Shown in pieces: positions 1-64,000 of a DNA stretch of 64,000 bases; within the stretch, counting starts at the first letter, position 1; each line of letters starts with the position of its first letter. The stretch covers positions 8,833,304 through 8,897,303 of the forward strand of contig NC_091932.1 in NCBI RefSeq assembly GCF_041260155.1. Direction: 5' to 3'. This DNA comes from Ptychodera flava. Lineage: Eukaryota > Hemichordata > Enteropneusta > Ptychoderidae. The position numbers and the translations under genes were made by a program. Under the pieces are notes generated by a model, which was not told the DNA's origin, searched no databases, and saw only the letters and a list, made by a program, of their open reading frames with translations.

Positions 1-610
1 TGGAGGCTTGGTTTGTGGTTGATAATTACACGAGATTATGCGAAACATACGACGAGATGGCATCGTACTGCCAGTCGCGTAGCAACCATAGTTACTTTGT
101 GAGCTCTCAGGCCAGAAACACTGCCTCACGCCAATCAAAACATAACACGCCAGCAGTTTCATAAACATGTCCTTTCTTGGCGGCCGTGTAAAAGACGGTG
201 TGACTGACCGTAAACCATTGAGTAAAACCAGACAGTATCGATAAAAGACTTTCAAATTTGGTTCAAACACACTCATTATATATTCATGAAAATATGAGAG
301 GAATTTTTAAAACGGTAAAACCCACTTTCCTGAAGCTCAAAACACTCGCGTTTTCGCCAGCACATCAATTCCGATCAGCACCACACGACAACTACAACAC
401 AAGCTTTGTCGAACATACTTTCGCTTAACAATTGGTGAAAATCCGAAAATTACCGAAGGGTGCATGGTCGGCACTCTTCGGAAAAGAGAGCCAAGAGCTT
501 CGTGAGGCGAGGCAAACATGGATTGCTTACGTAACCGCTTCACGCCTTAAACAATAGCTGTTGCCACTCTGTCTGATATTACTCTGTGATTTCGTTAAGG
601 AATACTAGCG
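1..610. other. AT-rich intergenic DNA, nothing recognised
   Basis: No open frame with domain content, no clear repeat and no RNA gene seen. Confidence 0.5.
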
Positions 611-2400
611 ATGCCACAAATTGAGTGTATCATCGTAACTTGTAGAATGTCTGAAGGAAACTACGTTGCCAAATTGAACACACACTAGTGGCAGGCTTCT
701 AAAGAGAATAGCATGATGTTCTACTGGCTCCTCTAAAAGCACTTTTTGACCAGTTTTATTACTCTTGCTATCCACCTCGTATAGAATTTTATGATAATAC
801 CATGGCCACAATATTTGAAGAGTTTTGCAGCTATACTGTGCCATTCTTCATGTCGCAGTCACATACGATCACGGATTACTATCTAAAAATCTTAATTACT
901 ACCATTAGGAATAGTAGGCGGCTAGTCTTATTGGTTAAAATCTTGATTGACCAAACCAGAGCGCTTGATCAGCATTTCCTATGATTCATCACTGTAACTG
1001 TGATCGTATTTCGTGTAACCTACCAGCAATCCTTGATTTTTTTGTTTATACGATAAAATACCCAACCTTAGCATCACATTTTTTTCAAAGGCCAATTGTC
1101 TTACAGCAATTTGTGTGACGAACTGCACGACCAGATGGCTCCTCCTGCAATGCATAGTAAATATTTCTTTCGAAAATTATTGTTTTTATGATTTTGAAGA
1201 GATCGTCTAAATTGAAAGGTTGGGTTTGAATTGGCGAATGACTATAACCGGAGATAAATTCGTTGTGCATTTATGACTTTCAATGTCCCTTAGCTTAGGA
1301 TTGTAACTGCTATTTTTATTTGCAACAGTATTTCCAACACTTTTTTGAGACAACTGGCAAATAAAAGTAACATCGCATTGTCTTTCAAATTTAATACGTA
1401 GATATAACCGATATGTTAACAATTTTGATCAAGTGTAACTCTCTCTTTCACCTAATGATACCAGACATATATTATGACCTCGAGGAGGAGGCCAATCCCC
1501 TAATGGATATATTTACATCATTATTGATTTCAACAGAAGGTTTGATTGTATCTTCGTGTTGTTGCATGAGGTCGGAAATATAACTACCAAATTCTCGAAA
1601 AATAACACTTAAGTGAAACTGTCCTATAGAAGCCCTTGTCTCGTCCGTCGACTTCGAAACTAAAAGATAATGCAATTTTGTTTATCGGTCACTAAACTCT
1701 TTTACCTTGCTTGGATTATTCTTGACTTGAATCTATAAAGAAAGCGTCTTTTCATAGGTTACAGAAGTTGGACTTTATGAAGTCTTCTTCTATGGTTGTT
1801 TTTTGTTTGAGCCACCCATGATGCTTGTGTGAATTTTAGAGTTGTGTTCTTTTTCCAGTGGTGCAATTCCCACAAACAAACGAGAAAAAGATAGAACATG
1901 TGATTTTGCAAAACGCAAGAAAAAGTTTCTAGAAACAGGCATTCTACTTTACAAACGACCTGGCAAATTTACAGTTGAGGAAATATATTTTTCTGGCTGG
2001 TTTTCATGTGACCGCTGACCTGTCATTATGTCGCTGGTAGGTTTATCCAGGAGAAGGAGTACTTCAAGTCTTCATTGGCAAACCAGGTAAACATAAGGTC
2101 TTTCCTCCTTATTGTAAAATTTGACTGTCTGAGGTCTCATTGTTTGATAACCTACTAAAAATACACCCCTAGGATTATGCTTAACTTGAATGTACGGAAA
2201 TGAACTCACTGTTTGTCATAATAGATTACAGTTTACAAAACACAAGTTTACAAAATCGCATCATGAAAGCGATTGATGACAAATTAGGACTGCCTAAATT
2301 TCTCATTCATTAAAATAATCATAAACATAATGTCCTTATTACATAGAATCGTACGTTTGGCCTCTCTGTTTATTATTTGCTGTGTTTAATATTTACATAC
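611..2400 (+). repeat. Duplicated block, copy 1
   Basis: 611-1600 and about 2190-2400 match 4893-5917 and about 5919-6150 in the same order and orientation. Copy 1 has roughly 590 bp between the two matching parts that copy 2 lacks. Both copies start ATGCCACAAATTGAGT and both hold a 60-codon open frame beginning MATIFEEF. The frame differs at about 17 of 60 residues between copies, more than the DNA does, so it is probably not a selected gene. Confidence 0.7.
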
Positions 2401-3063
2401 TGGCTAGTATATTTGCTAAAGGTCATTCCAATGTCTTTGATTTTAAAGACTGTGCGATGTGACTTTCATCGGACGAGTGTCTTCCAAACAGCGCCTTAAA
2501 TTCAGTAATAAACTAAAGGCAAGTTCTGAATCAGTAGTTCTCTCGTGAATACTTGTTGACATTGATTTTTTACAGGGTGTCAGTCATTCGTTTTCCATTG
2601 ATTTTTTTATTAAAATTGGTCAATTTACCTTTGGGTGAAGCTGATAAAAAATCTTCCCCTTTAAAGAAGTAGTTATTTGTCATCAGACCTGAGATAAGGC
2701 AAGCCACTGCAACCCAAATTCTTCAACTTTTACAATCTCTTTGAAAAAAGGAGAATAATATATCGAAAGAAATATTTATTAAACCTGATGAGTAAAGACG
2801 TCTAACAAACTCTAATAGCCAGCTGCGCTACTTCTAATGGCAATATCACCTGATTCTTAGAACTATATGATGATCGTTTCACAGGACGATTGAGCCATAT
2901 GTGCATTCAGTTCTTAATACACATCATTTGATGATCAAGTCTTTGTTGATTCTCCTATGTATGTAAAAGAATGGAGGATTGCTGGTAGGTTGAAAGAATA
3001 TGCTAACAATATTCATAAATCTTACGACACATCATTTAAACTGCCTGGCTCGGCAATAGCAAT

Positions 3064-3281
3064 TTTCAGTCAATACAAGTACCAGCTTCTTATTTCCGAT
3101 GGTAGCGATTAAGGCCGCTTCAGAAGAAAAAGCCATCAATAGTGATGAAAGATACCAGATTAAGGACGCGGATCAACAACTCTTTACAATTTATGGCCCT
3201 AGCATTTTTGAACTTGTATACACCTCAAGATATCAAGAAGGTAAGATAACAAGAACTTCAGTTGCTGAGTTTATGAAAATT
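3064..3281 (+). CDS. Candidate orphan exon on the plus strand
   Basis: After a TTTTCAG at about 3063-3069 the frame is open through ATTAAGGACGCG to TCAAGATATCAAGAAG, where a strong GTAAGA donor occurs near 3241. The encoded peptide includes QQLFTIYGPSIFELVYTSRY. It is a little more GC-rich than its surroundings. I recognise no family and found no partner exons, so this may be an exon of an unseen gene, a pseudogene fragment or chance. Confidence 0.2.
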
Positions 3282-4892
3282 TAAATTTCTCAACTGTACT
3301 GATTAACAAGCTGCGGACACTGCGTTTGCAAGGATGCACCATCAGCGGACAGTTTCTTTGTCTTAAAGAGTACAAACAGCAAGTCATCCGGACACTTGTT
3401 TGCGAAATAGGACTGACAACTGGGAGTCAGAATAAATAAGAGACTTGCCTAGTAAATTTTGAACTATCGAAAGTAAATAACAATGCGTCAAAGAGTATGG
3501 ACGAGACAAAAAGTAATATGATAAACTTGGCAATCAAACTCCATCTATGATTTTGATAAATGAATGTTAACATACTCCAACAAATTAAATATATGGGATT
3601 TCCCTAGGTTAAGATATACATGGATCTTTACATTTTCTACACTTTTCTCTCAGCCAATAAATTTCCCCTAAAAACAAAGAGGTTTGTTTCTTTTCAATCT
3701 GTGCATGACAATTTTTAAATATTAAGGATGTACTCATGAAATGTTACAGGCAAGAGCTTTTAATTTTGACCTCTTTTCTCATCTTCTATGTATCAACATA
3801 AATTTACACTTCATGATTCAAGTAAGCATTGCTATACTCAAGCAAAAAACATTAAGTCTTCACAGAAATTCGTTTGAAATAACCAAAATTCTGTATGTAC
3901 CTATAAGCCAAAAAAACTGAATACTAACAATGTAACCACATTTATGGTCTATAACATGAAAGAATAAATTAATTGACATCGTGTCAGATGTTATCAAAAG
4001 TCAAAGTTACACAATATCTTTGACGATCACATACATAAAAGATGACTTGACGGGATTTTGTTTTTCCAAATACCTGCCTGTCCATCAAGGTCTGTCCGGG
4101 GCTTTACTTTTGACGTTTATGGTTCATCTGTTATGGAAAAGCTTCAAAACTTACACGTGAATATTTCTTATTTAATTTCGATTTTATTTTGTATGTCTGA
4201 AAAAAAAACTTTTTAGGGCAAGACTTCATTTATAAATATCCGTAGTGATTCTGAAATTATAATATAAAACCCTGACACATCTTTGGAGGTTGTTAAATGC
4301 CTTGCCTAAGTAAGCTGTGAGCTATAGATTTTTTTTCTGCACGAGCACACCATTTGTCCATACAGTAAAATGATGGCGCAGCTTTGATGCATGACGGGAT
4401 AAGAAAGACCAGTAAACACGAACACCGTGCGTTCAGGAATGAAATTGTAACTTGCAGTAACTATTCAGGATTGCTTTCTAATCTTAAATCAATTTTGTCA
4501 CATTTTCTTTCAGACTTATATGTATTAAGATTTCACAATCTTCAATAATGAGGGAAATCAAAGAATATAGTAGGCATTTTCAATCTATGTAGATGGCATG
4601 GCATCACGGTTAGTGTGTCCTGCATGCAGGACACAACCGGAAGGATAAGATGTAGCACTGTTAAGGAAATATTGTTGTATCTTTTTTAAACCAGGTATTG
4701 CAAGTAAATGCGTATGATCATTATAGCACTGTATTCAAAATGCATACATATGTGAGGAAACATGCTGTGCAATATAAAAATGTATTTTCTCTTGAAAAGT
4801 AAAAGTGAAAAGGCTTACATTTCAAGCCTTGCCAAAAAAAATTTGGTGACATACGTATTTTTTTATGAGTAATGAGAACGTTAACGAAATGA

Positions 4893-6150
4893 AGATGCCA
4901 CAAATTGAGTATCATCATAACTTGTAGAATGTCTGAAGGAAACTACGTTGCCAAATTGAACAGACACCAGTTGCAGGCTTCTAAAGAGAGTAGCATTATG
5001 CTCTATTGGCCTCTAAAGGAAATTTTTTGTCAGTTGTGTTCCTCTTGCTATCCACTCTCATATACAACTTTGCGATAGCACTATGGCCACAATCTTTGAA
5101 GAGTTTGTCAGCTATGCGGTGCGATTCTTCATCTCGCAGTCACGCACCATCATGGATTACTATCTACAAATCTTAATTACTACCATAAGGAATGGTAGGC
5201 GGGTAGTCTTAGTGATTGAAATCTTCATTGGCCAAACCAGAGCGCTTGATCAGCATTCTATATGATTCATTATTGTAACAGTGGTCGTATTTCGTGTAGC
5301 ATACCAGCAATACTTGAGTTTTTGTGTATACCACAGAATACCATACCTTAGCACTAAATTTGGTAAGTAGGCAAATTATCTTACAGAAACGAATTGCACG
5401 ACCAGATGGCTCGTTCTGCAAGGCATAGAAAATATTTCTTTCGAAATCAATTTTTTCTAATTTTGAAGAGATCGTGTAAATTGAAAGGTTGAGTTTGAAG
5501 AGGCAAATGACTAACCGGAGATATATTCGTTGTGCATTAATTACTTTCCATGTCCCTTGGCTTAGGATTGTACACTAAACGATCAACTGCTATTTTAATT
5601 TGCTACAGCTTTAAAACATTATTTTTGAGATAACTGGCTAATAAAAGTAACATCTCATTGTCTTTCAAATTAAATTCACAGATTAAACCAATATTTTAAC
5701 AATTTTGTTCAGGTTTATATCTCTCTTTCACTGGATGATATCAGACATATATTATGACCTCAAGGTGGAGGCCAATCCCCTATTGGATATATTTATATCA
5801 TTATTGATTTCAACGGGAGGTTTGATTGTATCTTCGTGTTGTGGCCAAATTTAAGCTTTGTGTAATACAGAGCTAGGCTAAATAAGGTCGGAAATATAAG
5901 TACCAAATTCTTGTACGGAATGTACGGAAATGACCTTACTGTTTGTCATAATATATAACAGTTTACAAAATACAAATCGCATCTTTCAAAGAAAATCATA
6001 GCACATTAGGACTGGTTTAATTTCTCCTTCATTAAAGTATTCACAAAATTTCTAAACGAATTATTCAAATACTTTCAATATTTCCGTATAAACAAAATTT
6101 CTTCATTACATAGAATCTGGAGTCAGGCCTCTGTGTTTATTATTTGCCGT
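4893..6150 (+). repeat. Duplicated block, copy 2
   Basis: Second copy of the block at 611-2400, about 4.28 kb downstream, without the roughly 590-bp segment found in copy 1 and with an extra piece of about 35 bp near 5846-5882. No terminal inverted repeats were seen, so this may be a local tandem duplication or two insertions of one non-coding repeat. Confidence 0.7.
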
Positions 6151-9100
6151 ATTTTCTGTCATGTCGTACATCCCTAACATTAGTGGGTAAACGGGAAAAT
6201 ATGTAATATTTGCTTGTCAAACGTGCTTCATTTTATTGGAATGATGAATAACAATTGTCATTAATACAACAGCAATACCATTAAAAGTTTCTTGTTTAAT
6301 GCAGTTCAGATTTTCGAAATATCGTTTGTGAATTCTGATGGTTCTGTTACCCTACACCTACTGTTTAGAAACAGATTCCCTTATGTTGAATGATACTCTA
6401 TGTACCATAAGGCATGATAAATTATAATGGTGCCCGGCATAATATTATTTCATATTCGCATTTCAGTGCGTAGTGTTTGAAAGATACTAAATAAGTAATA
6501 TAAGTCTATAAAAAACTATCTGAATTTTAGAAATTTACACTGGTATGTGATCAGAAGGTGGCGGATCATGGTATTATTTGTGTTCTCAATGTATGGGTTT
6601 CTTGTCCTGTCATAGGTATGAATGTCTTTGTTTGATGAGACGGATTTGTAGAGACTACTTTGAATTTCGGATCGTCTACTTTTTGCTTTCGGTTGCAAAG
6701 CTGCTTTCATAACAAGTTACTAACAGTGCTGCATTATTATGTACGACACGAATGACAAGAGCAACATCCATGTAACCTCAGTAGGAGTAAGATCAGCATG
6801 AAAAGATTGTCGTTTATTGACTCAGACGCCACCATTACGCCAAGCCAAATAATACGACTTTCCTTTTCATTTACAAGTTCGTTATTTGCATTTGGGACAT
6901 TGTGAACATAAATGTATCACTTAACTAGACGATCACCCTATAGATAAGTTGATACAGAATGATGTTTTGTAATTCTAACTCATTTCTTTGACTATATTTA
7001 TGACAAACCGTGATAGCAGGAAGGCTAAGAAAATCTTCCTGATTATATCATTCTTCACTGTAACTTACTTGTCTGGTTCAAGAAACAGTAGCAAACCGTC
7101 TTCAAAAATGACAAAACTTATGTCAGTCTCGCCGTAATGATCTATACTAGCCATAGTAGCCTTCTCTTGCAAGTTCTCTAGAAACTAAAGTCTATTGAAT
7201 TTGCAGTGTGACAAAACAACTTACTAACAGAAATTTATTATCAACAGTTTTGTAAGAATGCGTTACCAATGCAGCTTTAAAAAGTGACCTCGTCATTGTT
7301 ACGTTGCTTGTGTCCAAGAGTCACCATTACATGTAAAATAATTAATATTTTGCCTTTTTCATATCTCAAATTGGTGATATGAGCTTTCAAGATGAATTAA
7401 AAGCCCTACGCAGCTACACAGTTTTACAAGAGATTCTCGATAAGAAAAACATTTTGCTTAATAAATGTGGTCAATACATGAGCTTTCACAAGGAGCGGGT
7501 GTTTGGTTTAAATTTATTCACATTTAAAACACGGAACAAACACTGAAGTGAGAAATATTTTGTCAATAGTTTACACGGCCCTGTCTCCGTAGCACAGTGT
7601 GTAAAATATTAGAACCGAAACGTTTCAGATGATTTCATGAACACATTATTGAGGTATAGAAAAAAAACTAAAACGTTGACTAAATTTCTTAAGTATGCAT
7701 ACCATATGGAAGTTCCAAACGATTATGGTAGGATGGTTAACGGCCAATATATCGTGAGTGATTGCGAGGACTAGGATGGAAATAGGGCTAAATGTGTTTC
7801 CAGTTGCATTGTGCTGGCACCAATAAACCTACAGCATTCGGTTAGTACACATACGGGCATGATTGGTGGAGGCGAGGGAAAATTTAAATCAGCAAGAACA
7901 AAGAGCAAACAAAATGCAAACCGGTAGAGGCGATCATTGGTGTTTTAAGTTTGCACATTCATATCGTGAAGCATACACTTTAAGAGTTCCTTGCTATCTC
8001 GTAATGCTGACAATTCTTGGTCTGTGCAGACAATCAAATCTTAGCCAAACACGGTTGAAAGTATGACAAATGTTACTTGAGTGAGGGGAAGAGAGGAAGA
8101 AGGTTTTTGGTATTGCATGTCTACACGTGTGCTACCAAAAACAATCAACTTGAAATAGAAGTCAGTTGACGCCACACACAAATCTGGTTGAAAGACAAGT
8201 TTAATATTTACAAAAAATTGAGAACAACTTAACTGCAACTAACTGCCACAAGTTTTTCTTGACAGTCCTTCCATTTCATGTGATTTGCCTTTTCACAGTA
8301 ACTACTGTAATGCCATAGTTCAGGTCAGAGTACATTAGTAGATTTCCTTGCATTTTGTCATGAATCTTAACTTTTATTCTGGAATATTTGTTTGCAAAAA
8401 TGAAGGTCGTTTCCATAATATAAACAATGCTTATACGTACAGTCTGGCGTAAATGTGAATGACAATGCCATACTCACCAGAAGGGGGTCCGTGTCATATC
8501 ATGTAATGAAAGCGTCGGGCAGGGCGCTTTTTATCCCTATGATTTAAAATATATTACGCTGTTGAAGCCTTAAACTGAAACTGCCTCTATTATTTTTAGC
8601 CATTTTTGTAAAAAATCGCGCGTGTTATAAATGGCTAAAATGGGTTTTCCGGAATAAGCGACCCCAAAGTTAAGACATGTGTAAAAATCAGCCTGGGTGA
8701 TCTTCTCCTGTAAATCATTCTTGTGTCTCCAGGGATTTTTCAGTTATGCCATTGTCTGGAGAGTTTACGGAAACTAAGTTATAATTGCAGCTTTGAAAGA
8801 GCAAGTGTCTTGAAATGTCCATTATATTCCTCTATGTTGATTTTGACACTGAAAAGACGACCTACATCCATCCTAGGGATATTTTGAGGGAATATTAATG
8901 CTACTAACGAATTTATCTCCCAGATCCTCATTATCCCCGAATTCGATGCAATTTGCCTTGAGATAAAACGTATAAATATATTCATCTTGAGTGATTAAAA
9001 CCCACATAATTGAATTTTATATTTTCCATTGGAGGTATGTCCGATGGTCGATGATGTTCATTCATGTGTACAAGGCTATTCAGAAACTTGAATACCAACT

Positions 9101-10433
9101 TACATCAAATAAACGCTTAAGAGCTGGTTGCACGTGTTACGAGTTAAGTGTTTCTTAATTGTTGGAAAGCGGACAATCTCGTAGGATTTCAGTATAACTG
9201 GAAGGAGTTAATCCACTAAAACTACATATATCATTAGGAAAGCATTCCATTTTGAAGTTACCAAGGATGAAATATTAATGCAGATATTCACACAGACAAG
9301 TGTTATTTCGCCCGGAAACCTTTATTTTTGACTCGTGCGTGGTCACGTTTGTAGTACAACGTATTATTGCAAAATAGTGAGCTGAGGCCAATTCATAAAC
9401 TTTGTAAAAGTTAGCATGATAACCTATACGATACAAAATAATATTTTATTTTAAAAAACACATTGGACATGTGTATGTAAAATTACATCTCAAGGTACCG
9501 TAAAGCACTGATACACCTATAAACTAATACGGCACTGTTAACAATTACATAATAAACTTACTTTGTAGAGACGTGTTTACGAGATTTAAAAATATCAACT
9601 ATTCCATGAGCTATAAAAACATCAAGCCTATTCCATATCCCGGGGTGAAAATAGAAAAAAACATTTGCAACCATAAATCGACGTATTGCATATAGGCTGG
9701 TGTAAACTGAGCTCACCTTCTGAAGTGGACCAAAGCGTACGACCAGGAATACGAATTTCTAAGAACTCTTTCAAATAGCGTGAAGCAGTTTTATTAACAC
9801 TTTTAAGGCGAAGAGTTACACGATTTCGTGCCTCCCTTATTCAAATAAGGGGTAATCTTTTATCCTGTCTGGGACATTTACTCGTTCGAAAGGACCATTT
9901 TATGAGGATTCAATAAAAAACGAAAGTCTGACCTTACAACGACGGACAGGCTGGCTCTAGGTGAAAATGACGAAAACGAAAGAAACAACGGTATTTACCT
10001 TCAATCAATTCCTGAAAGTAAGTAACACATATTTAGCTTATCGGTGTCATGCTCTCATATCATGTGCGTAAAAATGAAATGCTAACAGTGGGATCCTTAG
10101 ACGTTTAATCAAGTTAACCAATTTATAAGTACGCTTCAAAAATGGGTGAACACTGGTAGCTAATGGATGCATCATCTGATCTCGGCTGAGATTATCCTGA
10201 GCTTTCTCTGTCTCATACAGGTTTAGCTGTGAGAGCATGCATAGTTTTTTTTTCAGGAAACTCAGACTTTTCCAGGTGCAATAGCATATAGTAAGGTTTA
10301 AAAAAGTAGAGTAATTTTTGAAAATCCCTAATTCTCAAGATATATCCCGAAGGTTATATCAGAGGGATGGAACGACAGTCACACAATGAAATAACAGTAT
10401 CTTGCCAGAAAACTGAGTGTATTTATATAGTCA
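6151..10433. other. AT-rich DNA; 3' flank and probable 3' UTR of the channel gene
   Basis: No supported coding region, RNA gene or element. The part just left of 10434 should be the channel's 3' UTR on the minus strand. I could not place its polyadenylation site with confidence. Confidence 0.5.
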
Positions 10434-10673
10434 TCAGTTCATAAGGCATAAGGTACCGTCGAAACTTCGGAAGCCAGGGAACGCTACTGCTCCAGAAAAG
10501 TGTTCTTTCGTTTCTTCGTTCGCAGATTTTACTCGAGAGTTCATGTCTCTTTGGCCACAATAAATGTATCCGATGATTGAAGCCACAAGTTCGATGAACT
10601 CGGCCACCGTTATCACTGATAGGCCAATGTACAGTCCTAGAGTACCACCGATATCACTGAGGAAATCTTCCAT
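10434..10673 (-). CDS. Channel terminal exon: TM2 pore helix and C-terminal tail
   Basis: This exon reads [20 protein letters not shown] and then [38 protein letters not shown] is the most conserved DEG/ENaC block. It contains the degenerin gating site, the G-x-S selectivity filter (here GLS) and the TM2 helix. A cytoplasmic tail of about 40 residues follows, ending LCLMN and a TGA stop. The acceptor is TCGTTACAG. The opening Met is an internal residue, not a start. Confidence 0.95.
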   Translation of the reverse strand: MEDFLSDIGGTLGLYIGLSVITVAEFIELVASIIGYIYCGQRDMNSRVKSANEETKEHFSGAVAFPGFRSFDGTLCLMN

Positions 10674-13600
10674 CTGTAACGATATATGTAGAGAAGGTGA
10701 TATATCCAGAACTTTAATGTAAAAATTTTTACTGCAAAAATTTTTTAAAAATGTATATTTTCAGAAAAAAAATCACACACGTTTAGAACAACGTGCGGTT
10801 CTTTATGAAGTATTACCGTTTCTGTATCGAAATACGTTTAGCTATTTTACTTTGCGCGAGCATAAAAAGCTTGCAATTTCTTAAGTTTAGCAGCGCTGAC
10901 AGGAAGTTTTAACATTAGATATTATTCCCTAATATTTTTCTTCGTTCAGCGAAGGAAAATACGAGTGACGTAATGACCGTGTCACCACGAGTCGAAGACG
11001 AGTGGTGACACGGTCATTACGTCACGAGTATTTTCCGAGCTGAACGAAGAAAAATATTAGGGAATAATATACTTATCACATGCACAAGCCAAGAATTCGT
11101 TATTTTTTGCAAAATAAAATAAGTTTTCCATGACGATTCCGCGTTTAAACTTTGAACTACTTTAGGAATAAATATCAGTACGCCGTGCACAAGTTGTCAA
11201 TCATTTCCAGTCGTCCGTCGTGTGCGTTATCGCTCACGTCAGTTCGTTCGTGTGTGGAGCAAATGACAGCTCTCGGTCTACACGTAGGCTACCTTCCGCA
11301 AAGTTATACTCTATTTCAAAGATAGCATAGTCCTAGAAATTTATCACAGACGAAGATACGCTATTTTTCGGGAACAAATATCGACTGAATCTCGACGGCG
11401 CAAACACTGTAAACGTCGCGCCTGACCCTGTTTGCAATGCGTACGGAACCCACGGTATACGCGACCAGCTTCGAGTTCGTTGTTTCCGCAAATTATTCAC
11501 GTAATTCCTTCGGAATATACAGGCGATACACTCTTGTGTTTACATCGTTCGGATTAGTAATGTCGTAGTCTGTGAAAATATCGATTTCATTACATGACTT
11601 TTGATCGTGGGAGAAACATCGGCCGCCATGTTGTTTGTCTACATATTTACGAGCACACCGAAGATCGACAAAAAAAGGTCCGACGCACCGAAATTGATGA
11701 CATAGACGCGGGTTGTCGTGACGTAGAACGACCAGAGAATAAATCCCGTATTTTTTGTTCGGAGACGACAAACTTGGCTTGTGCATGTGATAACATAACT
11801 TATCACATGCACAAGCCAAGTTTGTCGTCTCCGAACAAAAAATACGGGATTTATTCTCTGGTCGTTCTACGTCACGACAACCCGCGTCTATGTCATCAAT
11901 TTTGGTGCGTCGGACCTTTTTTTGTCGATCTTCGGTGTGCTCGTAAATATGTAAACAAACAACATGGCGGCCGATGTTTCTCTCACGATCAAAAGTAATG
12001 AAATCGATATTTTCACAGACTACGACATTACTAATCCGAACAATGTAAACAGAAGAGTTTACCGCCTGTATATCCCGAGGGAATTACGTGAATAATTTGC
12101 GGAAACAACGAACTCGAAGCTGGTCGCGTATACCGTGGGTTCCGTACTTACGCATTGCAGGCAGGGTCAGGCGCAACGTTTACAGCGTTCGCGCCGTCGA
12201 GATTCAGTCAATATTTGTCCCGAAAAATAGCGTATCTCGTCCGTGATAAATTTTTAGGACTATACTATCTTTGAAATAGAGTATAACTTTGCGGAAGGTA
12301 GCCTACGTGTAGACCGAGAGCTGTCATTTGCTCCACACACGAACGAACGTGAGCGTTAACGCACACTACCGATGACTGGAAATGATTGACAACTTGTGCA
12401 TGGCGTACTGATATTTATTCCTAAAGTAGTTCAAAAGTTTAAACGCGGAATCGTCATGGAAAACTTATTTATTTTGCAAAAAATAACGAATTCTTGGCTT
12501 GTGCATGTGATAAGTATATTATTCCCTAATATTTTTCTTCGTTCAGCTCGGAAAATACTCGTGACGTAATGACCGTGTCACCACTCGTCTTCGACTCGTG
12601 GTGACACGGTCATTACGTCACTCGTATTTTCCTTCGCTGAACGAAGAAAAATATTAGGGAATAATATCTAAATATATATATATATAAAGCCGACGTTGTC
12701 AAGCTCCTGTATTATACTGAATATTTTTCTCCCTTCCTTTCTTTTGTTTTTAGCCTTTCGTCTAAGTGTTTATAGTTTTTTTCATAAATTGATAATTTAC
12801 ATTTAAACATAAAAGCATTATTCTTACCCCATACGCAGGCAACTCGGTTGTACTTTCAATCGTCAGCTGTTCAAAGTAAACTTCAAGCTGGGCAAGATTG
12901 AGGCTGATGGAAGGGAAATATCTTACATAAGCACCCTAAAAGCCCTCTTATGTTTCTTTCTTAAAGCTTATCTAAGTGCTTAACGCTACTAGAAGACCTT
13001 CCGCATTTTGTTTGACCTTGACGAAATTTAACATCAATTGAACCGAATTCAATACTTTTTGTCGAACCATATTCATTACATTGAAATTAAGAATATTTGA
13101 GCAAAATCATAATTTGATATCAGTTGTACTCTATTCTCATCACCAGTATTCATGGCAAGCCAAGACATGCTTTCGTCTTGTGGCAATATCTGAAAACATT
13201 TTCGGCGAATTGTAAATTCGCATACGACCCTTCCCCTTCTTTGACTACACGTACTATTTTGTATATATTTTGGTTTGGTAGTTGTGATCTAAACAAATAA
13301 CAAAAGAAGCATATAAAAATAGCAACGATGTTCATTACAACAAGATTGTCTCCCTTGCTCCCGTAATAGATAAACGAAATAATTACCTGACTGACTGGGC
13401 ATCGTTAATATCTTTAGTCTTGGGGCTGATAGAATGTATAGTCTTCAACAAATATGACTGTGCAAACAAACAAACAATAAGACTCTTTTTATCGGAGGTT
13501 ACAGGACACATGTTTGGTCCTGCAAACCAATGAATTTTCTGCAAAAACAAATTGAGCCTTTCGTAAAAAATTGATACCGCAAATTTCAACCGGAACGACG

Positions 13601-16600
13601 CAGACGAAGTAGCGTTTGTACACGGGAAGATTAAAACCGAACCTTTATACGTTATTCAATTGGCTGTCACGTGTTGTTCATATTAACACAGATTACACTT
13701 ATTCAAATGACAGTATTAGCTAGGCTTTCAGCTGATATATATTTTAATGAGGTTTAAAGCTCAGTTTTTGCAGAGAAGTCAATGTTAGCAAGAGTCAAGT
13801 ACTTCATCCGGGACATTTATGTATTATATATTTTGAGATAGAAAGACATCCTCACAGTATAAAGAGATTCGAATCTTACAGATCCTGTTAAATGTAACAG
13901 TACGCAATGAAAATCAAACTCGCAACAAAAGGAAATCCATTTCATCTGAAAACTTCAACGAGACTTTTGTTGATACCTCTATGATCTTGGGTAAGAAAAG
14001 TAATAAGGCTCTGCGACTCGGGCGATACTATTCAAATATAACACAGACATCAACCGTGGGAACGTGTTTTCTGTAGGACAGTATAAAACTAAGAGACCAT
14101 TCTTGGAGACTTAGACTTCGATTTCACATAGTTAAACTTAAAGGTAATAGAAATCAGAAAAGGTTTATTTACAGAGGAAAGTGGCATTACCAAATGGACA
14201 GTTGCCGGCCAAAGAGACTGGGAAATAGTCATGTCATAATAATGTTCCCTGTAAAATTGAACGTGTCTATGGTTAGTGAGGCAGTAAAGTTGTGGGAAAA
14301 TAATAATATTTCGTTTCCTTATTAGGCATACAAAGCGTTTTGGACGCACATTTTTGATTTGCTAATTTTTGCAATACCTTGCTGGCACGCTGCTTGTCCG
14401 GAATTTGTTTGAAGCTTGTTAAGTTGATGAATTTTTCATCAATTTTTTTTGGGTCGAAAATGATAATTTAGTAACACGATTGGAACTAATTTGAGATAAT
14501 AGGATCTTTTTATTTTTCGAATTTCTTAAATGTGTTAGATGCCCTATAGCGGAATATTGCAATATTTTAAGTTACACATAAAAATAAGTGTATAACTTAA
14601 AAAGAAAAGCATATTAGCCGACATTTTCAGATTAAACAGACATAACTTCACCATCCAATTGTCACAAATTAGTTCTAATCGTGTTTAATTCTTTCAATAA
14701 CAATCACCTAAACATTACCTTTGTTTGAAATTCAAAATGGCCGATACCCTTAATTTGACAGTATGTCATGATTATAATTCAAATAGGGATTGCGGCCATT
14801 CAAATTTAGCTAACGTTCAGGTGATTTGTTTCTCTACTTATGCAAAAAATGTTTGGTCACATGTAAAGACGAAGGCTTCTGTAACGAATACCTCGACACC
14901 GAAGTTGTTAGAGCAGGCCGAAGACAAAATTAAGTCAACGTATTGACCGAACTATTAGCATTATTACGCAGAACAGCTAGAAAGTAACCTCGATATCAAC
15001 AGCGAAACAATTATAAATACTTAAAAGCTAGCGAAAATGAATCTGACAGTAGAGAAGACAGGCGACTATATATGAGACATTATGAATGAAACTTTCAAAA
15101 ATGAAAGAAGCTCCATTTTACAAAGCGAAAAAGGACTACTTATATTGGTACAACTCATAGTTTTTATACTTTCTAGGCAAACAAGACCTAAGAATAACTT
15201 ACTCGCATGGAATCCGGCAATCACAGTCCAATTTCTGTGTTTGAAACAGATATCTAATGAATTGTCTACAGGTATCTGTCAAAAGCAATGAGAAGCAAAA
15301 TACATCGGCCGTTATTCAATGCTCCAAGGAGGTAGGCCTTATACTTGATTGAAACTCAATTGTGTAGATAAATAAAGCTGTCAGATAGGATACTCTCTCG
15401 GGCCGAAGCTTGCTTTGTAATTTTTTAATATTTAGGTTCGAGTATTGCTTTTTTCTTCCAGACAGTGCTTTTACAAAGGAGATATTTAGTAATACTTCTA
15501 ATATTCCAATATTTTGGGTCATCAATATTCTTTTCGCAAAGAATTGAACTGTGGGAAAGAACTTGAGAATGCTGTGCCAAAATCGAACAATTCTGCAAAT
15601 ATAGATAATGCCAGAGAGTTCAGTTGCTTCATATAGTTTGTGAAGAGTCCCCAGTGAAAACCCTGCAGATTTCATAAACGAACATTTGCTCTTCATGATC
15701 GCAATTTTTCAGTGGGGAAACTATCTTGTTAAGCATGAGCGTCAATGACCTTGCAAATATTATCTACCAAAAGAGTCGTTCAAGCAATTCTCCGTGTGTT
15801 TGTGTGTACAATATGGTATGGACAACATTTGAAATTCACAAAGGCACCATATCCTTATGGTGCCTTTGTGAATTTCAATTTTGAGTATATAGCTGTATCA
15901 TCTTAACATCGAAAAGTTTGTAACGTCAAATTCTTTGCGAAACAAAAGCCCGAATTGCATTCCAAATGTTTATTTATACATTTGCAGTACTTGCTGACGT
16001 ATCCATAATTTGTGACGATTCTAATGCTGGAAAATTTAAGTAAGACCCGAGCTTTGTCAATGACATGACCCATTGTTGTTTAGACGCCGGTTGCGGGATA
16101 TATAAATGTATGATTGCTGGTTCTGCTTTTATATTAACTATTAATAAACCAAATTTGATAATTATTTGTACCTTGTGTGATGTTCGTGATAAGACACTGA
16201 GGCTCTCCCATAATATACGAGTCTACGCATTTGCAGTACTTCAGCATTTGACGTTGAACACACGTATTCTGGCAAGCCTGTCAAATTATCAGAATAAATT
16301 GTCGAAAGATGAGCATCCGGACAGCAGAAAGTGAGTGCAGGTAAGGAAATTTGCTCTATCTTCTATTACGGTTACATTTGTGTATATGGGATGACACAAG
16401 TTTTCAGACATTCATTTGGAATTACATCGCCTGAATCTTAAGAAGTATTTATATAATTGCTTACTCGAAAACCCTCCGCTATACTAAAGTTTTAGAATTA
16501 CTCAATAAAGCTGCAGTATTTCCAAGAATGGCAATATTGTCATGACTTTCATAGTCCTGAAAAATTGACAAAGACCATTGTCATTGTGTCCAACGACGTC

Positions 16601-19600
16601 ATATGCAAAGCAGGCTAAAAGACAAAAGCCCCCAAAGATATTGACAGCTGGCCAGGGGTCACCATGAATACGTAATGAAGCTTCACTACGCAGAAATCGC
16701 GGTGTCAAGCCCTTCTTAACCGGTCAAATCCTCTTGGCATTTCCTCTCATGCCTTGCAGTGTTCAACGTTTCGTTTGTATGGACGGTAGACGTTGCAAAC
16801 GCTTCAATTTAAGAGACTGCCCGATCATCCTGGGTTCATCAACTATACCGGCGTTAAAAATCCGAGTGTCGACTAGCTTTCCAACATTACGCAGTGGCCA
16901 GTGCCGTTGTTTTATATTCATCGGCCATGCCACATGCGTACGGCTCCAATACACCGTTGCCCCTACATCAGTCCTTTCTACCCAGCTTCCTATGTACCAC
17001 CATATATGCTGTAGTGGGTATTTAATTGCAAAGATTCATAGGTAAATGAATCGTTTTACTTGTCACACTATGACTGAGGTAATGACCTTCGGGGAGCTAC
17101 GCGAATGTATGAACTACGTGAACTCTGCGTGATCGACCCATTCATATAAAAGTTGCGCCCTTAGTGGCGCGTCAAACTTAGAAATGAGGGCCATTCGAGA
17201 TTTAATTGTTCAAAGGCGCGTCCTAGAATTAACTTTTGCAATTAGTGCGATAGTACACTACCAAGTCTACGGTTCTGCAATGTCTATATAGCGTGTGAGG
17301 GGAGTGTGATCTGGGGAACGCAAAGGAGGTTATCCACATATATGAATTTAGGACACGCCCGCTGTCAGTAATGACTGCTGACGTCATTGTTTTTCCCACT
17401 GAAGCAATTCGCTGTGGCGATGTGTAGACACGCAAGGCTCCAAAAATTGGTAGTTTTCCGCGATTTATTTTATTTTCCTGGTACTTTTTCTCTGAACAAC
17501 CGTACGCGTCATTCCAGGCCGAAATCATCACTAGGTAACAAAGTATGCCCATGTTTAGGCTCGTGCATGTTTAATTATCAAATGCCATAGCCTAGAAGTA
17601 TCAAAACATGGGGGTTTTTTTTGCGTTTTTCTCGAATTCAATGTGTGAATGAAGTACCCTTCTTTGGCACCTCGTCAATTCGCGCTCACAAACACTAGCT
17701 GTTTGAAATTCACACCGTCCATTGGAAACATGATGAACTAAAAATCCGTGTGTGGGATTTCCTTTATATGCCTTTGTTTCTTTTTTTTAATGCGCTCTTA
17801 AAGGTGTTGAACGAAAGTGCTTTTCAAGGAATTTTAATTATCACGCCACATAATTTGAATGGAGCCTCCGAGAAAAAATCGCAGACATTGTTTTGAAGGA
17901 TATTGTCAATGAAGAAATTCCAACCGGAAATCTTGCGGCGTGTTTGCATAAGGCGTGAAAAACCGGTTTTTTGAAGGTTCAGCAAAACGCTTGTCACATG
18001 ACTCTTTTGCAAATAATGACCGTGTACTGTACTTGGTCGGATAGCTCTATATCAGGGCTTTCAGAAAATGTATACTTTATAGGGGTTTGGGACGTGTTCA
18101 ATTGAGAAAAAAATATAAATCTGAAAGTGTCTAAAAGGTATTTATCATCCTTAAGTGAGCAAACATTTCAATACCTACCAACACGCTATAGACATGGTTA
18201 TACCCATACAAATTATCAGAGTTTGTTCCACATTTTCCATAGGGTTCCGTTCTCCGATGAATATGTTTCTGTACAGTATTCGAAAGTCAAAAATAGATTG
18301 GAAAAATATAATTGAGTTTTGACATTAATTTATGGTATGTAGGCCCTATGTATGTATGTATGTATGTATGTATGTATGTATGTATGTATGTATGTATGTA
18401 TGTATGTATGTATGTATGTATGTATGTATGTATGCATGTATTTCACAGATGTACAAAATATGTAACAAATGTTTAAAAATAAAGACAGCCTGTTGACAAG
18501 CTTGTCAGTTTTCCCCGTAATGCATGTATAATATACTTTCCGGGTTGACTCGAAGCCGCGAATATGCGAATATGGAGGTTTATATGGAAGGTTTCTACTT
18601 ATACCGTGGAGTAATAGAGAAAGGTAACGTTGGCCTTTGACCTAAAGCTCTTCATGCACTGCCTAAAATACTCGGCACTGCTTAAAATACTCTGCCTAAA
18701 ATACTTGGCACCCTTAAAATACTATCTCACTTTTTCGTAGAGGGAGCAAGCAAGGGATTCGGACATTTGTAAACATCTGATAAAATTATTTCACCCCTGT
18801 CACCTTTTGACATTAGATTCTCAAAAGGCCATCAAGTTTTTTATCTAAGCTTACATTCAGTCCGGTATTTTTTATGTATTTAGTAATTAACTTTGGTGAG
18901 CCTAAGGTAGTAGATATGGGTTTCCCTGGATACGGTTTTATAGACCCACGTCATAGGCCTCTCAAAAATCCCAGGCTGTTTGGACTTTTCGTCAAACAGC
19001 CTGGATCAACAAAAGTCTTAACCGCTCCTAACAGCGAAAACTGAATGGATTCTTTGACCATGCAAGAATTTTTTTCCATCTCACCTCTCTTATCCCGATT
19101 GAAGTAACTGTACCGGGCATTATTGTTATTCCCTCATCTTGAGGAAGTACGCTGGCGTCAAGAGGGCTAATATTCACCCTTGTTCCTGCATTGCGTCCAT
19201 AAATACTTATGTATTCGTTTTGTTCCAGAAACAATGTCAGTCTCAAACCTGCATGGAAGACATGAAACCATACAAAGGCATATTTTACTCCCGTTTGTGT
19301 TGTTGATGTCATAAGGAAGTAGGAGAAGAATGCATCATGGTCAATACCTGGCAATGTTTACTGAAATGACATACAGTCTACAGTTACTATCTTAACCCTC
19401 GTAAAAGGTTTCTAATATTTCGCTGCATTACAGACTAGAGATTCAAAACCAAGATGGAGAAAAATACTGTAACAGCATCTAATGGGTTTTAGACACAATT
19501 TGTTTATTCACTGAATATTTGTGCTCATGGAAAAGTTGAAATCATTTCGATAATTCAAACTCTGTCACACTGGTATTAGTCGGTGGGGCTTATCATGTTA

Positions 19601-22600
19601 TGTGATACTGAAAACTAAACGTAGTTGTTTTCTCACATTCAGACGCATAATAATCCATGCAATGAGAAAACGTCACTCACCATACAGCGCCCCCTGTCGT
19701 TTAGCATCTCGTAACACTGTGCCTCCGCGACCATGGTTGAATTTGAAACAGTTGCCGTAGTGATCGTCTTGGAACGTTGAAAATTCACTGTAAACAATGA
19801 TAAGGAGTATGAAAATGCGTTGATAATTTTAAAAGACTAACAATTCACTCTTCTAATTTTAAAAACTGCGCTTTCATTAAAATACAGGCATTTGATGTCA
19901 AGATTTATGATGAAGCTTCCAAGTAATTCACTTCAGACGTCATGGACAAATTAAAAGTTCAACTATCAAACCTGTCGTGCCCTTTAAATTTTGTTCACGT
20001 TTGTGACTTGGGTCACTCAGGCTGTCAAAACATCGAGTAAGTTTCATTTTTGAAAGAGTAGAACGGGACATATCACTTTTGGAGTAATCAAATTATTCAT
20101 GTTTGAGTCAGCACCGTGTGCAGCCCAGTGCCAAAACCACAGGTGGCCCACACACTATTAATAAGCTTATTATTGAGTTTTTCTGAGATTTCCCTACCAG
20201 TTCCTCTCCTTTTCTTCATGCTCTGAGTGATTGTAGTAAATAAAACTAAATGACTATATAGCCTAACCTAGCCTCTTGACTCTTTATTTATTTTACACCC
20301 CATTACAAGGATGTTTATCTCTAACATACACACATCTTGTAATTTATTAGTCAACACAACTAATTATGCTAATCCGTGGATTCATCAGGGATTTTATGGG
20401 GTGGTCAACATCGCGAAAGATAGGAACGGTTACTAAAACTCCTTTTTAATTAAATCTCTATCTTTCCAATGTTGACAACCCTTGATAAGTCCACGGATTA
20501 GCATAATTAGTTGTGTTGACGAATCAATTACAAGATGTGTATATGAGAGATAAGCGTCCTTGTAATGGGGTGTTGAATGAATAAAGAGTCGAGAGGTTTG
20601 GTTAGGTTATACAACCATTTATTTTAATTACTCCGATCTGTCAGAGCATGGAGTCTCTGCTACCTACATGGTCAGAGCATGAAGCCACAGTCCCTATATC
20701 CATAGAGGGACTGTGTGAAGAAAAGGACAGGAATTGATAGAGAAAACTGTGAGAAAAACTCAACAATAAGCTTATTAATAGTGTCTGGGTCGCCTGTGCC
20801 AAAACCTGATATAATGACGCACTTTATTTAAAGCTACAAACCTGACGTTATCGAAAATAATTAAATTTCCCTTAATATAAAAGGCGTTTTTAAACGATTT
20901 CTTTCGTTTTAACCTAATCTGGAACTAGACATTTTTTTTCGGTGCCCAAGTTGCCTAGGAAACACGGAAGTAAAATTCAATTAACTAACATATTTACCTG
21001 GGACTGCATGACTTTTCGTCGTACGTACACTGCAGAATGAAATCTTCGGCTTGATGACCATATATTGCGATTTCCTCCCTCGTCAACTTTAAAACTCTCC
21101 GCAGATCACTGTAATCAGGAGTTGAACTAAATGTTTTGAAACCATACCAGTCAGGAGGGACCTCTCCCTTGACAACGCCACTGAACCCGTTGTCCTTGTA
21201 GTAACCATTTTCAAATTCACTCAAGATCTCAGGAGTGACACCACTTATGTCTAAAAACTGCTCGGTAACAGTTCTTAGGCTAATGTTTTCACCTGGGTAC
21301 AATGGAAATAAATAAGGTTTTGTTCGCATGAGTAGTAACATGATTTTAAAAATCTTTAATTATTATTGTATTGTATGAATAACACCAATTCGATGTCCTG
21401 AGTAAACAAACGCTCGCTCTGGCTACGGCAAAATAGTTATAAACCAGGGGCGGGCAAAGAATGTTACCATCAAAACTGAATGCTTTTAGATAATAGATAA
21501 AATGGGTTGAAGCGAACAAAATAATTTATTACAAGAAGGAACAATGAGAGAAACAAAGTTGTTCATGTAGTGCTTTCAGAACGGCCCTGTCGAAATACGG
21601 CATGACAAGAGGTCTCGCATTAAAGGTATACTGTCACCTGTTCCAATTTTGCCACAGTTACTACGGAAAGAGAAAATCTAACCAATCACATATTTTAAGC
21701 GGGTGGCCGCTTTTTAAAAACTGCGCCCTCACATTGGCATTTCGAATACCAAGGAACACCCCTTTGACCATATATGAACATATTCAGATTACAGGTGACT
21801 GTATAACTTTAATGTAGTATACGCCACGAAAGTGAAAGACTTAAACTTTTGCTCAAAGTTTCATCCATGAAACAATCAACCATTCTCTCACAAACTTAAG
21901 TATAAAAAAGCAAGGGATATCCGTAAAAGTTTGGTACGAGTGAAACAAGTTATCTAACACTTAGCAATGCCTGAACTATAAAATGACCACCATTGTGTTA
22001 AGTCTTAAGGGAACTATAACATTTTCGGCTTTCAAAATAATAAGACAGCAGTATACGTAAAACTGTACCGGGTCGATCGAAAAAACTTGGGATGGGGTGC
22101 TCAAACTTGTAGGGAAAATCTGTGCATAGAATTTATAATAATATTTTCTGCAGCCTAGCTGCTCTTACAAACAAGATATATTGACTGTTTACCGGAAAAA
22201 GGTAATTGTGGAAGTATGAAGGCAATCACAACATCGGTAAAAACTTGGGAAAACATGCTATGGAAGACAAAACAAAGTTGTCTGCTTTCAGACACCCCTC
22301 CGGGTGTAAAAGAGATGACTTTCTGTATATAAACAGCTATTGTTCCTCCCTTTAGACTATAATGATACATTATCAGTTGTTCTTACAAAACTAGAAGCTG
22401 CAGATGCTGGTGCTATCAGCTTATTCAACTATGTCGATATGCTTTACAGGGCTAGGCAATCAATATAAATCGTTGTAAACTTGCAAACATGTGTTCAGAT
22501 TCATTCGAGTTGTAAAATATCTAACACATTCCATATTGTTGTTCTTAGCTTTGAATATTCGACCCAACATTAAAGGTGAGTAAACAGATCAAAAATGCAA

Positions 22601-22875
22601 AAGGAATGAAGGAATATTCTATTTTTTTCTTGTGGAAGTAGTTTAAATTCATGATAATTACGTTATCTATACCTGTGCTTGTCGTCGTGCAATCAACCTC
22701 GTCACTACCATCGGCACAGTTTTGTATGGTATCACATATTGCATATTGGTATACACATTCTCCCGAACCACATTCTCGGTACTCATCTGGGGAGTTGTTG
22801 TTCTCATCTAAGCACGAGTCGAGAAAGGAGAGAGTCCGTTTCTTAAGTTCCAAAGATTACAATACGTACATGCAT

Positions 22876-22910
<35 letters not shown>

Positions 22911-25900
22911 CGTACGTACGTATGTATGTATGTATGTATGTATGTATGTATGTATGTATTTATGTATGTATGTATATATGTATGTATGTACGCACGCACG
23001 CACGTACGTACGTATGTATGTATGTATGTATGTATGTATGTATGTATGTATTTATGTATGTATGTATATATGTATGTATGTTTCAAACATAACTCCATGT
23101 TTATAAATTTTTTGTCAACTTGTAGATCTCGTGATATAGTAGATAACTTTCTAGACATTCACATTGCTACGAAGTAGCATAGAAACATTGTAGCAGGACG
23201 ACAGACGAAGAGACAGACAGACAGACAGACAGACTGAATGAATGAATGACTGACATACAGATATACACAAATGCACACTTAAAGCGCAGTGGTCGTCTCG
23301 CTGCGCATGCTCCTGAGGGGGTCCCCCCTTGTTGAGATTGTTGTGATTGGTGGCGCTGCTCTGTGTAGCGACACGGTCTGCTGCTGTCTCACGTTTTTGG
23401 TGTATTTCATTATTTAGTGGATGCTGTTTTTTGTGTTTTATGCTACCAAGGATGGATACAAAGCGTAAGTTAATAGTACTATGTATGCTGCTGCTTGTTA
23501 TATCAGTTGCTGTCTTAGCAAATGGAGAATTTTACCACAACCACACAACGGCAGGCTACAATACAACATGGCCGAGCTGATTACCATAAGGAAACACCTT
23601 CCGTCAAACTACCGTTGCTTTCTACCTAATGACCTACCGAAAGAAATGAAAGTGAGAAGGAGAGGTAAAGAGGCGGCATGAGACAGAGAACTCGCAAAAG
23701 AAAGTATAAACCATTTCTCCCAACTCTAGTTATTGGAAATGTGCGATCGCTGAATAATAAGGTTGACGAAACCTGGCTCAATGATTCCATTAACGACACA
23801 CAAGTACGTATCGATAATTTCCAGTTAATACGTGGACATAGAACTAAATCGTCTGGTAAGAAGAAAGGAGGCGGAGTATGTGTTTACATCAATGAAAAGT
23901 GGTGCCACCCTAATAACGTCCACGTGAAGGTACGGACTTGTACTCCTACTGCTGAGATATTAACCATTGCATTAAGACCATATTATTTACCAAGAGAGTT
24001 TTCCCATGTTATTTTGACTATTGTCTACATACCACCCAGTGCCAATGCTAATTCTGCTGTGGATGCTATCAGCAATACCATTCAAGATATGGAGAAAAAT
24101 GCGCCCGATGTGCTCCACATAATAAATGGCGATTTTAATCATTGTACATTGAAAAAGTCTACAAATAGTTTCTGTCAATATGTGCATTGTCCAACACGAA
24201 ACGACAAAATTATTGATTTATGTTATACTAATGTTCACGATGCTTATTCATCCCGTCAGCTTGCTCCACTTGGTTATTCAGATCATAACCTGATACACCT
24301 TGTCCCCAAATACATTGTTCAAAGAGAACCTGTCAAAACAATTACCATAAAACAGTGGTCACCTGACGCAATTGAGACTTTACGCACCTCACTGTAATGT
24401 GCAAACTGGGAGCTGTTCATTAATACTGCCACTTCATTAAATGAACTGGTTGAAACTGTTGGGGCATATATCACATTCTGCGTTGAGTCTGTTGTGCCAA
24501 ATAATAAGGTTAAATTATTTCCAAACAACAAACCTTGGATAACGAAAGAGGTTAAGGAAGTTATCAACTGGAAAAGGCGTATCTACGCGAAGAAGGATAA
24601 AGATCAACTGAAAGAAGTGCAGAGGAAAATCAAGTACATTATTCGGATTGAGAAGGCTAAGTACAAGCGGAAATTAGAAGAAAATTTCAAAGTAAATAAT
24701 ATGAAACGCGTTTGGGCCTCAATGAAACTCATGAGTGGTTATGCCGGTAGAAACAATAACTCGAACACATCTTTACCCAATGCATCACTTAATTATGTGA
24801 ACGATCTTAATTTATTCTATAATAGGTTTGACAATCATGATTTCAGTCGAGAACTGGATGATTTGAAAAAAAGCATGTAACTCTGATGGCGAAGTTGTTT
24901 TTAGTACTACGAAGAAGAAGTTAGGCAGTTATTCTCAAAAGTAAACCCCAATAAAGCTGCCGGTCCTGAGTCGATCTCCCCTCGTATTTTGAAATTATGT
25001 GCGAATTAGATAGCTTACGTGTATTCTATGATTTTTAATTTGTGTTTCACGGGGAAATCTGTTCCATCGAGCTGGAAGAAATCATTCATTGTCCCGGTTC
25101 CAAAAAAGAACACTATCACCTGTATGAATGATCTCCGCCCTGTTGCGTTAACATCAACTGTTATGAAAGTTTGTGAACGCATTTGTTCTCAAGCAACTGA
25201 ACACCCTGGTTTCACAGTTTATTGATCCATTACAATTTGCATACAGGCGAAACAGAAGTACAGATGATGCTATCCTGTATGCATTACACAAGATTTATTC
25301 TCATTTAGATAAGCTTCACAGCTCTGTTCTAGTGCTTTCAACACTATTCAGCCTCATCTGTTGGGTCGGAAATTAATGCAAATGAACATACCAGCGCCAA
25401 TGATTGCATGGATCATTGATTATCTTACAAGTAGGGCACAGTGTGTTAGGTTCAACTCATTATTATCATGTAATTTTCTCGAATACGGGAGCTCCACAAG
25501 GAACAGTATTAGCACCGTTTCTTTTTACCCTTTACACAGCTGATTGTAGATCTTCCAAAGCGACATGTCCTTTAATCAAATTTGCTGATGATTCTGGCAT
25601 GATTGGATTAATTGATCGTGATGACGAAACTGATTACCTCCATGAGATAGACCGTTTTGTCAACTATTGCGATAAAAATTATTTAATTTTAAATGTTGCT
25701 AAGACAAAGGAATGATAATTGATTTTCGAAGAAAACAAAGTGATCCTGCGCCAGTTACAATCAAGGGTGAAGTAGTAGCAAGAGTTGATACTTACCAGTA
25801 TCTACGTCTTGTTATCGATAATAAGCTTAAATGGTTACATCACATTGATTTTATCATTAAGAAACTTAATTCCAGGTTATATTGTTTAAAGCCATTGCTC

Positions 25901-28900
25901 GCGATCCCAGGGATCGCCTTTGTTCTAGTCTGTAAGAGGATTTTGGAGGTGTGATAGCCTTTTGTTTTCCATTGAAATTGTAATCTGGTGGGTAAATTTT
26001 CTGATGAGACAATCTGGTGCCAACGAATGCCTTTAGAAAATTGCGTTCTTTTAACGTCAACAATGACATTCTCTCGTCTTTTTATGGAGCTGTGATAACC
26101 AGTGTTTTCAACTACTGTATTGTTTGCTGGGGTGGGAACATTCCACAACATGAGAAAGGGAAGCTAGATAAATGATCAAGAAGGCAGAGATGATTATCGG
26201 TAAGAAACAACGGTCGGTAGACTCGCATTATCAAGGGCGAATTCAGGACAAACTGTCGCGTATTCTGGCAGACAGTTCACATCCACTGCGACAGGAATTT
26301 GACACTTTACGTATTGACAGAAGCGGCAGATTGAGACTGCCGGCTTCTAGAACCCACCGTTATTCAAATTCGTTCATTCCCCGTGCAATTGTGAATTTTA
26401 ATAGGGCTTTTAACAGATCTCGATGAGATGTTTGTTGTTATTGTTGTAGTGTTCTGTTGTTTGTATGTCAGCAGACATCTTAATTACCCATAATGGGACT
26501 CAATAAAGTATTATCTTATCTTATCTTATCTTATCTTGACAACATATCCGAGAATGCCGCATGAGGTTACAGGTTGATTATTATGTTTGCGATATCGCCG
26601 CTGATATGGCGGCCGATTTGTCACAAGCATACCAACTTACCAACCTAGCCCTCAATAAAAGGTCAATTAATCTAAGTTAAATATCTGCTGAATATTGAAC
26701 AGTAATTACACGCTGGATTGAGATCACATTTGATCATGATTTTCTTGAATCAGTTGAATGGGGCTCGCTCGATCCATGCCATGGAGCTGAACACTCACCC
26801 GTACGCATGTATATGCCAACAGACTATCGATGACCGGGTTCTGGTCTACGACATCGCTAGCAGTGACGAGAACTTTAATTTCAAGAGGCCCAACAGGAAT
26901 ACAATTGACAAAAACGCAAGCTACAGAAATTTTAATGATATATTTTTATTGTGCTGTACATAGCATTGTGTACAACCAGCGTGACCGCGCGCGATCAAAG
27001 CCATTTGTTCACTGTGACTGCATGCAGTAAACTCAGCGACATAATGTGCAGAGTGTCTCAATGTTCGTAGCCTTACATGAGTTTTATAGATAGAAATACA
27101 CCACTAAAATTCGTTTCCGATCTTAATATTTTTCTATTGTATGTTTATCAAGTTCGCGCAAGCGTAGCGCGACGACCACTGCGCTTTAAATAGACATACA
27201 TATACACATGCAGATAGACATAAAGAGAAACGTACGCATACATACATACATACATGCATAAATGCATGCATGCATACATACATACAAACATACATAGATA
27301 CATAGATACATACTATTAGATATACATACATACATACATACATTCATACATACACAGATACATACATACATACATACATACATTACCTTTTGTCTTTATG
27401 TCCCGCCTTACGTAGTAATTTGTTTGTGTTTCTGTGCCATCCTCTAACTGTAGAGACAAGTCTCGGTGGCTGTCTCGGCTTATAATACATTTCCTTGTTG
27501 AGGTGATGAATTCAAATGTCAGGCATATAAAGCTAGACTCCTTCAGGCAACGCGTTGCGCACTCCTCTTCTGAAGCTCGGTGGAAAACTTTATCGTTGTA
27601 ACCACGCAAAAAGCGTAAACCGTGTTCTTCAAATGCTAGCATGACGTTTGGCATCATAGAAGAGTTCATAGACTTCAAAGTCGCCTCTGAAATCACATGA
27701 TAAACTAGACATTGGTAAATGGATAGAGTCGTGTTTACATTCCCTGAATTTTTTTAGTTCTGAGAACTTCATAATAGTCAAGTTTTATCATATATGAAAC
27801 TTCTTGCAATTTGACTGAAAGGAACATGAGTAGGCGGACAGGCTTCACAGAGCATTATATGATATATGAAGCTGCAAAGTGAAATATTGTTACATTTTTA
27901 TTTGTTGCATTTTACTCATTTTCGTGCCTTGGCCTACTGCCGGGCTATGGAATTGACGGTACCAAGTGAATATGTATAGGATAAAGCCCGAGTCCAACCA
28001 AACGATAAAATGTCGAGGCCGCAGGCCGAGACATTTTATCGTAGGGTTGGACTTTATATACCAGAAGAGCCCGAGTACGAGGGTTTTATCCGACTTAAAA
28101 ACTATCGCCCCTAACTGATATATTTTCGTTTTCAATGTATTTACGTCAACCGTCCCCTTTGTCAATGTAACATGTTTAGGATATGAATTAAAACTTTAAT
28201 TTGTGAAATAGCCTTCCAATGTAATGGAACATCCTATAAATGCCCTAGGGCACATTATATAAATGCCCTAGGGCACAGCAGATGTTGTGTTGCAGCTGGT
28301 TTCCGCCATGTTACCAAATTTGAATATTAAAACGTACCAGATGTCTACAGAATATAGCATGTTCACTTTTGATTGGACAGCACTTTACTACGGCGCTGTC
28401 ATTCGTGTCTGGAATTTGGTGACCAAGGCTTTACGAGTAAATAAAACACCCTGAATTGAGCACTCTGATTGGTCAATCAACAGTAGATAGTTTTTAAATT
28501 TGGTTTGTGAAGAAAATTATGTTTGTGGCGTGAGGTCCACTGCTTCAGACTGTGAAAAGAAATTTGCAGCTTTTAAGATTCGGGCATTTTCGAGCATCAA
28601 CAATCGAGTTATTAATAACAACATTTGACATTCTGACAACCTTGCGCCCTTGGTCGCAGAGCGAAGCCTGGTGCACTCTCTTCCAGTGAAAAAACGTCCT
28701 TGGATACCCGTACAAATTTCTGCCTGTTCATGACAACAACAAATCATTCGCAATATGTCTTTTCTAAAGTTGGAAAAATGAAAAAAAAAATTGTGTGCAG
28801 ATGTGAAATATTGTACCTATTGTAAATAATAATTGCTCTATTGATACCTATCGAGAATCATAACAATGGTCTCATCAACAGCCATTCGCTGCGTTGCCAA

Positions 28901-31900
28901 TATGAGGGGAGAGGGGTAAAACCTGACAGTATAGGCTGGAGGCCGAGAAAGACTTGGCACTTTGCTTCGGCTGCTGATCACTTATACTTGCAAATTTACG
29001 AGTTTTTATGTACGATTGTATTTACAATATGCTCTGCTGAGGCTGGAAGACCTAGGTTATCACAAGATGGCGCAAACTTCGATGACATTTGCAAATGACA
29101 TATGTCACACACAAGTTGTCACTGGACAGTAGCTGGGCATTTATGGAGCACATCGAAAGAGAGAAGGTCATTGACTCCGCCTCATGACTTTTCCAAAAGA
29201 AGCCAGGCTGGGGTAACGCTAAGGCAAAAACTCATATTGTTTCCACCAATTGTCTTTAAAGTAACAGAAGCTTTTCCAAAGCTTATATTGACGGGTGTTT
29301 ATGACCAATCCAACTGTCTCCGGGTAAATGAATGGCCGGTCAGATTATAACGTTTGACGTATTCTTGGTGCAGCTAATAACAGAGGGCAACACAATGTGA
29401 TCGACACAAGATTGCCTTCAACCAAAGAAGAGTCAATCAAAACCAAAAATATAAACCCTTTGTTGTAAAAAAAACTCAACCTCATTAATAACCAGGTGAA
29501 GGGGATCCTCGGAGGAAAGTGCCACAGCAACTAATGGCACTATAGTTCAGAGAGTGTTCATTATCGAACGAAAGGTGAAAGCTTGTTCTTTGCTTCTTTA
29601 TATTACTGTGTCTGGTATACATGATAAACATAAAACATAAAACATGACACCACGGGGCATTGCATAACCACGGTCGTCTGGCGCAAAGCATGTATACCGT
29701 GGCTGGACAGTGAGCAGAAGAATGACTCTAGAGTGCACAGCGCCATCATCGTGTAGTTGGGGAAAGTGAACCCATTCACAGGGCATGCGTATTCAATTAC
29801 TAATCTATACATAATGATTTTTTTGACCTCATAACAAAAAGGCAAGCAAAGCAAACTTTAAACGAACGTAGCTGCATCTTGCCAGTTAGTCCTTCTATAT
29901 CACACAGATTTTTTTGCAAGAAACTGGTACTGTTAAGTTAGGGGAGACAGCTGACACACTGGACTTAAGTTGGCAATACATGTACAACTCTCAGAGAATA
30001 TCTTTGAAACAATTGTAAATTAACAGAATATTTTCAATCATTAAAACGTTGCATAAACTTACCCTATTCTGGCAGTGCATTTCGAAATCAATTTATTCGA
30101 TTTAAGAGGTGAATGATTTGAACAGGCGAATGCCCGATTAAAGGTTGCGGTGGCCACTGTCTCATGAAACAACAAGATGTATGGTGTGTCTTCTAGGGGA
30201 ACAGATACCGTGCTTTATAGTTTGCAGGAGGGTTGGCAGAAGAAAAGAGTAGTGACATCAGACTCACCTCTTCTTTCAAGGTGTATGTAAGATATATCTC
30301 TGTTCATTAAATTACCAACATTGGCTGTTGGCTGTTCGTACAAGTAGCACATTGAATGCGACGGGCTGAAGTCCAGAGACTTGCATTTAAATATCTCCAC
30401 TTCAACACATGCTGTGACGCATTCAGATAGGGTTGCATTAGTGACTCTTCTCTGGAAGCCGCTGGCAAGCATATTCGTGTTTGGGTAAAGCTTGAACTTC
30501 AAATTTAATAGTTCTATTTCGAAATCTGTATGGTAACAACAAATGGAAGTTGAACGTTATTTGCTAAGTGATGTGACTGATTTAATTTCAGCAGACTAAT
30601 TGTGAAATCATTAAAGAACCCCAAGATCACCAAGAACTGCTAATTCCGAAAAACAACAAGGACCTCTACAAGTTTAACAGTGCTCATTAACGATTAAACA
30701 ATAAAGCACGCCCAGCGTCGGTATACCACAAGGTTTTGATCAGTTCTCGACACATATGCAAGAGCGATAACGAGTGCATATATGAAGTGAACTGGTCAAA
30801 ACCGAGTGGTATACCATCCCTCAGTGTGATTTATTGCTATTATATCATAACAGTATATTTAAACTCGTTCATGGAACGTCAAAAATGGATTTTTCTCTTG
30901 CCAGGAGCTCACGCGTGTGCTAACCTTGCGATATCGCGAATATACAGGGGTTCTTTTCACGTCTCGACCAATCAGATCGCTGTATTTGCGCCATGAATAT
31001 ACTGTAAAGTTATCAGTATGATATAATATCGTATAGTACATACTGACCGCGATATTGCTCGACAAACAGACTATAAAGACCAGAAAAAATGAGCGTCAAC
31101 TCCTCTCAATTTAGCACCCCTTTGTAAAGGATACAACCATGCACTAATAGTATCAGCAAAAATTGCCACTAAACTAATCGTCTTTTGTTTATTTCCTTTA
31201 TTGCGATGGCAATGTGTATTTTAATATGCACCCTATTCAGTATGAATAGAAGTGTTCAATTAATGATATGCGGTGGTGTTGTCATTTATCTTAAATAGCA
31301 CAAAGTAACAAGATACACGGTATCTGATTGGGTATAACAAAAATGCTATCTCTATCTATGTACATGTTAAACAGCTCATGAATTGCTACAATCGGTATGA
31401 AGCTGTGATTTTTTAAAGTTTAAATCATATTCTGCAATGGAAAACCCAAAATAAACTACAGAATTATAACAACTAATTGGAATTTCGTGCCTGCATAACT
31501 TTTTTCAACAATGCATTTTCAAATATACACTTAACATAAGTCAGGTAATTTATGCCCATACGATGGAAGTCCGAGTTTCGCTGTGCAACAATCTAGCTGG
31601 TGAGGCCTTCGTGCTACTGTTATTGCAACTATTGGCTTACCATCGAGAATCCTTGTGAACCGGACGTCGTCTCCTAGCATCGGTAGTGTCTGGCTCCGGT
31701 CCGAAGAGTTTGAACTCAAGTAGCATGTGCGGTTTTGAATCGAGTAATCAAAAAACAAACAAAGGAATTCACTGCATTCTAGACACATGGTGGCGCACTG
31801 CGTTTCGGTCATCTCGTCATATTGGAGATCATATACAAGGTCTTCGAGCGAAACAAACGAGGCGTTGAACTCGCCCAATACGTGTTCTGGTCATAACATA

Positions 31901-34722
31901 AACGAGAGAAGAGAACATAATAAGTGATAAAAATGCATGTAGACAGCTTGGCAAAGCTTTGCTTGACAGGGAAGGACAACGTTGTTGCTTCCATAAGCAG
32001 CTTTCTGAAAGTGTGCTCCACTGTGATCAAATTCGGTAAGTCAAACACGCAAATACCTGGCCTGGGAGCATTAGTGAGGAAGACCAAAGACATAATAGTG
32101 ACAATTTGCGGACAAAGTAGCCGTAGACAAGAGGTTTTTGGCACTTTTTGTAGGCTACAACCTTTCTCTCCACATTTGTTCCCTGCTTGAAATATATTAA
32201 ATGGGCAATTTTGAAAGGAAAAAATAGCAAACGCCTTTAAACTAAAATTTTTAAACTTTTGCCCATGCTTCCTGTAATCAAGAAAAAACTCCGTGGCTAG
32301 CGTGTAAAGCCCGTGTGTTACAAAAGGTACCTGTAATACACTCGTCTCGGTCGAACTTTATGTCGCAAAGTTCGTATTCAACATCGTGGTCAGTAGTGTA
32401 ACACCAAGCGGTCGACCTTTCTCCGGTTGGGTTGCGGCAATAATTATGGTCCCCTATACCACGCTGGTGATAAAATATCGTATCATATGGATGGGCGTGA
32501 GGAAACTGCTCAGTCCATTTTTGACAAGTGCGACCAGAAGTGGTAGTACTCATGTATCCTCGATAATCAGTCGCCCTTGCGTTGTAGAAGCATTCGATTC
32601 CTATTTAAAAAAATAATAGCAAATTAGACGACCATGTTAAAGTTCTCGACACAAGACATTTGGAGTTGAATTGCCCTGTATTTTTGAGAATATGCAATGT
32701 TGTAGATTTTCTTAAAATCTAATATGGCTGCCAAGGTTATTGTGATCAATTGAAGTCCAAGTGTACTGTGCTCCCTACTCCTGAAGAAGATGTGAAGTTT
32801 AAAGACGATATGAGTACTAGATTCTAAGAATAGGAGTGACGAAAGAAGTAGAATTCGAACAAAAAAGCGCAATAGATGGGCCACACCTAGCACCTTTGGG
32901 CCCCTAATTATCATATATTATAGCCATTGTTGTGTTTATTGCTAAAGTCGTTGTCAATGTATGGCAAAATTGTACTCGTCTGATAACCTGCTTACCTAAA
33001 ACCGTGCATGACATGTTCCGTTCTCCAACGTCGCAATAGTCCCACCTTACAGGCAGACTTGTGGTGTAGCACCATGGACCTGACGACTGATCTGGGTTTC
33101 TGCAGTAATTGTGATCTCCCAAACCAGCATTGAGAAATAAATCGGGGGTTCTTGAGTGCGCATGTGGATATTGCACCGTCCACTTTTGGCACGTAAGGCC
33201 AGAAACTGTCGTTGATACAGTTCCTCGATAGTCGGAACCTTTCGGGTCGGAAAAACATTCTGACAGTACTGTGACAGATTTTGCAGGGGATGGACATACT
33301 GACTGACGTAGTCCGACGTCGCAAGATTCATACGAATCGCCATAAATCGTAGTGTAACACCATGGTTTTTCGGCGTTATTAGGATTCCGGCAGAAGTTGT
33401 GATCGCCGATTCCGTCACTTGTGTTGAAGACGACATCATCTGGTAAGTGAACATCCTTCCATGATTTACACACATTTCCGGAAATAGTAACGTAAGCAAA
33501 TCCTCGATAATCGGCTCCATTCTTAGTCATATAACACTCCTTTTCTGTAACGATAAGATTTCAATGTTATAAGCTACCAATAGACAGTTTCAATTTATAT
33601 AAAATACATTCCAATGTCAATACTCATTCCATGGTACTAACTTCACCTTTTCGCAGAATTTTCGTTTCAATGGCTTCTTTGATTGTCAAACGCGACATTT
33701 GAATCTGAGACTCATTTCATGAGTAAAAAAAGGGAATTTTACACCACATCACATTTCATGTAAAACACCGCTTTCGACCATTTAATTCACAATGACGCTA
33801 GATTGGGCCATTAGATCAATGGCAAAAGAAGCAATTCACCTTGCAGTTCTCATATCATCTCCTTCAGATAGGCCTTGTATTTTACATGAAAAAGTTAGTT
33901 CAATATAAAATGTGTGTCTGTATTGCAAATACATAGCTATAATGGGAAAGACTTAAAATTTTGTTCAAACTTTCCTAAAACTATTTCAACCATTCTCTTT
34001 CAAACTAAAGAATAAAATTCTGGGGTCAACGTGCAAAATATTGCTACTAGAGAAACAAATTACCCAAGATTTACCAATATTTGAAATTCAAAATAGCCGC
34101 CATCCAAGTGTTAAAGAGATAAGCCACCAAAACTTCCATCAGCCGTGTAGAGGTTTATAATTATGCCAGAAAAGCGTCAATCATTACTTTTTGCACAAAA
34201 TGTGCGATTTGTTGAAGTTATGCCAGAAAATAAATATTAAAATCAGGCAATATTGAGACTTTTCTACCCGATTTTTGCGCGGCCATACTGTGTACTTCCT
34301 TCGTAAAGCGTTCCGGGAGAAATGCCCGGATGATGGCGTAAAAGTTTCGGGGTTTGGTCACTGGTTAGGGGTCCGATCTTGGGAGTCTCGTCAACAAGTT
34401 AGATATAAACATGCCTTCATGTAAGTAGTACGGATGTACCAATGATCCTGAGCGAGATTTCGACCAGGCATTCATCATTCCAAACCCGAACAAAAGAACA
34501 CGCCCTTACAAATTGTGACTACTCAACGTTAGCACTGACATACGTTTTCAAAACCATAAGTACAGTGCAAGTTTTGCGTATGCGAAGAGAAAGACTTTGT
34601 CGGCAGTTTGACGATAAACAGTCAAATAGGGATTAGGGAAAAACCTTCAAGATGATCCTGTACCACAAAACTACTGGGAAACAAATTCATCGGCAAGGTT
34701 GAAACAGATGGCATCAAAGACG

Positions 34723-34759
<37 letters not shown>

Positions 34760-37700
34760 CTCCGTAACAGAACAGAAGTTTATAGTTTGAAATATTATGA
34801 CTTTTCTGTACCGCCGGAGTTTTGTTATAATCATCTTTCTTACAAAATAATTGCCTATTATTCTTATTTTTATTCGGATTAAATCGCATTGCTATTGTCA
34901 CGTAGCGTGGGCGGTAGACGTATAAGAGACGGCACGATACACCGAAATATATTCTGAGTCGTAGCACTTTATTCAGCTGAGTAACGTAAGGTTACACGGT
35001 AGAACTTCTATGTCTCACACTAGTCTAATAATAGGCGTCAGTCACGGTCAGTGTCGTCTCGAGCGTCGCAACAGGTTCTCTCCTTTAACACACTAAAATG
35101 CAGAGTTTATATTGGGTGAATATCTGGCTTTGTCATGACTTTGGTATGCGTCTATCATTATCTAAAGAATTAACTAAAGACAGTCGGCATACGTGCAAAG
35201 GACAGGAAGCTCGCTGTCATCAGTACATCTGTCAACATAACGCAGGAGGTCCTGCTTAAGCCTCCGGTCGGTGTTAATGACTTAAGCTGTTGTTAAAACA
35301 ATACATTCACTAAAGACGGATGAACGGTTACATAAAACAAGGGAATCGTTCTCACGATGCACCACGTGCAGAAGGGGTTACTATAGGTCACTGTCGGTCG
35401 TTCATTGTCAGTCATACAAACTAAATTCAAGTCATAAAATATCATATAATATTAACTATCGAGTGGCTACATCACACCTCCCAACCAAGATCGAAAGGCG
35501 TCCTCGCTCGATCTACAAATCAAAAACAATAAACACTAATCAAATCAAATCAGATATCATACTGAAAATTCTATGAAAAAGAAAATCACGAAAAGTTCTA
35601 AATTCACTAGTCTAAAGTTCATTCATGTCCGAGATTCGTATTCAGTAATCAGTCCTTTGTCCAGTATATTATCAGGCGGTTCCCACGTGTCATCTTTAGG
35701 GCGGTAACCTTTCCATCTGACACGATAGCGGGTTTCATGACGACCGTCCGAATTAGTTACAGTTCGGTGATCGACAATTCTCAAGGCCTGATACACATCA
35801 TCAGTTTCGTTGTCATCGCCATTACTTCCGGTAGTATCAAGTATGGGATTCTCATTAACATTATCGCGGTCAATAATGTCATTAGTGTCTATTACAGTGT
35901 CATTATTTTCCGTAGGGTCAATTACAGAGTCAGTATCGGTATTTCCATTGTCAAAGTCCGGCAATTCATGTGGTCTATTGTTAGGGTCCGTATATGGTTT
36001 CATTCGATTCACATGCACAACTTGTTGCTTGCGTCGCGAATCACACGTGGCGAGGCGATAGTTCACAGGTGTTACTTTTTCCACAACACGATAGGGACCA
36101 TGCCATGGGTGAAGTAACTTTGGTGATAATCCTCGTTTCCTAACAGGTGTATACAACCATATTTTATCTCCAATGTCATAGTTAATGTCCTTAGCGCGCT
36201 TGTCATACTGCATCTTCTGCTTTTGCTGCGCTAACTGGATATTATCGTGGACAAGTGGCTGAATTTCACACAATCGTTGAACCACTGTCTCACCATAGTC
36301 CTTAGGGTCAGTGAAGGTCGTTGTCGGCTTAGTGAGGGTAACATCAATTGGTAATCTCGGTTCTCTTCCGTACAATGTATAGAAAGGCGACTCCTTAGTC
36401 GATTCCTGCTTACATGTCCGGTACGAAAACAATGCCATTGGCAAATATAGATCCCAGTCAGTCTGATTATGATTGACGTACATACTTAATATCGTCATAA
36501 TCGTCCCATTAAGCTTTTCAACCAATCCGTCTGTCATCGGGTGATAACTAGTAGTATGTAATCTTCTCGTACTCATTAATTCACAAGTCTTTTGCACCAA
36601 TGTCGACAGGAAGTTTCTACCACGATCAGACAACAATGTCCGAGGCGCAGAATGTCGGGCAATAATCTCATCGACTAACAGTCGGGCAACAACATCCGCA
36701 GTTGTCTTTTCAACGGCAAAGGCTTCAGGCCAACGTGTAAGATAATCCGAAAACACAATAATAAAGCGATTACCTCGTTCAGTAGTTGGAAGTGGTCCTA
36801 ATACGTCAACAGCTACACGATCAAAGGGGCCATCAACAGGTATAGGCTGTAACGGTGCAACTGGTAAATTCTTTGGAGTCTTTTTCGTAGAGCAGTCAAC
36901 ACACGATTTACACCAGTGTTCAATGTCTTTAAACATTCCAAACCAATAGAATCGTTCTTGTATCTTACTGTACGTCTTGTGGAACCCTAGATGACCTGAG
37001 GTGACCTCGTCGTGGCATGACATCATCACTTCATCCTGCAGGGCGCGAGGAATGACAAGCTGTTTACGCACGTCTCTTCGCCGTCTCCCTGGGGCGGGCA
37101 TCCACAGATGATACAGTACACCATCGTCGATAACATACTGGTCAGCATATAAAACAACTTTCCTAGCCGTCTTCGTATCGGTAGGAAGTTCATCATCGAT
37201 CAAATACGATATAAGCGGTTGCAAAGTCAAATCACGTCGTTGCAATTCTCTAACTCGGTCTAATTGAAGTCCAGGGCTGTCTGTCGCTGCGATGATGAAG
37301 TCACGTGCACTTTTGTCTTCATCATCGTCTTGCGGTCGTCTGGAAAGTCCATCTGCATTTCCATGTTTTGTCCCTGGGCGGTGTTGAATTTCAAAGTCAT
37401 ATTCTTGCAAGGTCAATGACCAGCGGGCGAGTCGTCCTGTAGGCTCCTTAATAGTCATTAACCATTTCAGTGGGTTGTGGTCAGTAATAACAGTGAAGCG
37501 TCTACCATATAAGTATGGTCGGAAATGCTTAATCGACCAAATTATGGCTAGAGCTTCTTTCTCAATCGTCGAATAGTGTTTCTCATGTTTTGTCAAAGTT
37601 CGGCTAGCATAAGAAATAACAACTTCTTTCTTATCACGTACCTGTACTAAGCAAGATCCAATGCCAGTGTCACACGCATCTGTATGCAGAACAAAGGGTT

Positions 37701-40700
37701 CATCAAAATCAGGGTATCCGAGTATTGGTGTTGAAATAAGCGCTAACTTCAAAGTGCGGAAAGCGTCTTCACATTCGGTACTCCAATTAAACACATTGTC
37801 CTTCATCAACAGTTTGTTTAGCGGTGACGTCACTTTGGCAAAGTTCTGCACGAATCGTCGATAATATGATGCTAATCCAAGGAAACTTCGTAGTTGACGA
37901 ACATCCTTTGGGCGCGGATAGTTCTTTACTGCATCAATCTTCTTCGGATTCGGTTTAATTCCATCTCGGGTCACAACATGTCCCAAGTACTCGATTTCAG
38001 TCTTACAGAAGTGACATTTCCTACGTTTCAATTTCAGTCCGGCTTTTCGAAATCGATCGAAGACCTCACGCAAATGGCGGAGATGCTCATCGAATGTTTT
38101 CGAAAACACAATGACGTCATCAAGGTAAATCAGGCATATTTCCCATTGAAGTCCAGCAAGTATTAATTCCATTAAGCGTTGAAAGGTACTTGGCGCGTTA
38201 CATAATCCAAAGGGCATAACATTAAATTCATAGAGTCCGTTGTATGAAACAAAGGCGGTCTTTTCTCTATCTTCCGGCGCGACCTCAATTTGCCAATATC
38301 CTGATGCTAAGTCCATAGTTGAAAAATAACGTGCTTGCCCGAGGGCATCCAGACTATCGTCGATGCGCGGCAGCGGGTAAACACCCTTCTTCGTAACATG
38401 GTTAATTTTCTTAAATCAACGCAGAAACGTTGGATTGGTCCGCCTTGGCAACAAGAAGAATAGGGGCCGACCATGGGCTCGTCGAAGGTCGAATAATGTC
38501 ATTGTCCAACATAGACTTAATGTGTTCTTGTACAACAGGTCGTTGACTGGCGGGAACGCGATATGGGCGTTGCTTAATCGGAGGATGCTCACCAGTGTCA
38601 ATACGATGTTGTACAATATTTGTCTTTCCCAAATCGTTGTCATTCTTCGCAAATACGTCGTCATATTCCAATAATAGCTCATCCAGCTGTCTTGTCTGTT
38701 CGGCAGACAAATCTGTCGTCTCGCACACATTCACGCGGCTCCTCGAATTACCACCATCGGGCAACACCTCATCCGGGCCGGTTGCCGGTAATTCGCCTGG
38801 GTCGCAATTTCCTCGGTCCTCGTCAAGGCACGTCTGCCTAGAACCGGCAATCACTGGGTGATCATCATTATTACACACGTCATCATTTTCAGCACCCATA
38901 TTTGCTATACACGCAATAACATTATCGTCGTCAGCAGTTTCAAACACACCAAGGTTCGTACATCTGTATATCTTCACAGGCTTATCTCTTGGGTTTACAA
39001 CTAGAACAGGGGCACGCCCATTATTTACAGTCACGAAGGCCCTTGCCAAGCCAACGCCCAACTTAACATGATCACGTGGGCGCGCTTCCACAATGCCACA
39101 ATGTCCATCGTCTACATCTATAGCTGCCATGAACTGTTTTTGTGAATGGGCAGGAACTACTAAAGTTTCTAAGGCGACTACCGAACAGTCTTTCACACGA
39201 CTTTTACTACGGCCACCATTAACTTCCAGCGGGGTATCGCATCCCTCTACGGTGGCTTGTTGTTTAGTGAACATGATGTCAAGTCCGATATCATTCATTA
39301 AATCAGCTCCGATCAAACAGTCATACATGGAATTTGCAATAACATAAGCAGGATAGGGAAATTTCTTACCGGCAATCTCGAAGTCGACTTCTATTCTTCC
39401 CACGATGTTTAGTTTGTTTCCTTCCAATGTTTTCACACAAATTCCAGACGTCTGCAACAGCGGCTTATTCCTCAAACTAGGCAAAGTTTGACGTAACTTT
39501 TCACTTACTATCGTCGTTCCGGATCCAGTGTCCGTTAACATCTTGACATCATCATCACCAATCTTTCCGTCAATACTACAGCTATGATTAATTGTTCCAA
39601 TAACATAAGTCCGTATTTCGTCCTCATTATCGTCATCGGTGTCTACTTCTTTTGTATCTATTAATCCGGGGACATCATCAAATTTTACGTCTGCCATCCG
39701 GTATCCCCTCGTCCGACGGCAGTTTCTAGTTTGACGAATTCTGCTGTTGTCGTGGTTGAAATTGACTTGCTTGCTGCTGTTGTTGTGGCGGGAACCAAGG
39801 TGGGTTGAATTGTGCAGGCTGCTGTGGCTGAATAAATGGATATCCAGCGGTCGGCTGCATTTGCTGGGACATTTGCGGCTGTTGTCGCTGATTTTGGCGA
39901 TCAGGACAATGACGCTGCACGTGCCCAACACGGTGACAAATATTACAGATCGGCAACCCATCGGTGGTTCGCTGGTTTCTGCCGGGCGCACCTCTATTAC
40001 GTTGAAAACGTCTATCTCGATTGGCTGTGCGGTTAGCTGGGGCAGATTTATCAGCAGAGTCAGAATTCTTTTCTAACGGGGCATTAATTTTCTCCATCTT
40101 TTCGTCTATCATTGTCTCCATTCTCTTCATCAAAGTCTCTAACATCGATTGCATTATATTGTCGGAAGTGGGCGGTAATGTACAGCAGCCACAGTCTTGT
40201 CTTCTTGGCTGGCTGATTTAGCATTGAAGGGGTCTAACGTGGAGAATAATGAAACATCACCCTTACCGTTGACAAGTTCTTCGTTGCACTCTTCGGCTTT
40301 TGCAACACGTACGGCCTCTTCAAACGTAACAGGGTCTTTTGACATCACCATTCGCTTCAGAGACGAGCGCAATCCACGGATGAAATGTTCTCTCATGAGC
40401 TCAGACTGAAACTACGGGCATATCCATGTGAGCACGCAGAGTCAGTCGCTGTATAATTCTAGCGAATTCCTCTACTGGCTCACCTGGCTTCTGATTGCGG
40501 TTATACAGTTCGTTGTAGAAAAGTCTCTGAGTTTCTTTTGGTAGGAAATTTTCTCTCAGGCCGCAGTAACTTGGTCATAGTCGTACTTGGTATGATCGTT
40601 CAAGTCATTCCAAAAGTCGGCTGCAAATTCTCGTAGATAGGCCGGCAAAATCTCGGCTTTTCTCTCGTCCGTCCACCTATTAGCTCTGGCGGCTCGATCA

Positions 40701-43700
40701 AACTCTTTAAGAAAAGTTTCAACGTCGTCACCAAGTCTTCCATAAAATCGTGATGGAGTTACAACAGTGCGGGCTTCGGTATATCCGGCCATATCAGGAT
40801 ATCTTGCAACAGGGGTGTCGATTGATCGTTGTCTACGGCCTGGCATAATAATACTAGCAATGTTCAAGCAACAAAAATGTACGTACCAATCCTTCGAAAG
40901 ATGAGCGGCACCAAAATCACGTCGAGTAGAAGGCGCTGGCTTGAGTCGATCCAAACCGCTGAACACCAAATATGTCACGTAGCGTGGGCAGTAGACGTAT
41001 AAGAGACGGCACAATACACTGAAATATATTCTAAGTCGTAGCACTTTATTCAGCTGAGTAACATAAAGTTACACGTTAAATCTTCTATGTCTCACACTAG
41101 TCTAATAATAGGCGTCAGTCACGGTCAGTGTCGTCTCGAGCGTCGCAACAGGTTCTCTACCTTAACACACTAAAATGCAGAGTTTATATTGGGTGAATAT
41201 CTGGCTTTGTCATGACTTTGGTATGCGTCTATCATTATCTAAAGAATTAACTAAAGACAGTCGGCATACGTGCAAAGGACAGGAAGCTCAGCTGTCATCA
41301 GTAGGCCTACATCTGTCAACATAACGCAGGAGGTCCTGCTTAAGCCTCCGGTCGGTGTTAATGACTTAAGCTGTTGTTAAAACAATACATTCACTAAAGA
41401 GGGATGAACGGTTACATCAAAGGTCACAAAAATAAACAAGGGAGTCGTTCTCACGATGCACCATGTGCAGAAGGGGTTACTATAGGTCACTGTCGGTCAT
41501 TCATTGTCAGTCATACAAACTAAATTCAAGTCATAAAATATCATATAATATTAACTATCGAGTGGCTACATCACAATATTTAAAACATAAGTTTACGTGA
41601 TTAACTTAAATCAGAACGTTTTATTTTTGCGCAGTCGTGTTTGCACTGCATCAACGGAACTAGTGCCCACGCGTCACAACACCGGAAATGATCCACATTG
41701 TATGTTGAAATGCGTACTCTAGACCCAAGACAGTGGTGTCAAAGAGTTCAGGAAAGAGATCGATCGACTTTCGTAACTAAAATTCACATCATACTAGAGG
41801 GAATCATTTCTTGTGCATGCTGAGTTACTGAGACATTTTGTAAGTCGACTTTAATACTCTGCCGTCTGAAGTCTTTTCTTCCTTTTAAACAAAATATGGG
41901 CGCCGCAAAACAGCGACGGCAATTTATGATTTTGTAGCGTCGAAAAGTACTTAGCGATTTCGCCGTTAAAATAAACAATTTATAATAAGCGAAGTTTGTA
42001 GCATCGAGTGCGAAATTACAATGAATTTTTCCCGAACAAACCAATCACATGGATTTCTCGTACATTTATGTGATTGTTACTTGTATTATACCGTGACTTT
42101 GTGGTTCGAAGCAAGCGTACGCAAGAACATGCTGGTCGGTTTCGACACAGTATAGCGTTGGCAGCATACAAACGGCGACTCGAATCCGCGATTTTAATAA
42201 GCTCATGACAAGCTGAGTTGTGACAAAGGACAATTTTCGTATATTTTTATGTCTGCACGTTGGCAGGATAAACTGAAGATTCATTTAGTGTTTCGTGGAA
42301 ATTAAAGTGTGTTGCAGTTTAATTTAGTTCCTTGAGAACATCAAAGTGTGTAGAATATTTATTATCACATACCTCGAGCCACGTTCCTGTGTAACGCTAT
42401 AGGGGAACACGCATTTTTTATGATGATCACATCTCGCTGCAGGTGTAATATAATTTACTATATTAGCGTTACATCACGCTCTTCTTCTTACGAGTTACGC
42501 CCAATTGGTATCGTATGTTGCGCCACAAGTTCTATAGGTAAACAAATGACATCATTATACTAGATCCGAAGGATGCGCCCACCAGTGCCGTAATAATCTT
42601 TACGGCCCTGATACGGGTTTTTGAGGGTCGAGGTTGTACGACGGAAGGGCCCGATCGTGCGATTTCCCCAGAGCGTTACACAGAAACGTGGCTCGAGGTA
42701 TATGATAAAGATTATTGTTTTGCTTGATGGGGGACACTCCATTTAGAATCGACAGATGAGCCCTTCCAGTTGTCCGTTTTGTCTCCGCTCCTCCCTCCCC
42801 GATGTGGAACTGTGCTTAAAATCAGTTTGTGAATCTTTCACTCCTTTTCCTGTTATAAATTTATATCGACTGGAACACTAGCACTTTGAATTGGCATTTT
42901 CGATAAACATTCTTTGTTATAAAAGGAGTCGTCCATATTTTGAGACCAGAATTTCAAAGAAGCTAAAGAAGTGGAGCAATTTCGGCATCCAGATTCTCTT
43001 CGGACGTTTGAAATCTAACATCGCTTGCTGTCAAGTGATAATAGCTTGCAATACTGATTGAACGTTTTGTCCGAAGATACATCAATTCGGCCCCATAAGT
43101 TCGAGTTCATTTCGCCACATTGCAATCGAAGATCCGTTCAGTTCCATGCAATAAAAGATATGGTTTCCGATTGTAACTTGTACGGTGTCCTACGATAAAC
43201 GTTGGAGCCACGTTCCCTTATTTTACTTCAGATTCTGTCGATGTGTTCATCTGTATTCGTCGGAAACACCAGCTTCGAAATCCTGCAGTTCGGAATCGCT
43301 GCATTCTGGTTCAAAGTTATAAGGTTGAAGGCCAGAGGTGTATCCATATCATAGTGCTCAATACAAACTTACAGCAGATCAGACCCCTAGTGATACCCCC
43401 TAACTTTCTCAACCAAAACATCAACTGTACGTCATCAAAGCTGAAGCCTCTCTGAGAAATTCCGATAGGGTGCGCTTTCGAACTGCGAAAATTGCGTTAT
43501 ACACAACATGATAAACATTAATTTCGAAGAATAAACAGCACATTTCTCAACTTTTCATCATAAATGTTACAGAGCTAATCTCACTTTTAAAGGCGACACC
43601 AATCAATATTAAAATTTAATTTTTCATATTTTTTTATATCTTTGAATTTATAATAAATTAATATTACCAAATTAGTTATAAATATGTTGACACTATTAAT

Positions 43701-46700
43701 TGTAAGATTTGTACGGCAGGATTTGTAAATAAAATTTGTTTTTATGATTTTACATGGGTTTACATATCAAAAAATTATTAAAAATTCTTTCAAATTTCAA
43801 AATGTGATTTTTTCAAAAAGTACTTCAAATACAGGAAAATTATGCTGTACAAATCTTATCTGTAACCTTGTTAATAGGCTGTTAAAATTCCATGTCCATA
43901 TCTCATTTCAAAGGTTGGATTTAATTGGTATAAAATTATGTAGGAAAACTGTTATTCTGTCAAAATTGTTGAAAACAAGCCATATTTGCACCCTCTTTTG
44001 AAGTCAAAGAGCAGTCTTTTTGGTTAATCTCACTTTTGACACCTCTTTGACACTCAAAGAATCTAAAAATGCATTTATAATAGCAGTCATGCATTCTGAA
44101 TGCAAGCACTGCCTTGTCAAACTTTCCTAAAAAACAGTAAAAATGACTTTCCCTTTTCAAACATTTTTTAAAAGCTAGGGGACCTCTACCATACTTAATA
44201 CACTAAGGACTCCCCAACCTCCTCTTATTTGGTCAGTTTTTCAGAAGTTTCAATGGGCTATAACTCTGCAATGCTTATGACCCCAAATGTCTAGTTTTTT
44301 TTATTCCACAGAGAATGTTGACTTCTTTCATGTTTTAATAGTTTTATTGAAGTTTATAACTGACGCTCTAGCCTTTACCGCTACCTTAATATTTGGGTAG
44401 ACTATCCCTTTAACGTTATGGATAAGAAATAAAAGTTTCGATTCCCGAAAAACTCAGACGGTGACAAGTTTTCTTACACCAAAAATGACCACAAAGACGG
44501 CAATGGCGATTATAATGACGATACGACTGAGGTAACATTGCAAAGCATTACTATGGTGATGTTTGGTGTTGTTATTGCACTGATTAGGTCGATACGATGA
44601 CGATAAACAAATCTCGATTGCGTAGTGACGATATCAATATGACGTATCAAAAATACCGCTTTAAACTAAGAAATTAGGTGGGATAATGTCGACGTATTTT
44701 GCATTTCTTTTAGGGCTTTACATTTGTATTTAAGTTACATCAAAGGTAAGTTCAACCTACTTGGATCAATGCACGGCGGTTCCCTGACATCACAATATTC
44801 CCACCTTACATCCGGGTCAGTAGTATAACACCATGGCAACTCTACTCCGTCTGGGTTACGGCAAAAGTTTCTGTCTTCGACACCAATGTCTAGATAACGT
44901 GTTGGTGAATGGGGATAGTTCCTCAACCAGTTTTGACATGGCCTTCCAGACACGGTGGTCGATTTGCTTCCATTATAGTAAAGACCGGTTGGATCAGCTG
45001 AACAGTCAATTTCTACTGGCGTTACGGTTTTTGGTCCTGGACTAGGAATCGGTACCGTTGTGGTTTGCGCCTTTGGCTTCAATGAAAGACACTGCAATTT
45101 CGGTAAGCCTACTGCACACATTTCTCTGACTTCGCTTTTGTCACTCGTATAGCACCAAGGCATAGCTGCACCATTTGGATTACGGCAGTAACTGTGATCA
45201 CCAAGCCCTTTGCCAGGTGCTGTCGACGGAGTAAACCTAAATTTTGATGGATCTAAGGAACTCCAATTTTCACAAAGAGCCCCGCTTGATGCAGTAAACA
45301 TAAAGCCGCGATAGTCAGACCCATCCTCCTGTGCATAACATTCGATACCTATAAAAAGCAAAAGGTAAACATGCACAATCCTGCACAGTGACCATGATTA
45401 AAGGTTATTTTGATTTCATGAATGTCTCCCTATGGTATGCACAGTAATGACTTCGACCGGCAGACATAATGGTGTTTATTTAGGTTATGGCCGGTTTAGC
45501 ATACTTTCTAGCTACTGGTGACAGTATTTGGCAAAACGTACTTGGCAAAAAATAAGTTATAAATTGTGAGCATTTTCTAAAAACCAAATTTGGCGTCAAA
45601 ACTGCTCCAACATTCCAGGTAAAGCATTTTCAGATCCGTGGGTTATTGTTGTAGACCACATTTAGTTGGACAATCCTGAACAACTTACAGTAAGTCATGG
45701 AACAGGTGTCCTGAATGTGTAAGCGTAGCCTGCTAGCATGCCAGCTTGTTAGGATTAGGAACGGTCAAAATTGACAAATTCGCTGTACAATTGTAGGTGA
45801 TGCAATTTGGTAAATCGCTTTATCAAGTCATAATGTGGTACGTATACGGTGTCACTAGGCAGTTTCTCCACAACATATCGATATCTACTATGGAACTTCT
45901 TGAGAGATCTTGTCAGTCTACTTTCCAGATAACATTATCCCTGAAGAAAGTTTTTGAACAAACATTCTTTTCTTTTCATACTGTCAGGTAAGAATTATGT
46001 TACCTCTATGGTGTTTCCCGATGACAATAACACGTTAAGTTTGCTGATTACTTTAATACATATATCGTATGTGAGCATAAACAATTTAACGCCCCAACGA
46101 GGCTTTGTTTGCAAATCGGTTCCCCGGCTACAAAAAGTGAGTCCTTTACTCACCTCTGCGATCATAATAGTCGTATGTGAGGTCTTTTATCAAGGGAATG
46201 CCATCTACTGTATAACTTGCATCATGCAACCAGCAACGACTTGTCAGTGCTTCATAAGTGAAAGCAAGGCAATGAGAAGCGTCCAAACATAGCAGTGCAC
46301 ACTCTTCAGTAGTTGTTTGTTGAGGCTCAGTGACCAATGCCGTCTTCGTGATTGGAAAGCGTTGGAACTTCAGCGCCGTATTGTTGCTCAGGGTGCTGAA
46401 ATCTACGTTGACGACAACATATGGTTGACAATAATGGAATTACCCGCTGCTAGTAATGGCAGTCGACAATTGTTAGAATATTTCTGTGTACTCTTAATGA
46501 CTCCATGCAAATTGAAAGAAAATAGTTGATTAAAAATGCTGCATTTAACTTTCGCTATCCTTCAAGGTAGAGTTAGAACAAATGTGCGAAGGTGTGACAA
46601 ATGGGCAAAATAAAATGCCGCTTCGACACCATGGCCTTGGCATTTACACTTCACTAGTTTTCAGTGATATTAATTAACTTTTAGCTTGTGAATAGCCCTT

Positions 46701-47197
46701 ATCACTACCTGTGTGACGTAGAACAGCACAGATAAGAAATCTACATGACCCGTGTTCTATCTACGGCATCATGTCGGTACTTTTTTCAGCCTTGACTACA
46801 GACCCCCACCCACCCATAACTGTTTTGGCAGCGTTCCCTAATACATGGACTAGACAGTAGCATAATACATAACCTGCTTATACTTCATTGAAGAATAAAA
46901 AAATATGGTATGGTTACCGGTTAAATTAGCTACCTCATAATTTCATTAGGAAAGTGATCACCATGAAATTCGACATTTGGCCCTTTGTTTCCCCGGCTAA
47001 AACGAACACCGGAAGCCAACTACACTTTTTTGTCGTCTAACGGCTACAGAGGGTACGAAATCTGCTGTAGGACTGTTACAGTGCTACTGTCCTCACGTCC
47101 CTACTCAAGTCGGACGGGGTAGCCTGTTTTACTGTGCCTGAAAGGAGATTCGAACTGGACGAAGACAATCGCGAGATATTTGACTTAGCCGAATATA

Positions 47198-47266
<69 letters not shown>

Positions 47267-48540
47267 CTCCCAGTATCCGAACGAGTGTGACGTCATCGAA
47301 GACGAGGGTTTCCCCCAACATAGCGGCAGTATCCCTCCGAGCCGATAGGCGAGGAGGGATACAGCTATGTTGGGGGAAACCCTCGTCTTCGATGACGTCA
47401 CATGAGTGAGAAATACTGGGAGATTATATATTTATCACATGCATAGACCCACTTTTTTATTTTCACTTTCTCGCGCGATGTAATTTGGACCTTTATTATG
47501 TCGGCGTGGCGGATGAAGTGGTACGGCTCCAGCTGATTCCGTTCACATTCGGACGCACGTTCCTCTCGATGCGTCAGAGTAGTCTCTCGCTGTCGGATTT
47601 TCCGTGCAAAACTTGAATGGATATAGCCGTTATCAGCGACGACAAGGGAAAGGAGGATGATATAGTATCTTCAGATGTATTATTTTGTTTGAAGGTAAAG
47701 TAATAATGTAAATAATGCAACGAAATTTAGCCTTGTCGTGCTGTTCATAGCGGTGCTTACACGTTGTTTACACTGTACGATTCGAACGAACACGCTGTGC
47801 AATACTGCAGTCGTCATTTTTACTGCTGTCAGTTCCTGACTTCGGTCATAATATATGAATAAAACCACAATTGAACTGTATCACATCGTTCTTGTTGGTC
47901 ATTTATGCAACCACACTGTACCTCCTATCGAGCTGTCGACGAAGTGGCACAAGCTTCTGAAAACCGCGTTTGCCGTACGTTACTACAGTAAACATTCTCG
48001 CTTTATTACAGCCTACCGCAGAAGTTCAACAGCAATACAGCACTTTGCCGATGCTAAAAATTTAACCCGTCACCTGACAGGATGAGATGTTGATTTTGAT
48101 ACATCATATTCTTAATATATATGTTGGATTCTGGTTCGGTGATAAATTGGTCGATTTTGAGCGATGACTCGGCTGATAAGGCTCGTGACGAGATAGCACA
48201 GTAGTAGTACAGTGGTAGTAGCAAACGTAGGGAGCAGACGACAGTGAACGCTCTCGTTTTCCCCAGTTGAAAAAAAAAAACAAAAAACTTTCACAATCAT
48301 CGCTACCAAAAGCCTTGACGTTTTCGCTATGTATTACCTTTACCGCATTTTTAATTAAACTCCTTTATGCCCACTCAATTTTCATCTGCACGAGAATGCT
48401 TACAAACAGTTTCAGTAGAAAAAAAAGTTCCGACCCGTATACCCCTACTTCTGACGTCAGAAGTAGGGGTATACGGAAATCCTGTAAACCGTATACCTAT
48501 AGTGTGATGTCACACTATAGGGATAACTGGGTCTATGTAT

Positions 48541-48623
<83 letters not shown>

Positions 48624-51600
48624 TTCTCCTTTATCAAGAAACTGTCATATTTATAGTGGAGGAAAGTGCAAAAGACGAAAAACATTCTTACCATGATGAA
48701 TCCTCTCATAGTATACGTAGTCATTATCGTCTGTTAGAAAGAATACGATCGTGTCCTTGTTTCCAGGGTTGATATAGCACTCTCTATTTACGTAATCGTA
48801 ATCAAACGATAGACATACAAACTCGCTGAAACGTAAACACGTCAAGGCACAGATCTCACTTGAAGCGTTTGAGATCATAATCGCACCTGTTGGGGACAAT
48901 CGTTTGGAGTTTGTTGTCTTGAAAGCCATTAAACCTGAAAATAAAATTTAAAAAATGTTGTTAGGATGGTGTAAAATGTCTGAAACCTTGAATAAAATGT
49001 TGCTATTGGTATATGAAGCAACGATGGCATTTCCCAGATTCGTAAAACACTGCTGGTGTGCAGCGGTAGGTCATATCTGTCAATATGTACACTAACATAA
49101 AGAGTCTGAAACTAGCGCTACCCAGGACAATTGTGAAGCTGCTTGACCAGTTAGAAAGGATTCAATAATTAACTAATCTATAGTGACCTTTAGCGTATTA
49201 CTGAAGCAATTATCGCAATTCGCCGTTTAAGCGACTGAGAAGTTTTAGAAGTTACATGAAATTGCCGACATTTACCACGAAATTGTCACTATTGTCTGTG
49301 ATTTCTAGCTTTACGTAGACTTGCAGCCATCATGTAAGCGTCCTAACAGCAAGGGTCACATACATTGTATATCAATTGTTGTTTATCTGTTATGTACTTT
49401 TTGAATATGCTGTTGATCTGATACCCAAGCCATTATTTCTATCTTGACTGTATGCGTAAAATTGATATAAAATGCATGTGTTGACTACTCCTAAAAGTTC
49501 TTTGTGTGACTGCTGCCAGTCATAGACAAGCTGGTAGTCACTGATAATTGCTGCGAATTCAAGCAATCTTCAAGCAATTACAAGTAGATGTTAAAAGGTC
49601 CCGGGTGTGCAAACAGCAAGCTGGGACAATTTCTGCAGGACGCCGATGACGTCGAAGTGGAGAGTACAATGAAGTGAATTCAATAAGGCCGCAACATTAC
49701 TTTTTTGCGCGATAACTTGCATATTGGATTAGCAACGGATAATTAGAAGTTTTACAGTTGTCACAAAATAAATTATATATGCACAGTAAAGAATATATAA
49801 TTTTTAATATCCTGTACATGTCTAAGGATGGATAGGCAATAAGGCCAGAAAAAGAGTTCGTCCTCAGGAGGCCTTTGACACTGACTCAGCCTGGTAATTA
49901 CATCTTATACATACCACATGTAGTGAAGTGCTCATCACTACCATCTGGACAGTCATCAATGCCATCGCATACCATATTAAACACCTATTGCCTGGTCATG
50001 AGGGCTATAGCGCCCGTCTATTACCCCGAGGGGCCGTGCGTTACCAGAAACACATCGCTATTCCCCGAGGCCGTAGGCCGAGGGGTTTAGCGATGTGTTC
50101 CTGGTAACACACGGCCACGAGGGGTAATCGACGAGCGCTATAGCCCGAATAAAGACCAGGCTATAGGTGTTTTATAACACACCACATGTCATGTTGTATT
50201 GTTATATAGTTTATAATGTGTTTTGATATTTTGCACGGCAACAATCCATTGTGACAAGTTTACCGGGCGATGTTTCCACAGCGGTACGTACGTGGTACCA
50301 CTATCTTTCAAAAAATATTCTAAGCATACCTAGCGACATCCTTAGTTGCACTTTAATCTTTTCCGTCGATGAGCTGTTCAAGTTCCTACGCTGTTGGAAT
50401 GTTGGAAAATGTTGGAAAATCTGTTTTAGAGAATGTGTCGTCACCTATCCCGGACGCACATCACGTTCTAGTCACCCGCCATTGTTGCAAAGCAGCAGAC
50501 GACACTACGGTCACGTGACCGGGCACTTTTCCAAATTTGGTCAGAACTATTTCCCTAGGGAAATAGCTTTTCAAAAAATACCCTCTGACGTCACTTTTGT
50601 CGATCCGATGGGGACTAGACGTATCTATTTTCTCGTCACGTGACGTATTCTGGCGAATCGCGACATGGAATGAGCATGTGGTGTGTTATATTAAGAGTTA
50701 TACAAGTACCAGTTGGATCATTGCATTTAAATTTGTCTTCGATGCAATCTAGTATAAAAGCATATAGGCCAAGTTGAGCGCATTGCAAGACTCATTATCG
50801 TATGGAGAGTATGAAGTGAACCGTTCGACAGAAAAGTCGAGCCAACTGCGTTCTCTATTTTGTCAACATGTGACCTATATAAGTTGTCGAAAAGATAAAC
50901 GGAAACAAATCTTTTTTCTTTAGTTCAGGAAAGTAGTTGGTGAGTAATTTTACCGCAATTTGCTTCATCTTCGCCATGGTAACAGTCTGTCTTCCTATCA
51001 CACTTCCAACTTTCTTCAATGCAGTATCCTTTAGGACTACCAGATAGGCAACGAAATTGATCACTGCCACACGTACCTAAGTACAATAACATAAATTACG
51101 TTTCCTGCATTCTGCAATCCTCAAAAAGACAGACTTAGATTTTCCTTATCTCGTCCGCCTTGTTTAAATGATTTGGTCGTACGATTTTATACGATCTTAG
51201 GTAGATTTGAATAGACAAATAATATTTGATTTTGGATGAGGACATTGAAAGACTTATGCAAAACATTTATTCCAAGGCGTATATTGATCAACAGATATTA
51301 TTTGAAGTTTTCCATGTGATTATCGAAGCGTGTCTTGAAAGCGTTATGACTGAAGCATATATTAACTTCCTTCCTGATGACCCTCGTTAGATCGAGAGTC
51401 AACTTTCAACCGGAATGTAGACTTATCCAAGCAATTACGTTCAGCTGGTTCGCGGCAACGATTCTCTTCTTATGTGCATGTGATTTAATTATAGAAACCA
51501 TACACTCCATGAGATGTAGCTCAATTTAACAGTTTTTCTATATAGTACATGTATCTTGTGAAGTTTACATTGATTTGGGAAATGGTGATCAAGAAGTGAA

Positions 51601-54550
51601 TATCTTGCCGATGTTAAAATCACTGTTTTCAGCGAAAGACGGTTCGAACCAAGTAAAGTTACGTCGTAATGTATATTATCCACTATAAGGGCATACATAG
51701 TCGAGGTTAGAGATGATATTAAGGAGTCATCAAAGATTTTTATTGTTTTCACTCTAGGCCATTAAGGAGTCGTGTGTATATTAGCGATGATGCGTATGTA
51801 AAACAAATGAAATGCCTACAGATAGAAATTTCTGAAGCCTTAAGTCAGTGGTGACGACAATGAAACAGAATCTCGCCTTTGGGTCTATATTCCTCAAAGA
51901 TATATTATATAGGGCTCAGCCCTAGGTGTCGCGCCAGGGGTTAAGATTGGCAATGTTATTTGTATTGATTCATGATAAACTGTAATTGTTACTTCATAAA
52001 CGTTTATATGACAACTATGCCCAGTTTCCCTCTGATGAAAGCAGTTCACGTACTTACACGACGTCAAACCCTGCAGCAGGGCAGGTATAGATTTTCTGTA
52101 GCGTGTAAAAATTTTGGACAAAAATTGGCAATTTTTACAATGATAACAGCCTATGGCGTTAAACAAGGGACGTATTATGCAATAATTATCATTGCAATGG
52201 TAACCGCACTGCCCACCTTCCACTTGCAAGCTGAAAACTACAGCGTTCCGTCTAAAAACTTGCAATTTTTGAATCTAATTATTGACACAGGGGGCGCTCT
52301 TCTATAATTCAATCCCAGCATTCTTTGCGTATGCCCCCGTTCATATGCACGACAGTTTTCTCCGTTTATCTGTATCAACGATACTTTGTATCAGCGACAA
52401 GGTGTATAATAACATTTACTGGCTAATAAAAGAGGTATATTTTATAAAAGGCATGTTATATCATAATAATTTGTTTCGTATTTGTTTATTTACGAGTACT
52501 CAAAAAAAAAACATGGCGGCGCCCAATGAGAAAGAAGGGTACACTTCCGGTTACTCGCATAGTATATTATGAATAAGCGCATGCGTAGTCAGTAAGCCGC
52601 TGGCGCGACTATTATATCGATTTTATTTGAGCATCGATATCGTTATCATTGTCGTCATCATTATTAGATTGTACTTTCTAAAGTCATGCAATTATGTATC
52701 ATTATTGGGCTGATTCCAATACGAAGTTATCGTCCTACTCGACCTTGTCTTCTACATATTCTCATTTCAGAAAAATTACGTACTTTGCCGTCGTATTTTG
52801 AATATTATGAGGTTAATACCGCAAAGGAGGCACGAGGACATTGGCGCAGCGTATCGTCCGACGTCAAGCACAGGGCGATGCGCGGCACCAATGTCCGAGT
52901 CCATCCATTGCGGTATTTTCGTGATAACCTTATTATTATACATCTTACATTCGTCTCGTGGGGCATCAAATCGTCAGAGTAGTGACCGTTTTTGTGCAAT
53001 GTCAACAAGTTTTCTTCCGATGAGCGCGCGCGATACATGTCCTGGCACTCATCCAATGCTCACTTCACCAGTGAACGCGAAGTCACAGGGGATGGGGTGC
53101 CTGGAAACCGTACGTGTTTCGGAACGGGCGTTCCGTACGGCTCGTTTAACCTACTGAAAATTCTATTGTTCCCGATGGTAGATGTATAATGATGTATATT
53201 ATCATAGACAGTCGAGAAACAGAATAGGAAGCTACGGTATTTCCTTTGAACGAAATATGCTTGAATAAATTACTTTGGAGTTGCATACCCATTGATAAAC
53301 AAATCCAATTACCACCCAACTGTCGTACAATCTCTTAAAACATGCTTGCAGGCCTTACATTCAGTGTGTCACAAACACACCTTTTTCCTAACAGAGAATA
53401 TATCCATTCAGAAGGAAAGCAATGTTTCTTTGTCGCAGCTAGGAATAAATCAATCTTTGGGATAAGGGAATCCGACTTCAATCGGAAAGACAACTTTATG
53501 CTGAAGATAAGTTCAATGAAGTTTTTTCACTGCGAACTACCGGATGTCGAGCAGCGGCTATCGCCCAGCTGATAATTATGCAAAAATAGACTCACACGTT
53601 CTGGCTCATCGCTTCTTCACAATCCTTTTGTTCTTTGCGGTAGCTTCCCATCCTCTTTCTCGACTGTCTATGATATTCATCACGATGTCAACATCACGAT
53701 GTCAGTAGAAATTGAGACCAGTCGCCCTTTTCTAAGTCACGTGAGGCAGTTAAGACAGTCATCGGTCAGCAACAGCGATGCACATTTTTTGGAGAATATT
53801 ACTACTTCTGTGTTTACAAAATCTTTGATTCACTGAACAAATAAGGTAGAACGCACCTCGGGGACAGACATTCGGACTCTCAAACTTTTACAGTTCTCTT
53901 CTGATATACCACATGTGGGGGTTCATTTTAAAGCTCTTGGTGAAAGAAAACTTTTCACCGGCTTAGTTTTTTGAAATTCGAAAATGTTTATTTTTCGCCA
54001 TAGAGTTAACACAGGGATGGCGGCCATTTTGAATTTCTAATATCGGTAAATCTTGGGTTATTTGTTTCTCTAGTACCAAAATTTGCACGGTGACCCCCTA
54101 TTTTTATTCTTGATTTTGAAAGAGAATGATTGAAAGATTCCTTGAGGAAAGTTAGAGCAAAAGTTTAAGTCTTTTACTTTCGAGGTGCATATTACCTTAA
54201 CAAAAAGGTATTTTGACATTTGACACGATATAATAACATAACTCTTGTCAGTTTGGGCATAGTTTTTCGAACACCCTGATAAATATTCCACAGAAATAAA
54301 AAATAAAAACATTTTGACTAATTCGAATAATAGGTAGATACACAACTGCGATATAAAAATATATCAGGGCTAGTAACCGTATCAGTGTTTCTTTCGTGAG
54401 AATGGCATTAATCTACTTACCATATTCGCAGTCTTGTTCATCGCTCATATCTTGACAGTGGTTGATGCCGTCACAGACAAGGTACTGTTTGATGCAGAGT
54501 GCACCATTTTTTGCTCACGTGTTCACACACGTGAGCATATGTCGCAGCGA

Positions 54551-54581
<31 letters not shown>

Positions 54582-57500
54582 CTGTCTGTGTGTCTGTGTG
54601 TCTGTCTGTCTGTTGGTCCATTTTCTCAAAAACGGCTGAACGTATTTCAGTCAAATTTGGTAGACATCTTCAGAATTCAAATGGCTAGAACTGAAAAGGT
54701 TTTGGTGGGCGTGGCTTGCATATTAATGAAGTTATCACAGTTTTAATTTTTCTGATACATGGTAGTCTATGGGAAGCCAGTATCTGTGGTTTGAGGGCGC
54801 TATCCCCACGTTACACTCTGGCTAGACGATGCTGAAATTAGACTCGGTTTCGGATTCGGATTCGGTTTCGGATTCTAGAGACTGAAAGAAATTTTATATT
54901 TTCAGCCAATTGTTACACTGTGGAATACTGGATTTTCCTTACTTTCCCTGGACCCTTTTTTCAGCTAAAATAATATCTAATCACACTAAACAAAGTGAAA
55001 ATAAGTATATAGGGATAACTTAGCAATACAAATTTTTTGACAAAATGTCATGTGATCTCGATGACCTTTGACCTTAAATATGAGTATATGTCCATAACTC
55101 AGTAACCACAAGTGCTACACCCTTCATATTTGGTATGATGGGAGACCTTATGACATCACATCCTGTACCTTATTAATTATGTGCATATCTAATTGTGAGC
55201 CAGCAAATAGAGCTAGAGGTCTGATTTTTGGTATATAGGTATAACTTAGCAATACAATTTTTTTGACAAATGTCATGTGACCCCAATGACTTTTGACCTC
55301 AAATATACATATATGGCCATAACTAAGTAACCCCAAGTGCTACACCCTTCATATTTGGTATGATGGGAGACCTTATGACACCACATCCTGTACCTCATTA
55401 ATTATGCGCATATCTAATTCTGAGCCAGCCAATAGAGCTAGAGGTCTGATTTTTGGTATATAGGGATAATTTAGCAATACAATTTTTTTTACAAAATGTC
55501 ACGTGACCTCGGTGACCTTTGACCTCAAATATACATATTTGTCCATAACTCAGTAATCACAAGTGCTACAGCCTTCATGTATGTATGGTATGATGGGACA
55601 GCTTATGACGCCACATATTGCACCACATTAATTATGTGCATATTTATTTTGAGCGCGCCAATAGAGCTAGAGGTCTGATTTTTGGAATATAGGGATAACT
55701 TAGCAATACAATTTTTTTGACAAAATGTCAGGTGACCTCGGTGACCTTTGACCTCAAATATACATATTTGTCCATAACTCAGTAACCACAAGTGCTACAG
55801 CCTTCATGTATGGTATGATGAAACACCTGATGACGCCACATATTGTACCTTATTAATTATGCGCATATCAAATTTTGAGCGAGCCAATAGAGCTAGAGGT
55901 CTGATTTTTGTATATAGGGATAACTTAGCAATACAATTTTTTTGACAAAATGTCACGTGACCTCGGTGACCTTTGACCTCCATACTACTATACATATTTT
56001 TCCATAACTCGGTAACCACAAGTGCTACACCCTTCATGTTTGGTATGATGGGACACGTTATGACGCCACATACTGTACCTCAATAATTATGCGCATATCT
56101 CATTCTGAGCGAGCCAATAGAGCTGGATGTCTGATTTTTGGTATATAGGGATAACTATAGGAGAGAAATTTTTTGACCAAATGTCATGTGACCTCGATGA
56201 CCTTTTACCTAAAATATATGTTTATGTCAATAAATAAGTAACCACAAGTGCTATGTCCTTTGTATTTAGTAGGATGGGAGACCTTATGACAGCACACGCT
56301 TTACCTCATTAATTATGTACACATCTAATTCTGGGCAAGCGAATAGAGCTAGAGATCTGATTTTTTGGCATATGGGGATTAATTAGGAATATAATTTTTT
56401 TGAAAATGTCATGTGACCTTGATGACCTTTGACCTTGATTATACATATATATGCATATTTCAGTAACCACAAGTTCTATACCCTCCAATTTTGATAGGAT
56501 ATTAGACCTTAAAATGTCACATCTTGTACCTCATTTATAATGCGCATATGTATTTCTTGGCTGGCCATACTGCTAGAGGTCTGATCTTTTTTCCCGATTT
56601 AGAACCGTAACTTAGACATGCCTCATGTGTTTCAAATTGGGAACAACGACATAGACCTATGTGCCCATAGATCTCAACATATACACTCCAATGATACTTC
56701 TTAATGACCACATTTTCCTGCCCCATCAAGACTAGTACTCCTATTACAAGTGGGGACTATGTCATTGTAAATGACTTGTTGAGTTAATGGTTGTATCACA
56801 GTATTCGATATATCTAATTCTGTATTTTTTCCATTTTATATTCTGAATAATTACATTAAACATATTTCACTGTCTCCAGTACATTTCATTTAAGTATTTT
56901 CACTTCATGCACTTTATCTGACCAGAGAACAAACACTAAATAGTCCAGGATGGGAGCTACAGTGTCATTGACGCTATTTTTACTTCAGCCAATTCCTAAT
57001 TTGCATATTAAATGAATTTTCATACATAGGGATATTCATCTGAATTGACTTGATCAAAATTGATGTAACTTGCTTTGTACATTTCAGACACTGTAATACA
57101 ATATTATTGAAAGTCATTAATCATTTTCTCATCAGCAAATTCCTAATTTGCATGTTTAATGAACTTTCCTAATTAGAGATATATGTCTGAATTGACTTGA
57201 CCAAAGTTGACAAAACTTGCTACATATATTGCAGATACCATGATACAACATTATTGACAATCATTAAGCATTTTTACTTAAGTCAATTCCTAATTTACAT
57301 ATTTAATGAACTTTGCTTATTAGGGATATATACTGGGATTTTCTTGATCAAAGTTGGCAAAACATGACAACATTGATGATTATACCTGGTTAAAACAATA
57401 TCGAAAGTCATTTCACATTTTCATGTCAGCTAATTTACAATTTGCATATCTAATGAGCTTTCACAGCTCGGCATATATGGCTTGAAGGACTTGGCCAACG

Positions 57501-58101
57501 GTAATTACACTTGCTATATAAATGACAGCAGTCAAAGAACTTTAATATTTTTATTTCAACTAATTACATATTTGTATACTTCATTACCTTTGAGAATTAA
57601 TCAGCGGTGATTATTGTTCATTATGTTGATCATAATACTTTCAATGAAGTTGCAAACATGTGGCAAAGGTTCAAATTTACACATAACTGTATGAAACACG
57701 TGAGCATTTTCAGTTCATATCTGGTTACATGTGAAGTCACTGGGTAGGCAAGGAGCTACGAATACAAATGACACTTTTTATCATAGTGAAAGTCAAAGAA
57801 CTCAACGCGATCCCTGTTGTGGCCGGAATGAGATGCAAAGTTTAATAAACGAGTGGCATGTATAAAATATTTATGGCACACAGAACAGTTATTATTTTAT
57901 AGGCTACAAGTGAATCTTGTTTTAGGGAATATATAGAATTCTGACAGGAAGTATCATACCGTAATAAGGGAGAACGGAATCTTCATCTACTACACGTATC
58001 CTTCGATGTTCCGACTTAAGTATCTCTGTTTTTCGAATTTTGTTTGTGTTGCAGACAGTCACCGTCGGGAATGTCAGCTTTGGTACAGTGATAAGGTCAA
58101 A
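10434..58101 (-). CDS. Chimeric DEG/ENaC-family sodium channel with LDLa, PAN and kringle modules (whole gene, 5' end missing)
   Basis: I assembled this from about 22 exons by matching splice sites, phases and domain signatures by eye. Order: post-TM1 motif (TFPTVTVCN), LDLa x3, PAN x2, kringle x5, PAN x3, LDLa, then the DEG/ENaC finger, cysteine-rich region, palm strands and TM2. DEG/ENaC proteins are trimeric amiloride-sensitive sodium channels of the plasma membrane with a large extracellular domain between two transmembrane helices. All inserted modules fall in that domain, just after TM1. Intron phases agree throughout: the inserted cassette is uniformly phase 1-1 and the channel exons join 1-2-1-0, then 0-1-2-0-2-0. 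Missing are TM1 with the N-terminal cytoplasmic region, and a short exon expected between 16278 and 19084. Two LDLa exons carry transposon insertions, so this allele may be impaired or those exons skipped. Separate adjacent genes are less likely because both channel halves flank the modules. Confidence 0.85.
10916..12670. mobile_element. 1.75-kb double foldback (two inverted MITEs with terminal hairpins)
   Basis: The whole interval is an inverted repeat with its axis near 11796. The centre is two copies of TTATCACATGCACAAGCC facing each other around CATAAC. Each arm is a body of about 720 bp bounded on both sides by that motif (11072 and 11793 on the left; 11800 and 12515 on the right). At both outer ends sits a hairpin of about 155 bp (10916-11072 and 12514-12670) whose arms contain GTGACGTAATGACCGTGTCA. 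The arms differ at only a few percent by eye. It lies in the last intron of the channel gene. Long frames crossing it only mirror the palindrome. Confidence 0.85.
12828..12903 (-). CDS. Channel exon: DEG/ENaC pre-TM2 strand
   Basis: This exon reads [20 protein letters not shown] and ends LPAYG. NLA.L.VYFE.L..E....PAY is the conserved beta strand before TM2. The acceptor is CCCTTCCATCAG and the donor is GTAAGA. It starts in phase 2, ends in phase 0 and contains exactly 25 complete codons. The following intron contains the large foldback. Confidence 0.9.
13387..13457 (-). CDS. Channel exon: palm linker before the LEVYFEQL strand
   Basis: This exon reads [20 protein letters not shown] and then QSV. 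The residues are not diagnostic alone. They were identified by position, since family members have about 25 residues between the WP motif and the NL..L.VYFE strand, and by exact phase agreement (0 at the start, 2 at the end). The acceptor is TTTGTTTGCACAG and the donor is GTAATT. Confidence 0.75.
14191..14248 (-). CDS. Channel exon: DEG/ENa[12 protein letters not shown] strand
   Basis: This exon reads [19 protein letters not shown]. The Y....S.S.WP motif follows the C.C..PC signature in DEG/ENaC channels. The acceptor is CAATTTTACAG and the donor is GTAATG. It is 58 nt, starts in phase 2 (completing a Glu codon with the previous exon) and ends in phase 0. Confidence 0.88.
14474..14684. mobile_element. 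Small MITE
   Basis: Terminal inverted repeats AACACGATTGGAACTAATTT and AAATTAGTTCTAATCGTGTT, about 211 bp apart, with no coding content. Flanking TA on both sides could be a Tc1/mariner-type duplication. It lies in a channel intron. Confidence 0.6.
15203..15275 (-). CDS. Channel exon: DEG/ENaC cysteine-rich region, part 2
   Basis: The phase-1 start gives [20 protein letters not shown] followed by RIPCE. C.CRIPC matches the second C.C..PC signature of the family, directly before the beta strand that leads to TM2. The acceptor is CTTTTGACAG and the donor is GTAAGT. At 73 nt it is too short to recognise without its neighbours, but its phases fit both of them. Confidence 0.85.
15829..15878. repeat. 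Perfect 23-bp inverted repeat with 4-base loop
   Basis: The arm begins TTGAAATTCACAAAGGCACC at 15829-15851, the loop is TCCT and the exact complement is at 15856-15878. It could be a transposon relic or a small-RNA hairpin. Confidence 0.75.
16172..16277 (-). CDS. Channel exon: DEG/ENaC cysteine-rich region, part 1
   Basis: This exon reads [20 protein letters not shown] and ends CLITNITQ. The C...C.......C.C spacing matches the disulphide-rich thumb region of DEG/ENaC channels, where ASIC1 has ACRIDC and CNCRM. The acceptor is TAATTTGACAG and the donor is GTACAA. It starts in phase 0 and ends in phase 1. NIT is a possible glycosylation site. Confidence 0.88.
16278..19084 (-). other. Channel intron region, one short exon not located
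   Basis: The exon 19085-19248 ends in phase 0 and 16172-16277 starts in phase 0. The family requires about 25-30 residues with a PYP..C motif between them. I could not find that exon. The stretch also holds a (TATG)n array (18349-18432) and a short hairpin with arms CCAGGCTGTTTG (18971-19004). The plus-strand open frame 16734-17045 has no recognised family. Confidence 0.5.
18349..18432. repeat. (TATG)n microsatellite
   Basis: About 20 uninterrupted TATG units in a channel intron. Confidence 0.95.
19085..19248 (-). CDS. Channel exon: DEG/ENaC GLRLTL segment
   Basis: This exon reads [20 protein letters not shown], then [18 protein letters not shown], and ends [19 protein letters not shown] and the P..DEG..I.PG..TSI motif are standard for DEG/ENaC palm/beta-ball strands. 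The acceptor is TTCCATGCAG and the donor is GTGAGA. It ends in phase 0. The exon that should follow, with a PYP..C type motif, was not found. Confidence 0.92.
19681..19787 (-). CDS. Channel exon: DEG/ENaC NCFKFN segment
   Basis: This exon reads [20 protein letters not shown] and ends with LYG completed by the next exon. The F.D..YGNCF.FN signature is highly characteristic of DEG/ENaC extracellular domains. The acceptor is GTTTACAG and the donor is GTGAGT. It starts in phase 2 and ends in phase 1 (107 nt). Confidence 0.93.
20139..20797. mobile_element. 659-bp inverted-repeat transposon with 9-bp target duplication
   Basis: It starts ACAGGTGGCCCACACACTAT and ends GTGTCTGGGTCGCCTGT. Long imperfect terminal inverted repeats include AATAAGCTTATTATTGAGTT, and a second inverted layer around TTAGTCAACACAACTAATTA folds the centre. 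It is flanked by an exact 9-bp repeat GCCAAAACC (20130-20138 and 20798-20806). Long TIRs with 9-bp duplications suggest a non-autonomous Mutator-like (MULE) foldback. No transposase is encoded. It lies in a channel intron. Confidence 0.75.
20998..21292 (-). CDS. Channel exon: DEG/ENaC finger domain
   Basis: This exon reads [18 protein letters not shown] and runs to [20 protein letters not shown], then EKSCSP. The [13 protein letters not shown]....CSP pattern is typical of the extracellular finger/beta-ball region of DEG/ENaC channels. The acceptor is TTGTACCCAG and the donor is GTAAAT. It begins in phase 1 and ends in phase 2 (AG|T), which fits the next exon exactly. This is where the ordinary channel sequence resumes after the modules. 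Confidence 0.9.
21826..21990 (+). repeat. Dispersed repeat family, copy 1 of 3
   Basis: It shares AAAGACTTAAACTTTTGCTC and AACCATTCTCTCACAAACTT with 33926-34110 and the inverted copy near 54 kb. It may be part of a longer element beginning near 21625 (GGTATACTGTCACCTG). Confidence 0.5.
22673..22807 (-). CDS. LDLa-4 exon
   Basis: The 45-codon phase 1-1 exon begins [20 protein letters not shown] and ends with the LDLa core [18 protein letters not shown]3-C6 and the calcium-binding DGSDE are clear, but the N-terminal cysteine pair is less canonical than in the other repeats. The acceptor is CGTGCTTAG and the donor is GTATAG. It is the last inserted module. Its closing phase 1 joins the channel finger exon at 21292. 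Confidence 0.85.
22869..23083. repeat. Compound (ACGC)n/(TATG)n microsatellite
   Basis: Runs of ACGC followed by TATG, and then a second shorter round of the same. Long frames rich in Tyr, Val, Cys and Met here are by-products of the 4-base period. Confidence 0.95.
23678..24397 (+). pseudogene. LINE APE-like endonuclease domain
   Basis: An open frame of 239 residues. [15 protein letters not shown] at the start, [20 protein letters not shown], the catalytic-type INGDFNH and the final GYSDHNLI are the ordered motifs of APE-type endonucleases of LINEs. In such elements this enzyme nicks target DNA to prime reverse transcription. The reading continues into the RT only through frame changes, so it is a fragment of a dead element. 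Confidence 0.85.
24494..26426 (+). pseudogene. LINE reverse transcriptase, frameshifted
   Basis: Pieces in different frames: a basic linker (24494-24880), RT fingers with [14 protein letters not shown] and RPVALT (25019-25225), palm with [10 protein letters not shown] (25404-25715), a thumb part with [15 protein letters not shown] (25712-25954) and a C-terminal piece (26172-26426). At least four frame changes separate them. The RT box reads FADD, as in this clade. Non-functional. Confidence 0.8.
27238..27383. repeat. (TACA)n microsatellite
   Basis: Imperfect tetranucleotide array immediately 3' of the PAN-5 exon on the gene strand. The frames over it are artefacts. Confidence 0.9.
27387..27686 (-). 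CDS. PAN/Apple-5 exon
   Basis: A 100-codon phase 1-1 exon. It begins [20 protein letters not shown], has the core [20 protein letters not shown] and [13 protein letters not shown], and ends [11 protein letters not shown]. The acceptor GTGATTTCAG and donor GTAATG agree in phase. Directly downstream lies a (TACA)n microsatellite and then the TTAA-flanked element, all in the following intron. Confidence 0.85.
27979..28498. mobile_element. Hairpin-plus-TIR foldback element
   Basis: A hairpin (27979-28091; loop core GAGGCCGCAGGCCGAG) is attached to a body bounded by TTAAAAACTATC (28095-28106) and GATAGTTTTTAA (28487-28498). Non-coding. It has the same two-part design as other foldbacks here. Confidence 0.65.
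28500..29690. other. Channel intron DNA, nothing recognised
   Basis: Plus- and minus-strand open frames of 60-85 codons occur but show no domain, splice chain or repeat signature. A candidate cysteine exon lies just beyond at 29698. Confidence 0.4.
29698..29799 (-). CDS. Candidate extra exon, unknown small cysteine module
   Basis: This 102-nt stretch can be read as a phase 1-1 exon between PAN-4 and PAN-5: acceptor TATAGATTAG, then [20 protein letters not shown], ending CSLSSH, donor GTATAC. Three cysteines and an NYT sequon suit the ectodomain, and the phase matches the cassette. However, both splice sites are weak and I recognise no family. It may be a chance reading. Confidence 0.2.
30268..30525 (-). 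CDS. PAN/Apple-4 exon
   Basis: This 86-codon phase 1-1 exon begins [17 protein letters not shown]. It has [40 protein letters not shown] and ends YIHLERR. It matches the PAN core with C..C and CKSLDFSP. The acceptor is CCATACAG and the donor is GTGAGT. The NAT sequon is a likely glycosylation site. Confidence 0.85.
30721..31028. mobile_element. Hairpin-plus-TIR foldback element
   Basis: A hairpin (30721-30814, ends GTATACCAC and GTGGTATAC) is followed by a body whose ends match as TATTATATCATA...ACAGTATATT (left 30838-30859; right complement 30997-31028, with an 11-base insert). Non-coding, in a channel intron. Confidence 0.6.
31641..31886 (-). CDS. PAN/Apple-3 exon
   Basis: This 82-codon phase 1-1 exon begins [17 protein letters not shown]. 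Its core is [20 protein letters not shown], followed by [12 protein letters not shown], and it ends DVRFTRILD. The cysteine pattern and FFDY core fit PAN_1/Apple. The acceptor is ATGACCAG and the donor is GTAAGC. An NRT sequon and the SNSS stretch suggest N-glycosylation, expected for an ectodomain. Confidence 0.85.
32331..32600 (-). CDS. Kringle-5 exon
   Basis: A single kringle in 270 nt, phase 1-1. It reads [55 protein letters not shown] and ends [14 protein letters not shown]. The six cysteines and the NYCRNP box are present. The acceptor AAATAG is preceded by a run of T and the donor is GTACCT. It sits about 400 bp after the kringle 3/4 exon and starts like it. Confidence 0.9.
32996..33544 (-). 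CDS. Double-kringle exon (kringles 3 and 4)
   Basis: A 549-nt phase 1-1 exon with two kringles. Kringle 3 goes from [20 protein letters not shown] through [20 protein letters not shown] to YESCDV. Kringle 4 goes from [14 protein letters not shown] through [20 protein letters not shown] to [15 protein letters not shown]. The acceptor is CGTTACAG and the donor is GTAAGC. It resembles 44761-45348 in layout, so the pair of double-kringle exons may reflect exon duplication. The intron between them holds the LTR element. Confidence 0.9.
33926..34110 (+). repeat. Dispersed repeat family, copy 2 of 3
   Basis: It contains GAAAGACTTAAAATTTTGTT and CCATTCTCTTTCAAACTAAA. The same series of words occurs at 21826-21990 (plus) and, inverted, at about 53930-54190. 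A non-coding dispersed repeat, age unknown. Confidence 0.6.
34729..34756. repeat. (GA)n microsatellite
   Basis: About 14 uninterrupted GA units shortly before the LTR element. Confidence 0.95.
34896..35476 (-). repeat. Left LTR (3' LTR of the element)
   Basis: 581 bp, TGTCACGTAGCGTGG to GTGGCTACATCACA, matching 40973-41575. On the element strand it directly follows a GGGAGG purine tract. Confidence 0.9.
40973..41575 (-). repeat. Right LTR (5' LTR of the element)
   Basis: 603 bp, the same ends as the left LTR, slightly longer through two small length differences. It should carry the element's promoter. Confidence 0.9.
41576..44760. other. Channel intron DNA
   Basis: Apart from the MITE at 42362-42708 I see no gene. 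43500-44400 is strongly AT-rich with degenerate repeat-like text. Confidence 0.45.
42362..42708. mobile_element. 347-bp MITE with TTATCACAT ends
   Basis: Terminal inverted repeats of about 45 bp starting TTATCACATACCTCGAGCCA on the left, mirrored by TGGCTCGAGGTATATGATAA on the right. Non-coding. The outermost bases resemble the TTATCACATG ends of the foldbacks at 11 kb and 47.4 kb, suggesting a common transposase source. Confidence 0.7.
44761..45348 (-). CDS. Double-kringle exon (kringles 1 and 2)
   Basis: A single 588-nt phase 1-1 exon encodes two kringles. Kringle 1 runs from [16 protein letters not shown] through [20 protein letters not shown] to the final cysteine in LPKLQC. A proline/threonine-rich linker follows. 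Kringle 2 runs from [13 protein letters not shown] through [20 protein letters not shown] to [13 protein letters not shown]. Each has the six kringle cysteines. The acceptor is TTTTTATAG and the donor is GTAGGT. Kringles are disulphide-looped ligand-binding modules. Kringle 2 keeps [11 protein letters not shown], close to the lysine-binding edge of plasminogen kringles. Confidence 0.9.
46154..46402 (-). CDS. PAN/Apple-2 exon
   Basis: The module reads [19 protein letters not shown], then the core [20 protein letters not shown] and [12 protein letters not shown], and ends YDYYDRR. The donor GTGAGT is strong. I chose the acceptor CAACGTAG because it is the one that keeps phase 1. The nearby TTTCAG, eight bases downstream, would give the wrong phase. 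That start is less certain than the rest of the exon (249 nt). Confidence 0.8.
48435..48476. repeat. Perfect 42-bp palindrome centred on TGACGTCA
   Basis: Arms of 21 bp without a loop, beginning CCGTATACCCCTACTTC. The centre TGACGTCA is the consensus CREB/ATF site, though here it may simply follow from hairpin symmetry. Confidence 0.9.
48543..48618. repeat. (TA)n microsatellite
   Basis: About 38 TA units at the right side of the foldback. A similar array (47192-47264) marks its left side. Confidence 0.95.
48692..48934 (-). CDS. PAN/Apple-1 exon
   Basis: The 81-residue module begins [13 protein letters not shown], has the PAN core [20 protein letters not shown], and continues [11 protein letters not shown] before ending VYYERIHH. 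Paired cysteines in the C..C....FxCxSFdY pattern are typical of PAN_1/Apple domains, which bind protein or carbohydrate partners in plasminogen, HGF and similar proteins. The acceptor is TATTTTCAG, the donor is GTAAGA and the exon is phase 1-1. It follows the LDLa trio and precedes a second PAN. Confidence 0.85.
48935..49914. other. Channel intron, nothing recognised
   Basis: No gene, repeat or hairpin found between the PAN-1 and LDLa-3 exons. Confidence 0.45.
49915..49979 (-). CDS. LDLa-3 exon, 3' part (split by a 708-bp foldback)
   Basis: This part reads [20 protein letters not shown], a textbook second half of an LDLa repeat with the calcium-binding DCPDGSDE motif and C4-C6. The donor is GTATGT after TGT G (phase 1). 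The upstream boundary is the exact edge of the foldback element. Removing the element and one target-duplication copy gives a continuous LDLa reading frame. Confidence 0.8.
49980..50687. mobile_element. 708-bp foldback inserted in the LDLa-3 exon
   Basis: The ends are AACACCTATTG and CATGTGGTGTGTT, flanked by an exact 6-bp duplication ATATTA (49974-49979 and 50688-50693). The left part is a hairpin of about 190 bp (loop core GAGGCCGTAGGCCGAG at 50067-50082). A second inverted pair, TATAACACACCACATG (about 50173) and CATGTGGTGTGTTATA (about 50675), bounds the rest. No transposase. Removing the element plus one duplication leaves an uninterrupted LDLa module, so the insertion was clean. Confidence 0.85.
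50694..50748 (-). CDS. LDLa-3 exon, 5' part (split by a 708-bp foldback)
   Basis: After the acceptor TTTTATACTAG the phase-1 frame reads [20 protein letters not shown], which is C1-C3 of an LDLa repeat. The foldback element 49980-50687 follows, with a 6-bp target duplication (ATATTA on the plus strand). The remainder of the exon is at 49915-49979. Counting one copy of the duplication, the two parts total 120 nt, again phase 1-1. Confidence 0.75.
50954..51076 (-). CDS. LDLa-2 exon
   Basis: This is an intact LDL-receptor class A repeat. It begins [10 protein letters not shown], passes [20 protein letters not shown] and ends DEANC. All six cysteines and the acidic EDE cluster are present. The acceptor is TACTTAG, the donor is GTAAAA and the exon is phase 1-1 (123 nt). 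It lies between two LDLa exons that are each broken by transposons, making it the only undamaged one of the N-terminal trio. Confidence 0.85.
52801..52945. mobile_element. Short foldback hairpin
   Basis: Inverted ends AATACCGCAA (52815) and TTGCGGTATT (52908-52917), with an inner pair GAGGACATTGG and CCAATGTCCG. Symmetry extends weakly outward. Non-coding. Confidence 0.55.
53192..53680. mobile_element. 489-bp MITE
   Basis: Inverted ends ATTATCATAGACAGTCGAGA (left) and TTTCTCGACTGTCTATGATA (right), extending about 50 bp with a few mismatches. The 76-codon frame inside shows no known domain. Confidence 0.65.
53930..54190 (-). repeat. Dispersed repeat family, copy 3 of 3
   Basis: Its reverse complement carries AAAGACTTAAACTTTTGCTC and CATTCTCTTTCAAAATCAAG, matching the copies near 21.8 and 33.9 kb. 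Confidence 0.55.
54421..54511 (-). CDS. LDLa-1 exon, 3' part (split by a 3.2-kb transposon)
   Basis: This part reads [20 protein letters not shown] and then [11 protein letters not shown], with the acidic calcium-binding DxSDE signature and cysteines C3-C6 of an LDLa repeat. The donor is GTAAGT after TAT G, in phase 1. The upstream side is the transposon end. Joined to 57721-57755, the C2-C3 spacing is seven residues, normal for LDLa. In the family this small module binds calcium and protein ligands. Confidence 0.75.
54551..54615. repeat. (CTGT)n microsatellite
   Basis: A CTGT/TGTC run next to the hairpin of the Helentron-like element. Confidence 0.9.
54960..56600. repeat. Tandem array of about 227-bp units (about 7 copies)
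   Basis: The phrase ATATAGGGATAACTTAGCAA recurs at intervals of 222-231 bp (near 55009, 55231, 55456, 55684, 55911, 56141 and 56370), with each unit also carrying TCATTAATTATG and CAATAGAGCTAGAGGTCTGA. Units diverge toward the right end. Repeated minus-strand frames of about 60 codons are a consequence of the repeat. Confidence 0.9.
56600..57600. repeat. Second, weaker repeat series
   Basis: Motifs such as CAATTCCTAATTTGCATATT recur about every 130-150 bp (near 56990, 57140, 57290 and 57430), a degenerate tandem series inside the same element. Confidence 0.5.
57721..57755 (-). CDS. LDLa-1 exon, 5' part (split by a 3.2-kb transposon)
   Basis: After the acceptor ATTCGTAG the sequence reads [12 protein letters not shown] in phase 1. 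This is the first strand of an LDL-receptor class A repeat (C1, Phe, C2). The reading then runs into the mobile element 54512-57720. The other half of the module lies at 54421-54511. Together they are 126 nt (42 codons), which keeps the phase 1-1 symmetry seen in every other module exon. Confidence 0.65.
57960..58101 (-). CDS. Channel exon: DEG/ENaC post-TM1 motif
   Basis: This exon reads [20 protein letters not shown] and continues into IRKTEI. The stretch [10 protein letters not shown] matches the FPAVTICN-type signature that follows TM1 in DEG/ENaC channels, where the chain enters the extracellular palm. The acceptor is a pyrimidine-rich tract ending TTCTTAG and the donor is GTATGA. It starts in phase 0, ends in phase 1 and encodes 47 residues. 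Its ending phase matches the first LDLa exon downstream. No TM1 exon is visible between here and 60.6 kb. Confidence 0.85.
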
Positions 58102-58128
58102 CTAAGAAAACCAGAAAACACGAGAAAA

Positions 58129-58131
<3 letters not shown>

Positions 58132-58160
<29 letters not shown>
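58132..58160. repeat. (AAGT)n microsatellite
   Basis: Seven AAGT units just upstream of the post-TM1 exon on the gene strand. Confidence 0.9.
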
Positions 58161-58164
<4 letters not shown>

Positions 58165-58182
58165 AAGTGAGGATTGAGTGAG

Positions 58183-58292
58183 TATGTATGTATGTATGTA
58201 TGTATGTATGTATGTATGTATGTATGTATGTATGTATGTATGTATGTATGTATGTATGTATGTATGTATGTATGTATGTATGTATGTATGTA

Positions 58293-58347
<55 letters not shown>

Positions 58348-58396
58348 ATGTATGTATGTATGTATGTATGTATGTATGTATGTATGTATGTATGTA
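58183..58396. repeat. (TATG)n/(TG)n microsatellite
   Basis: A long TATG array interrupted by a (TG)n stretch. Frames through it in all phases are artefacts. Confidence 0.97.
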
Positions 58397-59014
58397 TAGT
58401 ATTCTTCTAAGTCCGTGTATGAGTTGAGGCATTATCGAAATGATATCTCCGAATCGGAAAAATAATATATACTTTGGAAAAAAAGCTATCGCAATAAGAA
58501 ATTATATATAAAATATGCTATATGCTCGGTATTCAAAATTTTCTCTGTACTATTAGTCTAAATGAAAGCGGTAAGGGTGTGTCGGATTAATATTTCTACA
58601 CATGGAAAATTGCAACAACATGACCGCCCAGCAGTCATCCGGGTCCATATTTGAAAAAAAGAAATTGACGGACATATATTGCGACTGATGTCGTACAACA
58701 TTTCCTTTTAACAAGGCACTGAAATAGTTCAGATATGTGCACGGAATGGCTCAAAACAGATGCTTAGTTAAAAAGACCACCTGTCTCCGTAATTTCTCCC
58801 CTCTGCCTTGTGTTTACCTTGAGAAAATTTGAAAAAAAAAATCAGAAAATCACCATAGACGTTTTAATTTTAGCATCGGCGTGCAAGAGGCGTTCTATTT
58901 CTAAACACTTGGTGTTCAAGTTTGGTGGTATTCCCTGTCCCATGATGCATCAAAACGGAAGTTGCGACATTTTTCTTAAGTAAGCGCACCCTGAAGTCGT
59001 GATCGTTCGGAAGC

Positions 59015-59027
59015 ATGACCAGAAAGG
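59015..59027 (+). CDS. Candidate first coding exon of a plus-strand gene
   Basis: A short start exon reads MTRK plus one base before the consensus donor GTAAGT. It lies in a less AT-rich patch, as promoter-proximal exons often do. Its phase (1) agrees with the exon at 59573. The product is unknown. Confidence 0.3.
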
Positions 59028-59572
59028 GTAAGTTTTCTCTCCAAAATAGTAAAAGCTATCAGATTTTGAAGCATCTGTATGAATATCCTTCGAAATTAAT
59101 CGTATTTTTCTTTGAAATAGCTTTAAGTACGTGAAGAAACCTTTTTTCTTTCAGTGGCTATTATACCAACAACAAGCTGTGAATACGGGGTGGTACTTAT
59201 AGCCAAGACCTATCGATAGATCTCACTCGGGTCAAGGGTCATCGCAACACAACTGTAGCGATAACCCTTGACCTGAGCGCGATCGATACGCCTTGCATAG
59301 TACCGCTGCGTAATCACAGCTGACACATAGAGACAATCGCATGTAAAAAAATCAATTAAACATTGTAGAATATATAATGTATTGTTTCGGCATATGAGAG
59401 TTTGGCTTTTTTATTTTAATCAGTTGATGACAAGAAGAAGCCAATATTTTGTAACAGTATAGAAAAGAGACACTGTATATGGAAGTCTCCCCTTTTCCTT
59501 AACCTAATCAGCTCCTCGTCTTTCATTTAAAGTCTCATCTCTCCATATTACCTATTGTTGCATTATTTTCAG

Positions 59573-59656
59573 GATGTAAAAAGTTGGATTTAACTGAAAA
59601 TCGAAGAGTTGTTACAGAAGCTGGTGGTACAGATAATGAACAAGATGAGTGTACAG
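59573..59656 (+). CDS. Candidate second coding exon of a plus-strand gene
   Basis: After the strong acceptor GCATTATTTTCAG the phase-1 frame reads GCKKLDLTENRRVVTEAGGT, ends with NEQDECT and meets a GTAGCT donor. It is 84 nt, phase 1-1. The peptide is hydrophilic and I recognise no family. If real, this gene begins inside the channel's 5' region and runs the opposite way toward the virus-like element, so it may be interrupted by that insertion. Confidence 0.3.
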
Positions 59657-60614
59657 GTAGCTGTCTTGAAACAAGCTTGGTAACCTCAGTTCATCTCTAA
59701 TGTAGATTTAAACTTCCAAGGGTCAGTAACTGAATTTTGATAAGTTTCTGTATTTCTTATGAATTAATCTAAGCTTTGGTAGCATGCTATGATCAACTAA
59801 ATGTTGCCGGAGAATTGGCTTTCACAGTCGTGTAGTCTCCTTTAATAGGTTGCAAGGGTGGAATGAAAAATTAAAGCTCAGAACGACGGAAAATGCAAAG
59901 TAAAATTGTCCAATCTGAATTACTGAATTTTCTGAAATTTTCACTCTGAATTTTCTGTCACTTTCTGCTTAAATTTTTCATTCCCCCTTGCATCTGATAA
60001 AGGAGACTTCAGTCTTTGGAATCTTATGCCCTTATAAAATTTAGTTGATCATAGCATGCCAACAAACCTTAGAGAATTTTGTATTGTAGCTCAACACGTC
60101 TCTTGTTCTTAGCAACTGGTTTTTAGCTTTGCCGTCAGCTAAATAGGACCATGGATGTGTAGCATTGTCCTCAAATTTGTACATCCCAAGGTTTTTCTTC
60201 AGAATAGCCTGTACGAATATTTGGATTACAGGTCCCCAGGGATTACCCTAATCACATATGTTCAAATTATGATGAACTATGCAAATTTATATTTTTGAGG
60301 CTAATTTTGCTATTTTTGGCAAAAATCGTTTTTTTACTGACGTCTTCAATATTTGGTAATCATGTCCCTAAGAATGACCATAGTCAAATTTGTGCTAGTT
60401 GTGATGAAATATTCATTTTTTTATATTTCATGGCAATAGTAGTAAGATATTATTGACCTCCAGGATAAAATAAGAATTTTACACCCATTTTATTCATTTA
60501 TCTACATGAAGCGAAGGAAAATTTAACCATCCATGTAACTAAAGTGTGACCCTGACCTATATATGAACTCACGCATGCGCAACAGCTGGCGCAGCAGTGC
60601 ATTGTCCTGAACTA

Positions 60615-60860
60615 AGCGGGGAAATTCCCTGCTGAGTCATTCACATTCCAAATGGAACTTGCGCAATACAGTAGCTATGACTCACTGGGTATTAGAACGG
60701 ACCACTAGTGGACATGTAGAAACTTGTTCTGTCTGACCTAAATACACAACATGTATAGACACGTTCCGAAGGTGTACGGGAAATTCCGTGTGAGTCATCA
60801 CCATCAAACTAGCCTATATAAAGGGACTTTTACCCGTGTTGTCAGTCAGTCGCGGAGTCT
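60615..60860 (+). promoter_or_regulatory. Control region with repeated kappaB + AP-1 sites, TATA box and TCAGT initiator
   Basis: GGGAAATTCCC (60619-60629) is followed three bases later by TGAGTCA (60633-60639). A second GGGAAATTCC (60778-60787) is again followed three bases later by TGAGTCA (60791-60797). A lone TGACTCA lies at 60678-60684. TATATAAAGG (60815-60824) stands about 25-30 bases before TCAGTCAGT (about 60842), as in TATA-Inr core promoters. The first is a perfect palindromic Rel/NF-kappaB site and TGAGTCA is the AP-1 consensus. The direction is toward the plus strand, antisense to 60885-61442, so the true target gene is unclear. Confidence 0.55.
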
Positions 60861-60884
60861 AGCTGATGTTGAACACGAAGTTAA

Positions 60885-61442
60885 CTAACTTTCATATCCA
60901 TTCAATCCATAATATCGTAGATATCGCTCCAGCGGCGGACTAAATCCTTCTTGTTTTTGTATTTCTAGCGCCTGATGAAATATGTTCTGAATAAGTTCTG
61001 ACCCCGGAGCCTCTGTTGTTGCACCTTTTTCTTGTATTTGTGTAAGCAGCTGTTTATATTGAACGTAATAATGTTTATACTTCTCTCTTCTTTTTGATAC
61101 TCCCGTTTTTCCTTGTATTACATCAATAACGACGCCAGGTATAGGAGTTAAGGCTAACAGTACCGGAACTGTTGGAATTGCTGCTATTACAGCAGAGCTT
61201 ACAAGAATTCCTTTAGTAATATTAAGAGCCATATCAATTCGACCCATTAATTTGTAACTTCGTCGATATGCAGCGCTAGTTCTTTCTATGTAATCAGCCA
61301 ACTGTTCAACGCTTTCAACAACTGAGATGTGCATTTTTTTACTGTATATGTAAGGAATGATAAAAAATAATTGTAGTAATATAGAAAGACAATATGGCAG
61401 AAGGAGGAGAAGATATACCACTCCAGGATTTCGATGATGCAA
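60885..61442 (-). CDS. Unknown virus-like element protein with a hydrophobic helix
   Basis: The reading holds VVESVEQLADYIERTSAAYR, then a long hydrophobic stretch with GILVSSAVIAAIPTVPVLLA, and a helical C-terminus ending RYLRYYGLNG. The natural start is probably the Met of MHISVVESVEQ near 61335. The longer reading upstream overlaps the divergent neighbour. It is likely a small membrane-associated protein of the Polinton-like element. I do not recognise the family. Confidence 0.5.
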   Translation of the reverse strand: MHHRNPGVVYLLLLLPYCLSILLQLFFIIPYIYSKKMHISVVESVEQLADYIERTSAAYRRSYKLMGRIDMALNITKGILVSSAVIAAIPTVPVLLALTPIPGVVIDVIQGKTGVSKRREKYKHYYVQYKQLLTQIQEKGATTEAPGSELIQNIFHQALEIQKQEGFSPPLERYLRYYGLNGYES

Positions 61443-62610
61443 ATTTGAATGATGACGATGTTACTGCTGAAACATCTTTTACCGATGATACTTTTGCAAC
61501 CCCGATCCTTCAGTGGATAGCCCACAGGTGGATATTTTAATTAAACAGAGAAGAAAACTTACAGAAAATATGGCTGAAGGACTCTTAGACAAATATAGGA
61601 TTACTAATCCGGATGCACGAACCGAATTGATTTTAAATGCTAATATTGAAGGTGGTGAACTGTATTATAAAGAAATCAGAGTTACAATGGATAAAGGAAG
61701 TAGATTTTTAGAGAAATCCACATTAAGGGGGAGGAAAGGAGGACCTGAATTTATAAATAAAGTATACACATGGAGTGGAGTCGAATATCACTCAAGCGCA
61801 GAGCCCGAAAATGTGAGTCATACATCGCATTCTAAAGATGTGATAGCTGATAAAATACCGGCTGAGAAGATGACGCCAGAAGACATGGGTATATACAAAG
61901 ATGAACTGACAGAGTTACGACAAAATGCTTCTGGTAATGCAGACAAAATACAAGCTTTTGAAAATAAAATCGACCAATGGAACAATCTAAACCCTGAATA
62001 TAGAGCTTTTGTTGATGAATTAAAGATGGCAAATATGCGTCTTGATGAGCTTAAAAACGAAAGAGATAAAATTATGTCAGAGCAGACAGAACTTACACCC
62101 GAACTCAGAACAAGACTAGCTAAAATTAATAATCGAATTGAAGTACAACTTGATATGATCAGTGGGGCACGTGAAAGACTGGCGTCGACTAGGTCTCTTC
62201 GTGATGTAATTTCTGATCCAGAATTATCACTGAGACTGAAGCTGACAGAATTATTTAAACGAAATGGTATAACAATCGCTGCAATACTGACTGCCCTTGG
62301 AATGACAATATCAACAATTGCCCTGGCTGTGACTAGAGGAGGAGGGGGAGGAGGAGGGGGAGCAGGGGGAGGAGGAGCAAACACAGGAGGTTCAGGTCCG
62401 CCCAAAGTATATACAAAAGCGAAAGAAATTGTAAAGCAATTTGGCGAATGGTTAAAAAACCTTGGCCGCAAAAAGTGCTGCTGCAATACCAGGTTTAATC
62501 GGTTCCCTCGTCAGTTTTCTATTAAAAACAGCAGGATCGGTGGTCGGATTTGTTGGAGAACAGCTATGGATATTTTTAACTGGATTAACATTAGTCATTA
62601 TAAATAAAAT
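61394..62610 (+). CDS. Virus-like element structural protein with coiled coil, hydrophobic helix and Gly-rich run
   Basis: The region reads an acidic N-terminus, a basic segment, a coiled coil (about 61900-62200, with ELKMANMRLDELKNERDKIM), then ITIAAILTALGMTISTIALA and a run of about eight glycines, ending in a basic amphipathic stretch (KEIVKQFGEWLKNL). A hydrophobic helix plus amphipathic tail beside a capsid gene suggests a minor capsid or membrane-active protein, by analogy with Polinton and adenovirus minor proteins. This is inference. The copy is imperfect. It diverges from the minus-strand gene at 61335-61394. Confidence 0.5.
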
Positions 62611-62646
62611 TATGTATTAATATATGACACTCCCTACGGCATCAAC

Positions 62647-62886
62647 ATGTTTGGTGAAAAGAATATTGCAAAGTTTCTTTCTAAAAATAAAGACCTGTTT
62701 GGTTTCTCTGTCGAATTGGAATGGTGCAAACTCCGGCGGGTAAATCGACATATCCTTCGAGCAAATCCAGGTTCCGACTCAAAGGATGATAATCTGTATC
62801 ATAACATATTAGCTTTCGTGAAGGAATGTCAAAAGACTAACTTCTTTAAGCGACTAGAATTCAATAAACGTCTTTCAGGAGATTGA
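62647..62886 (+). CDS. Small unknown gene of the virus-like element
   Basis: 79 residues: MFGEKNIAKFLSKNKDLFGF at the start, basic, with ILAFVKECQKTNFFKRLEFN near the end. It lies between the coiled-coil gene and the capsid-like gene on the same strand, as small structural genes do in Polintons. Family not recognised. Confidence 0.4.
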   Translation: MFGEKNIAKFLSKNKDLFGFSVELEWCKLRRVNRHILRANPGSDSKDDNLYHNILAFVKECQKTNFFKRLEFNKRLSGD

Positions 62887-63089
62887 CAATGATGAAATGG
62901 AAGTCCAACATCTCCAAGAATATTGGGTCCTTCGATTGATTCGCGACACAGGCAATCGATTTATCTTTCAGGCAGACGGAAATATTTATGTAAAGATGTG
63001 ATTTTTTCTTCTAAGTCATTATATACACGAAGTGAAATGTAAGATGTGATTTATTTTCTTTTTTTCTTCTACTATATACATTACACGAA

Positions 63090-64000
63090 AAATGGGGTAC
63101 GATAGAACATTATCACCGACTTTCACCACCGAATACCGAATGGAACAAAGTCAGAAAGAACTCATCACGTGATTGCTCATAACCCAAGTGAGGCAGATCC
63201 AGGCCAGACACTTATCATACGATGTCCGAAGTTAGAAAGCGGAGTACTCTTAGTTCCAGATACTTTCGACCTGGTTTTTGATCTCGAAGTAACGGGAGGT
63301 GGAACTACCCGTGTAGTACAAAATGTTGCAAAAAATTTGGTGGAGCGTATGAAACTCACATTTGAGGGCCAGACACTTTTCGATTTGAATAAATATAACC
63401 TTATTGAATGTTATCGCGATCTCTTCAAACATAAAAAGGAGAGAACGAACATGACACTGTATGGAATTCAGAACGAAAATCTAAGAAAATTAAGAAGCGG
63501 TTCGACCGATGCAGATGCCGCCGTCGTGGGCGATAATTTACTTTTTGACACATATAAAACAAAATATGCTATTCGTCTCACTCATCCCCTCGTGACAGGT
63601 CATGGAGTTGCATATCCAAAAGCGTTAGGGAGTCATATTGAATGGGAAATTACGTTGGCACCCGCCCCCCAATTACTTGTCAGTAATAAACTGATTACAA
63701 CCAATTATAAATTAAAAAACATTCAAATGGAATACGAGACAATTTCTGACCTCAAACTCGCGGGGTCAACTGCTGGTTATTACAACGGTGGAAAAAGTTA
63801 CCTTTACGAGCATATACATTATTTTAGAACAATCCCATTCAAAGAATCGGACACGGTTATCAATGAAAATATAAATGTACCACGACGTAGCATTAGAGGT
63901 ATCGCTATACTCTTCACTAAAAATCAGAATCAGTCAGAACTGAACAGTGAACTTTTCTTTAATCCATCCATTGAATCTGTGTCTGTATCAATCGAAGGCA
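63090..64000 (+). CDS. Polinton/adintovirus-type major capsid protein (5' part)
   Basis: The reading contains LVPDTFDLVFDLEVTGGGTT, VVQNVAKNLVERMKLTFEGQ, LFDLNKYNLIECYRDLF, HIEWEITLAPAPQLLV, INENINVPRRSIRGIAILF and FFNPSIESVSVSIEG, where the window ends. The order and the final N-P-S-I-x-x-V-x-V-x-I-E-G, just before where a VPN..Y motif is usual, resemble double jelly-roll capsid proteins of Polintons and adintoviruses. Other explanations are unlikely, but no structural comparison could be run. Confidence 0.65.

Follow-up and report, generated by a model that had tools for sequence, protein, structure and literature searches.

Exon series and module content of the locus

The window analysed here is a stretch of 64,000 nucleotides from the acorn worm Ptychodera flava, whose minus strand carries the exons of a DEG/ENaC channel and exons for LDLa, PAN and kringle modules in a single colinear series with matching splice phases (Table 1). 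Pfam profiles were run in three frames over the minus strand at 9.0-35.2, 40.2-54.8 and 56.5-59.5 kb, and over both strands at 59.4-64 kb, the tandem repeats at 54.8-56.5 kb and the retroelement at 35.2-40.2 kb lying outside the scan. The three minus-strand frames yielded five kringles (44.8-45.3, 33.0-33.5 and 32.3-32.6 kb; profile E values 1.5e-38 at the first of these and 3e-40 and 1.6e-19 within 32.3-33.5 kb), five PAN domains (48.8, 46.3, 31.8, 30.4 and 27.5 kb) and four LDLa domains (54.45, 51.0, 49.95 and 22.75 kb), all within 10434..58101, the LDLa at 49.95 kb being under the Pfam cut-off (E 0.0015). These are the numbers given by the first-pass annotation, and Pfam finds the same ones in the intact paralogue P0001 described below; the total stands, with the reservation that in this copy LDLa1 and LDLa3 are split and LDLa4 has one cysteine fewer.

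Besides the ASC profile, the signature of DEG/ENaC proteins comprises two transmembrane segments, an FPxVTxCN strand and a G-x-S filter. The locus has the DEG/ENaC channel fold and fits the family by the ASC profile: PF00858 alone picks up the TM2 exon at 10.6 kb (E 6.4e-7) and no other channel exon, and the intact P0001 reaches E 3.3e-77. FPTVTVCN and GLS (within YIGLSVIT) are both encoded in the window, the TM1 part being seen in P0001 instead; YGNCFKF starts at 19759 and SQSLWP at 14223. A passage in PMC8791634 assigns ion selectivity to a conserved -X-S motif in TM2. The exit phase of E_N, phase 1, is the entry phase of E_2, the ten unsplit module exons are each phase 1-1 with a length that is a multiple of three, and phase is kept through all ten channel exons between 21292 and the stop at 10434. 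By tblastn, residues 71 to 1,607 of P0001 are matched in order along the minus strand of the window. Both results bear out the initial description of DEG/ENaC motifs that flank the modules on one strand with agreeing phases.

Elements unrelated to the channel are also present. The LTR pieces of the retroelement at 34896-41575 are 96-98% identical, and since they are so similar the element is perhaps a fairly young insertion. On the plus strand, 61489-64000 holds long open frames with no channel signature, among them an ORF at 63106-63999 that resembles a major capsid protein domain weakly and below the cut-off (PF16903, E 0.035) and for which no relative was found in viral contigs; the plus-strand ORFs upstream of the channel exons are perhaps a mobile element.

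Table 1. Features of the module-channel locus, in order along the minus strand (positions in the window; phases as entry and exit)
Feature	Position	Strand	Remarks
Channel exon E_N	57960..58101	-	phase 0 in, 1 out; 92% identity with P0001 residues 71-122
LDLa1 exon, first piece	57727..57755	-	
LDLa1 interruption	54514..57726	.	~3.2 kb, two tandem-repeat arrays; P0001 protein unbroken at the same place
LDLa1 exon, second piece	about 54421..54511	-	phase 1 out
LDLa2 exon	50954..51076	-	phase 1-1
LDLa3 exon, first piece	50688..50748	-	TTAATAT at end
LDLa3 insertion, 707 nt	49981..50687	.	flanked by TTAATAT copies
LDLa3 exon, second piece	49915..49980	-	phase 1 out; sub-threshold LDLa match
PAN1 exon	48692..48934	-	phase 1-1
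PAN2 exon	46154..46402	-	phase 1-1
Kringles 1 and 2, one exon	44761..45348	-	phase 1-1
LTR retroelement, intron between kringles 2 and 3, outside the channel	34896..41575	-	RT, RNase H, integrase, chromodomain
Kringles 3 and 4, one exon	32996..33544	-	phase 1-1
Kringle 5 exon	32331..32600	-	phase 1-1
PAN3 exon	31641..31886	-	phase 1-1
PAN4 exon	30268..30525	-	phase 1-1
PAN5 exon	27387..27686	-	phase 1-1; Met at 27669 inside, start of P0121
LDLa4 exon	22673..22807	-	phase 1-1; Ser at the first Cys of P0001
Channel exon E_2	20998..21292	-	phase 1 to 2
Channel exon E_3, YGNCFKF	19681..19787	-	phase 2 to 1
Channel exon E_4	19085..19248	-	phase 1 to 0
Channel exon E_5, EPYGKC	18179..18268	-	phase 0 to 0
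Channel exon E_6	16172..16277	-	phase 0 to 1
Channel exon E_7	15203..15275	-	phase 1 to 2
Channel exon E_8	14191..14248	-	phase 2 to 0
Channel exon E_8b	13387..13457	-	phase 0 to 2
Channel exon E_9	12828..12903	-	phase 2 to 0
Last channel exon E_10, TM2 and stop	10434..10673	-	

Intact paralogues and the state of the window copy

Three full-length predicted P. flava paralogues, P0001 (1615 aa), P0002 and P0003, are found on a 35.9 Mb contig and have the order TM1-LDLa3-PAN2-kringle5-PAN3-LDLa-channel-TM2. The Pfam content of P0001 is five kringles, five PAN, four LDLa and ASC, and its insert, which follows the FPTVTVCN strand, measures 1,073 aa, in agreement with the about 1,070 residues after the first palm strand proposed from the window. 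A search of related genomes for the same order had been suggested, and that order is found in P0006 of Saccoglossus kowalevskii, with four kringles, five PAN, four LDLa and ASC in the arrangement of P0001 and an insert of 977 residues. Although these and the other long modular proteins are gene predictions, the module-channel design looks real because complete copies are predicted elsewhere in P. flava and in Saccoglossus. The locus is 86.1% identical to P0001 (1,254 of 1,456 aligned residues, in our own alignment of the intact exons only), the 82% obtained with an early locus model by local BLASTP differing from this figure by method. More partial module-channel or kringle-PAN models, P0122, P0005 and P0221, occur on a contig of the same 35.9 Mb length, contigs being distinguished here by length alone, which suggests a cluster with truncated annotations. 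The proteins are already public as uncharacterized or misnamed predictions.

Part of the translation of the window locus is identical, letter for letter, to the model P0121 (565 aa, 'degenerin unc-8-like', P. flava, 48.2 Mb contig), whose splices are also those of our own model across the channel half, the E_8b/E_9 junction having been set from P0121. This model starts at the Met at 27669 in PAN5, and 57960-58101 (E_N), TM1 and all kringles are missing from it. The first-pass annotation had held that transcripts ending between modules and channel exons, or separate promoters and stops dividing the locus, would speak against a single gene; the start of P0121 comes close to such a division for this locus, and does not for the family.

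Leaving aside LDLa1 and LDLa3, the remaining 21 exons form 1,460 codons with no stop, and 76 of the 77 aligned cysteines of P0001 are kept in them. In neutral simulations that placed half of the divergence on this branch, a mean of 5.7 stops arose and no run out of 200 stayed stop-free; with a quarter of the divergence on this branch the mean was 3.1 stops, and 10 of 200 runs were stop-free. Since 1,460 open codons are unlikely under neutral drift, constraint probably acted on the window copy during much of its history.

Apparent damage affects three LDLa exons. The 707-nt insertion in LDLa3 has a TTAATAT target-site duplication, P0001 resembling the empty site, and opens with an element between 13-bp inverted ends, followed by a second, hairpin-like element (an opposite-strand self-match). 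A reading of LDLa3 as two ordinary exons was ruled out by this duplication with its P0001-like empty site and by the lack of an in-frame GT/AG pair on inspection by eye. For LDLa1 a candidate splice, T/GTAACC to AG/CA, is in frame but loses a cysteine, and both of its sites look weak by eye, so the ~3.2 kb between the two pieces would be either an insertion or a poorly spliceable intron; minisatellite arrays with periods of about 225 and 147 lie within the split exon, at 55005-56590 and 56976-57462. The LDLa1 and LDLa3 exons are phase 1-1, which makes in-frame skipping possible. In LDLa4 a serine replaces the first cysteine of P0001. Upstream, Pfam, hydrophobic ORFs and tblastn with three paralogue N-termini revealed no TM1 exon across the 5.9 kb at 58102-64000, and the DEG/ENaC profile has no match on either strand of 59.4-64 kb.

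As read from its sequence, the window copy seems to be a duplicate that was long kept open and is now damaged on its 5' side. The main rival explanation for the locus, which concerns this copy and is compatible with the mechanism proposed below for the family, is that it is a decaying, 5'-truncated duplicate from which no full-length channel is made, the paralogues on the 35.9 Mb contig being the only ones to make one and the window yielding at most a TM1-less PAN-LDLa-channel product. We give this about an even chance. It accords with the start of the P0121 model within PAN5, the TM1 exon not found upstream, the two interrupted LDLa exons and the lost LDLa4 cysteine, and also with a search using the kringle half, in which no protein from a contig with the length of that of P0121 appears among the 120 matches listed of 2,829 (about 350-1,115 aa). 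It sits less well with the 21 open exons and their conserved cysteines, with the possible in-frame skipping of LDLa1 and LDLa3, and with the size of the introns, one of which already spans 11.2 kb, including 6.7 kb of retroelement; TM1 may therefore lie past the window. The original proposal of one module-bearing channel polypeptide is supported by the predictions P0001-P0003 and P0006, and is not supported for the window copy, with its two interrupted LDLa exons and no TM1 found.

Finger-loop inserts across an ambulacrarian clade

The channel parts of P0001 align to gamma-ENaC up to about residue 107 and again from residue 248, the insert following the first palm strand. In PMC9163703 the cleavage sites of gamma-ENaC are given as R138, RKRK178 and K189, and all three fall inside the unaligned gap of P0001 (about 107 to 248). 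Judged by this alignment, the modules occupy the finger loop, after the first palm strand and ahead of the remaining finger domain.

The domain layout of 64 channel proteins was compared, with our own profiles for kringle, PAN and LDLa and with precomputed Pfam lists for FA58C, CUB, SRCR and HYR. The modules stand between the two channel parts in all 26 modular proteins that have both parts, with inserts of 107 to 1,183 residues; the remaining modular proteins have a single channel part and lie outside this count, and in the annelid protein P0019 the modules are elsewhere. For the tree, 54 proteins were picked and P0019 was dropped for its length (201 aa), leaving 53 rows, the ten proteins kept out being nine that are short or distant and P0005, whose C-part is missing. 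In this tree of channel parts, 37 modular rows and the fragment P0130, which is without the N-part, fall on one side of a branch with support 97/95. All of them are hemichordate or echinoderm, among homologues collected as those sharing short words with the query, so that other phyla are possible. Adjoining them are five unmodified ambulacrarian channels, which form a group, and the long-branched nemertean channel P0138. The locus is thus placed by the tree in one ambulacrarian clade whose members appear to fill the finger loop with different modules. The kringle-bearing rows form two groups, and forcing them into one lowers the log-likelihood by 22 units (AU p 0.039), for a group that was named after the tree had been seen and that includes P0122, a fragment whose model has no kringle; two gains of kringles in the clade are possible.

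The consensus furin site R-x-[KR]-R, which is not proof of cutting, was counted in the 47 proteins other than P0019 that have both channel parts. Profile matches set the limits of the loop, which in distant unmodified channels therefore takes in some core. Unmodified loops have the site in 13 of 21 cases (1.3 expected after shuffling) and modular inserts in 3 of 26 (2.9 expected), a contrast that is inflated because the sequences are related, the 21 and the 26 not being independent cases. Among the unmodified loops, eight are without the site, four have two or more well-separated furin-type sites, and 15 are cysteine-free, the other six bearing cysteines. The site occurs in four of the five grouped unmodified ambulacrarian channels and is absent from a sixth, the sea-urchin P0143, which lies elsewhere in the tree. 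Neither the window model nor any insert of P0001, P0002, P0003 and P0006 has it, nor does any of the ten P. flava inserts that entered the count; RRIR stands ahead of the insert in P0001, P0002 and the window, and not in P0003. The locus therefore has an insertion in the finger loop and lacks ENaC-type paired polybasic cleavage sites. Loops of unmodified invertebrate relatives (P0129, P0131, P0133, P0136, P0138, P0141 and P0146) often have polybasic furin-type sites. Such sites in invertebrates bear on whether control by cleavage predates vertebrate ENaC, and on the view that the ENaC tracts arose with terrestrial vertebrates.

Kringles 3-4 of the window, searched as a pair, match the kringles of plasminogen, HGF and apolipoprotein(a). 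The DxD acid pair, which we take to be part of the lysine pocket of kringles, is present in none of the five window kringles, in three of five in mouse plasminogen and in two of four in P0006 by the same count, and because it is missing in all five, lysine binding by the window kringles is not predicted. No match to a protease domain was obtained on the scanned minus strand of the window.

Proposed mechanism and comparison with known channels

The best overall explanation is that the locus is an enteropneust copy of a DEG/ENaC gene in which a loop regulated by proteases was exchanged for a receptor head regulated by binding, a reading that we hold with evenly balanced belief and doubt. The sequence supports the site, the fold and the types of module; binding and gating we infer. 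In the intact paralogues, the modules would project beyond the trimer and form a receptor head that would bind a macromolecule of the matrix, of mucus or of a microbial surface, and this binding would shift the finger domain and with it the opening of a Na+-selective pore, so that a loop regulated by proteolysis would have given way to one regulated by binding. The modules could also be adhesive or inert instead of gating. For the clade as a whole, it is proposed, tentatively and with doubt somewhat the stronger, that in acorn worms and echinoderms a finger loop released by proteases was replaced by a socket taking interchangeable modules (LDLa, PAN, kringle, FA58C, CUB, SRCR, HYR). If this is true, there would be Na+ channels gated by large extracellular ligands and diversified like modular adhesion or immune receptors; if the intact paralogues conduct, Na+ channels would exist whose heads, reaching about 1,180 residues, occupy the loop that in ENaC is regulated by proteolysis. 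A comparison of modular with unmodified ambulacrarian channels would show whether control through that loop is general in the family.

The main rival for the family is tension. Gating by a tether has been proposed for degenerins, and kringle, PAN, LDLa, FA58C, CUB and SRCR are adhesive or binding module types; a head of such modules, located in the finger loop of the ectodomain, might be a mechanical tether to matrix or mucus that opens the channel when pulled. Domain content by itself cannot tell a tether from a ligand receptor, and we regard tension as unlikely, if well worth keeping in view.

Activation by proteases as in ENaC, in which the kringles would bring a plasmin-like protease to the loop for cleavage, appears improbable. 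The loop is that of the ENaC inhibitory tract, kringles 3-4 are similar to those of plasminogen and HGF, and RRIR precedes the insert in the window and in two of the three full-length paralogues. Against this, R-x-[KR]-R is missing from the inserts of all three and of P0006 and stays at the shuffled level over the 26 modular inserts, and the acid pair is missing from the window kringles, though two of the four in P0006 have it. The protease-sensing reading offered by the first-pass annotation is for these reasons, together with the lack of the furin site in the ten P. flava inserts, not favoured; the sensing of a ligand or of matrix, also offered there, is what we infer. That modules and channel are two genes fused by prediction is very improbable. 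Phase 1-1 modules are easily joined in error, and the kringles are omitted from P0121, but P0006 (with one kringle fewer) and three P. flava genes share the order, the modules in each of them coming straight after the channel N-part, and the splice phases in the window are continuous from E_N to TM2 without a stop.

No paper describing a kringle-bearing DEG/ENaC channel was found in the open literature, by searches of which one may miss the slashed form DEG/ENaC, which agrees with the earlier remark that no characterised channel of this layout was known. The single match of one of these searches was a plasminogen review (PMC13375477); the main text of PMC11175523 does not contain the words 'kringle', 'ENaC' or 'sodium channel', and for ASIC/ENaC papers that mention hemichordates the coverage is that of passages in PMC9949801.

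Several known systems share features with the acorn-worm channels. For the channel core, the best sequence match in the PDB is 7yvb (E 1.5e-49), an FMRFamide-gated FaNaC, and we know of no FaNaC channel with modules of the kringle, PAN or LDLa type. The Paralvinella (annelid) protein P0019 combines 11 kringles with ASC, the kringles standing late in the ectodomain and outside the finger loop, and is possibly an independent joining or a fused gene model. In C. elegans, EGAS-1 to -4 consist of EGF and ASC, and a passage of PMC10424705 reports currents in oocytes no different from controls. EGAS and acorn-worm channels are both DEG/ENaC subunits with added modules, those of EGAS being EGF; the EGF profile has no match in the window stretches scanned (54.8-56.5 and 35.2-40.2 kb being outside the scan). 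Because EGAS channels carry EGF, added modules on DEG/ENaC are not wholly new. Plasminogen and HGF have kringles like kringles 3-4 of the window, which instead sit in a channel gene. With gamma-ENaC, its GRIP domain and its inhibitory tract, the modular channels have in common the channel fold and the position of a regulatory insertion; the ENaC insert is a short cleavable tract, whereas that of the acorn worm consists of folded modules rich in cysteine, from which consensus furin sites are mostly missing.
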